This document shows positions 1 to 64,000 of a DNA stretch of 64,000 nucleotides, in pieces. A model generated the notes under the pieces. The model was not told where the DNA came from, ran no database searches, and was given only the letters and a program-made list of their open reading frames with translations. Made by a program: the position numbers and the translations under genes. How positions within the stretch are numbered: position 1 is the first letter of the stretch; each line of letters begins with the position of its first letter. The DNA is from Actinomycetospora chiangmaiensis DSM 45062 (lineage in GTDB: Bacteria > Actinomycetota > Actinomycetes > Mycobacteriales > Pseudonocardiaceae), in assembly GCF_000379625.1 (NCBI RefSeq), contig NZ_KB903220.1, forward strand, positions 34,624 through 98,623. The letters run 5' to 3'.

Positions 1-18
1 GGGCGGATCCGGCGGAGT

Positions 19-657
19 GTGCGCGGGGCGCGGTGGGTCGTGGCGGTCGGGATCGTGCTCGGCGCCGTGCTCGGCCTGTTCGCCGACCTGCAGATCGACC
101 ACACCCCGGTCAGTTCGACCTCGCAGTTGCTGGTCTCCGACGGTGCGCTCGGCCAGTCCTCGTCCGATGCCGCGTCGACCGTGGATCAGTACGTGTCCGC
201 GCGCATGGCCACCTATGCGGAGCTCGCCACCGACAACACGGTGCTCGCGCCCGTCGCCGCGCAGCTGGATACGACCGTCCCGGCGCTGCAGGAGGTCGTC
301 CGCGTGACCCCCGTCGACGGCACGACGATGCTCTCGATCGCCGCCCGCGCAGCTACCCCGGCCGAGGCGACCGCCGACGACGCCGCGGTGACGAGCGCCC
401 TCGCCACCGCCATCACCGGGGCCGAGACCTTCGGGTCGGACCCGTCGCTGGTCACGGTGAGCGTGACGTCGCCGCCCAGCACCCCGGACCCGGTCTCTGT
501 GCCCCCGCTCGGCCTGGTCAGCGTGGCCGGCGCGCTCGCCGGGGGACTGGTCGTGCTGCTCGGTGCGGTGCTCTGGGGGAGCGGAGTGCTCCAGCGCCTC
601 GGGCGTCGGGTCGACGACCTCGTGTTCGACGACCCGGCGCAGACGATCCGACCCTGA
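19..657 (+). CDS. Wzz/YveK-like chain-length determinant type membrane protein (probably 5' partial)
   Basis: Likely member of the Wzz/YveK polysaccharide co-polymerase group, which sits in the inner membrane and sets polymer length. The protein of 212 aa has a transmembrane helix at about residues 6-23, a soluble Ala/Thr/Val-rich extracytoplasmic region of about 140 residues with Wzz-like phrases (VRVTPVDGTTMLSIAA), and a second helix at about 164-190, then a short basic cytoplasmic tail. This two-helix plan fits the family, but no kinase domain follows. The reading frame is open to the window edge, so the true start may lie upstream; GTG at 19 is only the first visible candidate. The downstream neighbour is convergent and unrelated. 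Assignment rests on topology and weak motif likeness. Confidence 0.55.
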   Translation: MRGARWVVAVGIVLGAVLGLFADLQIDHTPVSSTSQLLVSDGALGQSSSDAASTVDQYVSARMATYAELATDNTVLAPVAAQLDTTVPALQEVVRVTPVDGTTMLSIAARAATPAEATADDAAVTSALATAITGAETFGSDPSLVTVSVTSPPSTPDPVSVPPLGLVSVAGALAGGLVVLLGAVLWGSGVLQRLGRRVDDLVFDDPAQTIRP

Positions 658-681
658 CCGGCGTCCGTCCCGGCGGAACCC

Positions 682-1491
682 TCAGATCTCCGGGACCGCG
701 TCGAGGTCCACCACGTAGATGCGCGACGAGCGCCGGGCGACGACCTCCGCCGCCTTCTCGATGCCCTCCCACTCGTTGCAGAGCAGGAACAGGTGCTCGT
801 CGCTCACGGTGCAGGCGAAGCACGGCAGGGGCGTCTCGACGCGGTGGGTGATCTCGCCGCCGTCGAGCACCCGGACGACGGCGCCGGCCGGGGCGTCGGG
901 GTCGCCGCTGTGGGCGAACGTGTCGGCGGTCTGGGCCCAGATGCCGCCGGCCGCGTCCATCGCGATCCCGTCCGGGCCCAGTCCCTCGGCCCAGACGCGG
1001 CGATCGCCGAGCAACCCGTCGTCGTGCAGGGCGAAGGCCGTGAGGCACCCGCCCACGGACTCGGCGACGACCAGGGTGGAGCCGTCCGGCGTCACGACCA
1101 TGCCGTTGGGGAAGCGGATGTCGTCGGCCAACCGGCGGGACGTGCCGTCGGGCGACAGGAGGTCGATCCAGCCGGGCTCGGTGAAGGAGAAGCCGCCGTC
1201 GATCCCGTCGACGAGGACGTGACCGCCGGGGGTCACGACGATCTCGTTCGCCCCGCCCTCGCGCAGGACCGACCCGTCGACGCGCACCGCGTCGCCGGTG
1301 GTGACGAGCCGCCCGTCCGGCAGCCAGTCGAAGGCCCATCCCATCTGAGGCGGACCGGACGCCACGACCTCGGCCTTCCCGTCGAGGTCGACCGCGATCA
1401 CCTCACCGACGGCCCAATGGGCGAACCACAGCCGGCCGTCGTGCCAGCGGGCGCCCTCCACCATGGCCAGACCGTCGAGCAGCGTCTCCAC
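682..1491 (-). CDS. SMP-30/gluconolactonase/LRE family protein
   Basis: Six-bladed beta-propeller hydrolase of the SMP-30/Gnl family, which opens sugar lactones using a divalent metal. The 269-aa protein has the usual length. The predicted metal ligands are visible: Glu12 in VEGARW, Asn129 in FPNGM and Asp174 in GPDGIAMD. Repeated DG turns every 40-50 residues fit propeller blades. It starts at GTG 1491; an internal ATG would remove the first strand and half the EGARW block. It is a single gene, convergent with the Wzz-like gene, with no sugar-catabolic neighbours, so the natural substrate cannot be named. A 198-base gap with no visible signal separates it from the next gene. Confidence 0.85.
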   Translation of the reverse strand: METLLDGLAMVEGARWHDGRLWFAHWAVGEVIAVDLDGKAEVVASGPPQMGWAFDWLPDGRLVTTGDAVRVDGSVLREGGANEIVVTPGGHVLVDGIDGGFSFTEPGWIDLLSPDGTSRRLADDIRFPNGMVVTPDGSTLVVAESVGGCLTAFALHDDGLLGDRRVWAEGLGPDGIAMDAAGGIWAQTADTFAHSGDPDAPAGAVVRVLDGGEITHRVETPLPCFACTVSDEHLFLLCNEWEGIEKAAEVVARRSSRIYVVDLDAVPEI

Positions 1492-1689
1492 GCCGGAAAA
1501 CTAACACGACGGTCCTGAAAAACAACTCGACGCTCCAGGGGGTCGGGGCCTGGATCGTCCGGCCGCTCACCCACGCCGACACCCTGGCACGACACTCCGA
1601 CGACCAGGCCCGGTTGCGCCGGTCGCCGTCGTGGGCGGCCTGCTCTCGGCGGAGTTCCACACGGCCCGCCAACGGATAGCGTCCAACCC

Positions 1690-2070
1690 ATGACCGTTGC
1701 CGCCGCCGTCGCGGACCTGAACGCCGGGGAACGCCTCAAGATCTGTGGCGAGCGGTTGGCGGTGGCCCTGATCGACCGCCTCGCCGGGCTGGCGGCCGAC
1801 AAGGTGGACGGCCTCTCCGATCAGGTCGAGAAGATCGGCTCGGGCGGCGGCCTGAAGATGGGGGCGATCTTCGGCGCGGGCAACGCGCTGATGGCGGGCA
1901 GGAATCCGCTGTTCGGCGCGATGAAGGGCGCGTGGGGCGCGCTCGGCACCGGCCCGAAGATCGCCATCATCGTCGGGCTCGTGCTGCTGGGCGTGCTGAG
2001 CCCGGTGGCCCTCCTGCTGCTGCTCGTCGGCCTGCTGATCGCGGGGATCGTCTCCGCGGTGAAGAGCTAG
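1690..2070 (+). CDS. small membrane protein of unknown function
   Basis: No family recognised. The 126-aa product has an Ala/Leu-rich helical N-terminal half (about 1-50), a Gly-rich stretch (50-70) and a strongly hydrophobic C-terminus (about 91-122) able to form a membrane hairpin or one long helix. The start is supported by a TAGCGT box at 1677-1682 followed after exactly 7 bases by the ATG, the layout of a leaderless actinobacterial transcript. Its stop codon overlaps the stop of the convergent ABC permease gene by 4 bases (ctag, 2067-2070), so the two transcripts must be antisense at their 3' ends. Function unknown. Confidence 0.6.
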   Translation: MTVAAAVADLNAGERLKICGERLAVALIDRLAGLAADKVDGLSDQVEKIGSGGGLKMGAIFGAGNALMAGRNPLFGAMKGAWGALGTGPKIAIIVGLVLLGVLSPVALLLLLVGLLIAGIVSAVKS

Positions 2071-2879
2071 CGGCTCGCCGCCCGCCGGTACTGCGCGCTC
2101 GCGAGCGGGGCGAACACCGCCACGACCGCCACGGCCCAGATCAGCGTGTAGAGCTGTGGGTGCTGCAGCGACCACGCGCCCGACGCGGTGGCGGCCGGGT
2201 TCGGGTCGGGGTTGCCGAACAGCTCTCGCGCCGCCTGCGTCACCGACGAGACCGGGTTCCACTCGGCGAACACCCGCAGCGGCCCGGGGAGCGTGTCCAA
2301 CGGGACGAACGTGTTCGCCACGAAGGTCAGCGGGAAGATCACGATGAACGAGGCGTTGTTGATGACCTCGGGGCTGGGGATCAGCAGGCCCAGCCACGCC
2401 ATGATCCACGAGACCGCGTAGGCGAAGATCAGCAGCAGCACGAAGCCCCACAGCGCCTCGAGCGGCCCCGTGTTGATGCGCCAGCCGACGAGCAGGCCCG
2501 TGATCGACATGACGACCAGCACGATCACGTTGTTGACCACGTCGGAGAGCGTGCGCCCGGTCAGCACCGCCGACGGCGCCATCGGCAGGGACCGGAACCG
2601 GTCGATGATCCCCTTCTTCACGTCCTCGGCGAGGCCCGCGCCGGTGTTGGTCGCCCCGAAGACCACCGTCTGCGCGAAGATCCCCGCGATGAGGAACTCG
2701 CGGTAGGCCGCCCCGCCGCCGCTCGGGTCGATCGCCCCGCCGAAGACGTACGCGAACAGCAGCACGAACATGATCGGCGAGAGCGTGGTGAAGACCAGCA
2801 GGTCGGGCACCCGCTTGATCTTGATGAGGTTCCGCTTGGCGACGACGGCCGCGTCGTTCACCACGTCGAGGGTGCTCAC
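2067..2879 (-). CDS. ABC-2 type multidrug transporter permease (DrrB-like)
   Basis: Membrane component of a DrrAB-type exporter for drugs or lipids. 270 aa with about six predicted helices; the N-terminus (STLDVVNDAAVVAKRNLIKIKRVPD, quoted in parts: KRNL, IKRVPDLL) and the C-terminal block PLTFVANTFVPLDTLPG are typical of daunorubicin-resistance permeases. The GTG start at 2879 overlaps the TGA of the ATPase gene by 4 bases, showing translational coupling. With the ATPase and the TetR gene it forms a minus-strand operon. The substrate cannot be read from sequence. Confidence 0.88.
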   Translation of the reverse strand: MSTLDVVNDAAVVAKRNLIKIKRVPDLLVFTTLSPIMFVLLFAYVFGGAIDPSGGGAAYREFLIAGIFAQTVVFGATNTGAGLAEDVKKGIIDRFRSLPMAPSAVLTGRTLSDVVNNVIVLVVMSITGLLVGWRINTGPLEALWGFVLLLIFAYAVSWIMAWLGLLIPSPEVINNASFIVIFPLTFVANTFVPLDTLPGPLRVFAEWNPVSSVTQAARELFGNPDPNPAATASGAWSLQHPQLYTLIWAVAVVAVFAPLASAQYRRAASR

Positions 2880-3829
2880 GACGCGTCCTCCTCCGTGGTG
2901 GAGCCGGTCAGGGTGAGGAACACGTCGTCGAGGGTGGGCCGCCGGACCCCGGCGTCGTCGACGTCGAGCCCCTCGGACTCGAGCAGGTCGAGCGCCTGCC
3001 GCAGCGCCTTGACCCCGCCCGCGACGGGCATCGTCAGGGACCGGCGGTGCTCGTCGGTGACCGGCGGCGCGACGCCGAGCGGGGTGACGAGCTGCCCCGC
3101 CTCGTCGAGCCGACCGGGATCGGTGACGGTGAGCTCCAGGCGCTCGCCGCCGATCTGGGCCTTGAGCTGGTCGGCGGTGCCGCGCGCGATCGCCTTGCCG
3201 TGGTCGATCACGACGATGTCGTCGGCCAGCACGTCGGCCTCCTCCAAGTACTGCGTGGTGAGCAGCAGCGTGGTGCCGCCCGCGACCAGCTGCTGGATCA
3301 CGCCCCACATCTCGGTCCGGCTGCGGGGATCGAGCCCCGTGGTGGGCTCGTCGAGGAAGAGCACCGGGGGAGCGGCGACCAGCGCGCCCGCGAGGTCGAG
3401 GCGCCGCCGCATCCCGCCGGAGTAGGTCCGGGCCGGGCGGTCGCCCGCGTCCGCCAGGCTGAACTGGTCGAGCAGCTCCCGCGCGCGCTCCCGGCTGCGG
3501 CGCCGCCCGAGGTGGTAGAGCCGCCCGATCATGTCGAGGTTCTCGAACCCCGTCAGGTACTCGTCGACCGCCGCGTACTGCCCGGAGAGCCCGAGCCGCC
3601 GGCGGACCTCACGCGGCTGGGCGAGCACGTCGACCCCGTCGATCGTCGCCCGCCCGGCGTCCGGCCGCAGCAACGTGGTGAGGATGCGGACGATCGTCGT
3701 CTTCCCCGCGCCGTTGGGGCCGAGGAGGCCGAGCACGGTTCCACGCGGAACCTGCAGGTCGACCCCGTCGAGGGCGGTCACGTCGCCGTACCGCTTGACC
3801 AGCCCGGCGACCTCGATCGCCACGTCCAT
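2876..3829 (-). CDS. ABC transporter ATP-binding protein (DrrA-like)
   Basis: ATPase of the exporter completed by the downstream permease. 317 aa: Walker A GPNGAGKTT at about 38-46, Q-loop around SGQYAAVDEYLTG, signature YSGGMRRRL, Walker B VLFLDEPTTGLD, and the His switch replaced by Gln (TTQYLEEAD), which is usual in DrrA-type proteins. A C-terminal DrrA1-type domain (about 215-310) ends in the conserved RRPTLDDVFLTLTG. ATG start at 3829, 63 bases after the TetR gene on the same strand, so the regulator probably controls the pump. Function class is firm; substrate unknown. Confidence 0.92.
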   Translation of the reverse strand: MDVAIEVAGLVKRYGDVTALDGVDLQVPRGTVLGLLGPNGAGKTTIVRILTTLLRPDAGRATIDGVDVLAQPREVRRRLGLSGQYAAVDEYLTGFENLDMIGRLYHLGRRRSRERARELLDQFSLADAGDRPARTYSGGMRRRLDLAGALVAAPPVLFLDEPTTGLDPRSRTEMWGVIQQLVAGGTTLLLTTQYLEEADVLADDIVVIDHGKAIARGTADQLKAQIGGERLELTVTDPGRLDEAGQLVTPLGVAPPVTDEHRRSLTMPVAGGVKALRQALDLLESEGLDVDDAGVRRPTLDDVFLTLTGSTTEEDAS

Positions 3830-3892
3830 GAAGCCCCCTGATGTCCGGATCGGCGCGAGCGTAGCGACGGGGTCCGACAGCGTCGTCGGGAT

Positions 3893-4498
3893 TCAGCTCC
3901 GGCCCGTGGCCCGCACCGCCGCCTCGATCGCCACCGCGAGGGTGTCCAGGAACGTGTCGTCGCACCGCTCCTGCGCGACGAGAACGCGGAACAACAGCGG
4001 CGCGATCAGCAGATCCACGGCGAGCTCGACGTCGACCGTCCCGGGCAGCTCGCCACGCGCCACCGCGGCGCGCAGCACCGCCTCCCCGGCGACCCTGCGG
4101 GGCGCCGCGACGTCCGCCCGGAGCACCTCGGTCAGGGCCGGCGTGTGCCGGACCTCGGCGAACAGCGTCGGGCCGATCGCGGCGACCAGCGGGTCGGAGA
4201 CCTGGTCGCGCAGGGTGCCGAGCAGTTCCCGCAGGTCGCTCAGGAGGGCGCCCGTCGAGGGCGTCGGGGGCAGGGTGTCGGCGACCGACTGGCGGACGAG
4301 GTCGATCAGCATCGCCTCCTTGGACGACCAGCGCCGGTACAGGGCCGCCTTGCCCACGCCGGCGCGCCGCGCCACGGCGTCCATCGACATCCGCGCGTAC
4401 CCCGAGTCCGCCAGCTCCGCGAACGCCGCCCCGACGATCGCGTCGGTGACGCGGGGCCGCAGCGCCGCGCCACCGGTCGCCGTCCGAGCCCCTGCCAT
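3893..4498 (-). CDS. TetR family transcriptional regulator
   Basis: 201-aa one-component repressor. N-terminal helix-turn-helix about residues 20-65 (TDAIVGAAFAELADSGYARM, then MDAVARRAGVGKAALYRRW); the C-terminal ligand domain is of the type often labelled TetR_C_11. The ATG at 4498 is preceded on the minus strand by TACGGT at 4510-4505 with a 6-base gap, pointing to a leaderless message. An inverted repeat ACCGT/ACGGT at 4505-4525 overlaps that box and is a candidate autoregulatory operator. First gene of the minus-strand exporter operon and divergent from the antiporter gene, so it could control either or both. Confidence 0.88.
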   Translation of the reverse strand: MAGARTATGGAALRPRVTDAIVGAAFAELADSGYARMSMDAVARRAGVGKAALYRRWSSKEAMLIDLVRQSVADTLPPTPSTGALLSDLRELLGTLRDQVSDPLVAAIGPTLFAEVRHTPALTEVLRADVAAPRRVAGEAVLRAAVARGELPGTVDVELAVDLLIAPLLFRVLVAQERCDDTFLDTLAVAIEAAVRATGRS

Positions 4499-4583
4499 GT
4501 CCTCACCGTATAGGAACGACACGGTTGCGTTCGTCGCATGCGCTCGACCGCCACGCGGGCGCCGGTGCTGCCAGGCTGCCCGC

Positions 4584-6242
4584 GTGACGGAGATGCTCGT
4601 CGTCGGCGTGGTGGGGATCGTCGTGCTCGCCGTGGCGGCCACCCTCGGGCCCCGCGTCGGGGTCGCCGCGCCGCTGCTCCTCGTCGTGGTCGGTGTCGGT
4701 GCGAGCTTCCTGCCGTTGTTCGCGGGGGTCGAGATCGAGCCGGAGTGGATCCTCGAGGGCGTCCTGCCACCCCTGCTCTACTCGTCCGCCGTCTCGATGC
4801 CGGCCATGAACTTCCGACGCGAGTTCGGGGCCATCAGCGGGCTGTCGGTGGTGCTCGTCGTGGCCGGCTCGCTGGTGCTCGGCTGGTTCTTCTCCCTGGT
4901 CGTCCCCGGTCTCGGGTTCGCCTGGGGCGTCGCGCTCGGGGCGATCGTCAGCCCGACCGACGCGGTCGCCACCTCGATCATCCGCCGGACGTCCACCTCC
5001 AGGCGCGTCGTCGCGATGCTGGAGGGCGAGAGCCTGCTCAACGACGCGACCGCGCTCGTCATCCTGCGCACGGCCATCGTCGCGACCGCCGCGGCCTTCT
5101 CGTTCTGGGGCGCGGTCGGGTCCTTCGCGTACTCGGTCGCGGTGGCCGTGGTCCTCGGCGCCGCCGTCGGGCGGCTGGCCCTGCTCGTCCGCCGCCGCAT
5201 CGCCGACCCCACCGTCACCACGGTCATCTCCTTCGCCGTCCCGTTCCTCGCGTCGGTGCCCGCCGAGATCCTCGGGGCGTCCGGCCTCGTCGCCGCGGTG
5301 GTCGCGGGGCTGCTGACGGGTATCCGCGCGCCGCGCGACCTGTCGTCGCGCAACCGCCTCGCGGATTCGCAGAACTGGCGGACGGTCGAGTTCGTCCTCG
5401 AGGGCGCGGTGTTCCTGACGATGGGGCTGCAGATCCGCGGCATCGTCGAGAGCGTCGAACGCGACCACGCGGGCGTCGGGACCGCCGTGCTCGTCGCCGT
5501 CGCCGCCCTCGTCCTGACGGTGCTGGTGCGGGCCGCCTACGTCGCCCCGCTGCTGCGGGGCCTCGCGATCCGCGCCCGGCAGCACCGGTCGCTGCAGCCG
5601 CGCCTCGAGGACATGCAGGAACGCATGCGCACCGCCGAGGGCCAGGAGGAGTTCGCCGCCCGGTCCCGACGACGGGTCTCGCAGGCCCGGCTCGACCGCT
5701 TCGCCGTGCGGATCACCCGGGGGCTCGCCACCATCCGCTACTTCCTGCGGGAGCCGCTCGGGTGGCGCGAGGGCACCGTCGTGGTCTGGGCCGGGATGCG
5801 CGGGGCCGTCACCGTGGCCGCCGCGCAGACCCTCCCCGAGACCACCCCGCAGCGCTCCGTCCTCGTGCTGGTCGCATTCACCGTCGCGACGCTCTCCCTG
5901 CTGGTCCAGGGCAGTACCGTCGGCCCGCTCGTCCGCCGGCTCGCCCCACCGGTCGACCCCGCGGCCCGGGAGCGTGCCGAGGCCGAGCGCACCGAACTCC
6001 TCGACCTCCTGCGTCGGACGTCCACCGCGATCCCGGAGCCGGAGCGCCCCGACGCCGAGCCCGCGGTCGAGCGCGTCCGGGCCTCGGTCGAGCACCGACT
6101 GGTGGTGCTCGCCGCGCAGCGCACCGCCCTGCTCGACGCCCGCGATGACGGCGCCTTCGACGCGGACGTGCTGGAGGACGCGCTGGCCGACCTCGACGCC
6201 TCCGAGATCGCCATCGAGCTCCGGGGCCGCGGGACCGGGTGA
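4584..6242 (+). CDS. CPA1 family Na+/H+ antiporter
   Basis: Monovalent cation/proton exchanger of the inner membrane. 552 aa: about 12 hydrophobic segments over residues 1-430 and a charged cytoplasmic tail. Diagnostic motifs are SPTDAVAT (123-130, ion-coordinating Asp127) and GESLLNDATAL (148-158, Asn153-Asp154). WAGMRGAVTVAAA near residue 400 is the usual late helix. The GTG at 4584 gives VTEMLVVG; an in-frame ATG lies three codons later and cannot be excluded. The tail (about 450-552) is predicted helical and may be regulatory. Divergent from the TetR gene. Confidence 0.9.
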   Translation: MTEMLVVGVVGIVVLAVAATLGPRVGVAAPLLLVVVGVGASFLPLFAGVEIEPEWILEGVLPPLLYSSAVSMPAMNFRREFGAISGLSVVLVVAGSLVLGWFFSLVVPGLGFAWGVALGAIVSPTDAVATSIIRRTSTSRRVVAMLEGESLLNDATALVILRTAIVATAAAFSFWGAVGSFAYSVAVAVVLGAAVGRLALLVRRRIADPTVTTVISFAVPFLASVPAEILGASGLVAAVVAGLLTGIRAPRDLSSRNRLADSQNWRTVEFVLEGAVFLTMGLQIRGIVESVERDHAGVGTAVLVAVAALVLTVLVRAAYVAPLLRGLAIRARQHRSLQPRLEDMQERMRTAEGQEEFAARSRRRVSQARLDRFAVRITRGLATIRYFLREPLGWREGTVVVWAGMRGAVTVAAAQTLPETTPQRSVLVLVAFTVATLSLLVQGSTVGPLVRRLAPPVDPAARERAEAERTELLDLLRRTSTAIPEPERPDAEPAVERVRASVEHRLVVLAAQRTALLDARDDGAFDADVLEDALADLDASEIAIELRGRGTG

Positions 6243-6330
6243 CCGCACGGGGTGTCGCCGTCGCGACCGCGGAGCGGTCGGGGACGGAGTTCCCGACGAC
6301 CGGCGGCCCGTGCCGGGGGAGGATCGGCCC

Positions 6331-6801
6331 GTGGCCCGAGTGGACTTCTTCGACGACCCCGCCGCCCCGCGGGCGACCACCCGCATCCCCGGCGCCTCGG
6401 CGGCGGTGCGCGACGAGCAGGGGCGACTGCTGCTGATCCGGCGGGAGGACACCGGCACGTGGGCGCTCCCCGGCGGGATCTTCGAGCTCGACGAGACGAT
6501 CGCGCAGTGCGCCGTGCGGGAGACCCGCGAGGAGGCCGGCGTCGAGATCGAGGTGACGGGGCTGGTCGGCATCTACACCGACCCGCGCCACGTCGCGCTG
6601 CTCGACGACGGGCGCGCCGTCCAGCCGCTCGGGGTCTGCTTCCACGCCCGAGCGATCGGGGGCGAGGCGCGCCCGGACGGGGTGGAGACGACGGCCGTGG
6701 CGTGGGTCGAGCCCGAGCGGATCGGGGAGTACGAGCTGTTCTCCAACCACGCGGTGCGCATCGCGGACGCCCTGCACCGCACCGAGCCGCGGATCGCCTG
6801 A
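6331..6801 (+). CDS. Nudix hydrolase
   Basis: 156-aa pyrophosphohydrolase of nucleoside-diphosphate derivatives. A perfect Nudix box (G-x5-E-x7-RE-U-x-EE-x-G-U) runs from GIFELDE to RETREEAGV, about residues 53-75, with the EE pair as metal ligands. The sequence ALPGG before it and the late AVAWVEPERI strand are standard. Starts at GTG 6331; the 88 bases after the antiporter gene contain no clear promoter, so cotranscription with the antiporter is possible. Substrate cannot be told from the sequence. Confidence 0.88.
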   Translation: MARVDFFDDPAAPRATTRIPGASAAVRDEQGRLLLIRREDTGTWALPGGIFELDETIAQCAVRETREEAGVEIEVTGLVGIYTDPRHVALLDDGRAVQPLGVCFHARAIGGEARPDGVETTAVAWVEPERIGEYELFSNHAVRIADALHRTEPRIA

Positions 6802-6808
6802 GGGCGCG

Positions 6809-7999
6809 TCAGGCCGCCGGGAGGCCCCGGTACGTGGGCAGGTCGATCACGGCCGCGGCCGGGGAGAACCGGCTGAGCAGGCCACCGAAGCGGTCCATGA
6901 CCCCGGCGGCCACCTTGAACGCCCCGCGTCGCAGCGCGTGACCGGCCGCGGTGCGCGGGTTCATGGCCCGGAGCATCGCCGGCTTCACGTCCTGCGCCCG
7001 GTCCACGAACGGGCGCATGACCTGCTCGTAGCGACGCAGGGCGGCGGGGACGTCGGTGCCGTCGGCCAGCTCGCCCGCCAGCACCCAGGACCCGGTGAAC
7101 GCGAGACTCGTCCCGGTGCCGAACGGACCCGCGGACCAGGCGGCATCACCGAGCAGCACCCGTCGTCCGGAACTCCAGCGGTCCAGCTTGGCCTGCGCGA
7201 CCGCGTCGAGGTACATCGGCGCGTCGTCCAGGGCCGCGAGCACCCGCGGCGTCTCCCACCCGACGTCGGCGAAGGTGCGGCGCAGCAGCAGCACCTGGCT
7301 CTCGCGGTCGAGCGCCTCCACCCCGCGCACGTCGGAGAGGAAGCTCAGCATCGCGCGGGTGGTGCCCCGGTTGTCGGGGCGCAGGCCCACCCCGCGGGTG
7401 CCGACCGTGTGCATCCAGCGCCACCACCGGTCGTCGTCGGCGGTCCGCGGGATCGTCAGGTAGGCGATGTAGAGGCCGAGCTCGACGAGGTCGGCCTGCG
7501 GCACGACGAGGTCGCGGGTGCGCGACCGGGTCCCCTCGGCCACGACCACCACGTCGGCGTCGATCTCCTCGCCGCTCGCGAGGGTGGCGGTGACGTGGTC
7601 GTCGTGGTCGACCAGGTCGGCGATCTGCTCGCCGAAGCGGTAGTCGGTCGAGTCGGCCGTCGCCTCGTAGAGGATCCGGGAGAGCTCGCCCCGCAGGATC
7701 TCCAGCTCGGCGGTCATCCCGTCGGAGTCGCCCTCGCCCGCCGGGAACTCCGCGACGGTGCCGCCGCGCCCGTCGAGGAAGCGGACGCCCAGCTCGCCCG
7801 TGCCGGCGCCCAGCAGGGCGCCCTCCAGCCCCATGCGGCGCACGACCTCGCGGCCGGTGCCGCGGATGTCGACGTTCTGCCCCTCGTCGCGCAGCCGCTC
7901 CGCCCGCTCGACGACCGTGACGCGCCAGCCGAGGGTGTGCAGCTGGTGGGCGAGAGCCGGGCCGGCGATGCTGGCGCCGGAGATCAGGGCGTGGGGCAC
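6809..7999 (-). CDS. FAD-dependent aromatic/tetracycline-type monooxygenase
   Basis: Class A flavoprotein monooxygenase with the p-hydroxybenzoate hydroxylase fold; relatives include TetX-like and polyketide hydroxylases. 396 aa: dinucleotide-binding ALISGASIAGPALA at the N-terminus with Glu (VVERAERL) ending strand 2, the DG-like motif VVVAEGTRSRTRD around residue 155, and the FAD-ribityl motif VLLGDAAWSAGPFGTGTSLA near 285. The GTG start at 7999 keeps the first beta strand intact. It lies 28 bases after a small gene on the same strand, probably one operon. Substrate unknown; nothing nearby suggests a polyketide pathway. Confidence 0.85.
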   Translation of the reverse strand: MPHALISGASIAGPALAHQLHTLGWRVTVVERAERLRDEGQNVDIRGTGREVVRRMGLEGALLGAGTGELGVRFLDGRGGTVAEFPAGEGDSDGMTAELEILRGELSRILYEATADSTDYRFGEQIADLVDHDDHVTATLASGEEIDADVVVVAEGTRSRTRDLVVPQADLVELGLYIAYLTIPRTADDDRWWRWMHTVGTRGVGLRPDNRGTTRAMLSFLSDVRGVEALDRESQVLLLRRTFADVGWETPRVLAALDDAPMYLDAVAQAKLDRWSSGRRVLLGDAAWSAGPFGTGTSLAFTGSWVLAGELADGTDVPAALRRYEQVMRPFVDRAQDVKPAMLRAMNPRTAAGHALRRGAFKVAAGVMDRFGGLLSRFSPAAAVIDLPTYRGLPAA

Positions 8000-8027
8000 G
8001 GGGTCGGATGCCCCGTCCTGAGCGTGG

Positions 8028-8357
8028 CTAACGAGTCGGGGCGGAGCTCGTGGCGCGCAGTCCGGCGGCCTCGAGCACGAGGTGGTCCTGCCCCTGCTCG
8101 CGCACCAGCAACGCCTCCTCGATCTGGGCGAGCAGCGATTGCAGGCGGGCGGCCTCGTGGTCGTCGTCGGCCGGGGCGCCGAGGTGGTCGGTGAGGCTCG
8201 CGACGTCGACGTGGAGCCGGACCGGCGGCTCGATCGGTTCGCCGTCGAGGGCGGCCAGGGCGAGCCCCGGGGCATCGGCGACGTCGGCCACGTCGGCGAG
8301 GTCGGCGCGGAAGCCGAGGGCGGAGCGGAAGCGGTCGAAGCGTTCCTGTGGGTCCAT
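8028..8357 (-). CDS. hypothetical protein upstream of monooxygenase
   Basis: Not recognised. 109 aa, acidic and helical, starting at ATG 8357 (MDPQERFDRFRSALGF). It has a DLADVADVADAPG repeat-like run, a possible coiled helix (AARLQSLLAQIEEALLVREQG) and a Thr/Ser/Pro end. It sits 28 bases before the monooxygenase gene and is probably cotranscribed. Codon use resembles its neighbours. A helical partner or small regulator is possible, but nothing in the sequence decides this. Confidence 0.5.
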   Translation of the reverse strand: MDPQERFDRFRSALGFRADLADVADVADAPGLALAALDGEPIEPPVRLHVDVASLTDHLGAPADDDHEAARLQSLLAQIEEALLVREQGQDHLVLEAAGLRATSSAPTR

Positions 8358-8491
8358 GGGCACCTCCGGGTCTGCGAGCCACCGATGGTGCGCAGGTACC
8401 CGGAGGTACGCCACGAGGTGCCGGTGTGACATGCGGCGGGTCCGCCGTGACGTCGCCGACGATGTGGCGTTGCCGTCACGGAGGTGGGTGG

Positions 8492-8950
8492 ATGACCGAC
8501 GACGCGCTGGGTGACGACGACGTCACCGCGCTGGTGGCGCGGCTGCGCCGCCGCCAGGTGTCGCCCGGGGAACTGCGCGCGGCCGTCGCGGCCCGGCTCG
8601 TGGCCGTCGACCCGACGCTCCGGGGCCTCGGGCTGGACCGCGCGGACGAGTCCACCCACCATGACGTCCTGCTCTCGCCCGTCCTGGCCCACCGGACGCC
8701 GCCGCTCGGGTGGCTCCACCCCGCCGTCCCGTTCGACGAACTGGCCGAGCGACTCGTGCGCTACGTCGGCTTCGCCCCGCTGCAGAACGTCGCGTGCGCC
8801 CCGGTGATCGCGGTGCCCGCGGGGCGGCACGGGGCCCTGCCAGTCGGGGTGCAGCTCGCCGGCCGCCCCGGCGACGAGGCGACATTGGTGGAACTGGCGT
8901 TCGAGCTGGAGTCGGCTGTCCGCACTGCGAACGGCGTACACGCCGTGTAG
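8492..8950 (+). pseudogene. amidase-signature enzyme remnant with the catalytic core deleted in frame
   Basis: The 152-aa reading frame joins the two ends of an amidase. Residues 1-45 (DDDVTALVARLRRRQVSPGE, ELRAAVAARLVAVDP) match the N-terminal helix of the amidase-signature family. Residues 55-150 match its C-terminus (HDVLLSPVLAHRTPPLGWL, RYVGFAPLQNVACAPVIAVP, LPVGVQLAG, ELAFELE). The roughly 300 central residues carrying the Lys-cisSer-Ser triad are missing, so the product cannot be a working amidase. The frame is intact across the junction near codon 48, which implies a clean internal deletion. ATG 8492 has gaggtgg upstream. It could still be expressed as a fragment. Confidence 0.7.
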
Positions 8951-9076
8951 CGGATAGCCGTCCCTCATACGGCGGGTGGGCGAGACGGCCGCCACCCAGA
9001 GGAACCTCCGGATGGCGGCTGTGTCGGAGCGTCGACGCACTGAAGATCCCTGGTGCGCTTCGACGATGGGGGTTGG

Positions 9077-9766
9077 ATGTCCGCAGGGATCGCCACAGCG
9101 GGTCGGGAGCTTCGGTACGGCATCCGCGGCACCGAGCACACCATGACGGTGAGTACCCCGGTCGCCCGCCCCGACCTGTGGGAGTCCTACGTCGCCGGCG
9201 CCCTGGAGGTGTACTCGTCCCACGGGGTGGCGCCCGCCCTCGAACTGGACCCGGATCTCACGTCCCTGATGTTCGTCGCGCACGACCGGCACGGCCGGGT
9301 GCGTGGTGGGATGCGCTCCCAGGGACCGCTCGATCACCCGGCGGAAGCCCAGGCCCTCGCGGTCTGGGAGAACGACGCCACGCTCCGCCGCTGGCTTCGG
9401 GCGCGTCTGGCCGACGGACTCGTCGAGTCCAAGGGTCTCTGGGTCGCTCCGGGTTTCGAGGGTCGGCGGGACGTCGTGAACGCCTTCGGCCGCGCCCCGG
9501 TCTATGCCAGCACGATCCTGGGCGCGCGTCACGGGATCGGGAGCGCCGCGCGCCACAGCGAGCGCCTGTGGACGTCGAGCGGGGCGATCGTCGAGGACGG
9601 CATACCTGCCGTTCCCTATCCCGACGACCGTTACCTCACCCGGCTCGTCTCCTGGGACCGCTGGAATCTCCCGGCGGGCATCTCGGACGACGTGCGACGG
9701 GCCATGGATCTGGAGACCGCCCAGTTGCTGGGCGTCGACGTGCCGCTGCCGCGGGTGGGCCGATGA
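9077..9766 (+). CDS. GNAT/autoinducer-synthase-like protein of the Rv1355c neighbourhood
   Basis: 229 aa. The run DLTSLMFVAHDRHGRVRGGMR followed by a Pro-Leu block and a buried Trp region resembles the GNAT-like fold of N-acyl amino acid and homoserine lactone synthases; the match is by pattern, not by a clear signature. Start at ATG 9077 (MSAGIATAGRELRYG); two further codons upstream would also allow initiation. Its stop overlaps the ATG of the next gene (ATGA, 9763-9766), so it is translationally coupled to the E1/nitroreductase fusion and presumably works with it. Acyl-transfer activity is inference only. Confidence 0.55.
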   Translation: MSAGIATAGRELRYGIRGTEHTMTVSTPVARPDLWESYVAGALEVYSSHGVAPALELDPDLTSLMFVAHDRHGRVRGGMRSQGPLDHPAEAQALAVWENDATLRRWLRARLADGLVESKGLWVAPGFEGRRDVVNAFGRAPVYASTILGARHGIGSAARHSERLWTSSGAIVEDGIPAVPYPDDRYLTRLVSWDRWNLPAGISDDVRRAMDLETAQLLGVDVPLPRVGR

Positions 9767-11841
9767 ACCTCGACGGCTCGCCGGAGGAGCACGCGGGCCG
9801 GCCGCAGGAGCACCGTGCGTTCGTGGTCGCCGAGCCACCAGTGGGCGCCGAGGTGCTCGACCGTCGGGCGGAGCAGCTCGCCGACCTGGCGACGTTGCGG
9901 GGCGACGTCGTCGAGGACGCTCCGGTCCACTGGGTCTACTACCCGTGGCGGAACACCGCGGTCGCCGTGCTCGGTCCGGAGCCGTTCCGGCGGCTGCGGC
10001 AGGATCGGAACCGCAACAAGATCACCGCCGCCGAGCAGCAGCGGCTCGCCGGATTGACCGTCGCGGTCGCGGGCCTGTCGGTCGGGCATGCGATCGCGCA
10101 CACGCTCGCGCTCGAGGGCCTGTGCGGGCGCCTCCGACTCGCGGACTTCGACACCATCGCGCTCTCGAACCTGAACCGGATCCCGGCCACGGTGCTCGAC
10201 CTGGGCGTGAACAAGGCGGTCCTCGCCGCCCGCCGGATCGCCGAGCTCGACCCGTGGCTGGAGACCGAGGTGTTCCCCGCGGGCGTCACCGCCGACGCGG
10301 TGGAGACGTTCCTCGACGGGGTCGACGTGCTGGTCGAGGAGGCCGACTCGCTCGACGTCAAGGTCCTGCTGCGCGAGTCGGCGCGAGCGCGTGGCATCCC
10401 TGTGCTGATGGCCACGAGCGACCGCGGGCTGTTCGACGTCGAGCGGTTCGATCTCGAACCCGACCGTCCGCTCTTCCACGGGCTCGTCGGTGACCTGGAC
10501 TCGGCCGCGCTCGCGAGCCTCTCGACCCGGGACAAGGTCCCCCACGTGATGCGGATCCTCGGAGCCGCCGACGTGTCTCCCAGGATCGCGGCGTCGCTGG
10601 TGGAGGTGGGAACGACGCTGTCGACGTGGCCACAGCTCGGGTCCGACGTCACGCTCGGGGCCGTCCAGGTCGCCGCCGCCGTGCGCCGTCTCGGCCTCGG
10701 GCACGACCTCCCGTCCGGGCGTGTGCGGTGGGACCCCGACGACTGCCTGGCGGGGCTCTCGACGCCGTCGCTCCCGACGCCGGCGGACGAGGAGGTCGCC
10801 GATGACACCGGCGACGACGATATCCTCGAGGCGGTCCGCCGCGCACCCTCGGGCGGGAACGTCCAGCCCTGGCGGGTGGAGCGGGACGCCGACGAAGTCC
10901 GTCTGGTCCTCGACGAGTCCCGGACGAGCACGATGGATGTGGCCCACCGCGGCAGCCACGTGGCCCTGGGTGCCGCCCTGTTCAACGCACGGGTGGCGGC
11001 GGCCCGGGCGCGCCGGCTCGGCGAGGTGGCGATCCTCCCCGACGCGGACCGCCCCGACCTGATCGCGACGCTGCGCCTGGGGGACGGGTCCGACGACCGG
11101 TTGGCCGCGCTGGACGTGCTCGGCCGGGGGACCAACCGGGCTCTGGGACGACCGCAGCCGATCGCCCCCGAGGTCTCGGCGAGCCTGCGGGAGGCGGCCG
11201 AGGCGGAAGGGGGACGGCTGCACCTGGTGGAGCCGGGAGAGGCGCTGACGCGCGCCGGTGCCGCGATGGCCGAGGCCGACCGCGTCCGCTACCTCACCGC
11301 GCCGCTGCACCGGGAGATGTTCGAGGAACTCGTCTGGCCCGGGGGCGACACGACGACGGGCATCGACGTCGCGACGCTCGGCCTCGCGGAGGGCGACCTC
11401 GCGAAGCTGACCATCGCGCGACGTCCCGAGGTCATGGCGCTCCTCGCCGAGTGGGACGCGGGCTCGGCGCTCGCCGACGACACGCGGGACCGGGTCGCCT
11501 CGAGTTCCGCCCTCGCGGTGGTGGCGGTCCCGGGTGCGACGAAGCGTCACTTCGTGCACGGAGGAATGGCCGTCGAGGCCGTCTGGGTGACGGCCGAACG
11601 GTGTGGCCTGGCCGTCCATCCGGTCTCGCCCGTCTTCCTCTACGCGGTCGATCAGGAGGACCTCCGCGCCCTCTCCGAACCTTTCGCGGACACTCTCGAC
11701 GGGCTCCGCGGTGAATTCCGCGCCGCGGTCGGTGTGGCTGATGACGAGGCGGTGGCTCTCGTGCTAAGGCTGAGCCACGTCGTGGGGGCGCCGGTGAGGA
11801 GCAGACGTCGCCCGGTCGGGGGGGTACGTCGGGATGCCTGA
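9763..11841 (+). CDS. E1-like (ThiF) / nitroreductase fusion, Rv1355c (MoeY) family
   Basis: 692-aa fusion. The N-terminal leader contains HWVYYPWRNTAVAVLGPEPF and DRNRNKITAAEQ, the hallmark of Rv1355c-type proteins. The ThiF/E1 Rossmann domain (about 100-310) has VAVAGLSVGHAIAHTLALEG and DFDTIALSNLNR. The nitroreductase domain (about 355-650) begins ILEAVRRAPSGGNVQPW, the FMN-contacting segment. The CxxC zinc pairs of MoeB/ThiF are absent, so classical sulfur-carrier activation is unlikely. Genes on both sides overlap it (4 bases upstream, 8 bases downstream). In M. tuberculosis the homologous gene also neighbours a GGDEF-EAL gene. The M. tuberculosis name moeY suggests molybdopterin synthesis, but that role is unproven. 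Confidence 0.8.
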   Translation: MNLDGSPEEHAGRPQEHRAFVVAEPPVGAEVLDRRAEQLADLATLRGDVVEDAPVHWVYYPWRNTAVAVLGPEPFRRLRQDRNRNKITAAEQQRLAGLTVAVAGLSVGHAIAHTLALEGLCGRLRLADFDTIALSNLNRIPATVLDLGVNKAVLAARRIAELDPWLETEVFPAGVTADAVETFLDGVDVLVEEADSLDVKVLLRESARARGIPVLMATSDRGLFDVERFDLEPDRPLFHGLVGDLDSAALASLSTRDKVPHVMRILGAADVSPRIAASLVEVGTTLSTWPQLGSDVTLGAVQVAAAVRRLGLGHDLPSGRVRWDPDDCLAGLSTPSLPTPADEEVADDTGDDDILEAVRRAPSGGNVQPWRVERDADEVRLVLDESRTSTMDVAHRGSHVALGAALFNARVAAARARRLGEVAILPDADRPDLIATLRLGDGSDDRLAALDVLGRGTNRALGRPQPIAPEVSASLREAAEAEGGRLHLVEPGEALTRAGAAMAEADRVRYLTAPLHREMFEELVWPGGDTTTGIDVATLGLAEGDLAKLTIARRPEVMALLAEWDAGSALADDTRDRVASSSALAVVAVPGATKRHFVHGGMAVEAVWVTAERCGLAVHPVSPVFLYAVDQEDLRALSEPFADTLDGLRGEFRAAVGVADDEAVALVLRLSHVVGAPVRSRRRPVGGVRRDA

Positions 11842-13747
11842 ATGGCCGAATATTCGTTACGCTCTGTACGTGGACCAGCCGGATCACGACCCTGAGCCAA
11901 CGAACCTGGACGAGTTGGTGACGGCCGTCGCGACGAGCCTCATGGGCGTCGACTCCGCCGGCCTGCGCTGCGCCGCCGCGTCCGTGCTCGCCCGCATGGT
12001 CCGTTACTTTGGCGTCGACCTCAGCTTCCTGCGCTTCCACGACCCTCGTGCGCACACCACCGTGCTCGTCGCCGAGTGGCCGCCGCGGCCCGACATCCCC
12101 GATCCGGACCCGCTCGGCGTCATCCCCTTCGCCTCGGCGGACCCCATCTTCGCCGCCAGCGAGTACTTGGCCGAGATCATGATCCTCCGGCCCTCGGAGT
12201 CGCCCGACTACCAGGAGCGCGTGCGCGACGGGTCCGGTGTGGAGCTGACGTCGGTCGCGGTGGTTCCGCTGCGCTCCGCCGGCGCGACCACCGGCGTACT
12301 CGGCTTCATCAAGTACGGCGACCGCGGCTGGGACGACGACGAGCTGCGGGCGCTCAAGACCATCGCGCTGCTGTTCGCCCAGATGCAGGGCCGGATGGCC
12401 GCCGAGGACCGGCTGCGTCACATCGCCCACCACGACGAGCTCACCGGCCTGCCGAACCGGCGCGCGCTGATGGAGCACCTCACGGGCCTGCTGGCGGCCG
12501 GGGTGTCCGGCACGCGGGCGCTCCTGTTCATCGACGTCGACCGGCTTAAGGCGATGAACGACTTCCTCGGGCACGAGGCGGGGGACCGGTTCATCGTCGA
12601 GATCGCCGACCGGCTGCGGGCCGCCGTCGACCCGGCCGACGTCGTCGCCCGGCTCGGCGGGGACGAGCTGGTCGTGTCCGTCGACGGGACGTGCGACGAG
12701 GCGCGCGCGGTCGCGCTGGCCGAGCGCATCCAGCGGGCGATCGCGCAGCCGATCCAGGTCGGCGGGCAGTCCCTCGGGCGCACCGTCAGCGTGGGCATCG
12801 CGGTGATGGAGCCGGCGTCGGTCTCGCTCGCGCAGTGGCTGCGGTCGGCCGACCACGCGGTCCTGGTGGCGAAGAAGCGCGGCGGCAACAACGTCGTGGT
12901 GTTCACCGCCGAGATGGAGAAGCGCGAGCAGGTCCGCGTCGCGGTGGAGATGAACCTGCTGACCGCGATACGCGACGGCTCGCTCACGGTCGCCTACCAG
13001 CCGATCGTCGACCTGCGCACGCGCGTGCCGGTCGGCGTCGAGACCCTCGTGCGGTGGAACCACCCGACGCTCGGGCCGGTCGCCCCCGAGCTGTTCGTGG
13101 GGGTCGCCGAGGCCACCAACCTCGCCGGGGAGCTGGGTGACTGGGTGCTCCGCGAGGCGTGCCGGCAGTTCGCCACCTGGCGGGCGGAACTGCCCGCCGG
13201 GACGATGGACGGGTTCGCCATCTCGGTGAACATCTCGCCGGTCCAGCTCATCGCGATCGACTTCGTCTCCACGGTGGCGACCACCCTCGAGCGCTACGGG
13301 CTCTCGGGCCGGGACCTCATCCTCGAGGTGACCGAGCACGCCGTGGTGAGCGACGACGCGGCGGCCCGCAGGACGCTGCACGGCCTGCGGGCGCTCGGCG
13401 TGTCCATCGCCATCGACGACTTCGGGACCGGCTACAGCTCGCTCGCCCAGCTCAAGGCGTTCCCCGTCAACACCCTCAAGATCGACCGGGGCTTCGTGCT
13501 GGACCTGGGCCACAGCCCGGACGACCACGCGATCGTCCGGTCGATCATCAAGCTGGCCGAGTCGTTCGGCCTGGACCTCATCGCGGAGGGCGTGGAGAGC
13601 GAGGAGGCCGCGGCCACCCTCGTCGAGCTGGGCTGCCGGGTGGCGCAGGGCTACCTGTTCTCCCGCCCGCTGCCCGCCGACCGGGTGGCGTCCGCCCTCA
13701 TGAGCCGGACCGGGGGGACGACCTACTCGCGACGGGCGACGGGCTGA
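11834..13747 (+). CDS. GAF-GGDEF-EAL cyclic-di-GMP enzyme (Rv1354c/DcpA-like)
   Basis: Makes and/or degrades cyclic di-GMP in the cytoplasm. 637 aa: GAF sensor domain about 25-190; GGDEF domain about 195-365 with DELTGLPNR and active-site variant RLGGDEL; EAL domain about 380-630. In the EAL domain the usual EAL is ETL (GVETLVRW), but the other catalytic residues remain: NISPVQL, LEVTEH, DDFGTGYSSL, TLKIDR and AEGVE. No RxxD inhibitory site precedes GGDEL. The ATG at 11834 overlaps the previous gene by 8 bases; an in-frame GTG at 11870 is an alternative. Both activities look chemically possible. Confidence 0.92.
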   Translation: MPEWPNIRYALYVDQPDHDPEPTNLDELVTAVATSLMGVDSAGLRCAAASVLARMVRYFGVDLSFLRFHDPRAHTTVLVAEWPPRPDIPDPDPLGVIPFASADPIFAASEYLAEIMILRPSESPDYQERVRDGSGVELTSVAVVPLRSAGATTGVLGFIKYGDRGWDDDELRALKTIALLFAQMQGRMAAEDRLRHIAHHDELTGLPNRRALMEHLTGLLAAGVSGTRALLFIDVDRLKAMNDFLGHEAGDRFIVEIADRLRAAVDPADVVARLGGDELVVSVDGTCDEARAVALAERIQRAIAQPIQVGGQSLGRTVSVGIAVMEPASVSLAQWLRSADHAVLVAKKRGGNNVVVFTAEMEKREQVRVAVEMNLLTAIRDGSLTVAYQPIVDLRTRVPVGVETLVRWNHPTLGPVAPELFVGVAEATNLAGELGDWVLREACRQFATWRAELPAGTMDGFAISVNISPVQLIAIDFVSTVATTLERYGLSGRDLILEVTEHAVVSDDAAARRTLHGLRALGVSIAIDDFGTGYSSLAQLKAFPVNTLKIDRGFVLDLGHSPDDHAIVRSIIKLAESFGLDLIAEGVESEEAAATLVELGCRVAQGYLFSRPLPADRVASALMSRTGGTTYSRRATG

Positions 13748-13854
13748 TCGTCCTCGTCGCGCTCGGGGCATTCGAGACGCTCGGGGTCGGGGAGGTCCGA
13801 GCCGTCCCACAGGTCGCCGATGAGGTCACGCAGATTGCCGAGGAGCAAACTCAT
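13723..13854 (-). CDS. small hypothetical ORF
   Basis: 43 codons from ATG 13854 (MSLLLGNLRDLIGDLWDGSD). The start has a good ribosome site, gagggg, about 7 bases upstream, and the N-terminus forms an amphipathic hydrophobic helix followed by a strongly acidic tail. It overlaps the 3' end of the cyclic-di-GMP gene by 25 bases in antisense. No homologue is recognised; it may be a short membrane-binding peptide or a chance frame. Confidence 0.3.
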   Translation of the reverse strand: MSLLLGNLRDLIGDLWDGSDLPDPERLECPERDEDDQPVARRE

Positions 13855-14000
13855 GGTCGTTCCCCTCGTGGTCGCCGTTCGCCGCGAGGTCGCCCGCTTC
13901 GTTTCCGGATCACCCCGATCTTGTAGCACGGTAACCGTTCCGTCGCCGTGGGTCCGTCCCTGACCGATCCCGAAGCGGCCCGCGGGCTACCGTGCACGCC

Positions 14001-15890
14001 GTGACCCCGGTGACCTCGGATCTCGTCGTGACCGCCGCCGTCCGCCTCGACGCGGTGGTGCCCGACGGCGACGGCGTCGTCTGGGGAGAGGGCCGCGCGG
14101 CCGACGGCGGCCGGGTGCAGCTCGTGCGCCGCGCGCCCGACGGGTCCGTGCACGACCTGCTCCCCGAGGGCTCCAACGCCCGCACCGCGGTCCACGAGTA
14201 CGGCGGCGGGGCCTGGTGGGTCCACGACGGTGTCGTCTTCACCGTCGACTGGTCCGACCAGCGGCTCCGCCGGGTGTCGGCCGGCGAGGTCACGATGCTG
14301 ACCCCGGAGCCCGCCGTCCCCCGTGGCGACCGCTACGCCGACGGTCACGTCGCCCCCGACGGCACCTGGCTGGTCTGCGTCCGCGAGCACCACCCGACCG
14401 CGGGTTCCCCGGCCACCGACGTCGTCAACGAGGTGGTGCGGCTGTCGGCCGTGGCGCCCTCGGAGCCGGAGGTGCTGGTCAGCGGGCCGGACTTCGTCGC
14501 GGCCCCGCGCCTGTCGCGCGACGCCGGCCGGCTCGCGTGGCTGTCCTGGGACCACCCGTCCATGCCGTGGGACGACGTCGTCCTGACCGTGCGCTCGCTC
14601 GAGACCGGCGACGAGACGGTGGTCGCCGGCGGGCCCGGGGAGTCCGTCGCCGAGCCCGCCTGGCACGACGACGGGTCGCTCACCTTCATCTCCGACCGCA
14701 CCGGCTGGTGGAACCTCTACCGCTGGGACGGCACCTCCGTCGAGCCGCTCGTCGTGCTCGAAGGCGAGATCGGCGAGCCGGGCTGGCAGCTCGGCGGCTC
14801 CCGCTACGCCGTTCTCGACGACGGGTCGCTCGTCTTCGCGCGTTCGTCCGACGGGTTCGACGCGCTCGTGCTGCGGGCCCCGGACGGCACGCTGACCGAG
14901 CTCGACACCGGGTTCAGCGCGATCCGCTCCGTCCGCGCCGACGGGGACGGCGTCGTCTGCCTCGCGGGCAGCCCGACCACGGAGCCCGGGGTGCACCGGG
15001 TGTCGCGCACGGGCGAGGTCACGACGCTGCGCGCGCCGCGGGACCTCGGGCTCGACCCGACGACGATCTCGGTCCCCGAGTCCATGACGTTCTCCTCGGT
15101 GGGCCCCGACGGGGCCGCACGGGACGCGCACGCGCTGTACTACCCGCCGTCGGGACCCGTCTCCGGCGCCCCGCCGCTGCTCGTGGTGATCCACGGCGGC
15201 CCGACCGGTGCCGCCGCGCCGGTCCTCGCCGTCGGGCTGCAGTACTGGACGAGCCACGGCTTCGGCGTCGTCGACGTCAACTACGGCGGCTCCACCGGCT
15301 ACGGCCGCGCCTATCGCGAGCAGCTCAAGGGCGCCTGGGGGATCGTCGACGTGGCCGACTGCCTCGCGGCGGCCCGGGCCCTCGCCGCGGCCGGCCGGGT
15401 CGACCCGTCGCGCCTGGCCATCCGGGGCGGCTCGGCGGGCGGGTTCACGGTGTTGGCGTCATTGGCTCGGCCGGACACGCCCTTCGCCGCGGGGGCCGAC
15501 CACTTCGGGGTCGCCGACCTCGAGGCGCTCGCCCGGGACACGCACAAGTTCGAGTCCCGCTATCTCGACGGGCTGGTCGGCCCGTACCCCGAGGCGCGCG
15601 ACGTCTACGTGGCGCGGTCGCCGCTGACCCACGTCGACGAGTTCTCGACACCGCTGATCGTGCTCCAGGGCGACGAGGACGCGATCGTGCCGCCGAACCA
15701 GTCGGAGATGATCGTCTCGGCGCTCCGCTCCAAGGGCGTGCCGGTGGCGTACCTGCTCTTCGAGGGGGAGCAGCACGGCTTCCGGGCCGCCGAGAACATC
15801 AAGCGCGCACTCGACTCCGAGCTCGCCTTCTACGCCCGCCTGTTCGACCTGTCCGTCGACGTCCCACCGGTGGAGATCGAGAACCTCTAG
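14001..15890 (+). CDS. S9 family (prolyl oligopeptidase) serine peptidase / acylaminoacyl peptidase
   Basis: Cytosolic oligopeptidase. 629 aa: an N-terminal beta-propeller (about 1-360, with repeated DGxxLxF strands such as DGSLTFISDRTGWWNLYRW) and a C-terminal alpha/beta hydrolase (about 370-629). The catalytic triad is visible: Ser about 478 in GGSAGG, Asp about 560 in GDEDAIVPP, His about 592 in EQHGF. HGGPTG forms the oxyanion region. The start is placed at GTG 14001 because TACCGT (13988-13993) lies exactly 7 bases before it, as in leaderless messages; GTG 13992 would overlap that box. No signal peptide. Confidence 0.9.
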   Translation: MTPVTSDLVVTAAVRLDAVVPDGDGVVWGEGRAADGGRVQLVRRAPDGSVHDLLPEGSNARTAVHEYGGGAWWVHDGVVFTVDWSDQRLRRVSAGEVTMLTPEPAVPRGDRYADGHVAPDGTWLVCVREHHPTAGSPATDVVNEVVRLSAVAPSEPEVLVSGPDFVAAPRLSRDAGRLAWLSWDHPSMPWDDVVLTVRSLETGDETVVAGGPGESVAEPAWHDDGSLTFISDRTGWWNLYRWDGTSVEPLVVLEGEIGEPGWQLGGSRYAVLDDGSLVFARSSDGFDALVLRAPDGTLTELDTGFSAIRSVRADGDGVVCLAGSPTTEPGVHRVSRTGEVTTLRAPRDLGLDPTTISVPESMTFSSVGPDGAARDAHALYYPPSGPVSGAPPLLVVIHGGPTGAAAPVLAVGLQYWTSHGFGVVDVNYGGSTGYGRAYREQLKGAWGIVDVADCLAAARALAAAGRVDPSRLAIRGGSAGGFTVLASLARPDTPFAAGADHFGVADLEALARDTHKFESRYLDGLVGPYPEARDVYVARSPLTHVDEFSTPLIVLQGDEDAIVPPNQSEMIVSALRSKGVPVAYLLFEGEQHGFRAAENIKRALDSELAFYARLFDLSVDVPPVEIENL

Positions 15891-15912
15891 CCGGTGACGC
15901 TGTCCGCGCCGC

Positions 15913-15979
15913 CAAGATCATCGCGACGTGGAGGATTCGGACGCTGATCATCCGGATTCTCCACATCCCGATGATCTTG
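15913..15979. repeat. 67-bp palindromic element, copy A
   Basis: Imperfect inverted repeat: 31-base arms around a 5-base loop (ctgat). The left arm starts CAAGATCATC and contains GTGGAGGATTCGGA; the right arm ends GATGATCTTG. Arms pair with a handful of mismatches. A near-identical 67-bp copy (B) lies on the other side of the DUF559 gene. It sits 22 bases after the S9 peptidase stop and 7 bases before the DUF559 stop, so it may also end both convergent transcripts. Confidence 0.85.
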
Positions 15980-15986
15980 TGGGGGA

Positions 15987-16877
15987 TCAGCGCGTCGCCC
16001 GGTGGGCCAGGGTGCGTCGGATCTCCGCGATCACCTTCGCCGGACGCTTCTCCAGGTCCTCCCACGTCACCTCCGCGACGACCCAGCCGTCGGCGACGAG
16101 AGCGCGGGTCCGGGCGCGACGCTCGATGAACCGCGAGGGGTCGGAGTGGAAGGCCCAGCCGTCGACCTCCAGCGCGAACTTCGCGTCCGCGAACGCGATG
16201 TCGATGATCACCCCGCGGCCGTCCGCGAGCGTCACCGCCAGGTTCACCGCCCACACCGTGATCCCGGCGTCCCGGAGCAGGGCGATCATGATCCGCTCGG
16301 CCCCGGAGGCGGCCCGGTCCGAGGCCTGCACCAGCAGGTCGTGGGCCGCCCGGGAACCGCGCCGACCCAGGTGGCGGGACTGCATCGTCCGGAGTTCGTC
16401 GAGGGACACGACCTTCTGCTGGAGCATGCGGTCGAGGAACGCCTGGCCCTCGTTGCCGAGCGCGACGGCCGCGTCCAGCACGGTGAGCGCCCTGCTCGTC
16501 ACCCGCAGGCCGCGGTGCTGGACCCGGTCGCCCCGCAGGTCCCGGTGCACGACCGAGAGTCCGGCCGGCCTGGAGCGCGAGCAGCCGGGTGGCAGAGCGA
16601 CGACGTTCGGGTGCGGGTTCACGACCCCGAGGCCGAGCCACCACGCGGCGGACACCCCGACGAGCGCGCCGACCGGCCGGATCCACTCCGCGGCGATGCG
16701 TACCCGGGCCGCGGCCGTCCAGGGCCACGCCCGCACGAAGTACACCCCCGGAGCGCGCCGGATCCACTCGCCGCTCGCGATCGTGCGGGCGATCTGGTCG
16801 TCGCTCATCCCGCAGTCCTTCGCCTGCGAGCGTGAGATGACACCGTCGCGGGACGCGATGAACTGTTCGACCGTCAC
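15987..16877 (-). CDS. AbiEi-type N-terminal / DUF559 (Vsr-fold endonuclease-like) protein
   Basis: 296 aa. N-terminal part (about 1-60: TVEQFIASRDGVISRSQAKD, then GEWIRRAPGVYF) resembles the winged-helix AbiEi antitoxin domain. The C-terminal part (about 195-290) is DUF559, related to the very-short-patch-repair endonuclease fold: GVIIDIAFADAKFALEVDGW with the acidic pair D/E-x-D, then HSDPSRFIERRARTRAL and a late WEDL. Starts at GTG 16877. The gene is bracketed by two 67-bp palindromes (15913-15979 and 16921-16987), which is unusual for a stand-alone chromosomal gene. The protein type is common in actinobacteria, but its function is unknown. Confidence 0.75.
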   Translation of the reverse strand: MTVEQFIASRDGVISRSQAKDCGMSDDQIARTIASGEWIRRAPGVYFVRAWPWTAAARVRIAAEWIRPVGALVGVSAAWWLGLGVVNPHPNVVALPPGCSRSRPAGLSVVHRDLRGDRVQHRGLRVTSRALTVLDAAVALGNEGQAFLDRMLQQKVVSLDELRTMQSRHLGRRGSRAAHDLLVQASDRAASGAERIMIALLRDAGITVWAVNLAVTLADGRGVIIDIAFADAKFALEVDGWAFHSDPSRFIERRARTRALVADGWVVAEVTWEDLEKRPAKVIAEIRRTLAHRATR

Positions 16878-16920
16878 ATGGGATTGGAGTGCCCGGGCGG
16901 CTGACCGGTTCCAGGAATTT

Positions 16921-16987
16921 CAAGATCGCCAGGACGTGGAGAATTCGGACGGCAGGCGTCCGGTTTCTCCACGTTCCGATGATCTTG
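16921..16987. repeat. 67-bp palindromic element, copy B
   Basis: Same length and design as copy A: 31-base arms around a 5-base loop (gcagg). The left arm starts CAAGATC and contains GACGTGGAGAATTCGGACG; the right arm ends CCGATGATCTTG. Against copy A the left arms agree at 26 of 31 positions and the right arms at 27 of 31. It lies between the DUF559 start and the stop of the LuxR gene at 17006. Confidence 0.85.
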
Positions 16988-17005
16988 GTCGGGGCGGGAC
17001 GAACG

Positions 17006-18553
17006 TCAGCCCGCGAGGGACGCCCGGAGGTCGGCGAACAGGTCGGTGCGGGACTCCGAACCGAGGCGCTGACGCATGCCCCGCACGTGGTGCTCGACGG
17101 TCTTCGCCGTGATGAACAGGCGGTCGCCGATCTCGCGGTAGGTCAGCCCGTCGAGGAGCAGCTCCGCGACCTCGCGCTCCCGGTCGGAGAGCACGCCGGG
17201 CCGGGGGGAGGGGGTCACGACGACGGGCGCGTCCGGCTCCGCGGGGGCGGCCTCGGTGGTGGGCAGCACGGTCGGGCCGGCGAGGATGCCGCGGGCGAGG
17301 TTGAGCATGGCGGCGAGGACCCGCTTGTCGCTGGTGCGGACGGCGGCCTCCTTCGCGAGGCGCGCGCCGTCGTAGGCCATGCCCGCGTCGGACAGCGAGC
17401 CCGCGACGGCACTGACGTCGTCGGCGTCGACGTCCCCGGCGAGCACCCGCAGCCAGGTGCGGGCGGCCCGGGACAGGACCAGCGCGAGCGACCCGGCGTG
17501 GGCCGCGACGTCGGCGGCGCCCTCGGCGAGGTGGGCGGCGTGGCGCTGGGCGGCGGGCGGGTCGTCGGCCGCGACGGCGGCGAGGAAGGCGCACCAGTGC
17601 CACGGCGCGGCCCAGAGCACGGGCTCGCCGAGCGCGGTCAGCAGCTCGTCGCCGGCCTGCAGGTGGGGGGCGAGCCAGGCCAGCTGGCCGAGGCGGCCGG
17701 CCACGACGGCCAGCTCCCCGATCGGCAGCAGCGACCACAGGTCCACGGCGTGCCGGAGCACCGCCTCGCGCGCCCGGGACCAGACCGCGAGCAGGCCGCG
17801 GGTGTCGCCGGCCCGGCGCACGAGCCCGGCCTCCAGGGCGACCGCGACCAGCTCGTCGCGCGCGTGGACCGGCTCGGGACGGGCGTTCGCCGCGTCGAGG
17901 CCCGCCCGCGCGGCGAGGAGGTCGCCGCCCGCCATGTCCGCCCACGCCCGCAGCAGCAGGTGGCGGCGACGGTAGGGCGCGCCGCCGAGGTCGGCGGCCA
18001 GGGCACGGTCGACGAGGGTGCGGGCGAGGTCGGGCTCCCCGCGGTGCAGCGCCACGAGGGCGCCGAGCGCCGCGGGCGAGTCGTCGTGCAGCACGGGGGT
18101 GGCGCGGCATTCGAGCATCGCGGCGGCGCGGGTGAGGTCGGACAGCGCCGACGCCGAGCCCGCGGGCCGCACACTCGCCCGGATCGCCTTCCCGACGAGG
18201 CCGTCGGCGCCGGTCCGCAGGGTCGGCGGCGCGGGCCGCGACGGGTCGGCCGGGCAGGTGGGGAGCTCCTGCCCGGTCCCGACCAGCGCGATCGCGGCCG
18301 CGGACGACGCGCCGCTCGGGGCCACGGCGGCGACCCAGGCGTGCAGCGCGGCGGCGTCGGCCAGCATCCCGCGGTGGGCGTGCACCCCGGCGAGGACGTG
18401 GGCGGCCCGGACGAGGTCGGCCACCGGGGCCTCCGACGCCAGCACCTCGTCGGCGCAGCGGGCGGCCTCGACGAGCTCTCCGGTCAGCGCGGCCTGCTCG
18501 GCCAGCGTCACGAGGTCGGCGGTCATGGGTCGCTCGAGCTCGGGGGCGCTCAC
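17006..18553 (-). CDS. LuxR-type regulator of ini-like locus 1
   Basis: 515 aa. A long alpha-helical, Ala/Leu-rich N-terminal region (about 1-420) looks like a TPR-type array without the STAND ATPase motifs of MalT-class regulators. A C-terminal LuxR/NarL helix-turn-helix follows (about 450-505: LSDREREVAELLLDGLTYRE, then KTVEHHV and RLGSESR). The GTG/ATG junction with the upstream hsp70-like gene overlaps by 4 bases, so the two are made from one message. It diverges from iniB/A/C and is the obvious candidate regulator. Its paralogue at 35914-37452 keeps the blocks SPAALGALxALHRGEP and WSRAR-ALLRH. In M. tuberculosis iniBAC is controlled by IniR, a different protein. Confidence 0.85.
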   Translation of the reverse strand: MSAPELERPMTADLVTLAEQAALTGELVEAARCADEVLASEAPVADLVRAAHVLAGVHAHRGMLADAAALHAWVAAVAPSGASSAAAIALVGTGQELPTCPADPSRPAPPTLRTGADGLVGKAIRASVRPAGSASALSDLTRAAAMLECRATPVLHDDSPAALGALVALHRGEPDLARTLVDRALAADLGGAPYRRRHLLLRAWADMAGGDLLAARAGLDAANARPEPVHARDELVAVALEAGLVRRAGDTRGLLAVWSRAREAVLRHAVDLWSLLPIGELAVVAGRLGQLAWLAPHLQAGDELLTALGEPVLWAAPWHWCAFLAAVAADDPPAAQRHAAHLAEGAADVAAHAGSLALVLSRAARTWLRVLAGDVDADDVSAVAGSLSDAGMAYDGARLAKEAAVRTSDKRVLAAMLNLARGILAGPTVLPTTEAAPAEPDAPVVVTPSPRPGVLSDREREVAELLLDGLTYREIGDRLFITAKTVEHHVRGMRQRLGSESRTDLFADLRASLAG

Positions 18554-20658
18554 GTCGCCGTGCCGGAGGGGGTGGTCGTCGGGCCGGGAGCGGTCGACGT
18601 GCCGCCCGTGCCCGTGCCACCCGTGCCACCGGCCGTGCCCCCCGTACCCCCGGTCCCGCCGGTGCCCCCCGTGCCGCCGGTGGGCGGCGGGGTCGTCTTC
18701 CCGGTGCCCGGCGTGGGGGCCGGAGCTGGGGCGGGAGCGGGAGCGGGAGCAGGCGCCGGGGCAGGAGCCGGGGCGGGTGCGGCGGCGGGCGGCGGCACGA
18801 CCGCGGGGGCGGCCGCCGGCGGGACGGCGGCCGGGACCACGGGCTTCACGGCCGCCGGAGTGGCGGCGCGGCTCCTGGTCGCGGCGACCGGGGTTGCCGC
18901 GCGGCCGGAGTTGTCGGTGGCGCCGCCGGAGCCGAGGGTGCCCGGCGGCAGGGTGCCGGCGGCGTTGGCCGGGGGAGCGGCCGCAGCCGGGGTCGCGGCG
19001 TTCGGGGCGGCGGACGCGGCGACGGAGGCGTCACCGCTGGTGTTCCTGACCATCGGCACGGCCACGGCGACCACGCCGCCCGCGACCAGCACCGCCGCGG
19101 CACCGGCGCCGATGGCGAGGCGGCGCTTGCGGGTGTCGGGCTTCCCGGGCGGCTGGAGCTGTCCGGTCCAGCCCGCGGGGGCGGCGACCGGGGAGGGCCG
19201 CAGAGCGCTCGTCGGCATCGGGGTGCGGCTGGGGAGGCCGTTGCCCAGGGTGTCGGTGACGGGGTCGTCATCGAGGTGCGGGCCGACGCGGACCGGGTTG
19301 GTCCGCGGGTCCTCGGCGTGGGCGCGCAGCGCGGCGGCGGGCCCGACGAACTCGGTACGGGGTTCCGCCTCGGCGTGCGCGAGGAGCGCCGCGGCCGGGC
19401 CGACCCACTCGGTGCGGGGCTCCACCGCAGGACGCTCGAAGGGCCCCGAGATCGGGGCACGACCCGGCGTCGGGAAGGGGCCGGAGGCGGCGGGGAAGGG
19501 GCCGGAGGCGGCGGGGAAGGGGCCGGAGGCGGCGGGGAAGGGGCCCGAGGGCGGGCGGATGACGCCCGAGGCGGCCGCAGCGGCCCAGGTGGCGCCGCGG
19601 GCGACGACGGAGGTCGGGTCCGGGTCGATGGAGACCGGGCGGCCGAGCTCGGCGGTGAGCATCCGCGCGACGAGCGGGATGCGGGAGGACCCGCCGACGA
19701 GCAGGACGCCGTCGAGGTCGGTGGGGCGGAGGCGGGCGGAGTCGAGCACCTCGCCGAGGACGTCGATCGTCTGGCGCAGGGCCGGGGCGATCATCTCCTC
19801 GAACTCGCCGCGGGTGACGCGGACGCGGGTGGTCACGTTCGGCAGGCGGACCTCGACGACGGCCTCGGTGTCGACCGACAGCGCCTCCTTGGCCGCCACG
19901 CAGGCGCGGCGCAGGCCCGAGACGGCGCGGACGGTGGCGGGGTCGGCCGGGTCGAGCGAGGCGACGGCGCCGCCGAGCTCGGAGCAGACGTGCCAGAACA
20001 GGGCCTCGTCGAAGTCGATGCCGCCGAGGGCCTCGATGCCCTGGCCGCGGCCGAGGACGGTCAGGCCGACCGGTGCGACAGGTGAGGCGGGGACCCCGCG
20101 GACGACGGCGGCGTCGAAGGTGCCGCCGCCGAGGTCGTAGACGGCGACGGTGCGCCCGACCGGCAGGCGGCCGGCGGCGGCGTGGGCGGAGGCGGCGGCC
20201 TCGGGCTCGGTGAGCAGGACGACGTCGTGCAGGCCGACCTCGGCGAGCGCCTCGGTGAACACGCGGCGGCGGTAGGCGCCCCACCCGGCGGGGTGCGCGA
20301 CGGCGAGGCGGCGCGGCTCGCGGCCCTGCTGCTCGGCGACGCGGTCGGCGGTCCAGCGGACCATCTCGGCGGCCACGCCGTCGGCGGAGAAGCCCTCGCC
20401 GGCGACGACGATCGGGGTGTCGTCGCCCAGGCGGCGCTTGAACTCGCGGACCACACGCTGCGGGGCCCACGGAGCGCGGGCCTCGGCCTCGCCGCCCACC
20501 AGGAGGGACCCGTCGTCGTCGACCAGGAGGACGGAGGGGACCTGCGTGCCCTGGCGGTCGAGGGGGACGACGTGCACGTCGGGCGCCGGCTCGAGGTGCA
20601 CGGCCGCGGCGGTGAAGGTGGTGCCGAGGTCGATGCCGAGGTCGTACGCCAGCGGCAT
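18550..20658 (-). CDS. membrane-anchored Hsp70-like protein, locus 1
   Basis: 702 aa. An Hsp70/actin-fold ATPase domain (about 1-360) has GIDLGTTFTA (phosphate 1), VYDLGGGTFDAAVV (phosphate 2, DLGGGTFD at 175-182) and VLLVGGSSRIPLV (adenosine motif, about 318-330). There is no substrate-binding domain. Instead there is a linker with a 7-residue repeat (ASGPFPA), the motif SGPFPTPGR at 392-400 and an 18-residue duplicate (EPRTEWVGPAAAL / EPRTEFVGPAAAL), then one transmembrane helix (about 514-537) and an Ala/Pro- then GGT-rich tail. Topology predicts a cytoplasmic ATPase and external tail. Start ATG 20658 places the first beta strand correctly. Confidence 0.88.
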   Translation of the reverse strand: MPLAYDLGIDLGTTFTAAAVHLEPAPDVHVVPLDRQGTQVPSVLLVDDDGSLLVGGEAEARAPWAPQRVVREFKRRLGDDTPIVVAGEGFSADGVAAEMVRWTADRVAEQQGREPRRLAVAHPAGWGAYRRRVFTEALAEVGLHDVVLLTEPEAAASAHAAAGRLPVGRTVAVYDLGGGTFDAAVVRGVPASPVAPVGLTVLGRGQGIEALGGIDFDEALFWHVCSELGGAVASLDPADPATVRAVSGLRRACVAAKEALSVDTEAVVEVRLPNVTTRVRVTRGEFEEMIAPALRQTIDVLGEVLDSARLRPTDLDGVLLVGGSSRIPLVARMLTAELGRPVSIDPDPTSVVARGATWAAAAASGVIRPPSGPFPAASGPFPAASGPFPAASGPFPTPGRAPISGPFERPAVEPRTEWVGPAAALLAHAEAEPRTEFVGPAAALRAHAEDPRTNPVRVGPHLDDDPVTDTLGNGLPSRTPMPTSALRPSPVAAPAGWTGQLQPPGKPDTRKRRLAIGAGAAAVLVAGGVVAVAVPMVRNTSGDASVAASAAPNAATPAAAAPPANAAGTLPPGTLGSGGATDNSGRAATPVAATRSRAATPAAVKPVVPAAVPPAAAPAVVPPPAAAPAPAPAPAPAPAPAPAPAPAPTPGTGKTTPPPTGGTGGTGGTGGTGGTAGGTGGTGTGGTSTAPGPTTTPSGTAT

Positions 20659-21026
20659 CGCGCTCCGTGCCGTCCCCGCCCGCTGCGGGCCCACCATCGT
20701 CACACCCAGCTCCATCTCGCCCCGGCCGCCCGGACGGGGCGGCGTCGTGTCGCTGACTCGTGCGCATCATCGACCCGTTCCGCGTCGTCGTTACACATTC
20801 GTAGCTCTATCGAGTGAGGGTGGTCCGTTCGGTGGGTGCAGCTACGTCACTTGCTGTGACCCCGGGGTGCCGACCAGGGGATGGGGCCCCGATCCCCTAG
20901 GGGGTCCTCCACGGAACCCGGCGGGAGCCCCGATGGCCGGCGGCCCCCCGACGACGACTGTTCTCACCACGCCGCTCGGGCCGTCCGGCACCGAGCGCTC
21001 ACCTTCACCGTCTGGGGGCAGACACC
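20659..21026. promoter_or_regulatory. divergent regulatory region of ini-like locus 1
   Basis: 368 bases between hsp70-like and iniB-like starts. It holds a perfect palindrome ACCCCGGGGT (20859-20868), a near-palindrome GATCCCCTAGGGGGTC (20891-20906), CCGATGGC (20930-20937) and, 18 bases further, GACTGT (20956-20961), a likely -10 box. The same motifs occur at matching spacing before iniB of locus 2. A less GC-rich patch around 20790-20815 (ttacacattcgtag) may hold the promoter of the minus-strand hsp70-luxR operon. The palindromes are candidate sites for the LuxR protein. Confidence 0.6.
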
Positions 21027-21977
21027 ATGAGCGAGCACAAGACCCTCCTCGAGTTCCTGATGGACCTCCTCAACAACCACGACGCGCTCGCCGAGTTCCG
21101 CGACGACCCGCACGCCGCGCTGCAGGCCGCCGGCCTCGGCAACGTCTGCGTCGACGACATCAAGGAGCTCCTCCCCGTCGTCCTGGAGAAGGTCGACGCG
21201 CAGAAGTGCGCGCAGTACGAGGACGACTGCGACGACGACAAGTGCTGGGACTCCGAGCCCAAGCACCACGACGACCACGAGCACCACTGCAAGCCGATCG
21301 ACTGCGACGACGAGGGCCGCCCGGCGCCGCACTGCTCCGAGATCGACAAGGTCGTCACGCACCTCAACTACGTGACGAACAACTACTCGTACGACTCGCA
21401 CGACACGATCTACAACACCACCAACGTGACGAAGATCTGGGCCGGCGACGGCTCGGACGTGAACGTCACCAACGAGACCAACAACATCGGCTCGCACGGT
21501 GTGCAGGTCCAGGGCGACTCGAACGCCCCGATCGTGACCGGCGACCACAGCTTCGTGGGCGACGGCAACCAGATGTCCGGCGACGGCTCCACCACCGCCT
21601 TCGGTGCGGGCAACGCCACCTCGCTCGACCACGTCGGCACCGGCCAGAACGGCGTCATCTCCACCGGCTCCGGCACGGTGAACAACTCGGGCGCCTTCGG
21701 CCACGGCAACCAGGTCGCCGGCGCCAACGGCGTGAACACCAACACCGACTCGTCGAACCACGACTCGGGCAACACCACGCTGCACACCGACTCGCACAAC
21801 ACGGACAACTCCGGGTCGCACAACATCACCGACTCGCAGAACCACACGACCGACTCGCACGACACCGACACGTCGCACTCGAACAACACCACGACCGACG
21901 AGCAGCACAACGCGCTCGTCGACGCCAGCCACGGGGCGGTGTCCCCGCTCCTGGACGTGGCGCACGTCGGCTTCTGA
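21027..21977 (+). CDS. IniB-like protein, locus 1
   Basis: 316 aa. The IniB N-terminal domain (about 1-56, TLLEFLMDLLNNHDALAEF, then ELLPVVLEKVD) is followed by a Cys/His/Asp-rich segment (Cys61, 68, 73, 88, 93, 103; His80, 81, 84, 86, 87), the conserved block EIDKVVTHLNYVTNNYSYDS (105-124) and a long Asn/Thr/Ser/Gly/Asp-rich low-complexity tail to the end. No signal peptide or membrane helix. In mycobacteria iniB heads the isoniazid-inducible iniBAC operon. Its role is unclear; here it could be a disordered partner or scaffold for the two dynamin-like proteins. ATG 21027 has gggggca upstream. Confidence 0.85.
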   Translation: MSEHKTLLEFLMDLLNNHDALAEFRDDPHAALQAAGLGNVCVDDIKELLPVVLEKVDAQKCAQYEDDCDDDKCWDSEPKHHDDHEHHCKPIDCDDEGRPAPHCSEIDKVVTHLNYVTNNYSYDSHDTIYNTTNVTKIWAGDGSDVNVTNETNNIGSHGVQVQGDSNAPIVTGDHSFVGDGNQMSGDGSTTAFGAGNATSLDHVGTGQNGVISTGSGTVNNSGAFGHGNQVAGANGVNTNTDSSNHDSGNTTLHTDSHNTDNSGSHNITDSQNHTTDSHDTDTSHSNNTTTDEQHNALVDASHGAVSPLLDVAHVGF

Positions 21978-22066
21978 GCCGACCCGCCCATCGGGTGACG
22001 GGCAGCCGGGGACGAGCGGCACGACGGTCGGAGCGGGCCGCGTAACGTTCCCCGGGTGACGACGAG

Positions 22067-22097
22067 GCCGGGACACGGGAGACCGTGTCCCGGCTTT
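22067..22097 (+). terminator. hairpin between iniB and iniA, locus 1
   Basis: A perfect 12-bp stem, GCCGGGACACGG (22067-22078) with CCGTGTCCCGGC (22083-22094), a GAGA loop and TTT directly after. It has the form of an intrinsic terminator, lies 21 bases before iniA, and would lower iniA/iniC expression relative to iniB. A comparable hairpin occupies the same gap in locus 2. Confidence 0.75.
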
Positions 22098-22117
22098 CGT
22101 GCGTGCAGGGGAGGGAC

Positions 22118-23929
22118 ATGAAGAAGGACCTGGTCGACCTCGTCAAGGTCGCCCGGCAGGCGGCGACGGCCTACGGCCGGCCCGACCTGGAGAAGCGGCT
22201 CTCGACGGTGTCCGCATCGGTCGCGGACGACCGGGCGCGGGTGCTCGTCATGGGCGAGTTCAAGGCGGGCAAGACCGAGCTGGTCAACGCCGTCCTCGGC
22301 GGCCGGGCCCTGCCCACGGACGCCCACCGGGCGACGACCGTGCCCACGGTCTGCGTGCAGGGGGCGCAGCGGTCGGTGATGCTGGCCCGTGCCGTGGCGG
22401 GCGGCGAGGAGCAGCAGCAGGTCGCGCCCGCCGAGCTCGCCGAGCACGTCACGGAGGCGGGCAACCCCGACAACCGCGCGGGCTGGTCGTACGCCGAGGT
22501 GACGCTGCCGGTCGACGCGCTCGACGGCATGCGGCTCGTCGACACCCCCGGTGCGGGCGGGCTCGCGTCCCCGGCGTCGGTCTCGACGATGGCGGAGCTC
22601 CCCGGCGCGGACGCGGTGCTGCTGGTCTGCGACGGGGGCCGGGAGCTGACCGCCCCCGAGCTCGCCCTGGTGCGCACGGCGTCGGCGGTGTGCCCGACGG
22701 TCGCGGTCGTGCTCACCCGCACCGACCTGCACCCGCACTGGCGGCGCATCGCCGACCTCGACCGGGCCCACCTCGACCACGCCCACGAGTCGTTGCGCCG
22801 GGTCCCCGTCCTCCCCACATCGGCCGCCCTGGCTCTGCACGAGGAGGCCTCGCTCCTCGCCGAGTCCGGCCTGCCGGACCTGCGGGAGCTGCTGCGCACC
22901 GAGGTGGTCGGCGGCCGGCACGCGCGGCGCACGCGGATGGCGGCCGACGAGGTGCTCGTGGTCTGCGAGCAGCTCTCGGCCCGGTTCCGCGCGGAGCGGG
23001 ACGCGCTCGCCGACCCCGGCCGGGCGCAGCGCATCAGCGACGAGCTGGAGCGGTCGAAGGCGCGGGTCGTCGCCCTGCGCGACCGTGCCGCCCGCTGGCA
23101 GCAGACGCTCAACGACGGCACGCAGGACCTCGTCTCCGACATCGAGTACGACCTGCGCGACCGCCTGCGCACCGTCACCACCGACGCCGAGGCCGCGCTC
23201 GACGACACCGATCCCGCGAAGACGTGGGAGCAGTTCGCGCCGTGGCTGCACCAGCAGGTCTCGGCCGCGGTGTCGACGAACGTGGTCTGGGCTGAGGAGC
23301 GCACGCGCTGGCTCGCCGAGCGGGTCGCGACCCACTTCGCCGAGGACGGCGCCGGGGTCCTCCCGCCGATGGCCTCGCCGGAGGGTCAGGTGATGGCGGC
23401 CGACCCGGTCGGCCTGCTCGCCGCGCCGGACCACGAGAAGTTCGGGCTGTCGCAGTCGTTGATGATCGGGATGCGCGGCTCCTACGGCGGCGTGCTGATG
23501 ATCGGCATGATGACCACGATCGCCGGGATGGCCCTGCTCAACCCGTTCTCGGTCGGCGCGGGCCTGCTGCTCGGCTCGAAGACGCTGGTCGACGAGCGCA
23601 AGCGGGCACTGCGCCGCCGGCAGTCCGAGGCGAAGCAGGCGGTGCGCCGCCACGTCGACGACGTGATCTTCCAGGCGGGCAAGAACTCCCGCGACATGCT
23701 CCGGGAGGTCCAGCGCACGCTGCGCGACCACTTCACGACGACGGCCGAGGAGCTCGAGCGCTCCCTCAACGCCACCTCGCAGGCGGCCAAGGCGGTGGAG
23801 GCGGACGGGGCGAAGCGCCAGGCCCGGCTCGCCGACGTCGCGGCGGAGCTGGAGCGGCTCGAGGCACTGGAGCAGCGGGCGCGCCGGATCCGGGAGAGCG
23901 TCGGGAGCGCCCGGCTGGTCGGCGCGTGA
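22118..23929 (+). CDS. dynamin-like GTPase IniA-like, locus 1
   Basis: 603-aa bacterial dynamin. GTPase motifs: G1 GEFKAGKT (46-53), switch Thr in HRATTVPT, G3 DTPG (142-145), G4 TRTD (200-203). A helical stalk follows, then a hydrophobic paddle (about 455-488: SYGGVLMIGMMTTIAGMALL, NPFSVGAGLLLG) for insertion into membrane, and a C-terminal coiled helix. In mycobacteria IniA causes nucleotide-independent membrane fission and helps survival of cell-wall drugs. ATG 22118 is chosen because aggggaggg lies just before it; an upstream frame from 22085 runs through the hairpin and is rejected. Stop overlaps iniC by 4 bases. Confidence 0.9.
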   Translation: MKKDLVDLVKVARQAATAYGRPDLEKRLSTVSASVADDRARVLVMGEFKAGKTELVNAVLGGRALPTDAHRATTVPTVCVQGAQRSVMLARAVAGGEEQQQVAPAELAEHVTEAGNPDNRAGWSYAEVTLPVDALDGMRLVDTPGAGGLASPASVSTMAELPGADAVLLVCDGGRELTAPELALVRTASAVCPTVAVVLTRTDLHPHWRRIADLDRAHLDHAHESLRRVPVLPTSAALALHEEASLLAESGLPDLRELLRTEVVGGRHARRTRMAADEVLVVCEQLSARFRAERDALADPGRAQRISDELERSKARVVALRDRAARWQQTLNDGTQDLVSDIEYDLRDRLRTVTTDAEAALDDTDPAKTWEQFAPWLHQQVSAAVSTNVVWAEERTRWLAERVATHFAEDGAGVLPPMASPEGQVMAADPVGLLAAPDHEKFGLSQSLMIGMRGSYGGVLMIGMMTTIAGMALLNPFSVGAGLLLGSKTLVDERKRALRRRQSEAKQAVRRHVDDVIFQAGKNSRDMLREVQRTLRDHFTTTAEELERSLNATSQAAKAVEADGAKRQARLADVAAELERLEALEQRARRIRESVGSARLVGA

Positions 23930-25485
23930 GCGGCGCCGCCGACACCCGCACCCGACTCACCGACCAGGCCCGATCCGTCGTCGGGAACGCGCAGCGGCTC
24001 TACGGGAGCGGGCCCGCCGACCCGGTGACCGACTGGGCGCGCGCCGTCCTGCACGACGCACGGTCCCGGCTCGACGAGCCGCTGCGGGTGGCGCTCGCCG
24101 GGACCCTGAAGGCGGGCAAGTCCACGCTGCTCAACGCCCTGGTCGGGGAGCGCGTGGCGGCGACCGACGCGGGGGAGTGCACGCGCCTGGTCACCTGGTA
24201 CCGCGACGCGCCCTCGCCGACGGTGCTGCGCGAGGACCTCGACGGCCGGCGTGGTCCGGTCCCGTTCGCCCAGGACGGCGAGGGGCTGCGGATCGACCTG
24301 CGCGGCGTGGACCCGACACGGGTCGGGCGGCTGCTGGTGGACTGGCCGTCGCGCGGGCTCGCGGAGACGACGCTGGTCGACACCCCCGGGCTCGACTCGA
24401 TCCGCGAGACCAACTCCCGGCGCACCCTCGCGTTCGTCACGCCCGAGGACCGGCCCTCCGGGGCCGACGCCGTCGTCTACCTGATGCGGCACGCGCACCG
24501 GAACGACGTCGGGTTCCTCGAGGCCTTCGCCGACCTCGCCCGCGGCGGTGCCGGCGGCCTGGGCGCGGTGGGCGCCTCGGGCACCGTCGTGGTCCTCTCC
24601 CGCGCCGACGAGATCGGCGGCGGGGGCCTCGACGCCATCACGACGGCGGGTCGGGTCGCCGAGGCCTACCGCGCGGACCCGGCGCTGCGCCCGCTGTGCC
24701 AGACGGTCGTCGCGGTCGACGGGCTGCTCGCCGAGACGGCGCGGACGCTGCGGCAGGCCGAGTTCACCGCCCTGCGGGCGCTCGCCCGGGCCCCGCGCGC
24801 CGAGGTCGACGCGCTGCTCCTCTCGGCCGACCGGTTCTGCTCGGCCGAGCCCCCCGCCGTCGTCGCGGAGGCCCTCGCGTCCGACCCGGACGGCGTCCGG
24901 CTCGACGCGCCCACCCGGCGCGCGCTCATGGACCGCTTCGGTGTGTACGGCATCCGGACCGCGACCACCGTGCTGCGCCGCGGTGCCCGGACCGGGCGTG
25001 GGGTGGTCGACTCGGTGTCGCTGGCCGAGGAGCTGGTGCGCCGGTCCGGGCTCGAGGAGCTGCGCGAGGTGCTCGCGTCGCGGGTGGTCGGGCGGCGCGA
25101 TGTGCACAAGGCCCGGTCGGCGTTGCTCGCCGTCGAGATGGTGCTGGCCCGGGCGCCGCGACCCGACACCGGGCCGCTCGCCGCCGAGCTCGAACGGGTC
25201 CTCACGGGCGCCCACGAGTTCACCGAGCAGCGCCTCCTCGCGGCCCTGCGGCAGGGTCAGGTGACGATGCCGGCCGACACCCAGCCGGAGGCCGAGCGCC
25301 TGCTGGGCGGCGACGGTCCCGACCCGCGGGACCGGCTCGGCGGCGCCGACGACGTCCGGGCCGCTGCGCTGGAGGCGCTCGACCGTTGGCGGACGCGGGC
25401 GGAGTCGCCACTGACGTCACGGGCGGCGGCCGAGGTCGCCCGGGCCGCTGTGCGGTCGTGCGAGGGCGTGCTGACGTACCTGTAG
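23926..25485 (+). CDS. dynamin-like GTPase IniC-like, locus 1
   Basis: 519-aa partner GTPase. G1 GTLKAGKS (59-66), switch region ECTRLVTWY, G3 DTPG (152-155), G4 SRAD (225-228). It lacks the hydrophobic paddle of IniA and ends in Arg/Glu-rich helices. GTG start overlaps the iniA stop by 4 bases, which suggests that the two proteins are made in equal amounts and act as a heteromeric pair, as paired bacterial dynamins often do. Its last 69 bases overlap the convergent EamA gene on the other strand. Confidence 0.88.
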   Translation: MSGAADTRTRLTDQARSVVGNAQRLYGSGPADPVTDWARAVLHDARSRLDEPLRVALAGTLKAGKSTLLNALVGERVAATDAGECTRLVTWYRDAPSPTVLREDLDGRRGPVPFAQDGEGLRIDLRGVDPTRVGRLLVDWPSRGLAETTLVDTPGLDSIRETNSRRTLAFVTPEDRPSGADAVVYLMRHAHRNDVGFLEAFADLARGGAGGLGAVGASGTVVVLSRADEIGGGGLDAITTAGRVAEAYRADPALRPLCQTVVAVDGLLAETARTLRQAEFTALRALARAPRAEVDALLLSADRFCSAEPPAVVAEALASDPDGVRLDAPTRRALMDRFGVYGIRTATTVLRRGARTGRGVVDSVSLAEELVRRSGLEELREVLASRVVGRRDVHKARSALLAVEMVLARAPRPDTGPLAAELERVLTGAHEFTEQRLLAALRQGQVTMPADTQPEAERLLGGDGPDPRDRLGGADDVRAAALEALDRWRTRAESPLTSRAAAEVARAAVRSCEGVLTYL

Positions 25486-26313
25486 GGCGACCGCCGTCAG
25501 CACCAGCGCGGCGCCCACCAGCACCACCGGCCGGAACTCCTCGCCCAGCACCAGTACGCCCGTGAGGTAGGCGACCACCGGCACCGCGTACGCGTACGTG
25601 CCGACCACCGACACCGGCGCGTGCCGCACCAGCCACGTGAACAGCGCGAACCCGGCGAGCGAGTCGACCACCAGGAGCACCGCCACGGCGGCCCACGAGC
25701 TCCCGTTCCCGACGCCGGGTGCGGCCGGCTCGACCGCCAGGCCGGCGGTGAGCACGAGGGCGCCGCCCGCCACGAGCTGCACGGCCGTGGCGGCACCGGG
25801 CGTGGGGAGGACGACGCTGCGGGAGGCGACGAGGGTGCCGGCGGCCCACAGGACGCTCGTCCCCAGGACCAGCAGGGCCCACGGTGTCCAGGCCGGACCG
25901 CCCGACCCCGCCAGGACGATCACCGCGACCCCGGCCAGGCCCAGCACCAGGCACCCCCACTCGCGGCGCCCCGTCGGCTCCCCGACGACGGCGCGCAGGA
26001 CCACCAGCCACAGCGGGATCGACGCGGCCAGCAGCGCCGAGGTCGAGGCGGGCACGTGCGCCACGGCGAGGGCCGCGAGCCCCTGCGCGCCGAGCAGGCA
26101 GCACCCGACGAGCGCCGCCCGGCGCAGCGCCGGCACGGACGTGCGGCGCAGGTCCCGCGCCCGCGCGACCGCCAGGACCACACCCGCCGTCAGGAAGACG
26201 GCGCCGGAGGTGGTGAGGGGCGGCAGGGTCCCGACCATCACCCGCATCGCGGGGAACGAGGAACCCCAGCAGAGCCAGAGGATGACGAGGGCGAGCGGGA
26301 CGCGGGCGGACAT
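25417..26313 (-). CDS. EamA/DMT family transporter
   Basis: 298-aa drug/metabolite exporter with ten hydrophobic helices in two EamA repeats (ILWLCWGSSFPAMRVMVG starts the first, WALLVLGTSVLWAAGTLVA the second; PVVAYLTGVLVLGE near the end is the typical repeat-2 signature). ATG 26313 is preferred over an upstream start because it begins at the first helix. It diverges from a LysR gene across a 70-base gap with an inverted repeat, a classic regulator/transporter pair. The 3' end overlaps iniC of locus 1 by 69 bases. Substrate, perhaps an amino acid or drug, is unknown. Confidence 0.88.
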   Translation of the reverse strand: MSARVPLALVILWLCWGSSFPAMRVMVGTLPPLTTSGAVFLTAGVVLAVARARDLRRTSVPALRRAALVGCCLLGAQGLAALAVAHVPASTSALLAASIPLWLVVLRAVVGEPTGRREWGCLVLGLAGVAVIVLAGSGGPAWTPWALLVLGTSVLWAAGTLVASRSVVLPTPGAATAVQLVAGGALVLTAGLAVEPAAPGVGNGSSWAAVAVLLVVDSLAGFALFTWLVRHAPVSVVGTYAYAVPVVAYLTGVLVLGEEFRPVVLVGAALVLTAVALQVRQHALARPHSGPGDLGRRP

Positions 26314-26319
26314 GACGAC

Positions 26320-26360
26320 AGGAGAAGTCCGTGACGCGCATGAGTCCAACGACTTCTCCT
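26320..26360. promoter_or_regulatory. candidate LysR operator between eamA and lysR
   Basis: A perfect 10-base inverted repeat, AGGAGAAGTC (26320-26329) and GACTTCTCCT (26351-26360), centred between the divergent starts. The 21-base spacing puts the two halves three helical turns apart, suitable for a LysR tetramer. Both starts lie within 25 bases of it. Confidence 0.55.
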
Positions 26361-26383
26361 CCTACCCGGCATGATGGGGACTC

Positions 26384-27220
26384 ATGGACGTCGCGCTGGC
26401 CCAGCTGGACGCCGTGCTCGCGCTGGCCGAGCACGGCAGCTTTACCCGTGCGGCCGCGGCACTGGGGCGGACGCAGTCGGCCGTGAGCCGGTCGGTCGCC
26501 ACCCTGGAGCGGCGGCTGGGGGCGCCGGTCGCGCACCGGGGACCGGTCGTGACGCTGACCGCGACCGGGCGGGAGGTCGCCGAGCACGCGCGCGCCGTCC
26601 GGGGCCACCTCGACGCGGTGGCGGGGCTGGCGCAGCGCGGGACGCAGGCCGACCTGCGGGTGGGCGCGGTGCACTCGGCCACCGTGCGGCTGGTGCCGGC
26701 GGTGGTGCGGCGGGTGCCGAGCCGGGTGTGGGTGGTGCAGGGCGACGACGACGAGCTCGCGGCGTGGTTCGCGGCCGGGACCGTCGACCTCGCGGTCTCG
26801 ACGTGGGGCCCCGAGCACTTCGACGGCGCGGCGGCCCACCTGGTGCGGGAGGACGCGTTCCTCGCGGTGCTCCCGGCGCGGCACCCGCTGGTGGGGCGCG
26901 GCCCGGTCGGGCTCCGGGCGCTCGTGGAGGCGGGCGTGGCCGACCCGGGTGGGACGTGCGGGCCGCAACTGGCGGACGGCTACGTCGCGCACGGCGAGTC
27001 GTGGGTGCCGGCGCACGTCGTGCGCGACGTCGGGACCGTGCTGGCGATGGCGGCCGCGGGGATCACGGTGGGCGTGCTCCCGGCCCTGGCGCTGCCCGAC
27101 CCGTTGCCCACGGGGGTCGTGGTCCTGCCGCTCGACCCGCCGTTGGGCCGGACCGTGCACGTCCACGTCCGGTCGGTCCCGGGCGCGGCGGACCTGGCGG
27201 AACTGCTGACGTCGGCGTAG
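26384..27220 (+). CDS. LysR family transcriptional regulator
   Basis: 278 aa. N-terminal winged helix-turn-helix about 1-60 (LAEHGSFTRAAAALGRTQSA, VSRSVATLERRLG) and a C-terminal periplasmic-binding-fold effector domain (about 88-275: DLRVGAVHSATVRLVPAVV, then MAAAGITVGVLPALAL). Reads away from the EamA gene and very probably controls it. ATG at 26384. Effector unknown. Confidence 0.9.
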   Translation: MDVALAQLDAVLALAEHGSFTRAAAALGRTQSAVSRSVATLERRLGAPVAHRGPVVTLTATGREVAEHARAVRGHLDAVAGLAQRGTQADLRVGAVHSATVRLVPAVVRRVPSRVWVVQGDDDELAAWFAAGTVDLAVSTWGPEHFDGAAAHLVREDAFLAVLPARHPLVGRGPVGLRALVEAGVADPGGTCGPQLADGYVAHGESWVPAHVVRDVGTVLAMAAAGITVGVLPALALPDPLPTGVVVLPLDPPLGRTVHVHVRSVPGAADLAELLTSA

Positions 27221-27260
27221 TCGCGGCGCGGACCGCCGCGTCGGTCTACGGTTCCGGATC

Positions 27261-27839
27261 ATGATCGTCCTGGATCTCGGCGGTGTCCTCGTGCGTTCCG
27301 ACGAGGTGATGGCGGCCGTCGCGGAGCGGCTCGGCGTGTCCCGGTCGGCGCTCGAGGCGGTCTACTACGGACCGGCGCGGGAGGCGTTCGACCTGGGCGG
27401 GTCGGACCTGGCGTACTGGACCGCAGTGGGGGAGCGGCTCGGCGTCACCGTGAGCGCCGCCGACGCCGCGGAACTCACCACGATCGACGCGCGGAAGTGG
27501 GCCGACCTGCCGTCGGAGTCCGCGGCGTTCCTGGCGGCGCTGGACGGGGAGCGGACCGCGGTGCTGTCGAACGCGCCGGCGCACCTGGCCGAGACCGTGC
27601 GCGGCGCCGAGTGGTCGCAGGGGTTCGAGACGTTGCTGTTCTCGGCCGAGGTCGCGCTCGTGAAGCCCGACCCGGCGATCTACGCCGCGGCCGACCGGGC
27701 CTACGGCACGACGCCGGAGGAGTGCGTGTTCTTCGACGACCGGCCCCGCAACGTCGAGGCCGCCCGCGCCCACGGCTGGGCGGCGCACGTGTGGGAGGGC
27801 CCGGACGCCGCGCTGGAGGTCCTGCGCGCGCGGCGGTGA
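27261..27839 (+). CDS. HAD-superfamily hydrolase (YihX-like)
   Basis: 192-aa phosphatase of HAD subfamily IA. Motif I is DLGGV with nucleophile Asp5 and Gly in the second position, motif II VLSNAP, motif III Lys in ALVKPDPAIY, motif IV FFDDRPRNVEAA. The helical cap (about 15-90) is of the short C1 type seen in glucose-1-phosphate phosphatase YihX. TACGGT at 27247-27252 with an 8-base gap to the ATG indicates a leaderless message. Substrate is not predictable. Confidence 0.87.
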   Translation: MIVLDLGGVLVRSDEVMAAVAERLGVSRSALEAVYYGPAREAFDLGGSDLAYWTAVGERLGVTVSAADAAELTTIDARKWADLPSESAAFLAALDGERTAVLSNAPAHLAETVRGAEWSQGFETLLFSAEVALVKPDPAIYAAADRAYGTTPEECVFFDDRPRNVEAARAHGWAAHVWEGPDAALEVLRARR

Positions 27840-27880
27840 GCGGGTCGCCGTACCTGCCCAGGCGTCTACGGTGCGGGGTC

Positions 27881-28531
27881 GTGCGCCGCCCCGAGGACCT
27901 CGACACCGTCCGGGACTCCTACGACCGCGTCGCCGACGCCTACGTCGAGATGGTCGAGACGACGGGCCTGGGTGACATCCGGACCCACCCCTGGATGCAG
28001 GCGTCGATCGACGCGTTCGCCTCGGCGGTCGCCGGTCGGGGACCCGTGCTCGACGTCGGGTGCGGGCCCGGTCTGGTCACGGCGTACCTGGCCGATCGAG
28101 GTCTCGACGTCACCGGGGTGGACCTCTCGCCGCGCATGATCGAGCACGCCCGCCGCCGCCACCCCGCGTGCACCTTCCGGGTCGCGTCCGCGACCGAGCT
28201 CGATCTCGCCGAGGCGTCGTACGGCGGCATCCTCGGCTGGTGGTCGCTGTTCAACCTGCCGCGCGACGTGCTGCCCGAGGTCCTGGCGTCGTTCGCCCGG
28301 GCGCTCGTGCCGGGCGGGCAGCTGATCGTCGCGACGCACGTCGGTGACGAGGACCTGCAGCGGACAGAGGCCTACGGCGGGGTCCCGGTCCGGTGGACCA
28401 CCCACCAGTGGCGACCCGAGCAGCTCACGACCCTGCTCGAGGCGGCCGGGCTGCACGTCGTGGCCGACCTCCGGCTGCCCGCCGAGCCCCCGATCGGACC
28501 GACGACCGTGCTGTGCGCGCGGCGCCGCTGA
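27881..28531 (+). CDS. class I SAM-dependent methyltransferase
   Basis: 216 aa. Motif I VLDVGCGPGLVTAYLADRG (about 51-69), motif post-I VTGVDLSPRMIEHAR, and a WWSLFNLPRDVLPEVL block as in small-molecule methyltransferases. The start is set at GTG 27881 because TACGGT (27867-27872) lies 8 bases before it and the protein then begins with RRPEDLDTVRDSYDRVADAY, the usual N-terminal helix. Follows the HAD gene by 41 bases but with its own promoter-like box. Substrate unknown. Confidence 0.85.
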   Translation: MRRPEDLDTVRDSYDRVADAYVEMVETTGLGDIRTHPWMQASIDAFASAVAGRGPVLDVGCGPGLVTAYLADRGLDVTGVDLSPRMIEHARRRHPACTFRVASATELDLAEASYGGILGWWSLFNLPRDVLPEVLASFARALVPGGQLIVATHVGDEDLQRTEAYGGVPVRWTTHQWRPEQLTTLLEAAGLHVVADLRLPAEPPIGPTTVLCARRR

Positions 28532-28612
28532 ACACCTTCGGGTGAGGCCGTTCCCTCCCGCGGCCCGAAGCGGCACGGTGAGCAGGGTCGACGGTGACGG
28601 AAGGGGCGGCCG

Positions 28613-29638
28613 ATGACGACGGCGATGGAGGGCGGCGGGCACTACAACGCCCACGCGTCGGCGCAGGCCGCGTCGGCCACGTTCGCCCTGGACCTGGTGC
28701 GGGACGCAGCGCGCACGGCGCCGGTCGGGCCCGACGGGACGGTCACCGTCGTCGACTACGGCGCCTCGGAGGGCCGGAACTCGCTGGCGCCCGTGGGTGC
28801 CGTCGTCGAGACCCTCCGGCAGGTCCACGGCGAGGGCCTGCCGGTCCGCGTGTTCCACACCGACCTGCCGGACAACGACTTCAGCTCGCTCTTCCACATC
28901 CTCGCCGAGGACCCGGCGAGTTACCTGCGACCCGGGATCCACCCGGCGGCGATCGGCCGGTCGTTCTACGAGCAGCTGCTCCCGGCGGGCTCGGTGGGTC
29001 TGGGGTGGAGCTCGATCGCGGTGCACTGGCTGCGCGAGGTCCCGGGGCCGCTGCACGGGTTCTGGCCGACGGTCGCGACCGGGGGGCAGGCCGCGGCGTG
29101 GACGCGCGCCGCGGCGGCGGACTGGTCGGCGTTCCTGACGGCGAGGGCGGCCGAGCTGCTGCCCGGGGCGCGGCTCGTGGTCGTCGTCGGTGGCGCGCAC
29201 GGTGACGGCCCCACACGGCGGTCGGGCGCGGAGCCGGTCATGGCCGAGGTCGCCCGTGGTCTGGCGGCCCTCGTCGAGGCCGGGGTGCTCTCCGCCGCGG
29301 AGCGGGACGCGATGGTGATCCCCGCGTGGTACCGCACGGAGGCGGAGTGGCGGGCCCCGTTCTCCGACGGCCTCGGCCTCGAGCTCGAGCGGTTCGAGCA
29401 CGTGGACCTGGGCGACCCGCTGTGGCAGCAGAGCGGCGGCGCCGGCTACGCGCAGGCCGTCGCCGCGGCGATTCGGGTGTCCTTCGGCCCGTCGCTGCTG
29501 CACGCCCTGGAGCCGCAGCGGCGGGAGACCGTGGCCGCGGCCCTGTTCGACGACCACCTCGCGCGGGCGATCGCGGCCGCCCCGCCCGGGCCGTGGTTCG
29601 ACTGGCGGGTGGCCGTGATGTGCGCTGCGCGCACGTGA
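28613..29638 (+). CDS. SABATH-like (salicylate carboxyl methyltransferase family) methyltransferase
   Basis: 341 aa. The N-terminus MEGGGHYNAHASAQAAS resembles the plant SABATH signature (M-GG---SYA-NS--Q), followed by the SAM-binding strand VTVVDYGASEGRNS and Leu-Pro-Asp-Asn-Asp-Phe (DLPDNDFSSLF), also typical. In plants this family methylates carboxyl groups of small acids such as salicylate and jasmonate. Such enzymes are uncommon in bacteria. Start ATG 28613 (an ATG six bases on, at MEGGG, cannot be excluded). Its stop codon is inside the 40-bp palindrome at 29635-29674. Confidence 0.75.
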   Translation: MTTAMEGGGHYNAHASAQAASATFALDLVRDAARTAPVGPDGTVTVVDYGASEGRNSLAPVGAVVETLRQVHGEGLPVRVFHTDLPDNDFSSLFHILAEDPASYLRPGIHPAAIGRSFYEQLLPAGSVGLGWSSIAVHWLREVPGPLHGFWPTVATGGQAAAWTRAAAADWSAFLTARAAELLPGARLVVVVGGAHGDGPTRRSGAEPVMAEVARGLAALVEAGVLSAAERDAMVIPAWYRTEAEWRAPFSDGLGLELERFEHVDLGDPLWQQSGGAGYAQAVAAAIRVSFGPSLLHALEPQRRETVAAALFDDHLARAIAAAPPGPWFDWRVAVMCAART

Positions 29639-29674
29639 GCACTAAGTGGGGCTATAGCCCCTCTTAGTGCTCAC
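29635..29674. repeat. 40-bp palindromic repeat, GTGAGCACT family, copy 1
   Basis: Arms GTGAGCACTAAG and CTTAGTGCTCAC around GGGGCTATAGCCCC; each half of 20 bases matches the other with one mismatch. It carries the TGA of the methyltransferase gene and encodes the last ten codons of the convergent TetR gene. It probably acts as a two-way terminator. Same length and ends as the copies at 32580 and 61784. Confidence 0.85.
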
Positions 29675-30226
29675 GAGTGCGGAGCACACCAGGTCGAGCA
29701 GCCGCCCCACCCGGGCCCGGTCGTCGGCGTCCTGCATCGTCACGAACGTGCCGACCAGCAGGGTCACGACGTCGTCGGCCTCGATGCCCGGGCGCAGGGA
29801 GCCATCGGCCGCACCCGCCGTCAGGAAGGTCCCGACCGCCGCGTCGACCGACTCCCGCGTCCGCGGCGAGGCCAGGGAGCCGTCGGCGACCATCGCGCGG
29901 AAGGTGTCGGCCATCCCGCGCTTGGTGAGGACGAACTCGGCGTAGCGGTCCAGCCAGGCGCGCAGTGCGGTCGCGGCGTGCGGGCCCGGGTCGACGTCGC
30001 GGCACAGCGACTCGAGCTCCGTGCGGTAGACGGCCTCGACGAGCGCCTCGCGACTCGGGAAGTGCCGGTAGAGCGTGCCGATCCCGACCCCGGCGTCGCG
30101 CGCGATCTTCTCCAGCGTCGGGTCGCCGCTGCGATCCCCCGTCGCTCCGCTCGCCCCGGCCAGGAAGGCGGCCGCGGCCGCCTCGAGCAGCCGGGCGCGG
30201 TTGCGGGCGGCATCGGCGCGGGGCAT
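29642..30226 (-). CDS. TetR family transcriptional regulator
   Basis: 194 aa. Helix-turn-helix at about 10-60 (RARLLEAAAAAFLAG and LEKIARDAGVGIGTLYRHFP); the ligand domain is of the SBP-like TetR_C_33 appearance (AWLDRYAEFVLTKRGMADTF). The C-terminus STKRGYSPT is encoded inside the 40-bp palindrome. Divergent from an aldo-keto reductase gene, with three related palindromic sites in the gap, one overlapping its own start region, so it most likely represses both genes. ATG 30226. Confidence 0.87.
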   Translation of the reverse strand: MPRADAARNRARLLEAAAAAFLAGASGATGDRSGDPTLEKIARDAGVGIGTLYRHFPSREALVEAVYRTELESLCRDVDPGPHAATALRAWLDRYAEFVLTKRGMADTFRAMVADGSLASPRTRESVDAAVGTFLTAGAADGSLRPGIEADDVVTLLVGTFVTMQDADDRARVGRLLDLVCSALVSTKRGYSPT

Positions 30227-30228
30227 AT

Positions 30229-30331
30229 CCGGAGGTACCTCCGTTTCAGTGGTAGCGTCGTCCTCGGAACCGGAGGCTACTCCGGATCGGTCACGACGAG
30301 GGGTGGAGCCATGCGTCCCGGAGGTACCGCG
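30229..30331. promoter_or_regulatory. TetR operator sites before the aldo-keto reductase
   Basis: O1 is a perfect palindrome CGGAGGTACCTCCG at 30230-30243, just ahead of the tetR start. O2 is CCGGAGGCTACTCCGG at 30270-30285. A third half-related site, CCGGAGGTACCGCGAGG, lies in the first codons of the reductase gene (about 30317-30333). TAGCGT at 30253-30258, between O1 and O2, is a plausible -10 box. The arrangement fits repression of both divergent genes. Confidence 0.65.
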
Positions 30332-31168
30332 AGGCTGGGGGAGCACGAGGTCGCCCGCGTCGGGTACGGCGCGATGCAGTTGCGGGAGGAGGGGCCCGAC
30401 GACGGGCCGGTCGCCGTCCTGCGCCGCGCCCGCGAGCTGGGGGTGGACCACGTCGACACCGCCGAGTTCTACGGCGACGGCGTGGTGAACCGCCGCATCC
30501 GTGCGGCACTCGCGCCGTACGACGACGTCGTCGTGGTCACGAAGGTCGGAGCCGAACCGGCGACGGGCGAGATCCCGCTGCGTCTCGCCCAGCGCCCGGA
30601 TCAGCTCCGCGCCCAGGTCGAGGCGAACCTGCGCTCGCTCGGCGCGGAGCGGCTCGACGTCGTGAACCTCCGGCGGGCCGACGCGGCGCCCGGGCTCGTG
30701 GCCGAGGGCGAGCAGGTGGTGGACCTCGACGACCAGCTCGCCGTCATGACCGCCCTGCGCGACGAGGGAAAGATCGGCGCGGTCGGGCTCTCGCACGTGT
30801 CGGCGGACCAGCTGCGACACGCGCTCCCGGTCGGCGTCGTGTGCGTGCAGAACGCCTACTCGCTGGTCGACCGCAGCTCGGAGGCCGTGCTCGACCTCTG
30901 CCGCGAGCACGGCATCGCCTGGATGCCCTACTTCCCGCTCGGCGGGGGGTGGCCGGGGCAGACGCAGGTGACCTCGCTGCCGGCGGTGCGGTCCGTGGCG
31001 GAGCGGACCGGCGCGACGCCGTCGCAGGTCGGGCTCGCCTGGGTGCTCACGCGCTCGCCGGAGGCGATGGTGATCCCGGGGACGCGGTCGGTCGAGCACC
31101 TCGAGGAGAACGTCGCGGCGGGGTCGGTGTCGCTCACGGCGGAGGACCTCGCGACACTCGACGCGTGA
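30311..31168 (+). CDS. aldo/keto reductase
   Basis: 285-aa NADPH-dependent oxidoreductase with a TIM-barrel. Tetrad residues Asp49 and Tyr54 (DHVDTAEFYGDG) and Lys78 (VVTKVG) are present, but the usual His is Arg (DVVNLRR), a variant seen in some bacterial AKRs and likely to alter catalysis. NADP-binding end GTRSVEHLEEN is intact. ATG 30311 has gggtggagcc upstream. The next gene overlaps its stop by 4 bases. Regulated by the divergent TetR in all likelihood. Confidence 0.88.
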   Translation: MRPGGTARLGEHEVARVGYGAMQLREEGPDDGPVAVLRRARELGVDHVDTAEFYGDGVVNRRIRAALAPYDDVVVVTKVGAEPATGEIPLRLAQRPDQLRAQVEANLRSLGAERLDVVNLRRADAAPGLVAEGEQVVDLDDQLAVMTALRDEGKIGAVGLSHVSADQLRHALPVGVVCVQNAYSLVDRSSEAVLDLCREHGIAWMPYFPLGGGWPGQTQVTSLPAVRSVAERTGATPSQVGLAWVLTRSPEAMVIPGTRSVEHLEENVAAGSVSLTAEDLATLDA

Positions 31169-31818
31169 CCCGGTTCGTCCTCGTCCACGGTTCCGGCGGC
31201 GGCGCGGCGTACTGGTCGCAGGTGCTCCCGCTCCTGCCCGACGCGGTGGCGGTCGAGCTGCCACCCGAGGCCACGACCTGGGAGGAGTGCCTCGACGCGG
31301 TCCGCACCGACGAGCCGGCGGTCCTCGTCGGGCAGTCGATGGGCGCCTTCGTCGTCGCTCTCGCGGCCGCCCGCTTCCCGACGGCGGGTGCGGTGCTGCT
31401 GGCGCCGATGGTCCCGGCGCCGGGGGAGACGGCCGGGTCGTGGTGGGAGCGGACCGGGCACGCGGCGGCCGCGGCCGAGGCGGCGCTCCGGCAGGGACTC
31501 GACCCGGCCGCCGTCGTGCCGGGGCCGGGGTTCGACGTGGACGTGACGTTCCTGCACGACGTGCCGCCCGAGGTCCTCGTCGAGCCGCCCGACCCGTCGT
31601 GGCCCGCGGCCGCGCTGTTCGACGCGCCGTACCCGCTCGAGGCGTGGCCCGACGTCCCCACCCGCGTGCTCGCCGCTCGGGACGACCGGCTCTTCCCGCT
31701 GCCGTTCGTGGCGCGGCTCGCGCGGGAACGGGCCGGCGTCGAGGCAGAGGTGCTGCCGGGCGGGCACCTGGTCGCGCTGTCGCACCCGGCCGCGGTCGCC
31801 ACGGCCCTGCGCGCGTGA
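31165..31818 (+). CDS. alpha/beta hydrolase
   Basis: 217 aa. Begins TRFVLVHGSGGGAAYW (oxyanion HGSGGG); nucleophile elbow GQSMG with Ser58; acid in RDDRLFP; His in GGHLVALSHP. Small size and absence of a large lid suggest an esterase of the MenH/PytH type. GTG start overlaps the reductase stop, so it is coupled to the reductase and shares its TetR control. Substrate unknown. Confidence 0.87.
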   Translation: MTRFVLVHGSGGGAAYWSQVLPLLPDAVAVELPPEATTWEECLDAVRTDEPAVLVGQSMGAFVVALAAARFPTAGAVLLAPMVPAPGETAGSWWERTGHAAAAAEAALRQGLDPAAVVPGPGFDVDVTFLHDVPPEVLVEPPDPSWPAAALFDAPYPLEAWPDVPTRVLAARDDRLFPLPFVARLARERAGVEAEVLPGGHLVALSHPAAVATALRA

Positions 31819-31830
31819 CACGGTGGAAAC

Positions 31831-32583
31831 ATGGCGGACGACATCGAGCGGGCGCGGGAGCTGATCGCCGGCGCGCAGCGGGTGACCGTGCTGACCGGGG
31901 CCGGGATCTCGACCGACTCCGGCATCCCGGACTTCCGCGGCCCGCAGGGCGTGTGGACGAAGAACCCCGCGGCCGAGCTGATCTGGAACTACGACAACTA
32001 CCGCGCCGACCCCGAGGTCCGGCGCGAGGCGTGGCGCGACCGGGTCGACCACCCCATGTTCACGGCCGTCCCCGGGCCCGCGCACGAGGCGCTCGTGGCG
32101 CTGGAGCGCTCGGGCAAGCTGCTCGCGCTGCTGACGCAGAACATCGACGGGCTGCACCAGAAGGCCGGGTCGTCGGCGTCGCTGGTCGCGGAGCTGCACG
32201 GGTCGAACCACGGGACGGTGTGCCTGACCTGCGGGGCGGTCGCGCCGATGGCGGACGCGCTGGAGCGGGTCCGCGCCGGCGACGACGACCCGACGTGCGA
32301 GCGCTGCGGCGGCGTCCTCAAGGCGACGACGATCATGTTCGGCGAGATGCTCGACGTCGACGTGCTCACCCGGGCCCGCGACGCCGCGCTCGCCTGCGAC
32401 CGCTTCCTCGCGATCGGCACGTCCCTCGGCGTGCACCCGGCGGCCGGCCTGGTCGGCGTCGCCGCCCAGGTCGGGGCCGAGGTGATCATCGTGAACGCCG
32501 AGCCGACGCCGTACGACGACGTCGCCTCGGTGGTGCTCCGCGGCGGCATCTCCGAGGTGCTTCCCGAGGTGCTTCGCTTGTGA
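31831..32583 (+). CDS. Sir2 family NAD-dependent deacylase
   Basis: 250-aa sirtuin. GAGISTDSGIPDFRG (23-37), TQNIDGLHQ (102-110), catalytic His123 in ELHGSNH, zinc Cys131/134 and Cys156/159, and the NAD-site GTSLGVHPAAGL with VNAEPTPYD. The residues typical of class III desuccinylases (Tyr-Arg in the acyl pocket) are not evident, so a general protein deacetylase is likely. ATG 31831, 12 bases after the hydrolase gene. The stop codon is the TGA within a 40-bp palindrome. Confidence 0.92.
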   Translation: MADDIERARELIAGAQRVTVLTGAGISTDSGIPDFRGPQGVWTKNPAAELIWNYDNYRADPEVRREAWRDRVDHPMFTAVPGPAHEALVALERSGKLLALLTQNIDGLHQKAGSSASLVAELHGSNHGTVCLTCGAVAPMADALERVRAGDDDPTCERCGGVLKATTIMFGEMLDVDVLTRARDAALACDRFLAIGTSLGVHPAAGLVGVAAQVGAEVIIVNAEPTPYDDVASVVLRGGISEVLPEVLRL

Positions 32584-32619
32584 GCACTTTCCGTGGCTCC
32601 AGCCACGGAAAGTGCTCAC
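32580..32619. repeat. 40-bp palindromic repeat, GTGAGCACT family, copy 2
   Basis: Halves GTGAGCACTTTCCGTGGCTC and its reverse complement, with one mismatch at the centre. The ends match copies 1 and 3 and the core is different. It begins one base before the TGA of the sirtuin gene. A hairpin this stable directly after a stop is a likely terminator. Confidence 0.85.
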
Positions 32620-32670
32620 GGGCCGAAGGCACCTTGCGTTCGAGCGCACTCGAAGTCCTACGGTCGTGTG

Positions 32671-35049
32671 GTGCCAGGATCCATACTCGGAACCGCCGTC
32701 CGCCGCGTCGAGGACCCGGAGCTGATCCGCGGTCGCGCCACCTACGTCGACAACATCGTCCCGCCCGGCGCGCTGCACGTCGTGTTCGTCCGCTCGCCGC
32801 TCGCGCACGCGCGGCTCGAGGACGTGGCGGTCGACAAGGCGCGTGAGGCGCCCGGCGTCGTCGCGGTCCTGACGGCGGACGACCTCGTCGACCTGCCCGA
32901 CCACCGGCCCTTCATGGTCCTCAACGACGCCTGCGCCCGCCCGCTGCTCGCCCGCGGCAAGGTCCGCTTCGTCGGCGACATGGTGGCCGCGGTGGTCGCG
33001 ACGACGAAGGCCGAGGCCGTCGACGCCGCCGAGCTGGTCGAGGTGGACTACGACCCGCTCGAGGCCGTCGTCGACCCCGAGGCCGCCCTCGCCGCCGGTG
33101 CGCCGCTGCAGTTCGAGGAGCTCGGTTCCAACCTCGCGGCCGGGATGCGCGACCCCGACGACGTCGACCCGCTCGCCGACGCCGAGGTCGTCGTCCGCGC
33201 GCGCATCGTCAACCAGCGCCTCGCCGTCGCGCCGATGGAGGGCAACTCCGTCACGGCCGAGCCCGGCGACGGCACCTACGACACGACCATCCACGTCTCG
33301 ACCCAGATGCCGCACGGGCTGCGCAACCAGGTCGCGACGCAGTGGGGCTGGGAGCCCGAGCGGGTGCGCGTCGTCGCCCCGCACGTCGGCGGCGGCTTCG
33401 GCGGCAAGGCCGGTCTCGCGCCGGAGCACGCGGTCGTCATCGAGCTCGCCCGGCGCCTCGGACGCCCCGTGACCTGGACCGAGACCCGCAGCGAGAACCT
33501 CACCGCGATGCCCCACGGCCGCGGCCAGGTGCAGTACGCCGAGCTGGGGCTGCGTCGCGACGGCACGATCGTCGGCCTGCGCGCCCGGGTGGTCGGCGAC
33601 GCCGGCGCCTACGCCGGGTTCGGCGGCGCCCTCGCGCTCGGCCCGACCCGCAACATGGCCCAGGGCGTCTACCGCATCCCGACGATCTCCTACGGCGCCG
33701 CGGTCGCGCTCACCACGACGACGCCGATGGGCGCCTTCCGCGGCGCGGGTCGCCCGGAGGCCGCGGCGATGCTCGAGCGGATGGTCGACATGGCGGCCGC
33801 CGAGCTCGACCTCGACCCGGCCGAGCTCCGCCGCCGGAACTTCCTCGCCCCCGACCAGTTCCCCTACACGACCGTCACCGGCTCGCTCTACGACTCCGGC
33901 GACTACGTCAAGCCGCTCGACGAGGCGTTGCGCCTCGCCGGGTACGAGGAGCTCCGGGCCGAGCAGACCCGTCGTCGGGACCGGGGCGACCGCGTGGTGC
34001 TCGGGATCGGCCTCGCGGTCTACGTCGAGGTCACCGCCGGCGGCGCCGCGCAGGAGTACGGCAAGGTCTCGGTCGACGACGACGGCGGGGCGACGATCGC
34101 CGTCGGCACCTCCGGGCACGGGCAGGGCCGCGCGACGTCGTTCGCCATGATCGTGTCCGACCGACTCGGCATCCCGATGGACCGGATCCGCTTCGTGCAG
34201 TCCGACACCGCGGTCGTCCCGCACGGCGGCGGCACCGGTGGGTCGCGGTCGCTGCAGCTCGCCGGGTCCAGCGTGCTCGTCGCCGCCGACACCGTGCTGT
34301 CCCGCGCCCGCGAGGTGGTCGCGTCGGTCTTCGAGGCCGCGCCGGAGGACATCGCGGTTCTCGACGACGGGTCGGTCGGGGTCGCGGGGGTCCCCGGGCG
34401 GTCGCTGGGCTGGGCCGAGGTCGCCGCGGCCGCACACGAGCAGGGCGTGTCGCTCGCCGAGGCGCGCGACGAGTCGCAGCCCGGCGCGACCTACCCGTTC
34501 GGCGCGCACGTCAGCGTCGTCGAGGTCGACCTCGACACGGGGCGGGTCACGCCGGTCCGGCACATCGCGGTCGACGACTGCGGGCGCGTGCTGAACCCGA
34601 CGCTCGTCGCCGGCCAGCAGCACGGCGGGCTGGTCCAGGGCATCTCCCAGGCACTGTGGGAGGGCTTCTCCTACGACGCCGACGGCAACCCCGTGACCGG
34701 CTCCTTCGCCGCCTACCTGCTGCCGACCGCCGCGGAGCTGCCGACGTTCGAGGCCGCGTCGACCGAGACGCCGACCCCGTACAACCCGCTCGGGGCGAAG
34801 GGGATCGGCGAAGCGGCGACGATCGGGTCGACCCCGGCGGTGCAGAACGCCGTCGTCGACGCGCTCGCCCACCTCGGTGTGCGCCACGTCGACATGCCGC
34901 TCACCCCGGACCGGGTGTGGCACACCATCCGCGACGCCGAGGCCGGCACGCTCGCCGACCCCTGGTCCGAGCCGCCGGCCGTCTTCGCGACGCTGCCGGT
35001 CCGCGGCGGCGCCTCGGGCGACCCGGAGGCGGCGTCGGTCGACGTCTGA
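32671..35049 (+). CDS. xanthine dehydrogenase/CoxL form-II-like molybdopterin-binding subunit
   Basis: 792-aa large subunit of a molybdenum hydroxylase. N-terminal domain a/b hammerhead (LIRGRATYVDNIVPPGALHV, SPLAHARLEDV), then the Mo-cofactor domains with VGGGFGGK, TPMGAFRGAGRPEA (form-II-type loop, not the Cys loop of true CO dehydrogenase), GTSGHGQG and the C-terminal LGAKGIGEAATIG with the base Glu. GTG 32671 follows TACGGT (32659-32664) by 6 bases. No FAD or 2Fe-2S subunit gene is adjacent, so the partner must lie elsewhere. Substrate probably an aldehyde or N-heterocycle. Confidence 0.88.
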   Translation: MPGSILGTAVRRVEDPELIRGRATYVDNIVPPGALHVVFVRSPLAHARLEDVAVDKAREAPGVVAVLTADDLVDLPDHRPFMVLNDACARPLLARGKVRFVGDMVAAVVATTKAEAVDAAELVEVDYDPLEAVVDPEAALAAGAPLQFEELGSNLAAGMRDPDDVDPLADAEVVVRARIVNQRLAVAPMEGNSVTAEPGDGTYDTTIHVSTQMPHGLRNQVATQWGWEPERVRVVAPHVGGGFGGKAGLAPEHAVVIELARRLGRPVTWTETRSENLTAMPHGRGQVQYAELGLRRDGTIVGLRARVVGDAGAYAGFGGALALGPTRNMAQGVYRIPTISYGAAVALTTTTPMGAFRGAGRPEAAAMLERMVDMAAAELDLDPAELRRRNFLAPDQFPYTTVTGSLYDSGDYVKPLDEALRLAGYEELRAEQTRRRDRGDRVVLGIGLAVYVEVTAGGAAQEYGKVSVDDDGGATIAVGTSGHGQGRATSFAMIVSDRLGIPMDRIRFVQSDTAVVPHGGGTGGSRSLQLAGSSVLVAADTVLSRAREVVASVFEAAPEDIAVLDDGSVGVAGVPGRSLGWAEVAAAAHEQGVSLAEARDESQPGATYPFGAHVSVVEVDLDTGRVTPVRHIAVDDCGRVLNPTLVAGQQHGGLVQGISQALWEGFSYDADGNPVTGSFAAYLLPTAAELPTFEAASTETPTPYNPLGAKGIGEAATIGSTPAVQNAVVDALAHLGVRHVDMPLTPDRVWHTIRDAEAGTLADPWSEPPAVFATLPVRGGASGDPEAASVDV

Positions 35050-35060
35050 GGACGACCTGG

Positions 35061-35093
35061 ACCGAACGGCCCCCGACGACGGGGCCGTTCGGT
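35061..35093 (+). terminator. hairpin terminator after the molybdopterin subunit gene
   Basis: Perfect 13-bp stem ACCGAACGGCCCC with GGGGCCGTTCGGT around a 7-base loop, 12 bases after the stop at 35049. No T-run follows, as is usual in actinobacterial terminators. Confidence 0.75.
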
Positions 35094-35190
35094 CAGGCTG
35101 CCGGGTACGGACGAGCCCGGGCACCTCGCCCGTTACCACGCGTGGCGCGAGGCGGGCGACGAACTCGCGGGGTTCGTCCTCGACGATCTG

Positions 35191-35664
35191 GTGCCGGTGG
35201 TGAACCGCCTGCGCCTGCTCACGGCCGCACGGCTGGACCTGACGGTGCACGAACTGGCCTGCCTCGACCTGCTCCGGCGGCAGGGCCCCCTCACGACGGA
35301 TCTGCTCGCCGACCGCACCGGGCTCACCCGCAGCGGCCTGTCCCGGATGCTTCGTCGCCTGGAGCGGGAGGGACACGTCGTCCGCATGGACGACGACCAC
35401 CACGCGCAGCGGGTCGTCGTCGCCCTCGTGCCGCATCAGGAACGCGACGACGCCGCGGAGCAGTTGCGCTTCGTGGTGCGGGCGGCGATGGCGAGCGCGG
35501 CGTCGGAGGCGGGCCTGCACCGCCGACGTGAGCTCGCCGGGGCCGCGGCGATCATGCGCATCCTGAGCGCGTGCCTGTTCCGGGCGGCCCAGGACTCCGG
35601 TGTCCGGCTGACGCCGCGCCGCCGTCACCGGCAACGCCAGAAGGTACCGCCCGTGATCGACTGA
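35191..35664 (+). CDS. MarR family transcriptional regulator
   Basis: 157 aa from GTG 35191. Winged helix: LTVHELACLDLLRRQGPLTT, LLADRTGLTRSGLSRMLRR, then the wing MDDDHHAQRVVVALVP. Codons upstream of 35191 stay open and read like a MarR N-terminal helix (YHAWREAGDELAGFVLDDLV), so the true start may be as far up as a non-standard codon near 35098; no ATG, GTG or TTG is present there. The C-terminus is Arg-rich. Separate from the preceding gene by a strong terminator. Confidence 0.78.
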   Translation: MPVVNRLRLLTAARLDLTVHELACLDLLRRQGPLTTDLLADRTGLTRSGLSRMLRRLEREGHVVRMDDDHHAQRVVVALVPHQERDDAAEQLRFVVRAAMASAASEAGLHRRRELAGAAAIMRILSACLFRAAQDSGVRLTPRRRHRQRQKVPPVID

Positions 35665-35693
35665 CGACCGTGCGTGACCCAGGTCCCGGCGAC

Positions 35694-35880
35694 GTGCCGC
35701 AGAACCGGTGCCGCTGGCACCGGTTTCGCGGGGTGGGTCGCGGAGGGCCGGGAGTTCCGGCCGCGTGCCGCAGGACCGGTGCGGGCGGCACCGGTTTCGA
35801 GGGGTGGGTTCCGGAGGATCGGACTCTCGGGGGCGTTGCCGCAGAACCGGTGCTGACGGCACCGGTTCTCGGGCGTGCTC
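35694..35880. repeat. 71-bp tandem hairpin array
   Basis: Two full units (35694-35764 and 35765-35835) and a partial third (from 35836). Each unit starts with TGCCGCAGAACCGGTGC-like sequence and a hairpin with arms ACCGGTGC and G(C)CACCGGT, followed in units 1 and 2 by a shared GGGGTGGGT tract. It fills the gap between the convergent marR and luxR genes and probably terminates both. Confidence 0.8.
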
Positions 35881-35913
35881 GGCAGGGGCGGGTGACGGTG
35901 GTGGCGGCGCCGA

Positions 35914-37452
35914 TTACGGAGCGGTGCCGACCAGCACCTTCAGTTCGCTGAACAGCTCCGCCCGGCTCTCCGAGCCCAGACGACGGCGGATGCGGGCGAC
36001 GTGGTGCTCGACGGTCTTCGTCGAGAGGAAGAGCCGGCCCGCGATCTCGCGGTAGGTGAGGCCCTCGAGGACGAGCTCGGCGATGTCGCGTTCGCGGTCG
36101 GTGAGGGATGTCGACGTGGCCTCGCGGCGGGCGCGGGTGACCGCGGCGGCCCGGGAGGCCCCGGCGTCGGGGACGGGCTCGGCGGCGGGAGCGGTGGGCA
36201 CGCGCCCGGCCTGGAGGGCGCGGGCGCAGGCGAGGAGGGCCGCGGAGTCGGCGCGGTCGGTGGTGCGGATGGCGGCCTCGCCGGCGAGGCGGGCGCCGTC
36301 CCAGCCGAGGCCGACCGCGCGGAGGGCGGTCGCGGTCGCGGTCACCGCGTCCGCGTCGACCTCCCCGGCCAGCACCGCGAGCCACACGCGGGCGGCGCGG
36401 GCCGGGGCGACGGCGCGGTCGTTGGCCTGCGCGGCGTCCTCGAGGGCGGCCGCGTGGGCGCGGGCGGTGACGTGGTCGTCGGCGGTGATCGCGGCGTGCA
36501 GCCGCGCCCAGTGCCAGGCGGTCGACCAGGACGGCGGGTCACCGAGGCCGGCGAGGAGTGCGGTCGCCTCGGCGAGATGCGGGTGCACCCAGCGGCTCTC
36601 GCCGAGGCGGGCGGCGGCGATCGCGAGCTCGCCGACCGGCAGCAGGCAGTACAGGTCGACCGGGTGGCGGAGCAGGGCCTGCCGGGCCCGGGACCAGAGG
36701 TCGAGCAGGCGGCGGGTGTCCCCGGCGCGGCGGGCGAGGGCGACCTCGCAGGCCACGGTGACGAGCGCGTCGCGCGGCTCGGGGGCGCCCGGGAGGTCGT
36801 CGGCGACGGCCAGCGCGGCGCGGGCCGCGGCCTCGTCGTCGCGCAGCATCGCCGACCACGCGCGCAGCAGGACGTGGCGGCGGCGCAGCGCGGGGCCGCC
36901 GAGGTCGGCGTCGACGGCGAGGTCGAGCAGCGGTTCGGCGAGCTCGGGTTCGCCGCGGTGCAGGGCGAGCAGGGCGCCGAGGGCGGCGGGGGAGTCGGCG
37001 GCGGGCGCCTGCTCCCCGGTGGCGGCGAGCGCGGTCGTCGCGCGGACCAGCAGCGAGAGGGAGGTCCCCGCCGTGCCGTCGCGCCCGTCGACCGAGGCGA
37101 GCAGTCCCTCGGCCGTCAGCGCGTCGGCGCCGTCGCGCAGCCCGGGCAGGACGTCGGCCGCCGGGGCGAGCGCGCCGCGCGCCTCGGCGAGTGCGCCCGT
37201 GCCGAGCAGGGCGACCACCGCGTCGGGCGTCCCCGCCCCCTGCCGGGCGAGCCATCGGTGCACCTCGGCGGCCCGGGCGAGCAGCCCGCGCTGGGGCAGC
37301 ACCGCGGCGAGGACCCGCGCGCCGAGCAGGCGGTCCGGCCCGTCCTGGGTGCGTAGCGCGACGTCGGCCAGGCGCAGCGCCGTGTCGGAGTCCCCGGCGA
37401 GGGCCGCGCGCGCCGCGGCGGCACCGTCGGAGGCGTCCTCCGGGCCGGTCAC
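35914..37452 (-). CDS. LuxR-type regulator of ini-like locus 2
   Basis: 512 aa, paralogue of 17006-18553. Helical Ala-rich N-terminal array (about 1-430) and C-terminal LuxR helix-turn-helix (LTDRERDIAELVLEGLTYRE, KTVEHHV, RLGSESRAELF). Shared blocks with locus 1 include SPAALGALLALHRGEPELAE, RRRHVLLRAWSAM, LWSRARQALLRHPVDLYCLL and WLAVLAGEVDADAV. The GTG start at 37452 overlaps the stop of the Hsp70-like gene by 4 bases as in locus 1. No ATP-binding motif is seen, so the sensing mode is unknown. Confidence 0.85.
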   Translation of the reverse strand: MTGPEDASDGAAAARAALAGDSDTALRLADVALRTQDGPDRLLGARVLAAVLPQRGLLARAAEVHRWLARQGAGTPDAVVALLGTGALAEARGALAPAADVLPGLRDGADALTAEGLLASVDGRDGTAGTSLSLLVRATTALAATGEQAPAADSPAALGALLALHRGEPELAEPLLDLAVDADLGGPALRRRHVLLRAWSAMLRDDEAAARAALAVADDLPGAPEPRDALVTVACEVALARRAGDTRRLLDLWSRARQALLRHPVDLYCLLPVGELAIAAARLGESRWVHPHLAEATALLAGLGDPPSWSTAWHWARLHAAITADDHVTARAHAAALEDAAQANDRAVAPARAARVWLAVLAGEVDADAVTATATALRAVGLGWDGARLAGEAAIRTTDRADSAALLACARALQAGRVPTAPAAEPVPDAGASRAAAVTRARREATSTSLTDRERDIAELVLEGLTYREIAGRLFLSTKTVEHHVARIRRRLGSESRAELFSELKVLVGTAP

Positions 37453-39608
37453 GAGGCCGTCCCGGTGGTCGGGGTGACGGTCGGGGCGGGACCGGCGGCG
37501 ACCGGGGTGTCGGCGGTGGTCGGGGCGACGGCCGGGGCCTGGGCGACCGGGCTCGTGCCGTCGGACGCGGGGGAGGTCGGCGCCACGGGTACCGGGGCGG
37601 ACGGGGCCGGTGCCGCCGGGACGGCGGCGGGTGCCACCGCCTGCGGGGCGGCGACCGGCGCCGGGCCCCCGGCGGCCGGTGCGGCGGGTCGGAGCTGTGT
37701 GGTCGGGGTCCGGGAGGAGCGGGTCGCCGTCGCCGGACGACGCGTGGTGCTCCCGGCCGCGGACGACGTCGGCTCCGTGCCGGTCGCGGCGGCCGGTGGC
37801 GCCGCGGCGGACGACCCGGCCGCGGGCGAGGACGGCTCGGCGGACGGCGCCTCGAGCGGCGGGACCGCCGGGGCGGCGGCCGGGGTGGGCGCGCTCGAGG
37901 TCGGGGTGGAGGTGGTCGTCGCCGTGCGCGTAGCGGTGAGGCCGGGGATCGGCACCATGACGGCGACTGCGGCGAGCACGAGCAGGGCGAGCGCCACCAC
38001 GATCCAGACGCGGTAACGGCGCAGGGGACCCTGCGGGGCGCGCTCGCCGACCGGGGCGGCCGCCGTGGCGACGGGCGGGCGGGGCACGTCGTCGCCGACG
38101 GTGCGGGGCCGCTCCAGCAGGGCGGTCGACCCAGAGCGGGCGGGCTCCCGGACGTCGTCGGCCCGCTCGTCCGGCGTCGGATCCACGGCACGACGACGGG
38201 CGGCGGACGCGCCGAGCGCGGCGCCGGCGGTGATGGCCGCCCCGACGGCACTGTGCCGGTTCGCGGGCGCCGGGAACGCCGCAGACGCTGCGGGCGCTGC
38301 GGGCGCCGTGGACGCCGTGGACGCCGCGGGCACCGAGGGAGTGGTCGCCGAGGGAGTGGTCGCCCGGCGCTCGGCCTCGACCCGGCGCCGTTCCCGCACG
38401 TCCGCGGCCGCGGCGGCGAACTCGCCCCGACCCGGCGTCGGGAAGGAGCCGGAGGCCGAGCCGGTCAGGGCCTCCTGACGACGGGCGGCCGCGTGGCCGG
38501 CCGCGGCGAGGGCCGCACCCTCGGCGACGACCGTGACCGGATCGAGCTCGGGGTGCACCGGGCGGCCGAGCTCCTCCGCGAGCAGGCGCGCGACCAGCGG
38601 GATGCGGGACGAGCCGCCGACGAGCACGACCTGGTCGGGCGTGACCCCGGCGGCCTCGAGGGTGCCGGCGAAGGTGTCGACGGTGGCCGCGACGAGCGGC
38701 GTGATCCGGGTTTCGAGGTCGGCGCGCGTGATGCGGACGGTCGTGTCGAGGGGACCGACCGTCACCCGCACCGACGCCTCGGTCTCCGCCGACAGCCGTT
38801 CCTTGGCGCGGCGGGCCGACCGCTGCAGCGCCGCCAGGGCGTGGCGGGAGGCGTTGTCGTCGAGGGCCGCGATCGCGGTGTCGAACGGCTCGCCGAGCTC
38901 CTCGCGGACGAGGGCGAGCACGGCGCCGTCCACGTCGGTGCCGCCCGCGCGGACCGGGGCGCCGGAGTCGGCGAGCACCTCGGTGGTGGTCGTCCCCGGG
39001 CCGGCCGTGCCGCCGTCGGTGCCGGCGGCGACGACACCGCGGGCGCCACGACGGACGACGGCGGCGCGGAAGCGGCGACCGCCGAGGTCGTACACGGCGG
39101 CGACCCGGCCGGCGCGCAGGCCGCCGAAGGTCGACGCGGCAAGCACGGCCGCCCGGGACTCCGCGACGAGCACGGCGTGCCCGAGCCCGACCCGGACGAG
39201 CGCCCGGCGCAGCGTGCGCTCGCGGTGGGTGCCCCACCCGGCGGGACGGGTGACCGCGAGCGAGCGCGCCGCGCCGCCCTCGAGGGACGCGACCCGCCGC
39301 ACGGCGGCGAGCACGATCTCGGCGGCCACGTCGTCCGCGCGCCAGGGCTCGTCGCCCACGATCAGGGGGACGTCGTCGCCGAGGCGCGCCGAGACGTCGC
39401 GGACGGCCCGGTCGGGTTCGAGGGCGGCCCGTCGCTCCGCCTCGGTGCCCGTGCGCACCACCCCGTCACTGCCGCGGTGGGCGGTCGCGGGCATGATCGG
39501 CGACCCGTCGGCGCCGAGGCCGACGGCCGCCGTGCGGGCCTCGCCGTCACGCAGGACCGCCGCGACCACGGTCGTGCTGCCCAGGTCGACCCCGAGGTCG
39601 TAACCCAC
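37449..39608 (-). CDS. membrane-anchored Hsp70-like protein, locus 2 (degenerate phosphate loop)
   Basis: 719 aa. Hsp70 fold with GVDLGSTTVVA (phosphate 1) and VVLVGGSSRIPLVA (adenosine), but the phosphate-2 motif is YDLGGRRFRAAVV (DLGGRRFR at 174-181) instead of DLGGGTFD; the catalytic/phosphate-binding Gly-Thr and Asp are replaced by Arg. ATP turnover is therefore doubtful. No substrate-binding domain. The linker carries SGSFPTPGR (387-394), shared with locus 1. One transmembrane helix at about 533-552 is followed by a Pro/Ala/Thr/Ser-rich external tail. Start ATG 39608. Confidence 0.87.
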   Translation of the reverse strand: MGYDLGVDLGSTTVVAAVLRDGEARTAAVGLGADGSPIMPATAHRGSDGVVRTGTEAERRAALEPDRAVRDVSARLGDDVPLIVGDEPWRADDVAAEIVLAAVRRVASLEGGAARSLAVTRPAGWGTHRERTLRRALVRVGLGHAVLVAESRAAVLAASTFGGLRAGRVAAVYDLGGRRFRAAVVRRGARGVVAAGTDGGTAGPGTTTTEVLADSGAPVRAGGTDVDGAVLALVREELGEPFDTAIAALDDNASRHALAALQRSARRAKERLSAETEASVRVTVGPLDTTVRITRADLETRITPLVAATVDTFAGTLEAAGVTPDQVVLVGGSSRIPLVARLLAEELGRPVHPELDPVTVVAEGAALAAAGHAAARRQEALTGSASGSFPTPGRGEFAAAAADVRERRRVEAERRATTPSATTPSVPAASTASTAPAAPAASAAFPAPANRHSAVGAAITAGAALGASAARRRAVDPTPDERADDVREPARSGSTALLERPRTVGDDVPRPPVATAAAPVGERAPQGPLRRYRVWIVVALALLVLAAVAVMVPIPGLTATRTATTTSTPTSSAPTPAAAPAVPPLEAPSAEPSSPAAGSSAAAPPAAATGTEPTSSAAGSTTRRPATATRSSRTPTTQLRPAAPAAGGPAPVAAPQAVAPAAVPAAPAPSAPVPVAPTSPASDGTSPVAQAPAVAPTTADTPVAAGPAPTVTPTTGTAS

Positions 39609-39920
39609 CGTATTCCCCCATCACTCGGTTGACCGCATACCGGCGCTCCCCCGTCAAGCGCAACATACTGCGCCAATCGGAGGAAGAAGAGTCACGGTTG
39701 AGGCGCGCCACCCGAGTGGGCGTCGAGAGTCGGGTGAACGGTGGGGCTGGTGGGGTGAACGGGACCCCGGGGGTGTGACCGGCCGGGGGGTGGTCGGATC
39801 CCCCTCCTCCCCGGATCGGGTTCGCGGGCGGAACACCGATGGCAGCGGCGCCCCGGATTCCTAACGTTGCTCCCAACGCCGGATCAGAGAGGTCCGGAAG
39901 GAGCAACCCTGGAGTGCACG
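39609..39920. promoter_or_regulatory. divergent regulatory region of ini-like locus 2
   Basis: 312 bases. GACCCCGGGGGTG (39763-39775), GATCCCC (39797), CCGATGGC (39836-39843) and TAACGT (39862-39867, likely -10 box, 18 bases after CCGATGGC). The first three motifs sit 34 and 73 bases apart from the first, against 33 and 72 in locus 1, and the one-base difference equals the extra G in the first motif. A possible minus-strand promoter lies around 39655-39680 (catactgcgcc). Candidate binding sites for the LuxR proteins. Confidence 0.6.
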
Positions 39921-40868
39921 ATGCCGGCGACCGAGGCCAAGACCCTGCTGCAGTTCCTGCTCGACCTGCTGCGCGACCCGCAGACCCAGGCGGCGTTCGA
40001 CGCCGACCCCCAGGCCACGCTCACCGCGGCCGGCCTGGACGGGATGTGCTTCGCCGACGTGCGTGACGCGCTGCCGCTGGTCATGGACCACGCGCCCGCC
40101 GCCGTCGCCGCCCGGTACGACGACGACGTCCGCGCCGCCTCCGCCTCGGCCGTCGCGGTCGTCGGCGAGGACTACCACCACGGCCACGACGAGCACCACT
40201 GGATCCCCGGCCCCGTCCTCCCGTCGCACGCCCCGGAGGTCGACAAGGTCATCCAGCAGCTGCAGTACGTCACCAACAACTACGCGTACGACTCGCACGA
40301 CACGAACCTCGAGACCAACCTCGAGCAGAACATCCGCGCCAACGGCGACGTGACCACCACGCTGAACCAGCCCGTCGCCTCCGGCGCCGGTGCGGTGGCC
40401 GCGGGCGGCGCCATCACGTCCCCGGTCGCGACCGGCGCGGGCTCGTCGGCCGCCGACAACGGCTCGCAGGCCAACGGCAGCGGCACCGCGGCCTTCGGGG
40501 GCGGCAACGCCTCGAGCGTCGGCGGCTCGATCGGCGTCGACCACGGTGGCGCGGTCTCGCTGCAGGGCGCCGCGACCGGTGGCGCCGACAACTCGGCGAC
40601 GAACTTCGGCTCGGGCGCGGCCGCCAGCAACGCCGCGGCGACCCACACCGAGACGCCGACCACCACGGTGACCCAGACCGACAACAGCCAGACCGACAGC
40701 AACAACGCCGACAACTCGCAGCACACCAACACCAACACCGGTGCCGGCGACCAGACCGCCGCCGAGCGCGAGGCCTCGCCGCTGTTCGCCCACGAGGACG
40801 CGGCGCACACCGCCGCGGCCGACACCCTGGCCGCGCACGACCACGCCCTGGTCGAGCACCACGCCTGA
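39921..40868 (+). CDS. IniB-like protein, locus 2
   Basis: 315 aa. IniB N-terminal domain (about 1-60, TLLQFLLDLLRDPQTQAAF, DVRDALPLVMDH), a His/Asp-rich linker with a single Cys in the whole protein, the conserved block EVDKVIQQLQYVTNNYAYDS, and a long Ala/Gly/Ser/Asn/Thr-rich low-complexity tail. Compared with locus 1 the Cys cluster is missing, so any metal binding differs between the two. No signal peptide. ATG 39921 with ggag six bases upstream. Confidence 0.85.
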   Translation: MPATEAKTLLQFLLDLLRDPQTQAAFDADPQATLTAAGLDGMCFADVRDALPLVMDHAPAAVAARYDDDVRAASASAVAVVGEDYHHGHDEHHWIPGPVLPSHAPEVDKVIQQLQYVTNNYAYDSHDTNLETNLEQNIRANGDVTTTLNQPVASGAGAVAAGGAITSPVATGAGSSAADNGSQANGSGTAAFGGGNASSVGGSIGVDHGGAVSLQGAATGGADNSATNFGSGAAASNAAATHTETPTTTVTQTDNSQTDSNNADNSQHTNTNTGAGDQTAAEREASPLFAHEDAAHTAAADTLAAHDHALVEHHA

Positions 40869-40952
40869 TCGGGCACGACGTCCCGGGGGCTGCCCCCCGC
40901 ACCCCGCCCCCGGGACGGGTCGTGGCGACCGCGCCCGCCGCGACCCGACCGG

Positions 40953-40987
40953 CAGCCGGGGCCCCGCCACGTCAGGGGCCCCGGCTG
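40953..40987 (+). terminator. hairpin between iniB and iniA, locus 2
   Basis: Perfect 13-bp stem CAGCCGGGGCCCC (40953-40965) with GGGGCCCCGGCTG (40975-40987) around a 9-base loop, in the 251-base gap between iniB and iniA. TAGAGT at 41047-41052 after it could be the -10 box of a separate iniA promoter. Same position in the gene order as the hairpin in locus 1. Confidence 0.75.
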
Positions 40988-41119
40988 TCCTGCGTGTCCA
41001 CCGTCCGAGGCGCCCGCGTCGCCCCGGCCCCGTCGAGGCCGGGCGTTAGAGTCGGCCGAACGGGCCAACGTGTTGGTTCGATCAGACGGAGCGGGGGCCG
41101 GACCGACGCGGGGGGCGAC

Positions 41120-43099
41120 GTGGAGGGGCAGGACACCGGGGCGACCGTGACGGCCGGTCCCGACCGGGACGAGGCACGGGCGGTCACCGCGCTGGCCGTG
41201 CGGGCGGCCGCGGCGTACGGGCGCCCCGACCTCGCGGCCGACCTCGACGCGGCGGCGGACCGCCTGGCGGACCCGGGGGCGCGGGTCCTCGTCGTCGGGG
41301 ACTTCAAGCAGGGCAAGAGCGCGCTGGTCTCGGAGCTCGCAGGAGCGGTCGTCTGCCCCGCGCACGACGACGTGGCCACGCGACTGCCGACCGTGGTCCG
41401 GCACGGCCCGGAGCCGGCGGCGGTGCTCGTCGGCGCGGGCGAGGAGGGGACCGAGGTCCGACGGCGGGTCACCGCGAACGAACTCACGGCCGCCGTCACG
41501 GGACGGACCGACGGCTGGGACCACGCCGAGGTCGAGCTCCCCGAGGGACTCGTCGCCGACGGGCTCGTCCTCGTCGACATGCCGGGGGAGGGCGGGCTGC
41601 GCTCGGCCCGCGGCCTCGCGGTGCGGGCGGGCTTCCCGGCCGCGCACGCCGTCGTCGTCGTGACCGACGCGTCGCGGGAGCTGACCGCCCCGGAGCTGGC
41701 GCTCCTGCGGGCGGCGGACCGGCAGTGCGCCACCGTCGTCGTCGCGCTGACCAAGGTCGACCTGCACCCGCGCTGGCGGGAGGTCCGCGACCTCGACCGG
41801 CACCACCTGCAGGCCCACGACCTCCGCCGCGTCCGAGTGGTCCCGGTGTCGTCGACCCTCGCGGCGCACGCCCGGCGGCTCGGCGACGACGGGCTGCTGG
41901 CCGAGTCCGGCGTGCCGGCGCTGGCGGACCTGCTCCGCGCCGAGGTCGCCGACCCGGCGGGCGCCCGGCACGCCGTCGCCGTGCTCGACCAGGTCGCCGA
42001 GGCGGTCACCGAGTTCGCCGCGGCCCTCGAGGCCGAACGGATCGGGCTCGAGGACCCGGCCCGCGCCGCCGAGCTGGCCCGCGAGCTCACGGCCGCCCGC
42101 GCCCGCGCCGCCGAGCTCAAGGAACGCAGCGCCCGCTGGCAGCAGACGCTGGCCGACGGGGTCGCCGACCTGGTCTCCGACATCGACTGGGACCTGCGCG
42201 ACCGGATCCGCCATGTCGTCCGCGCCGGGGAGGAGGCGCTCGACGCGGCCGACCCGGCGTCGTCGTGGGAGACCTTCGCGCCCTGGTTCACCGACGAGAT
42301 CTCGGAGGCGGTCACGACGACGTTCATCTGGGCCGGGGAGCGCACGTGGCGGTTGGCGGAGCGGGTCGCCGAGCACTTCGCGCTCTCCGGCGACTCGGTG
42401 CGCTCGCAGCTGCCCGGCGCCCCGGCCGCGACCGCCCTCGTGGCGCCCTCGCCCCCGGAGTCCCCGACGGAGCAGACCATGCCCGGCGGGATGGTCGTGC
42501 GGGCCGAGCTGCCCGACGTGCCGGGCATCGAGCTGCCCGAGCTGGAGCGGATCGGCTGGGCCAACGGGTTCGTCGTCGGGATGCGGGGGTCCTACGGCGG
42601 GGTGCTCATGGTCGGGATGGTGACCACGCTGTCCGGCCTCGCCCTGATCAACCCGTTCTCGGTGGGGGCCGGTGTGCTGCTCGGGTCGAAGACCATCCGC
42701 GACGAGCGCAAGCGCGCCCTGCAACGACGGCGGGCGGAGGCCAAGCAGGCGGTCCGACGCCACGGCGACGAGGTGCTGCACCTCGCGAGCAAGCGGTCCC
42801 GGGATCTGCTGCGCGACGTCCAGCGCACGCTGCGCGACCACTTCACCGCGCAGGCCGAGTCGCTCGCCCGCTCCGTCGCCGACGCCGTGACCGCGGCCGC
42901 CGCGGCCCAGGAGATCGAGAGCGGTCGGCGGGAACGGCGGCTCCGCGACGTCACCGCCGAGCTCGCCCGCGTGGAGCTGCTCGCCGGGCGGGTCGCGGCC
43001 TGCCGGGCGTCGTTCGTCGCCACCCTCGCGCGTGGGGGGAGCCCTCGGGCCACGAGGGCCTCCCACGACCGCGAGCTGACCGCCGGCGGTGTGCGATGA
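41120..43099 (+). CDS. dynamin-like GTPase IniA-like, locus 2
   Basis: 659 aa. G1 GDFKQGKS (60-67), G3 DMPG (153-156) rather than DTPG, G4 TKVD (211-214). Helical stalk, then a paddle with the same signature as locus 1 (MRGSYGGVLMVGM, NPFSVGAGVLLGSKT) at about 495-530 and a DVQRTLRDHFT helix. A 40-residue insertion rich in Pro precedes the paddle. GTG 41120 follows gggggcga; the frame is open further upstream. The Met at G3 could slow hydrolysis. Stop overlaps iniC by 4 bases. Confidence 0.88.
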   Translation: MEGQDTGATVTAGPDRDEARAVTALAVRAAAAYGRPDLAADLDAAADRLADPGARVLVVGDFKQGKSALVSELAGAVVCPAHDDVATRLPTVVRHGPEPAAVLVGAGEEGTEVRRRVTANELTAAVTGRTDGWDHAEVELPEGLVADGLVLVDMPGEGGLRSARGLAVRAGFPAAHAVVVVTDASRELTAPELALLRAADRQCATVVVALTKVDLHPRWREVRDLDRHHLQAHDLRRVRVVPVSSTLAAHARRLGDDGLLAESGVPALADLLRAEVADPAGARHAVAVLDQVAEAVTEFAAALEAERIGLEDPARAAELARELTAARARAAELKERSARWQQTLADGVADLVSDIDWDLRDRIRHVVRAGEEALDAADPASSWETFAPWFTDEISEAVTTTFIWAGERTWRLAERVAEHFALSGDSVRSQLPGAPAATALVAPSPPESPTEQTMPGGMVVRAELPDVPGIELPELERIGWANGFVVGMRGSYGGVLMVGMVTTLSGLALINPFSVGAGVLLGSKTIRDERKRALQRRRAEAKQAVRRHGDEVLHLASKRSRDLLRDVQRTLRDHFTAQAESLARSVADAVTAAAAAQEIESGRRERRLRDVTAELARVELLAGRVAACRASFVATLARGGSPRATRASHDRELTAGGVR

Positions 43100-44652
43100 G
43101 CCGACTCCTCGACGAGACGCGCGGGGTCCTCGACCACGCGCTCACCGTGTTCGCCGCCGACCCGCACGTCGTCGGCGCCCTCACCGCGCACCGCGCCCGG
43201 TTGGGTGGCCCGCTGCGCATGGCCCTCGCCGGCTCGATCAAGACCGGCAAGTCGACGCTGCTCAACGCCCTGGTCGGCGAGCAGATCGCGCCGACGGGCG
43301 TGGGGGAGTGCACCCGCGTCACCACGCACTACGCCGACGGGCCCAGCCCCCGCATCGGGGTGACCTACCGCGGCGCGCCCCGCGACGACGACCCCGTCGA
43401 GCTGCCCGCCCTCCACCGGCGCGGCTCGCTGGTCATCGAGACCGAGCGCCTCGACCTGGCCCGCGTCGCCGCGCTGCACGTCGACTGGCCCACCCAGCAC
43501 CTGCGCGACGTCACCCTCATCGACACCCCCGGCGTCGACTCGGCGGTGACCCGCAGCGTCTGGGGCGAGCTGTCCGAGGACGTCGTCGACTGCGTCGTGC
43601 ACCTCGTGCGCCACCTGCACGAACCCGACGTCGCCTTCCTCGAGTCCTACGGCGACCGCGTCGCGGAGAACGTCGGGGCCGCGGGCACGCTCGTGGTGCT
43701 GTCGCGTGCCGACGAGGTCGGGGGCGGCCGGGTGGACGCGGTGATGGCCGCCCAGCAGGTCGCCCGCCGCTACCGCACCGACCCCGCGCTCCGGCCCTGG
43801 TGCGCCACGACGACGACCGTCGCGGGCCTGGTCGCCGAGACCGCCCGGACGCTGCGCGGAGTGGAGTTCACGTCGCTGCGGACCCTCGCCCGCCTCGACC
43901 GCGCCGAGCTCGACGCGCAGCTGCTCACGGCCGACCGGTTCGTGGCGGCCCGTGGGGTGCTGCCGTCGGGGACCCGCCTCGCGCTCCTCGACCGGTTCGG
44001 CCTGTTCGGCGTCCGGCTGGCCACCTCGTTGCTGCGCCGCGGCGTCGACGACTCGGCCGCCCTCGCCGTCGAGCTCGCGCGCCGCAGCGGCCTCGACGAG
44101 CTGCGCGACATCCTCGAGCAGCGCTTCCTCGCCCGCCGCGACGTCTTCCAGGCCCGGTCGGCCCTGCTCGCCGTCGACCGGTTCCTCGCCCGGGCCCGCG
44201 CGGAGGTCCCGACGACGGGGGTGGTCCCCCCGCGGCCGTCCCCGGTCCCGCGGACCCTGCCGCCGGCCGCGCCCGCCGCACTCGCCTCACTCACCGAGCA
44301 CGTGGAGCGGGTGCGGACGGGGGCCCACGAGATCGTCGAGCTGGACGTCCTCACCCGGCTGCGCCGTCGCCCGCTCGAGGTGCCCGGACGGGCCGGGGCC
44401 GCGCTGACCGAGGAGGCCGAGCGCCTCCTCGGCGACCAGGGGGCGTCGGCGCCCGCCCGGCTCGGCGTCGCCGCCGAGACGGGCCCCGGCGAGCTGCGGG
44501 CCGTCGCCCTCGCCGCGCTCGGCCGCTGGCGCGGGCACGCCGACAACCCGCTCGCCGACCCCGACGCCGTCGAGACCGCGCAGGTCGTCGTCCGCTCGCT
44601 GGAGGGGCTGCTCGTCGAGCTCCCGCGTCCCGTGGCGGTCGGGGTGGGCTGA
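43096..44652 (+). CDS. dynamin-like GTPase IniC-like, locus 2
   Basis: 518 aa. G1 GSIKTGKS (46-53), switch ECTRVTTHY, G3 DTPG (143-146), G4 SRAD (203-206). Shares with locus 1 the blocks GKSTLLNALVGE, VGGGRVDAV/IGGGGLDAI and FLARRDVFQARSALLAVDRF (VVGRRDVHKARSALLAVEMV in locus 1). No hydrophobic paddle. Starts at ATG 43096 inside the stop region of iniA, so likely a heteromeric pair. It is the last gene of the plus-strand operon; no clear terminator follows before a decayed gene. Confidence 0.87.
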   Translation: MSRLLDETRGVLDHALTVFAADPHVVGALTAHRARLGGPLRMALAGSIKTGKSTLLNALVGEQIAPTGVGECTRVTTHYADGPSPRIGVTYRGAPRDDDPVELPALHRRGSLVIETERLDLARVAALHVDWPTQHLRDVTLIDTPGVDSAVTRSVWGELSEDVVDCVVHLVRHLHEPDVAFLESYGDRVAENVGAAGTLVVLSRADEVGGGRVDAVMAAQQVARRYRTDPALRPWCATTTTVAGLVAETARTLRGVEFTSLRTLARLDRAELDAQLLTADRFVAARGVLPSGTRLALLDRFGLFGVRLATSLLRRGVDDSAALAVELARRSGLDELRDILEQRFLARRDVFQARSALLAVDRFLARARAEVPTTGVVPPRPSPVPRTLPPAAPAALASLTEHVERVRTGAHEIVELDVLTRLRRRPLEVPGRAGAALTEEAERLLGDQGASAPARLGVAAETGPGELRAVALAALGRWRGHADNPLADPDAVETAQVVVRSLEGLLVELPRPVAVGVG

Positions 44653-44664
44653 CCCGGGTCGATC

Positions 44665-44913
44665 TCATCGACGTCGTCCCTGACGGGCGGGGAATTGTGC
44701 GCCCGGCCCGTACTTCACCTTGGGGCCACGGGTCTGCGTCGAGATGCGGACGAGAATCTCCCGTCCGACGAAATCCCGCAGGATGTCGCGCGCCCGGTAG
44801 ACATCGACGTCGAAGATCCTCTGGATCGTGGCGCTGTTGATCGTCTCGTACTCCCGGACGTGATCGACGACCTTGCGGTCGATCTCGCTGCTCGATTGCC
44901 GGTGGTAGGCAAC
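44665..44913 (-). pseudogene. C-terminal winged-helix remnant of a larger gene
   Basis: The minus-strand frame reads EIDRKVVDHVREYETINSAT, IQRIFDVDVYRARDILRDFV, then REILVRISTQTRGPKVKYGP, a plausible winged helix like the C-terminal tails of some AlbA_2/RecG-like ATP-binding proteins. Upstream of about 44913 the frame continues as Arg-rich low-grade sequence up to a chance start at 45126 and the large body of such a protein is missing. Base composition is slightly lower in GC than around it. Best read as a leftover of a deleted gene. Confidence 0.45.
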
Positions 44914-45098
44914 CGCGGGTCCGAGAGCGACGAGTCGACGTCGTGCATTGAGAGTCCTTTGGCGTGGACGACTGCCCGTCGTTTCTGCCAAAGCGTACTC
45001 AAAGGCTGCGGAGAAGCGTCGATGGGCCGACCCGGCGCCGGGAAGGATCCTGAGCCGACCCCGCTCACGGCCGTCCCACCCCGGCCCGATGTCTCGCC

Positions 45099-45143
45099 TA
45101 CGATGGAGTGTCGGGTTCTCAAACACGTGGGGAGGTCGACGAG
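45099..45143 (+). promoter_or_regulatory. hrcA promoter and ribosome binding site
   Basis: TACGAT at 45099-45104 is a likely -10 box, and GGGGAGG at 45129-45135 lies 8 bases before the hrcA ATG at 45144. No CIRCE inverted repeat was found in this region. Between 44914 and 45098 no feature is apparent. Confidence 0.5.
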
Positions 45144-46163
45144 ATGAACGCCGAGGAACGCCGGATCGCCGTCCTGCGCGCCATCGTCGCGGACTTCGTC
45201 GCCACCAACGAACCCGTGGGCAGCAAGGGCATCGTCGACCGGCACAACCTGGGCGTCTCCAGCGCGACGGTCCGCAACGACATGGCCGCCCTGGAGGACG
45301 AGGGCTACATCATCCAGCCGCACACCAGCGCCGGCCGGATCCCCACCGACAAGGGCTACCGCCTGTTCGTCGACCGCCTCTCGCAGGTCAAGCCGCTCTC
45401 GGCCGCCGAGCGGAAGGCGATCGCGACGTTCCTCGACGGCGCGGTCGACCTCGACGACGTGCTGCGGCGCAGCGTGCGGCTGCTCGCCCAGCTGACGCGG
45501 CAGGTCGCGGTGGTCCAGTACCCGACGCTGACGCGGTCGACGGTGCGCCACCTCGAGGTCGTGAGCCTTACGCCGGCCCGGCTGATGCTGGTGCTGATCA
45601 CCGACACCGGGCGGGTCGACCAGCGGGTGGTCGACCTCGGCGACGTGCTCTCCGACGACGACGTCGCGCGGCTGCGCACGATGTTGAACCAGGCCCTCGT
45701 CGGGAAGCCCCTGACGACGGCCGCGGCGGCGGTCGCGAGCCTGCCGGAGGAGGCGGCGGATCTGCGGACGGTCGTGTCCACCGTGAGCGCGGTGCTGGTC
45801 GAGGCGCTGGTCGAGCACCCCGAGGAGCGCCTCGTGCTCGGCGGCACCGCCAACCTCGCCCGGCAGGGCGCCGACGCCGCCTCGCTGCGCGGGGTGCTGG
45901 AGGCGCTCGAGGAACAGGTGGTGGTGCTGCGCCTGCTCGCCGCGTCGAGCGACCCCGCCCAGGTCACGGTGCGCATCGGTGAGGAGAACGAGGCCGAGGA
46001 CCTATTCGCCACCTCGACGATCTCCATCGGCTACGGCCCGGTCTCCGCACCGGCGCTCGGCGGCATGGGCGTCGTCGGGCCGACCCGGATGGACTACCCC
46101 AGCACGATCGCGGCGGTGCGGGCCGTCGCGCGGTACGTCGGCGAGATCGTCGGCGGACGCTGA
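45144..46163 (+). CDS. hrcA: heat-inducible transcriptional repressor HrcA
   Basis: 339-aa repressor of class I heat-shock genes through the CIRCE operator. N-terminal winged helix ([53 protein letters not shown]), signature [18 protein letters not shown], and the GAF-like dimer domain ending in [20 protein letters not shown]. All family blocks are present. First gene of a plus-strand operon with dnaJ 38 bases downstream. ATG 45144 is decided by the GGGGAGG site. Confidence 0.97.
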
Positions 46164-46201
46164 CCGGAACGCTCCCCTCAGGACAAGGACGACACACCAG
46201 C

Positions 46202-47356
46202 GTGGCCACGGACTACTACGACATCCTCGGCGTCAGCCGGGAGGCCGACGACGCGGAGATCCGCCGGGCGTACCGGAAGCTCGCCCGCGAGCTCCACCCC
46301 GACGTCAACCCCGACGCCGCGGAGCGCTTCCAACAGGTCAAGAGCGCCTACGAGGTGCTCTCCGACCCCGAGAAGCGCCGCATCGTCGACCTCGGCGGCG
46401 ACCCCAACGCAACGGCGGGCGCCGGCGGCTTCGGCGGCAGCGGGTTCGGCGGGGCCGGCTTCGGTGGGCTCGGCGACATCATGGACGCGTTCTTCGGCGC
46501 GGCCGGCGGCGGTGGCGGGCGCGGTCCGCGCGGGCGCGTGCAGCCCGGCGAGGACGCGCTGATCCGCATCGACCTCACCCTCGAGGAGTGCGCCGCCGGC
46601 GTGGCCCGTGAGCTCACGGTCGACACCGCCGTGCTCTGCGAGCGCTGCCAGGGCGGCGGCGCGGAGGCAGGCTCGCACCCCGTCCCCTGCGACACCTGCG
46701 GCGGTCGCGGCGAGATCCAGAACGTGCAGCGGTCCTTTATCGGGCAGGTCGTCACGGCGCGCCCGTGCCCGGTCTGCCGGGGGCTCGGCGAGATCATCCC
46801 GAACCCCTGCCAACAGTGCGGCGGCGACGGCCGGGTGCGCGCGCGTCGCACGGTCACCGTCCAGGTGCCCCCGGGCGTCGGCGACGGGATGCGGATCCGC
46901 ATGGCCGGGCAGGGCGAGGTCGGGCCCGGCGGCGGTCCGGCCGGCAACCTGTACGTCGAGGTCACGGAGGCCCCGCACGACTACTTCGAGCGCGACGGCG
47001 TGGACCTCCACTGCCACGTCTCGCTCCCGATGACCGCGGCCGCGCTCGGCACCACGCTGCGCCAGCGCACGCTCGAGGGCGACGAGGAGCTCCACGTCGA
47101 CCCCGGCACGCAGCCCGGCACCGTGCACACGCTGCGCGGCAAGGGCATGCCGCGGCTACGCTCGTCCGGGCGCACCGACGGCCGCGGCGACCTGCTCGTG
47201 CACCTCGACGTGGCCGTGCCGGAGAAGCTCGACGCCCGCCAGACCGAGCTGCTGCGCGAACTCGCGTCGCTGCGCGGCGAGGAGCAGCCCGAGTACGCGG
47301 GCCAGGCACGCAACGGGCTGTTCGGCCGGCGCAAGGCGGCGGGGCGCGGTCGGTGA
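46202..47356 (+). CDS. dnaJ: chaperone protein DnaJ (DnaJ2 type)
   Basis: 384-aa Hsp40 co-chaperone. J domain 1-65 with HPD ([11 protein letters not shown]), Gly/Phe-rich linker ([13 protein letters not shown]), four CxxCxGxG zinc repeats ([32 protein letters not shown]; about 140-220), and C-terminal substrate domains. GTG start at 46202. In actinobacteria the copy beside hrcA is dnaJ2, the other dnaJ being with dnaK. Its zinc domain is complete, so it should work with the canonical DnaK, not obviously with the Hsp70-like proteins of this window. Confidence 0.96.
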
Positions 47357-47370
47357 CGCCCTCCCTCTGC

Positions 47371-47411
47371 TGGCAGCAACGAGTCGTAGCTGTCGTCCCG
47401 TGGCAGTAGCG
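47371..47411. repeat. TGGCAGC intergenic repeat, copy 1
   Basis: Sequence begins TGGCAGCAACGAGTCGTAGC and ends GTCCCGTGGCAG. The first 23 bases form a short imperfect palindrome (GGCAGCAACGA / TCGTAGCTGTC). The rsmE start codon at 47400 lies inside it. A related copy follows era at 56072. Confidence 0.6.
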
Positions 47412-48164
47412 CCCCATCGTCGGGCGGACTGGACCCGCCCGGCGCTGTTCCTCGTCGAGGCGGTCCCGACGACGGGTGCGACGGTCACCCTCGACGGGCC
47501 CGAGGGCCGGCACGCCGCGGACGTGAAGCGCGTGGCGCCCGGCGAGGTGATCCTCGTCGGCGACGGGGCCGGGACCCGGGCGCGCGCGGAGGTCACGGCG
47601 GTCGGGAAGGGCCGGGTGACCGCGGAGGTCCTCGAGACCCGCACCGACCCGCCGTCGGGAACGCGGTTGGTCCTGGCGCAGGCGCTGGCGAAGGGCGACC
47701 GCGGGGAGCTCGCCGTCGAGACCGCCACCGAGGCGGGGATCGACGCGGTGATCCCGTGGCGCGCCGAACGCTGCGTGACCCGCTGGGACGACGGACCGCG
47801 CGGGGCGAAGCAGCTGGCGAGGTGGCGCTCGAGCGTCACCGAGGCGGCGAAGCAGTCGCGGCGGGCGTGGGTCCCGGAGGTGTCCGAACCCCTGACGACG
47901 AACCAGCTGGCGCAGCGCCTCGAAGGTGCCACGGGACTGCTGCTGGAGGCGACGGCGGAGGTGTCGGTGGCGGACGTGGAACTGGGCGGGGAGGTCGTGC
48001 TGCTCGTGGGGCCGGAGGGCGGGGTCACGGACGCGGAGACCGCACGGCTGGTGGCCGCGGGCGCGACGCCGGTGCGCCTCGGCCCGGACGTGCTGCGCAC
48101 CTCGACCGCGGCGGCCGTCGCGCTCGGCGCGCTGGGTGTGCGGACCGGACGGTGGGAGGCGTGA
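47400..48164 (+). CDS. rsmE: 16S rRNA (uracil-1498-N3)-methyltransferase
   Basis: 254-aa SPOUT methyltransferase acting on the 30S subunit. N-terminal PUA-like domain (FLVEAVPTTGATVTLDGPEG, RHAADVKRVAPGEV), SPOUT domain with LAQALAKGDRGELAVETATE, ARWRSSVTEAAKQSRR, LLVGPEGGVTDAE and LGPDVLRTSTAAAVAL, which form the knot. Start GTG 47400 is inside the TGGCAGC repeat; no better start exists upstream of the FLVEAV block. Its stop overlaps the next ATG by one base. Confidence 0.95.
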   Translation: MAVAPHRRADWTRPALFLVEAVPTTGATVTLDGPEGRHAADVKRVAPGEVILVGDGAGTRARAEVTAVGKGRVTAEVLETRTDPPSGTRLVLAQALAKGDRGELAVETATEAGIDAVIPWRAERCVTRWDDGPRGAKQLARWRSSVTEAAKQSRRAWVPEVSEPLTTNQLAQRLEGATGLLLEATAEVSVADVELGGEVVLLVGPEGGVTDAETARLVAAGATPVRLGPDVLRTSTAAAVALGALGVRTGRWEA

Positions 48165-49069
48165 TGGCCCGCCGGAGCCTGCTCGCAGCGCTCGGTCTCA
48201 CGGGGCTGCTCGCCGCGTGCTCGACGAGCCCCGCCGGCACCACCCCCGCCCCGCGACCGGGGACGCCGGAGCCGGTGCCGCTGCGCTACGGCCCCGACCC
48301 GTCGCAGTACGCGGTGCTCCACCTCCCGCCCGGGGACCCGGGGGAGGGGGCGGAGGGGCCGCTCCCCGTCGTCGTCGTGATCCACGGCGGCTACTGGCGC
48401 TCCGCGTACGGCCTGGAGCTGGGGACCCCGCTCGCGGTGGACCTCACGAACGCCGACGTCGCGGCCCTGAACGTCGAGTACCGGCGCGTCGGGGACGGCG
48501 GCGGGTTCCCGCAGACCCTCGACGACGTCGCGGCCGCGGTCGACCTGCTGGCGAACCAGGGCCGGGACGCGGCCCGCCGCGCCGGCCGCGACCTCGACCT
48601 GCGCTCCGTCGTGCTCCTCGGCCACTCCGCGGGCGGGCAGCTCGCGGCGTGGGCCGCGTCGCGGACCCGGCTGCAGGCGCCCGCGCCCGGCGCGGACCCG
48701 GTGGTCGTGCCGAAGGGCGTCGTCTCCCAGGCCGGGGTGCTCGACCTCGTCGCCGCGGCCCAGCAGGGCCTCGGCGGCGGCGCCGTGGTGGACCTGCTCG
48801 GCGGCGACCCGATCGGCCAGGCCGCCCGCTACGCCGTCGCCTCCCCGACCGCGCTGGTGCCGGCGTCGTGCCCGGTCGTCGCCGTGCACGGCACCGCGGA
48901 CGACACCGTCCCGATCGACCAGTCCCGCCGCTACGTCGCGGCGGCCACCGCGGTGCGCGGCCAGGCGCGGCTGGTGGAGCTGCCGGGCGTCGACCACTTC
49001 CAGCTCATCGATCCGGCCACGCCCGCGTGGCGGACGATCCGCGACGAGGTGCTGGGGCTGCTCCGGTAA
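48164..49069 (+). CDS. lipoprotein alpha/beta hydrolase (kynurenine-formamidase/BD-FAE-like)
   Basis: 301 aa. N-terminal lipoprotein signal with lipobox LLAAC (Cys19), then a Thr/Pro-rich spacer. Hydrolase motifs: HGGYWR (oxyanion, typical of kynurenine formamidase and BD-FAE relatives), nucleophile Ser in LLGHSAGG, Asp in GTADDTVP, His in GVDHFQLID. Predicted to be anchored outside the cell membrane, an unusual place for this subgroup. ATG 48164 shares a base with the rsmE stop, so it is an added gene in the hrcA operon. Substrate unknown. Confidence 0.85.
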   Translation: MARRSLLAALGLTGLLAACSTSPAGTTPAPRPGTPEPVPLRYGPDPSQYAVLHLPPGDPGEGAEGPLPVVVVIHGGYWRSAYGLELGTPLAVDLTNADVAALNVEYRRVGDGGGFPQTLDDVAAAVDLLANQGRDAARRAGRDLDLRSVVLLGHSAGGQLAAWAASRTRLQAPAPGADPVVVPKGVVSQAGVLDLVAAAQQGLGGGAVVDLLGGDPIGQAARYAVASPTALVPASCPVVAVHGTADDTVPIDQSRRYVAAATAVRGQARLVELPGVDHFQLIDPATPAWRTIRDEVLGLLR

Positions 49070-49096
49070 ACGGCTCGCGCGGGGCGGCGACGGGTG

Positions 49097-49193
49097 TAGC
49101 GTCGCGGCCATCATGGAGTTCTGACGACGCCTCGACCCACGCTGCGGCCCTCGCCCGGCGGGGTCCTCGCTCTCCGATCCGCGGAGCGTCGTC
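49097..49193 (+). promoter_or_regulatory. ABC-F leader with mini-ORF MEF and attenuator pairing
   Basis: TAGCGT (49097-49102) is a -10-like box. Ten bases on, ATG GAG TTC TGA (49113-49124) encodes the tripeptide Met-Glu-Phe. Bases GACGACGC (49123-49130) pair perfectly with GCGTCGTC (49186-49193), the eight bases directly before the ABC-F start, and GGAG at 49183-49186 is the likely ribosome site. CTCCG/CGGAG (about 49172-49186) gives a competing hairpin. This is the layout of a ribosome-controlled attenuator. Confidence 0.65.
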
Positions 49194-50837
49194 ATGTCTT
49201 CCGGTCTCGGGCCCGTCGTCGCGCAGGGCCTCGTCCGCTCCTTCGGTGCCCGTCGCGTCCTCGACGGTGTCGATCTCACCGTCGCCCCCGGCGCCCGCCT
49301 CGGGCTGATCGGGGAGAACGGCAGTGGCAAGTCGACCCTGCTGCGGCTGCTCGCGGGGGTCGACGGTCCCGACGCCGGGTCGGTGCGGGTCCCGGCCGAC
49401 CTCGTGTACCTGCCGCAGGAGCCCGCCGTCGACGCGGACACCACGGTCGGCGGGATGCTCGACGACGCGCTGCGCCCGTTGCACGACGCGGTCGCGCGAC
49501 TGGAGTCGCTCGCCACGCTCCTGGGCTCCGAGGCGGACGGGACCGGGGCCGACGTCGCCGCCGAGTACGACGCGGTGCTCGCCTGGGCCGTCGCCCACGA
49601 CGCGTGGGACGCCGACCGGCGCGCCGAGGTCACCGCGGCGACCCTCGGGGTGGCCGAGCTCGACCGCGCCCGGCCGGTGGGCACGCTCTCCGGCGGTCAG
49701 CGCACGCGGCTCGCCCTCGCGGCGGCCCTCGTGCGGCGGCCAGCGGCCCTGCTGCTCGACGAACCGACCAACCACCTCGACGACGCGGCCCTCGACCTGC
49801 TCGAACGCAGCCTCGTCGAGCTGCCCGGCGTCGTGGTCGCGGCGAGCCACGACCGGACGTTCCTCGACCGCGTCGCCACCGAGCTCTACGACCTCGACGC
49901 CGGGGTCCTCGGCACCGACGGCCGGGGCGGGCGGCGCTTCGGTGGAAGCTACGGGGCGTACCTGGTGGCGCAGGCGGACTCGCGGCGCCGGTGGGAGGAG
50001 ACGTTCGCGGCACAGCAGGAGGAGATCGCGGCGCTGCGGGCGCGCACGCACGTCGACCTGCGGTCGATCGCGCCCGGCCGCGGGCCCACCGACAACGACA
50101 AGTTCATCACGGCGTTCAAGGGCGCCCGGGTCGAGCGGACCCGCGCCCGCCGGGTGCACGACGCCGAGCGCCGACTCGAGGTCGCCGAACGGGAAGCCCT
50201 CCCGAAACCTCCGGCGCCCCTGCGGTTCCAGGCCCCGCCGCCCGCCGGCGCCGCGACGGTGTCGGTCCGCGGTCTGCGGGTGACCGGGCGGCTCACGCTG
50301 GACCGGCTCGACGTCGGGAACGGGGAGGGACTGCTGGTCACGGGGCCGAACGGCGCGGGCAAGTCGACACTGCTCGAGGTGCTCGCCGGGGACCTCGTTC
50401 CCGGCCGCCATCCCGGGGTGCAGGGCTCGGTGGCGGTGGGCGCGCGGCGGATCGCGCTCGTCCGGCAGGACCCGTCGTTCGACCGCGACGACCTCACGGC
50501 GGCGGCGACCTACGCCGCGGCGGTCGGAACGGAGGCGGCGGAGACGGTGCCGCTCCGGTCGCTCGGGCTGCTGCATCCGCGGGACCACGCCACGCCGGTC
50601 GGGGCGCTGAGCGTCGGGCAGCGGCGTCGGCTCTCGCTGGCGGTCGCCGTGGCCCTCCGCCCGGACCTGCTCCTGCTCGACGAGCCGACCAACCACCTCT
50701 CGCTGCGCCTGGCGGGGGAACTGGAGGCGGCGCTCGACCGAACGGCGGCCACCGTCGTCGTGACCTCGCACGACCGCTGGTTGCGTTCCCGCTGGCGGGG
50801 TCCGACGCTGGATTTGCCTGTCAGGCTGTCGGTCTAG
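49194..50837 (+). CDS. ABC-F family ribosome protection ATPase (antibiotic-resistance type)
   Basis: 547 aa, two ABC cassettes and no membrane domain. Cassette 1: GENGSGKST (40-48), LSGGQ (165-169), LLLDEPTNHLDD (187-197). Cassette 2: GPNGAGKST (about 384), LSVGQ (variant of LSGGQ), LLLLDEPTNHLS. The linker (about 270-335, with RGPTDNDKFITAFKGAR and RRVHDAERRLEVAER) resembles the actinomycete resistance ABC-Fs (TlrC, VarM and TiaA groups) that free drug-stalled ribosomes. The leader attenuator supports such a role. It is inserted between rsmE and phoH. Drug specificity cannot be read. Confidence 0.88.
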   Translation: MSSGLGPVVAQGLVRSFGARRVLDGVDLTVAPGARLGLIGENGSGKSTLLRLLAGVDGPDAGSVRVPADLVYLPQEPAVDADTTVGGMLDDALRPLHDAVARLESLATLLGSEADGTGADVAAEYDAVLAWAVAHDAWDADRRAEVTAATLGVAELDRARPVGTLSGGQRTRLALAAALVRRPAALLLDEPTNHLDDAALDLLERSLVELPGVVVAASHDRTFLDRVATELYDLDAGVLGTDGRGGRRFGGSYGAYLVAQADSRRRWEETFAAQQEEIAALRARTHVDLRSIAPGRGPTDNDKFITAFKGARVERTRARRVHDAERRLEVAEREALPKPPAPLRFQAPPPAGAATVSVRGLRVTGRLTLDRLDVGNGEGLLVTGPNGAGKSTLLEVLAGDLVPGRHPGVQGSVAVGARRIALVRQDPSFDRDDLTAAATYAAAVGTEAAETVPLRSLGLLHPRDHATPVGALSVGQRRRLSLAVAVALRPDLLLLDEPTNHLSLRLAGELEAALDRTAATVVVTSHDRWLRSRWRGPTLDLPVRLSV

Positions 50838-50877
50838 ACTGATTCACGCACGCATCACCGCACGGGGAGCACGCATC

Positions 50878-51927
50878 CTGAGTCCCACGTCCACCGACTC
50901 GTCCGGCGAGTCGCGCATCGTCGTCCCCGAGTCCGCGCTGCTCGCGCTGTTGGGCAAGCGTGACGAGAACCTCCGTGAGGCCGAGGACCTGCTGGACGCC
51001 GACGTCCACGTCCGCGGCAACGAGCTGACGCTCACCGGCCCGCCGCCCGACGTGGCGTTCGCCGAGCGCGTCTTCGCCGAGCTGGTCGTGCTCGCGAGCC
51101 GGGGCCAGCACATCGACCCCGACGCCGTCCGTCGCACCGTCCGCATGCTCGGCGACGACGCGGCCGAGACCGCGTCGCCGGCCGAGGTGCTGAGCCTGGA
51201 CATCCTGTCCCGGCGCGGCCGCACCATCCGACCCAAGACGCTCAACCAGAAGCGGTACGTCGACGCGATCGACGTCAACACCATCGTCTTCGGCATCGGC
51301 CCGGCCGGTACCGGCAAGACCTACCTGGCGATGGCGAAGGCCGTGCAGGCGCTGCAGGCCAAGCAGGTCACGCGGATCATCCTCACCCGCCCGGCCGTCG
51401 AGGCGGGGGAGCGGCTCGGGTTCCTGCCCGGCACGCTCTCGGAGAAGATCGACCCGTACCTGCGCCCGCTCTACGACGCGCTGAACGACATGATGGACAC
51501 CGAGGCGGTCCCGAAGCTCATCGCCTCCGGGACCATCGAGATCGCGCCCCTGGCCTACATGCGCGGCCGCTCGCTGAACAACGCGTTCATCATCCTCGAC
51601 GAGGCCCAGAACACCACGCCGGAACAGATGAAGATGTTCCTGACGCGGCTCGGGTACGACTCGAAGATCGTCGTCACCGGCGACGTCACGCAGGTCGACC
51701 TGCCCGGCGGGCAGATGTCCGGCCTGCACGTGGTGCGGGAGATCCTCGACGGGGTCGACGACGTGTACTTCAGCGAGCTGACCAGCGCCGACGTGGTCCG
51801 CCACCGCCTCGTCGCGGAGATCATCGACGCGTACGGCCGGTGGGACGCGCGGCAGAACGAGGGTCCGAAGGCCGTACCCCCGCGCAACGGGCCGCCGCAG
51901 AATCGTCGGGAACGGCGGGGGCGGTAG
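50878..51927 (+). CDS. phoH: PhoH family protein (CTG start)
   Basis: 349-aa ATPase of the PhoH-like group. Walker [17 protein letters not shown] (about 141-156), Walker [21 protein letters not shown], and the RNA-linked N-terminal PIN/KH-like region ([20 protein letters not shown]). The start is placed at CTG 50878 because GGGGAG at 50864-50869 lies 8 bases before it and the first residues ([20 protein letters not shown]) are homologous to other PhoH N-termini; no ATG, GTG or TTG occurs before TTG 50950, which would cut off this segment. ybeY follows without a gap. Confidence 0.92.
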
Positions 51928-52488
51928 ATGAGCATCGAGATCGCGAACGAGTCCGGGGTCGACGTCGACGAGGCGCCGATCGTCGACGTCGCGCGCTACG
52001 CGCTGGACCGGATGGGCGTGAGCCCGCTCGCCGAGCTGTCGATCCTGCTGGTGGAGCTCGAGCCGATGGCCGAGCTGCACGAGCGCTGGCTCGACCTGCC
52101 GGGGCCCACCGACGTGATGAGCTTCCCGATGGACGAGCTGGACACGGCCAAGCGGCCGGACGCCCCGCCGTCCGGGCCGAGCCTGCTCGGCGACATCGTG
52201 CTGTGCCCGGCGTTCGCCCGGGACCAGGCGGTGTCGGCGGGCCACACGCTCGACGACGAGCTCCACCTGCTGACCGTGCACGGCGTGCTGCACCTGCTCG
52301 GCTACGACCACGCGGAGCCCGACGAGGAGGCCGAGATGTTCGGCCTGCAGGGCGAACTGCTCGGCGCGTGGCGGGCCGAGGTGGCCGAACGGGCGCGGGC
52401 GGAGCGGGACCGGCTGACGCGGGAGCGCCAGCGGGCGGCGGACGCGAAGCTCCTCGGCACGGTGGGTCTGGACGAGAGTCCGTCATGA
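51928..52488 (+). CDS. ybeY: endoribonuclease YbeY
   Basis: 186-aa zinc metalloprotein for 16S rRNA 3'-end maturation and ribosome quality control. The catalytic motif is [11 protein letters not shown] (H-x3-H-x5-H), preceded by [10 protein letters not shown] and GDIVLCP. A long Arg/Ala C-terminal helix of about 40 residues extends beyond the core. Abuts phoH (ATG one base after its stop) and overlaps corC by 4 bases, so the genes are cotranslated. Confidence 0.96.
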
Positions 52489-53909
52489 CCTCCGCCCAGA
52501 TCGGGCAACTGATCGCCGCGCTCGTCCTGGTCCCGTTGGCCGGGGTGTTCGCGGCGGCCGACTCGGCGATCACCACGATGTCGCCGGCGCGCGTCGAGGG
52601 GCTGGTGCGCGAGGGACGGACCGGGGCGAGGGCGCTGGCCGCCGTCGTCGCCGACAAGCCGCGGCACCTCAACCTGCTGCTGCTCATGCGGCTCGCGTGC
52701 GAGGCGGTGTCCACCGTGCTGGGCGCCTACGTGGCGCTGCAGCTGGTGTCGTCCGACAGCTGGGCGGTGGTGATCGCGGCACTCGTCGTGATCGTCGTGT
52801 CGTACGTGCTCATCGGCGTGGGGCCGCGCACGATCGGCCTGCAGCACCCGTACGGCGTCGGGCTCGCGGTCGCCGTGCCGATCCGCGCCCTCGCCCGGCT
52901 GCTGGGCCCCCTGGCGTCGCTGCTGATCCTCGTCGGCAACGCCATCACGCCCGGTCGCGGCTTCCGGGACGGGCCGTTCAGCCAGGAGGTGGAGCTGCGC
53001 GAGCTGGTCGACATGGCGGAGGCCCGCGGGCTCGTCGACGACGACGAGCGCTCCATGATCCAGTCGGTGTTCGAGCTCGACGACACGATGGTCCGCGAGG
53101 TGATGGTCCCGCGCACCGAGATGGTGTGGATCGAGCGGGACAAGTCGGTCCGGCAGGCGCTCGCGCTCGCGCTGCGCTCCGGGTACTCGCGCATCCCGGT
53201 GATCGGCGAGAACGTCGACGACACGGTCGGCGTCGTCTACCTCAAGGACCTGGTGCGCTTCACCACCGCCCACCAGAACGACCCGCAGCATGCCCCCTCG
53301 GACCACCCCGGCGCGGTCGGCGAGATCATGCGGCCGGCGGCCTACGTGCCCGACTCCAAGCAGGTCGACGACCTGCTGCGTGAGATGCAGCGCACCCGCA
53401 ACCACATGGCGCTCGTCGTCGACGAGTACGGCGGGATCGCCGGGCTGGTGACGATCGAGGACATCCTCGAGGAGATCGTCGGGGAGATCACCGACGAGTA
53501 CGACACCGCCGAGCACCGCCCCCTCGACCGCCTCGAGGACGGGACGCTGCGGGTGTCGGCGCGGCTGCCCGTGGAGGACCTCGAGGAGGCCACCGGGGTC
53601 GAGTTCGAGGCCGAGGACGTCGACACCGTGGGCGGCCTGCTCGCGCAACGGCTCGGTCGGGTCCCGCTGCCGGGTGCGGAGGCCGAGGTCGGGGGCCTGC
53701 GGCTGCGCGCCGAGGGCGGGGAGGACGATCGGGGCCGCATGCGGATCGTCTCGGTGCTGGTGTGGGACCCGCGCCCGCCGTCGTCGGACGGTCCCGACGA
53801 CGGCCCCGCCGACGACGAGGACACGCTCGTGAGCGCGAGCGGCCGACGCGGTGGAGCCGACGCGAGACGGAGCTCGACCATCGGAGCGAGAGAGGACCAG
53901 CGTGGTTGA
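52485..53909 (+). CDS. CNNM/CorC family hemolysin-like protein (HlyC/CorC)
   Basis: 474 aa. N-terminal CNNM membrane domain with about four helices (about 5-175), two CBS domains (about 200-330: [65 protein letters not shown]) and a C-terminal transporter-associated CorC_HlyC domain. The family is linked to magnesium/cobalt efflux. The C-terminus ends in a disordered acidic/Ser/Arg tail (about 440-474). In this string it occupies the position of the era-linked CorC homologue. ATG 52485 inside the ybeY stop. Confidence 0.92.
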
Positions 53910-55164
53910 CGTGGCAGGCATCCCGGGACCCAGCCCGCGGCACGACGTCGTCGTGGTCGGCGGCGGCATCGTCGGGCTCGCCGTGCTCACGGCGCTGCTC
54001 GACGCCGGGCACACGTCGGTCGCGCTGGTGGAGCGGGAGTCCTCGCTCGCCGGGCACCAGACCGGGCGGAACTCCAACGTCATCCACTCCGGGCTGTACT
54101 ACGCGCCGGGGTCGCTGAAGGCCCGGCTGGCCGTCGCCGGGTGCGCCGAGACGAAGGCGTTCTGCGCGGAGCACGACCTGCCCTACGCCGAGTGCGGCAA
54201 GGTCGTCGCCGCGACGAGCGACGACGAGCTGCCGCGGATGGCCGAGCTGGTGCGCCGCGGGCGGGCCAACGGCGTCGAGGTGCACGAGTTGGACGCCGCC
54301 GGGGTGCGCGACCGGGAGCCCGCCGTCCGGGCCGTGGCGGGGCTCTTCGTCCCCTCGACCGGCATCTGCGACTACGAGGCGATCACCGTGAAGCTCGCCG
54401 AGCTCGCCGTCGCGCGGGGCGCGGTGATCCACACCGGCCGGGCCGTGCGGTCGACGGTGCGCCGCCGTCGGGACGTGGTGGTCCACACCGACGGCGGGGA
54501 CCTGCTCGCCGGGCAGGTCGTGGTGTGCGCGGGCCTGCGCTCGGACGAGATCGCCCGTGCCTCCGGCTTCGACCCCGGCGTGCGCATCGTGCCGTTCCGC
54601 GGGGAGTACTCCGACCTGCGCGGCCCGAAGGCCGACGCGATCCGGGGGCTGGTCTACCCGGTGCCCGACCCGGCCTTCCCCTTCCTCGGGGTGCACGCCA
54701 CGCGCGGGGTCGACGGCTCGGTGCACGTGGGCCCGAACGCCGTGCTCGCGCTCGCCCGCGAGGGCTACGACTGGCGGACGCTGAAGGCGCGGGAGCTCGC
54801 CGGCACGCTCACCGACCCGGGCTTCCTCGCCCTCGCCGCCAGGCAATGGCGCTACGGGCTCGGCGAGATGCACCGCTCGCTCTCCAAGGCGGCGATGGCG
54901 AAGGCCGTGTCGAGGATGCTCCCCGGCGTGACGGCGGACGACCTCGAGCCGCCGCACGACGTCATGCGCCGGGCCGGGGTCCGGGCGCAGGCGGTGCGGC
55001 CGGACGGGTCGCTGGTCGACGACTTCCTCTTCGCCGAGGACCGCGCCGAGGACGTCTCGGTGCTGCACGTGCTCAACGCGCCCTCGCCGGCGGCGACCGC
55101 GGCCCTCCCGATCGGGCGCGAGATCGTCGCCCGGCTCGAGGGCAAGGCGGTGGAGGCCGCGTGA
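53902..55164 (+). CDS. lhgO: L-2-hydroxyglutarate oxidase
   Basis: 420-aa FAD oxidoreductase of the DAO fold that oxidises L-2-hydroxyglutarate to 2-oxoglutarate. Dinucleotide motif [19 protein letters not shown], then [24 protein letters not shown] blocks (the HSG-Y segment is typical), and [20 protein letters not shown] in the substrate domain. GTG 53902 follows gagagg; it overlaps corC by 8 bases and its stop overlaps era by 4. An accessory insertion in a housekeeping string. Confidence 0.88.
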
Positions 55165-56060
55165 CCCAGCCCTGGCCGGAGGACTTCCGCTCCGGGTTCG
55201 CCTGCTTCGTCGGCCGCCCCAACGTCGGGAAGTCGACGCTGACGAACGCGCTGGTGGGGCAGAAGGTCGCGATCACGTCGTCGCGGCCGCAGACCACGCG
55301 GCACGCGATCCGCGGCATCGTGCACCGGCCCGACGGGCAGCTCGTCCTCGTCGACACGCCGGGCCTGCACAAGCCGCGGACGCTGCTGGGGGAGCGGCTC
55401 AACGACGTCGTGCGCACCACCTGGGCCGAGGTCGACGTCGTCGGGTTCTGCGCGCCGGCCGACCAGGCGGTGGGGCCGGGCGACCGGTTCATCATCTCGG
55501 AGCTGCGCAAGGTCGCCGACCGCACGCCCGTCGTCGCGATCCTCACCAAGACCGACCTCGCCCGCCCCGAGGTGATCGCCGAGCGGCTGCTGGAGCTGTC
55601 CCAGCTCGCCGACTTCGCCGAGATCGTGCCGGTGTCGGCCGTGTCCGGGAAGCAGGTCGACCTGCTGACCGACCTGCTGCTGGCCCAGATGCCGCCCGGC
55701 CCGCCGCTCTACCCCGAGGGCGAGCTCTCCGACGAGCCGGAGACGACGATGATCGCGGAGTTCATCCGCGAGGCCGCCCTCGAGGGCGTGCGCGACGAGC
55801 TGCCGCACTCGCTCGCCGTCGTGGTCGAGGAGATGGTGGAGGGCAAGACCCTCAAGATCCGGGCCGAGATCTTCGTCGAACGCCCCTCGCAGAAGGCGAT
55901 CGTGATCGGGCGCGGCGGCTCACGGCTCAAGGAGGTGGGCGTCAACTCCCGGCAGCAGATCGAGAACATGCTGGGCACGCAGGTCCACCTCGACCTGTTC
56001 GTCAAGGTGGCCAAGGACTGGCAGCGCGACCCCCGGCAGCTGCGCAAGCTGGGGTTCTGA
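55161..56060 (+). CDS. era: GTPase Era
   Basis: 299-aa ribosome-assembly GTPase. G1 GRPNVGKS (18-25), G2 TRHAI, G3 DTPG (65-68), G4 TKTD (129-132), G5 VSA; C-terminal KH domain with VIGRGGSRLKEVG that binds the 16S 3' end. Normal length. GTG 55161 overlaps the lhgO stop. Neighbours ybeY, rsmE and recO fit a ribosome-maturation operon. Followed by a TGGCAGC repeat. Confidence 0.96.
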   Translation: MTQPWPEDFRSGFACFVGRPNVGKSTLTNALVGQKVAITSSRPQTTRHAIRGIVHRPDGQLVLVDTPGLHKPRTLLGERLNDVVRTTWAEVDVVGFCAPADQAVGPGDRFIISELRKVADRTPVVAILTKTDLARPEVIAERLLELSQLADFAEIVPVSAVSGKQVDLLTDLLLAQMPPGPPLYPEGELSDEPETTMIAEFIREAALEGVRDELPHSLAVVVEEMVEGKTLKIRAEIFVERPSQKAIVIGRGGSRLKEVGVNSRQQIENMLGTQVHLDLFVKVAKDWQRDPRQLRKLGF

Positions 56061-56071
56061 CCGCCCCTTCG

Positions 56072-56115
56072 TGGCAGCGAAGCGTCGTTGCTGTCATCCA
56101 GTGGCAGGGAAGCCA
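56072..56115. repeat. TGGCAGC intergenic repeat, copy 2
   Basis: Begins TGGCAGCGAAGCGTCGTTGC and continues TGTCATCCAGTGGCAGGGAA, then GCCAC. Compared with the copy at 47371, roughly three quarters of the first 36 positions agree. Its last part, GTGGCAGGGAAGCCAC, forms a small hairpin. Lies 11 bases after the era stop. Confidence 0.6.
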
Positions 56116-56183
56116 CATCGTGAGGTGCACGCCAGGCAGGGATCCGGAGCGCGACCCGGCCTGACGTGGCCCTCGCGCCGCGG

Positions 56184-56513
56184 CTACATCGAGTACGAGT
56201 ACGAGAAGCTGCCGCCGCCGGCGATGATCAGCACCCAGAACAGGATCCAGAGCGCACAGCCGATCCCGCCGAGCACGAGCGCGGCGATCGCGAGCGCACG
56301 CCCGTTCTCGCCGGTCCGCGCGATCTGGCGCAGCGACACCCAGCCGCAGACCACCGCGACGAGCGGGACGAAGAACGCCGCGATCAGCGAGACGACCGAG
56401 AGCACGTTCGTGCGGGGCGGGCCGTACCCCACGGGCTGGGCGAAGGGTTGGCCGGAGGGTCGGCCGGAGGCGGTGGGGCCGGGGGCGAAGGGCTGCTGCT
56501 GCGGAGTGGTCAT
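56184..56513 (-). CDS. DUF4190-type membrane protein
   Basis: 109 aa. Pro/Gln/Gly-rich cytoplasmic N-terminus (about 1-35) then two transmembrane helices (about 38-62 and 72-98) with the conserved loop GWVSLRQIARTGENGRALAI between them, which is the DUF4190 signature. C-terminus SYSYSYSM. ATG 56513. Convergent with era and divergent from recO. Function unknown; common in actinobacteria. Confidence 0.85.
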   Translation of the reverse strand: MTTPQQQPFAPGPTASGRPSGQPFAQPVGYGPPRTNVLSVVSLIAAFFVPLVAVVCGWVSLRQIARTGENGRALAIAALVLGGIGCALWILFWVLIIAGGGSFSYSYSM

Positions 56514-56632
56514 GACGGGTCCTTCCCGGATCGATGTGACTCTCGGTGACATTAGTCGGGCGCGGCCCCGGAGCAATGGGCCGAGCGAGTGAACGACGCA
56601 CGATGTCGGACCGGAGTGCCAGGATGGTCGGC

Positions 56633-57472
56633 GTGGGCTTCTACCGCGACACCGGCGTGGTGCTGCGGTGTCAGAAACTCGGTGAGGCCGACCGGATCGT
56701 CACCCTGCTGACCCGACATCACGGCAAGGTCCGCGCCACCGCGAAGGGCGTGCGGCGGACCACCTCGAAATTCGGGGCGCGCCTCGAGCCGTTCGGCCAC
56801 GTCGACCTGCAGCTGCACACCGGGCGCAGCCTCGACATCGTCACCCAGGTGCAGACGATCGACGCCTTCAGCGGTGACCTCGTCGCCGACTACCCCCGCT
56901 ACACGGCCGGGTGCGCGCTGCTCGAGACGGCGGACCGCCTCACCCCGGAGGAGGGCGAGCCCGCCCGCGAGCTGTTCCTGCTCCTCGTCGGGGCCCTCCG
57001 AGGCCTGTCCACCGGGCGGCGCGACCCGCACCTCGTCCTCGACGCCTACCTGCTGCGCGCCATGGTCATCGCCGGCTACGCGCCCGCCCTCACCGAGTGC
57101 GCCCGCTGCGGCGTCGAGCCCGAGACCCCGCTCGACGCCCCCGCCGGCACGCACGGCTTCCACCGCCGCTTCGCGGTCGCCGCCGGGGGAGCGGTGTGCG
57201 ACACCTGCCGGCCCGGTGGCGCGGTCGTCCCCTCGTGGTGGACCTGGCGGCTGCTCGAGGCCCTCCGCGACGGCGACTGGTCCGCCGCCGAGGAGAGCCC
57301 GCCCGACGCCCGTCGCGACGCCGCGGGCCTCGTCGCCGCCCACCTGCAGTGGCACCTCGAGCGGCAGCTCCGCTCGCTCCCGCTCGTCGACCGTCGCGGT
57401 GCGGTGCCCCGGGTGGACCTGGCGGACGGGGTCCCGGCGACGGACGAACCGGTCACGGAAGGAGTCGTGTGA
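56633..57472 (+). CDS. recO: DNA repair protein RecO
   Basis: 279-aa mediator of RecA loading in RecFOR recombination. OB-fold N-terminus ([40 protein letters not shown]) and a helical domain with a zinc site CARCG and CDTCR. GTG 56633 is selected as it gives the family start [13 protein letters not shown] 56624 three codons earlier is possible. uppS overlaps its stop by 4 bases. Confidence 0.93.
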
Positions 57473-58341
57473 GTCCCCTGCGTCAGCGCGCCGAACGGAG
57501 TCGCGGCCGGTCGGGGGCCCGGCTGCGCGGTCCGGGCGACCCGACGGTGATGGCCCCGACGCCGCACCCCTCCGGGGCGACGCCGCCGCCGATCCCGGCG
57601 GACCTGGTGCCGAAGCACGTCGCGCTCGTCATGGACGGCAACGGCCGGTGGGCAAACCAGCGGGGACTGCCGCGGATCGAGGGCCACCGGCACGGCGAGG
57701 CCCAGCTGCTCGACGTGGTGCGCGGGTGCATCGACATCGGCGTGACGTGGATCAGCGCCTACGCGTTCTCCACCGAGAACTGGCGGCGCAGCCCCGAGGA
57801 GGTCCGCTTCCTGCTCGGCTTCAACCGCGACGTGATCCGTCGACGACGCGACGAGATGCACGCGATGGGCGTGCGGGTGCGCTGGTCGGGGCAGCGCCCG
57901 CGGCTCTGGCGCAGCGTCATCAGGGAGCTCGAGATCGCCGAGGAGCTGACGAAGGACAACGACGTCGTCACCCTCACCATGTGCGTCAACTACGGCGGGC
58001 GCGCCGAGATCGTGGGCGCCGCGCGGGAGCTCGCACGGCGGGCGAAGGCCGGCGAGATCGACCCGGAGCGCATCGACGAGCGGGCGATCGCGCGCTACCT
58101 CGACGAGCCGGACATGCCCGACGTCGACCTGTTCGTGCGCAGCTCGGGGGAGCAGCGCACCTCGAACTTCCTGCTCTGGCAGTCCGCGTACGCCGAGATG
58201 GTCTTCCTCGACACGCTCTTCCCCGACTTCGACCGCCGCCACCTGTGGCAGGCCTGCGAGATCTACGCCTCCCGTGACCGCCGCTACGGTGGCGCCGTCG
58301 ACGCGTCCGGGGTCGCCGTACCGCCGGCCGAGGAGAGCTGA
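57469..58341 (+). CDS. uppS: isoprenyl (decaprenyl/undecaprenyl) diphosphate synthase
   Basis: 290-aa cis-prenyltransferase. [17 protein letters not shown] (catalytic Asp, Asn), [32 protein letters not shown] and the C-terminal [20 protein letters not shown]. This makes the C55/C50 lipid carrier for peptidoglycan. The N-terminal 45 residues are Arg/Pro-rich and variable, so the GTG at 57469 (which overlaps the recO stop) may be later in the protein. Position recO-uppS matches mycobacteria. Confidence 0.95.
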
Positions 58342-58752
58342 GTGAGCCGCGAGGCCGCCACCACCGCCACCCTGCTGATCACCGCCCGCGAGGCGCTGGA
58401 GAAGTTCGTCGAGGTCCGGGTCGACGACGACGGTGCCCTCTCCTTCCGCCACGGCGACGTCCCCTGTGCGGTGCAGGGGGTCGAGCTGGTCGAGGGCCTC
58501 GCCGTCCTGTCCCTGACCTGCGTCGTCGCCTGGGACCTCACCGACGACGACGTGCCGCGGCGGATGGCCGAGCGGGCGGGGCAGGGGCTCTTCGGCACGC
58601 TCGGCGTCGTCGGGACCGACACCGGCTGGGACGTGACGTTGCGCTACGCCTTCCCCGCCGAGGACCTCGCCCCCGACCCCCTGGGCACGCTGCTCATGCT
58701 CGTCGTATCGACGGCCTCGCAGGTCCGGGCCGACCTCGTCGGGACGGCCTGA
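58342..58752 (+). CDS. YbjN-like (type III secretion chaperone-fold) protein
   Basis: 136 aa, GTG 58342 directly follows the uppS stop. Sequence has alternating short strands (VEVRVDDDGALSFRHGDVPC, GVELVEGLAVLSLTCVVAWD) and a C-terminal helix, resembling the YbjN/T3SS-chaperone-like fold of small actinobacterial proteins. No catalytic residues. Cotranscribed with uppS by position. Function not known; the fold call is by pattern only. Confidence 0.5.
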   Translation: MSREAATTATLLITAREALEKFVEVRVDDDGALSFRHGDVPCAVQGVELVEGLAVLSLTCVVAWDLTDDDVPRRMAERAGQGLFGTLGVVGTDTGWDVTLRYAFPAEDLAPDPLGTLLMLVVSTASQVRADLVGTA

Positions 58753-58815
58753 CGCTCGCCGTTCCTCCGGGGTGCGACGTGCTCGTCCCTCGCGGACGCG
58801 GCGCCGCACCCACCG

Positions 58816-59226
58816 TCAGGAACGGCAGCCCGAGCAGGTGCCGATGATCTCGACGGTGTGGTCGATCTGGGCGAACCCGTGCTCCACCGCGACCTTCTCC
58901 GCCCAGTGCTCGACGGCGGGGCCCTCCACCTCGACGGTCCGCCGGCAGACCCGGCACACGAGGTGGTGGTGGTGGGTGTCGGAGCAGCGCCGGTAGGAGG
59001 CCTCGCCCGCCGACGTGCGCAGGACGTCGATCTCGCCGGCGTCGGCGAGCGCCTGCAGGGTCCGGTAGACCGTCGTCAGGCCGATGCCCTCGCCGCGGCG
59101 GCGGAGCTCCTCGTGGATGTCCTGGGCGGAGCGGAAGTCGTCGAGCTGGTCGAGCAGGTCGCCGATCGCCGCGCGCTGGCGGGTGGAGCGCTGACCGGGC
59201 ACGACCGTCGGGCGCGATTCGGTCAC
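58816..59226 (-). CDS. zur: zinc uptake regulator Zur (FurB)
   Basis: 136-aa Fur-family repressor. N-terminal winged helix (STRQRAAIGDLLDQLDDFRS, IGLTTVYRTLQALADAGEID), HHHHLVCRVC with CxxC, and second CSGC at the C-terminus for structural zinc; zinc-site His cluster DTHHHH. Belongs to the Zur/FurB rather than the iron-Fur branch by the smtB neighbour. GTG 59226. In M. tuberculosis SmtB (Rv2358) and FurB (Rv2359) likewise share an operon. Confidence 0.92.
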   Translation of the reverse strand: MTESRPTVVPGQRSTRQRAAIGDLLDQLDDFRSAQDIHEELRRRGEGIGLTTVYRTLQALADAGEIDVLRTSAGEASYRRCSDTHHHHLVCRVCRRTVEVEGPAVEHWAEKVAVEHGFAQIDHTVEIIGTCSGCRS

Positions 59227-59260
59227 CGGTCGAGCTCCGCTGCACTCCGTCTCCGAGCAC

Positions 59261-59593
59261 TCATGCGTCCTCCTGCACGTGTTCGACGGCGTCGACCACG
59301 ATATGGGCCAGGTGATCGTCGACCAACCGGTACACCACCTCGCGGCCGCGTCGCTCGCCCCGGACCACGCCGGCGGACTTGAGCACCCGCAGGTGCTGGC
59401 TGATCAGCGGCTGCGTGACGCCGAGCGTGTCGACCAGCTCGTGCACGCAGCGCGGCGACTGCCGCAGCTGCATCACCACGGCGATCCGGACCGGCGCGGC
59501 GAGCGCGCGCAGCAGCTCGCCCGCCGCCTCGAGCGTGGCCGGTTCCAACGGCGCCGGCGCCATGGGAGCGGGCGCCTCGTGGGAGATCGTCAT
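59261..59593 (-). CDS. smtB: ArsR/SmtB zinc-responsive repressor
   Basis: 110 aa. ArsR winged helix (LRALAAPVRIAVVMQLRQSP, RCVHELVDTLGVTQPLISQH, LRVLKSAGVVRGERRGREVV). The alpha5 zinc motif D-x-H-x10-H-x2-E is intact in the C-terminal helix (DDH...EHVQE), so zinc would release it from DNA. ATG 59593 overlaps the previous gene by 4 bases; 34 bases separate it from zur. Works in series: SmtB senses high zinc and represses zur. Confidence 0.9.
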   Translation of the reverse strand: MTISHEAPAPMAPAPLEPATLEAAGELLRALAAPVRIAVVMQLRQSPRCVHELVDTLGVTQPLISQHLRVLKSAGVVRGERRGREVVYRLVDDHLAHIVVDAVEHVQEDA

Positions 59594-59898
59594 CGCAGCG
59601 CCACCCCGACCGTCACCAGGACCAGCACGACGAGGATCAGGCTCCGGGCCAGCCGCTCCGGCGGCGACATCCGGCCCCACGTCGTGGCGAGCAGCACCGC
59701 GACGCCCGCGGCGAGCAGCGCCAGGAGCAGCGCGCCGACGAACCCGCCGAAGAACACCCCGGCGGCGAAGACGACCGCGACCACCGCGAAGACGAGCACC
59801 GGCGGCACGCCCGCCAGGGGACCCGCCCCGGGCAGCAGCGGGCGGCGCAGGTCGCCCCGGCCCCACCGGCCCCGCCGTCCCTGTCGACCGTTCGCCAC
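59590..59898 (-). CDS. small membrane protein in the smtB-zur operon
   Basis: 102 aa: Arg-rich N-terminus (about 1-25), then two or three hydrophobic helices (PPVLVFAVVAVVFAAGVFFG, GALLLALLAAGVAVLLATTW, RSLILVVLVLVTVGVALR). Resembles the DUF6703-type proteins of actinobacteria. GTG 59898 follows gaggaggag, a strong ribosome site. Overlaps smtB by 4 bases, so it is the first gene of the zinc operon. It has no His/Asp metal motif in its helices. Confidence 0.65.
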   Translation of the reverse strand: MANGRQGRRGRWGRGDLRRPLLPGAGPLAGVPPVLVFAVVAVVFAAGVFFGGFVGALLLALLAAGVAVLLATTWGRMSPPERLARSLILVVLVLVTVGVALR

Positions 59899-59966
59899 GG
59901 TGCTCCTCCTCGTCGACCCGACCTCCACGATCCCATACTGACACCGGGTGTCGATAAGGTCCGGCC

Positions 59967-60290
59967 GTGCTCCTCGTCTGCCGCTTCCACCCCCCCGACG
60001 AGGACGGGTTCCTCACCCGCGCCCGGCGGGCCGTCGGGCTGCTGGCGGCCCAGCCGGACTGCGAGCGCGTGGAGCTCGCCCGCGCGGTCGAGGCGCCGGG
60101 GGAGTGGGTGCTGGTCGCGGTGTTCGCCTCGCTCACCGCCTACCGCCGGGCGCTGCAGCCCTTCGACGTGCGCGAGCACGTCGTGCCCTTCCTCTCCGAG
60201 GCGTCCACCGCGGACGAGGCCACCTTCGAGCGGCGGCTCACCGGCCTTCCCGACGGCGGGTGCGTCGAGCACCCGAGCATCCTCGGCTGA
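59967..60290 (+). CDS. antibiotic biosynthesis monooxygenase (ABM)-fold protein
   Basis: 107 aa. One ABM domain (LLVCRFHPPDEDGFLTRARR, WVLVAVFASLTAYRRALQPF, FLSEASTADEATFERRL), the dimeric ferredoxin-like fold used in heme degradation or quinone oxidation and also in non-enzymatic proteins. TAAGGT (59955-59960) lies 6 bases before GTG 59967, a leaderless pattern. Between the zinc operon and glyS, a position often found in actinobacteria. Function unknown. Confidence 0.7.
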   Translation: MLLVCRFHPPDEDGFLTRARRAVGLLAAQPDCERVELARAVEAPGEWVLVAVFASLTAYRRALQPFDVREHVVPFLSEASTADEATFERRLTGLPDGGCVEHPSILG

Positions 60291-60350
60291 GGCGACCCGA
60301 CCCGCTCGATACGCTGGGTGGGCCAGCGAGCAGCAACAGGAGAGTTCTCA

Positions 60351-61778
60351 GTGCCCACCCCCACCGGCAGCGCCCGTATCGAGACCGTCGTCAACCTGTG
60401 CAAGCGACGCGGATTCGTCTTCCCCTCGGGCGAGATCTACGGCGGCACCAAGTCCGCGTGGGACTACGGGCCCCTGGGCGTCGAGCTGAAGGACAACATC
60501 AAGCGCCAGTGGTGGCGGTTCATGGTGCAGAGCCGCGACGACGTCGTGGGCCTGGACTCGAGCGTGATCCTGCCGCGCCAGGTGTGGGTCGCGTCCGGCC
60601 ACGTCGACGTGTTCACCGACCCGCTGGTCGAGTGCACCAACTGCCACCGCCGCTTCCGCGCCGACCAGCTCGCGGAGGACTTCTCCGAGCGCACCGGCGG
60701 CCCGTCGCTGGAGACGGTCGACGCCGAGGGCAAGGTCGGCTACGACCTCTCGACGGTGCCCTGCCCGAACTGCGGCGTCCGCGGCCAGTACACCGCGCCG
60801 CGCGAGTTCAACATGATGCTCAAGACCTACCTCGGCCCCGTGGAGTCCGAGGAGGGCCTGCACTACCTGCGCCCGGAGACCGCGCAGGGCATCTTCGTGA
60901 ACTTCGCGAACGTCATGTCGACCGCGCGCAAGAAGCCGCCGTTCGGCATCGGCCAGATCGGCAAGAGCTTCCGCAACGAGATCACGCCGGGCAACTTCAT
61001 CTTCCGCACGCGCGAGTTCGAGCAGATGGAGATGGAGTACTTCGTCGAGCCGGGCTCCGACGAGCAGTGGCACCAGTACTGGATCGACGAGCGGACCCGC
61101 TGGTACACCGAGCTCGGGATCGCGCGCGAGAACCTGCGCCACTACGAGCACCCGAAGGAGAAGCTCTCCCACTACTCCAAGCGCACCGTGGACGTGGAGT
61201 ACAAGTTCCAGTTCAACGCCGGCCAGGAGTGGGGCGAGCTCGAGGGCATCGCGAACCGCACCGATTTCGACCTCACCACGCACTCGAACCACTCGGGCGT
61301 CGACCTCTCGTACTACGACCAGGCCACCGACTCGCGGTACCGGCCCTACGTCATCGAGCCGGCGGCCGGCGTCGGGCGCCCGATGATGGCGTTCCTGCTG
61401 GAGGCCTACACCGAGGACGAGGCGCCGAACGCGAAGGGCGGGGTCGACAAGCGCGTCGTGCTCAAGCTCGACCCGCGGCTCGCGCCCGTGAAGGCGGCGG
61501 TGCTCCCGCTCTCCCGCAACGCCGACCTCTCGCCCGTCGCCCGGGACGTCGCGGCGCGGCTGCGCCAGCACTGGAACGTCGACTTCGACGACGCCGGGGC
61601 CATCGGCCGCCGCTACCGGCGCCAGGACGAGATCGGCACCCCGTTCTGCGTCACCGTGGACTTCGACTCGATGGAGGACCGCGCCGCGACGGTGCGCCAC
61701 CGCGACGCGATGACCCAGGAGCGGGTCTCCTTCGACCAGCTCGAGGGCTATCTCGCGGCGCGGCTCATCGGGTGCTGA
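60351..61778 (+). CDS. glyS: glycine--tRNA ligase
   Basis: 475-aa class II, alpha2-type GlyRS. Motif 1 near residues 35-70, motif 2 with [20 protein letters not shown], motif 3 [17 protein letters not shown]; a zinc-like insertion CTNCHRRF ... CPNCG is at about 100-146. GTG 60351 has AGGAGAG (60338-60344) upstream and TACGCT (60310-60315) as the -10 box, giving its own promoter. No T-box is seen. Followed by a 40-bp palindrome. Confidence 0.96.
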
Positions 61779-61783
61779 CGCCG

Positions 61784-61823
61784 GTGAGCACTCAGGGGGC
61801 CGACAGCCCCTCCGAGTGCTCAC
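61784..61823. repeat. 40-bp palindromic repeat, GTGAGCACT family, copy 3
   Basis: Arms GTGAGCACTC and GAGTGCTCAC; core AGGGGGCCGACAGCCCCTCC pairs with about four mismatches. Begins 5 bases after the glyS stop. Same 40-base length as the other copies. Its ends look like CIRCE but the 20-base spacing does not. Confidence 0.8.
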
Positions 61824-61848
61824 CTGCGCGCAGCGCACAATGGTTCCC

Positions 61849-62859
61849 GTGACCGAGCTGAGTGAGGTCCTGGCCGGGGGCGACGACCCGGCCGCCCCCG
61901 TCGGCGTCGTGCGGGTGCTCGCGCGGCACGGCTTCGGCACCGTCGAACCCGGGCAGCTGCTCGCCGCCCGCGGCACGCTCATGGGCGAGATCGTGACGGC
62001 CGGGGACCTGCTGCGCGGGGCGCTCGACGCGTCCGCCACGGAGCTCGCCCGGACCGCCCTGAGCGCGCCGGGCACGCAGGAGGCGCACGTCGCGGAGGAC
62101 GACGCGGTGGCCGCCGGCCTGGCGTGCGCCGGCGGCGCGACGCTGCTCGCCCACCCCCTCGGCGGCGACGCCGCCCGGGCCCTCGCCCGCGGCTTCACCG
62201 ACGGCGTCCCGGCGGCCCTGGTGTCGACGGCGGACGGCACGGCCGCGCTCGTCCTCGTGGGCCGCGACCTCGACGGCGCCCACGGCAGCCTCGGGTCCAC
62301 CGACCTCGACGAGGCCGCCACGGCGCACGTCACGGGCCTGCTGCGCCGCGGCGCGACGGCCACGGAGCGCACCGAGCTCGCGGGCACCGACGTGCTGGTC
62401 GACCTGTGGGTGCCGGTGCCCTCCCTGCTCGTCGTGGGTGCCGGCGCGCTCGGCGAAGCGCTGGCGGCCCAGGCGGGGGTCCTCGGCTGGGGCTGCCGCA
62501 CGGTGGCCGGGGTGGCGGAGACGACGGCCGCCGTCGAGGCGTTCACCGACGCCGACGTCCTCGTCCTGCTCGACCACGACCCGGCCTTCGACGAGGCCCT
62601 GCTCGCGGGCCTGCGCCACGGCCGCGGCTTCCTCGGCGCCCTCGGGTCCCGCCGCACCCAGGCGGCCCGCCGGGAACGGCTGCTCGCCGCCGGCGTGACC
62701 GAGGCGGCGCTGTCGGCCGTCCACGGGCCGGTCGGCCTCGACCTCGGGGCCCGCACCCCGGCGGAGACCGCGGTGTCGGTCGTCGCCGAGGTGCTCGCGG
62801 TCCGCTCGGGCCGCGACCCGGGAGCGCTGTCCGCCGGGCGCGGGCAGATCGGCGCGTGA
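61849..62859 (+). CDS. xdhC: XdhC family protein
   Basis: 336 aa. N-terminal XdhC_CoxI domain and a C-terminal Rossmann-type domain starting VPSLLVVGAGALGEALAAQA, with FLGALGSRRTQAARRERLLA, VHGPVGLDLGARTPAETAVS. These proteins insert sulfurated molybdenum cofactor into xanthine dehydrogenase-type enzymes. It may serve the molybdopterin subunit at 32671-35049, the only such enzyme in the window. Start GTG 61849 because CACAAT lies 7 bases upstream; ATG 61840 is an alternative. Overlaps the next ORF by 4 bases if its GTG 62856 is used. Confidence 0.87.
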   Translation: MTELSEVLAGGDDPAAPVGVVRVLARHGFGTVEPGQLLAARGTLMGEIVTAGDLLRGALDASATELARTALSAPGTQEAHVAEDDAVAAGLACAGGATLLAHPLGGDAARALARGFTDGVPAALVSTADGTAALVLVGRDLDGAHGSLGSTDLDEAATAHVTGLLRRGATATERTELAGTDVLVDLWVPVPSLLVVGAGALGEALAAQAGVLGWGCRTVAGVAETTAAVEAFTDADVLVLLDHDPAFDEALLAGLRHGRGFLGALGSRRTQAARRERLLAAGVTEAALSAVHGPVGLDLGARTPAETAVSVVAEVLAVRSGRDPGALSAGRGQIGA

Positions 62860-62891
62860 CCGGAGGAGACGCAGCGGGGCGGAGCTCGACC

Positions 62892-63557
62892 ATGAACTCC
62901 GACGTGGGGTCGCCACGGCCCACGCGCTCCCGTGCGGCCCTCACGTGGGCACCCCGGGTGGTGGTGGGCGCGCTCGTCATCGCCCTGCTGCTCGTGGGCG
63001 GGACGGCCGCGCGGGTCTGGTGGCTCGGCCGCGTGGACGAGCGCACGCCGACCGACATGATCCTGGTGCTCGGCGCCGCCCAGTACGACGGGCGCCCGTC
63101 GCCGGTGCTGCAGGCCCGCCTGGAGCACGCGCTCGCCCTCTACCAGCAGGGCGTGGCGCCGCGGATCGTCACGGTCGGCGGGGCGGCGCAGGGCGACCAG
63201 TTCTCCGAGGCCGAGAGCGGCGACCGCTGGCTCACCGAGCACGGCGTCCCCAACCGCGACGTGCTGCCGATCGACGAGGGCCGCGACACGCTCGGCAGCT
63301 TCGAGGCGGTCGGGTCGGTGTCGCGCCAACGCGGGTGGACGTCGGCCGTGATCGTGTCCGACCCGTGGCACTCGCTGCGCTCGCGGACGATGGCCCGTGA
63401 CGTGGGGCTCGACGCGACGACGTCGCCGGCCAAGGGCGGACCGGTGTCGCAGACGCGGCGGACGCAGTTCTTCTACATCGTGCGGGAGACCGCGGGGTTG
63501 ATCTACTACCACCTCGCCCACGCCTCGTCGGACTTCTCCGACCCCGGCCTGCAGTGA
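62892..63557 (+). CDS. YdcF/ElyC (DUF218) family membrane protein
   Basis: 221 aa from ATG 62892 (GGCGGAG upstream); GTG 62856, overlapping the xdhC stop, is an alternative with 12 more residues. One N-terminal transmembrane helix (about 20-42) then an extracytoplasmic DUF218 domain with [40 protein letters not shown] and DPWHSLRSR. Family members such as SanA/ElyC affect envelope integrity and peptidoglycan precursors. Stop overlaps dgt by 4 bases. Confidence 0.87.
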
Positions 63558-64000
63558 CACGCCCCGCCGCGCCGGCCCCGGGTGACGCGGTCACCCGTCG
63601 TCGGGAGGAACGGTTCTCGCCGGAGGCGCCCAAGCGCGGCCGGGACCGGCGCTCGCCGTTCGCCCGCGACCGCGGGCGGGTGCTGCACTCCGCCGCGCTG
63701 CGGCGCCTGGCGGGCAAGACGCAGGTGGTGGGCCCCGGCGAGGACGCGGAGGTCACCGGGGTGCCGCGGACGCGCCTCACGCACTCGCTGGAGGTGGCGC
63801 AGATCGGGCGCGGGATGGCCGAGGAGCTGGGGCTCGACCCGGACGTCGTCGACACCGCGGGCCTCGCGCACGACATCGGCCACCCGCCGTTCGGGCACAA
63901 CGGCGAGCGCGCGCTCGACGCGGTCGCGGCCGAGGCGGGCGGCTTCGAGGGCAACGCGCAGACGCTGCGCCTGCTCACGCGGCTCGAGCCCAAGGCGGGG
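63554..64000 (+). CDS. dgt: deoxyguanosinetriphosphate triphosphohydrolase-like protein (3' truncated by window)
   Basis: First 149 residues visible. HD-domain phosphohydrolase that cleaves dGTP to deoxyguanosine and triphosphate. Motifs: [30 protein letters not shown] (metal His), [19 protein letters not shown] (HD and allosteric loop). GTG 63554 overlaps the upstream stop by 4 bases. In actinobacteria dnaG follows; it is outside the window. Confidence 0.93.

What the first reader, a model, noticed from the sequence alone, without database searches (positions are those of the whole stretch)
17006..44652. Two complete paralogous copies of a dynamin-Hsp70-LuxR-IniB system, 10 kb apart
Seen: copies at 17006-25485 and 35914-44652 each have luxR and hsp70-like genes (minus) diverging from iniB, iniA and iniC (plus), with the same orientation and the same 4-base overlaps (luxR/hsp70 and iniA/iniC). 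Known: iniBAC of mycobacteria codes for IniB and two dynamin-like proteins induced by cell-wall drugs, but the M. tuberculosis locus lacks this partner pair, to my knowledge. Inference: a five-part module in which a membrane-anchored Hsp70 and a non-ATPase LuxR protein control or assist a dynamin pair, present twice so the copies can specialise.
Basis: partly seen in the sequence, partly recalled or inferred. Interest (0 to 1): 0.9.

Follow-up and report, generated by a model that had tools for sequence, protein, structure and literature searches.

The report
Twin envelope-stress dynamin modules, Hsp70-gated
This bacterium carries three copies, two of them 10 kb apart, of a gene set related to the drug-induced iniBAC stress operon of mycobacteria; in the two neighbouring copies the control protein has lost its ATPase part and is encoded together with a predicted membrane-anchored Hsp70 relative that likely acts as the stress sensor which models of this response still lack.

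Summary
In detail: two five-gene modules (17006-25485, 35914-44652) share gene order, orientation and four 4-base overlaps. The genome (genus Actinomycetospora) has a third ini locus on another contig, with full-length IniR. The "LuxR" genes are IniR, the iniBAC activator, without its ATPase domain; so M. tuberculosis does have this partner, and a dnaK-like gene beside iniR is in print for M. smegmatis. Of 26 other sampled IniR genomes, 24 have an Hsp70-like gene within 10 kb. These Hsp70s have a nucleotide-binding domain, no substrate-binding domain, a predicted transmembrane helix and a P/A/T/S/G-rich tail. Trees of four proteins support one module duplication giving A and B early in the genus, after IniR lost its ATPase domain; most B-type Hsp70s later lost catalytic residues but stay under purifying selection. 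A promoter motif is shared by the three loci. I infer that the Hsp70 is a membrane switch that gates IniR (predicted MalT-like sensor plus HTH), which induces the dynamin pair. Binding, sensing and induction are untested; an action on the dynamins instead is the main rival. New variant of a known kind; it makes the unresolved sensing step testable.

The parts
17006..18553 (-). iniR-like gene, copy A: predicted MalT-domain-III-like helical repeat plus LuxR-type HTH, no ATPase domain (alternative ATG start at 18526)
18550..20715 (-). Hsp70-like gene, copy A: intact nucleotide-binding motifs, no substrate-binding domain, predicted TM helix at residue 535, 168-residue P/A/T/S/G-rich tail
   Evidence: Pfam HSP70 best stretch is profile 103-377 of 599; K, E and DLGGGTFD kept
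20928..20937 (+). promoter motif CCCCGATGGC, 99 bases before the start of iniB of copy A
   Evidence: CCCCGATG in 41 of 72 iniB-upstream stretches, 2.3 expected; position
21027..21977 (+). iniB-like gene, copy A: helical N-terminal IniB domain; the rest has no confident structure
   Evidence: NCBIfam IniB_NTERM 60.7 bits, cut-off 40; model of low confidence, best part about residues 7-56
22085..23929 (+). iniA-like dynamin gene, copy A (start may be 22103)
   Evidence: matches M. smegmatis IniA structure 6j72 over residues 17-595, E 1.5e-104
23926..25485 (+). iniC-like dynamin gene, copy A; 4-base overlap with iniA
   Evidence: Pfam Dynamin_N E 2.5e-10; tree of 78 rows
35914..37452 (-). iniR-like gene, copy B, no ATPase domain
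   Evidence: NCBIfam IniR profile positions 333-825 of 827, E 8e-91
37449..39608 (-). Hsp70-like gene, copy B: degenerate catalytic site (K to S, DLGGGTFD to DLGGRRFR), predicted TM helix and tail kept
   Evidence: dN/dS 0.14 and 0.27 against two relatives
39834..39843 (+). promoter motif CACCGATGGC before iniB of copy B, followed by CCTAACGTT at 39860-39868
39921..40868 (+). iniB-like gene, copy B (ATG; an in-frame TTG lies upstream at 39867)
   Evidence: NCBIfam IniB_NTERM 65 bits, cut-off 40
41120..43099 (+). iniA-like dynamin gene, copy B
   Evidence: Pfam Dynamin_N E 1.7e-12; tree of 82 rows
43096..44652 (+). iniC-like dynamin gene, copy B; 4-base overlap with iniA
   Evidence: Pfam Dynamin_N E 4.9e-13; tree
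45144..47356 (+). hrcA (45144-46163) and dnaJ (46202-47356), the flank of copy B in the genus
   Evidence: named by own reading of the translations, no family scan; hrcA located in 18 genus genomes

Best explanation
The window holds two diverged copies of one module - a predicted membrane-anchored Hsp70-like protein, an IniR-type regulator without its ATPase domain, IniB, and the dynamin pair IniA/IniC - in which the Hsp70-like protein likely reads envelope damage through its predicted extracytoplasmic tail and would gate IniR, which would then switch on iniBAC. Shown by sequence: gene content, order and overlaps; absence of the IniR ATPase domain in both copies; the Hsp70 nucleotide-binding domain without substrate-binding domain; a sequence motif before iniB of A and B and before the third locus's operon; trees that support one duplication of the module. 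Predicted: the transmembrane helix, the tail outside, the MalT-domain-III-like sensor fold. Inferred: the Hsp70 holds or releases IniR at the membrane as a binding switch rather than as a folding machine, since its catalytic site decayed more than once while the protein was kept; IniR binds the shared motif; the dynamins and IniB then mend or stabilise the plasma membrane. Copy B, with neither ATPase site, would be a hydrolysis-independent version.
Against: No binding, localisation or expression data. In two genomes (L121, L122) an Hsp70 of this type stands beside IniA/IniC with no IniR found in the fetched stretch, so its partner may be the dynamins. In many Pseudonocardia loci the Hsp70 diverges from iniB while IniR lies at the far end. 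The same Hsp70 type (E 1e-70) occurs without IniA (E 1e-80) in 16 of 34 genomes. Seven of 56 fully flanked loci lack it. One genome with mycobacterial-type IniR (G082) has IniR and IniA but no such Hsp70 within 17 kb, and PMC5760070 names the dnaK-like gene for M. smegmatis only, so the response can work without it there.
Confidence: 0.45

Rival explanations
1. The Hsp70-like protein works on the effectors: it anchors or assembles IniB or the IniA/IniC dynamins at the membrane and has no direct role in gene control.
For: In L121 and L122 Hsp70, IniA and IniC stand together without a detected IniR; in Pseudonocardia-type loci the Hsp70 shares its upstream region with iniB, not with iniR.
Against: In 33 of 82 loci the Hsp70 is directly upstream of IniR on the same strand, with 4-base overlaps in the window's two copies and in the 14 fetched Actinomycetospora A/B loci, two of them repeats; several genomes with mycobacterial-type IniR have Hsp70 genes on one or both sides of iniR.
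Confidence: 0.3
2. Copy B is a decaying duplicate: its Hsp70 and IniR have both lost their nucleotide sites and the genus is losing the module.
For: DLGGRRFR or DLGGRSFR in six B-type loci including the window; 9 of 18 genus genomes have no IniR match at E 1e-40, three of them incomplete assemblies; G296 keeps only the 3' ends of iniC and iniR beside hrcA.
Against: dN/dS of Hsp70 0.14 and 0.27, IniR 0.17 and 0.31, IniA 0.14 and 0.24, IniC 0.15 and 0.18 between copy B of this and two other species; no frame is broken; promoter motif kept.
Confidence: 0.1
3. The Hsp70 replaces the lost IniR ATPase as an enzyme in trans.
For: Copy A pairs an ATPase-less IniR with an intact Hsp70 site; 15 of 15 fully flanked loci with an ATPase-less IniR have an Hsp70.
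Against: Copy B has neither site, nor has L053; 29 of 35 fully flanked loci with full IniR also have the Hsp70, so the two are not alternatives.
Confidence: 0.08
4. The module is an anti-phage or other conflict system rather than an envelope-stress response.
For: Patchy presence in the genus; IniA of copy A matches the PADLOC model LeoBC (E 2.3e-17) and IniC LeoA (E 2.4e-12); Hsp70-GTPase conflict systems are described (PMC7159879, passages).
Against: The PADLOC matches are what general bacterial-dynamin homology would give; the IniB domain, IniR and IniA matches point to the known drug-induced ini locus; no effector domain among the ten proteins by Pfam.
Confidence: 0.07

Closest known systems
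iniR - iniB* - iniB - iniA - iniC of M. tuberculosis and M. marinum (PMC5760070, one section and passages read)
   Same: IniR beside the operon, IniB-domain proteins, IniA and IniC dynamins; the C13 locus has the full-length IniR
   Different: The window copies have an IniR without the ATPase domain, a membrane-type Hsp70 overlapping iniR, two copies side by side, and a degenerate Hsp70 in copy B
M. [quoted passage not shown]
   Same: An Hsp70-like gene beside iniR
   Different: That section gives no TM, tail, active-site or functional analysis of it; in five fetched loci with mycobacterial-type IniR the Hsp70 motif is degenerate (L083-L087), in copy A it is intact
MalT of E. coli (domain III structure 1hz4)
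   Different: No ATPase module in the window copies; the proposed membrane partner is an Hsp70-like protein, not a transporter
M. smegmatis IniA (6j72), a membrane-fission dynamin (PMC6715688, passages)
   Same: Homologous over nearly its whole length
   Different: Activity of the window proteins not tested
Type VII secretion-associated protein T7SS_Rv3446c (TIGR03931)
   Same: This genome's copy has an Hsp70-like N-terminal part and a hydrophobic stretch (L130:5232-7097)
   Different: Different C-terminal domain; no ini genes in the fetched stretch

Membership tests
IniR (NCBIfam NF038181) | C-terminal LuxR-type HTH and the sensor region of IniR | tested here: met
   profile 330-826 and 333-825 of 827; GerE 50 and 53.9 bits
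IniR (NCBIfam NF038181) | N-terminal ATPase domain | tested here: not met
   absent in A and B and in the fetched A/B-type genus loci; present in the C13 copy
IniR (NCBIfam NF038181) | score over the equivalog cut-off of 750 bits | tested here: not met
   331.7 and 305.6 bits; the full-length C13 copy has 404.8
IniB (NCBIfam NF038175) | IniB N-terminal domain over cut-off | tested here: met
   60.7 and 65 bits against 40
IniA bacterial dynamin | homology over GTPase and helical parts to IniA | tested here: met
   E 1.5e-104 over residues 17-595 to 6j72 for copy A; copies A, B and C align, G-x4-GK[ST] kept
IniA bacterial dynamin | GTP-dependent membrane fission | not testable with these tools
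   -
Hsp70/DnaK chaperones | nucleotide-binding domain | tested here: met
   Pfam HSP70 E 1.2e-39 and 5.8e-25
Hsp70/DnaK chaperones | substrate-binding domain | tested here: not met
   best profile stretch ends at 377 of 599 in both; hydrophobic stretch and low-complexity tail follow
Hsp70/DnaK chaperones | catalytic residues (positions recalled from DnaK) | tested here: not met
   kept in copy A and C13, lost in copy B
STAND signal-transduction ATPases (MalT kind) | NTPase module | tested here: not met
   no Walker A motif and no match to the C13 N-terminal domain profile in A or B
STAND signal-transduction ATPases (MalT kind) | MalT-domain-III-like sensor | tested here: met

The most novel reading that the evidence does not exclude
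The membrane-anchored Hsp70-like protein is the long-missing transmembrane sensor of the iniBAC response across actinobacteria: it works as a nucleotide-gated or even catalytically dead binding switch that holds a MalT-like activator at the membrane. In Actinomycetospora copy B the whole circuit runs without any ATPase site, so ATP sensing by IniR is not part of its core.
Probability: 0.3. Interest if true: 0.8.

Novelty: new variant of a known kind. Interest (0 to 1): 0.55.

Why it matters
How mycobacteria and their relatives sense cell-wall damage to switch on iniBAC is open. One paper places the sensing outside the cytoplasmic membrane although IniR is a DNA-binding regulator (PMC5760070, passages); another speculates that IniR senses ATP through its ATPase domain (PMC6104191, passages). 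An Hsp70-like gene lies beside iniR in 24 of 26 sampled genomes, with a predicted TM helix in 49 of the 50 rows read in full in the scanned loci: a concrete candidate for the first. A natural IniR without the ATPase domain is a ready test of the second. It would also show an Hsp70 fold reused as a signalling switch.

Tried and rejected
Separate arrival of A and B: not supported. Trees of IniA, IniC and IniR join them; the first Hsp70 tree (55 rows) did not. Holding them together scored 9.75 log units better than the free tree (p-AU 0.80); leaving out degenerate rows gave 93% (50 rows), and adding genus loci while leaving out L009 and L015 gave 98% (39 rows). All are quick-method trees with long branches, and the program warns that A and B are long branches that meet.

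Strict trade-off between IniR ATPase and Hsp70: rejected. A correlation between direct Hsp70-IniR coupling and loss of a nucleotide site (25 of 28 coupled against 13 of 40 uncoupled loci, Fisher p 4e-6) is not independent evidence: coupling changes only twice on the tree, giving one or two contrasts. The 68 rows are the 82 loci with both genes minus 8 cut by contig ends, 4 with a partial N-domain and 2 repeats. With these first labels the tree needed 6 changes for the IniR ATPase and 7 for the Hsp70 site; but L090, L091 and L094 keep part of the IniR N-terminal region by the NCBIfam profile (from 272, 123 and 193), and several Hsp70 labels rest on mild changes or weak matches. With those set aside (3 and 14 rows) it needs 4 and 4.

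IniB counts are too high, because two repeat-rich C13 proteins served as seeds and do not match the IniB domain. The Cellulomonas Hsp70 calls rest on weak scores (51-80 bits). In one search the motif finder took the first DLGG of L058, L105 and L107; searches give the right motif. L088 has an Hsp70 match that my gene caller missed. The called Hsp70s of L092 (364 aa) and L102 (weak match) showed no TM helix, and L100's was weak (1.3). IniB structure: low confidence (pLDDT 39). Foldseek alone ranked eukaryotic TPR proteins above MalT domain III (rank 20). Literature: beyond the one sentence in PMC5760070, no paper listed by the searches showed in its title or abstract start a link of an Hsp70 to iniBAC; most were seen as listings only.

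Full report
OBSERVATION. The two modules exist as described. Gene calling by codon-position composition and family scans give ten genes at the stated places, with four exact 4-base overlaps. The copies are 10.4 kb apart and homologous gene by gene at 39-49% identity. The genome, whose nearest named relatives are Actinomycetospora (IniA 93% identical in L003), has a third ini locus on contig C13: Hsp70, an IniB-domain protein with a repeat-rich protein on either side, IniA, IniC and, 2 kb further on, a full-length IniR.

HOW GENERAL IS IT. A scan of one genome per species with the IniA alignment gave the 80 best loci of a larger number. With the C13 locus added, 56 have at least 7.5 kb on both sides, and 49 of these 56 hold an Hsp70 of this type. 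This set is biased towards Pseudonocardiaceae. In a class-wide sample of 296 genomes, 27 have IniR at E 1e-40, 35 have IniA at E 1e-80, including all 27, and 34 have the Hsp70 at E 1e-70, 18 of them with IniA. Of the 26 IniR genomes other than this one, 24 have an Hsp70-like match (E 1e-30) within 10 kb of IniR (misses: G082, and G107 where IniR lies at a contig end), and 24 have IniA within 10 kb (misses: G107 and G118, on other contigs). Of seven such loci fetched (L083-L089), five show an Hsp70 beside iniR with a predicted TM helix and a degenerate motif, L083 and L084 two of them; in L088 my gene caller missed the match, and L089 has none. Against a dedicated partnership: L121 and L122 have Hsp70, IniA and IniC without IniR, and in seven fetched loci of one other family (L115-L120, L126) the Hsp70 stands without detected ini genes.

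HISTORY. Trees of IniA, IniC and IniR join copies A and B of the genus (100, 98, 99). The first Hsp70 tree did not, but a tree holding them together fits better. With seven more genus loci, two of them repeat fetches, and a subset of the other rows, all four trees give the same picture: A and B are one clade (IniA 100, IniC 99, Hsp70 98, IniR 99), the third copy stands apart, and the copy of G311 (L103) lies at the base of B (100, 99, 98, 97). L103 has a short IniR, a 4-base overlap and an intact Hsp70 site, so the likely order is: IniR lost its ATPase domain; the module duplicated; the B-type Hsp70 lost its catalytic residues later. Copy B lies within 10 kb of hrcA by coordinates in eight genus genomes, read gene by gene in five (window, L103, L105, L107, L112). 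G296 keeps only the 3' ends of iniC and iniR there, as an internal deletion would leave; four fetched hrcA sites have no module. Of 18 genus genomes, 9 have an IniR match and 5 have all three copies. Both copies are under purifying selection (dN/dS 0.08-0.31 for IniR, Hsp70, IniA and IniC; IniB 0.49-0.98). Over 68 loci the tree needs at least 4 changes for the IniR ATPase domain and at least 4 for the Hsp70 site with doubtful rows set aside (6 and 7 with all rows); parsimony alone cannot tell loss from gain.

CONTROL REGION. CCCCGATG occurs in 41 of 72 stretches of 150-320 bases before iniB, against 2.3 expected from random stretches of the same loci; related loci are not independent. The form C[AC]CCGATGGC occurs three times in the 64 kb window on both strands: before iniB of A, before iniB of B, and once inside iniR of B. 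It also lies before the first gene of the C13 operon (L001 4666). L060 has one changed base, and L103 showed no match. That IniR binds it is inferred; the HTHs of A, B and C share KTVEHHV.

MECHANISM. In mycobacteria IniR is needed for iniBAC induction and binds in front of the operon, and trehalose induces it in a mutant of the known inner-membrane importer (PMC5760070, abstract and passages); IniA cuts membranes in vitro (PMC6715688, passages). I propose that the Hsp70-like protein, not a chaperone by architecture, is the membrane part of this circuit: its tail reports on the wall, and its cytoplasmic domain binds the IniR helical-repeat sensor and holds or releases it. Decay of the catalytic site in several lineages with the gene retained argues for binding rather than hydrolysis. 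Confidence 0.45; the main rival is that the Hsp70 acts on IniB or the dynamins (0.30).

NOVELTY. The ini locus, IniR and a dnaK-like neighbour in M. smegmatis are known. The predicted membrane architecture and catalytic decay of that neighbour, its frequent presence beside IniR, ATPase-less IniR, and the module duplication did not turn up in the searches.

Noticed in passing
L001 4783-8058 (G000 contig C13): The third ini locus has a long repeat-rich protein on either side of its IniB-domain protein; they match no NCBIfam family.
   Followed up: partly
L002 5837-8895 (G000 contig C1): A lone IniC-like dynamin (481 aa) next to a 484-aa protein with a hydrophobic stretch and no family match, perhaps a further dynamin pair.
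   Followed up: no
L130 5232-7100 (G000 contig C1): An Hsp70-like protein with a type VII secretion-associated C-terminal domain (TIGR03931) sits between a large gene and two small WXG100-like genes (last two by own reading).
   Followed up: partly
L128 9154-10680 (G000 contig C27): A further Hsp70-like protein with a C-terminal hydrophobic stretch and degenerate motif, near a response-regulator-like gene (own reading).
   Followed up: no
L115-L120: In one other family, Hsp70s with a predicted TM helix stand without detected ini genes; in three of them (L115, L117, L118) I read a large neighbour that looks like a beta-helix repeat protein.
   Followed up: partly
L104 4769-5488: Possible deletion scar: the 3' ends of iniC and iniR lie end to end beside hrcA in genome G296.
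   Followed up: yes
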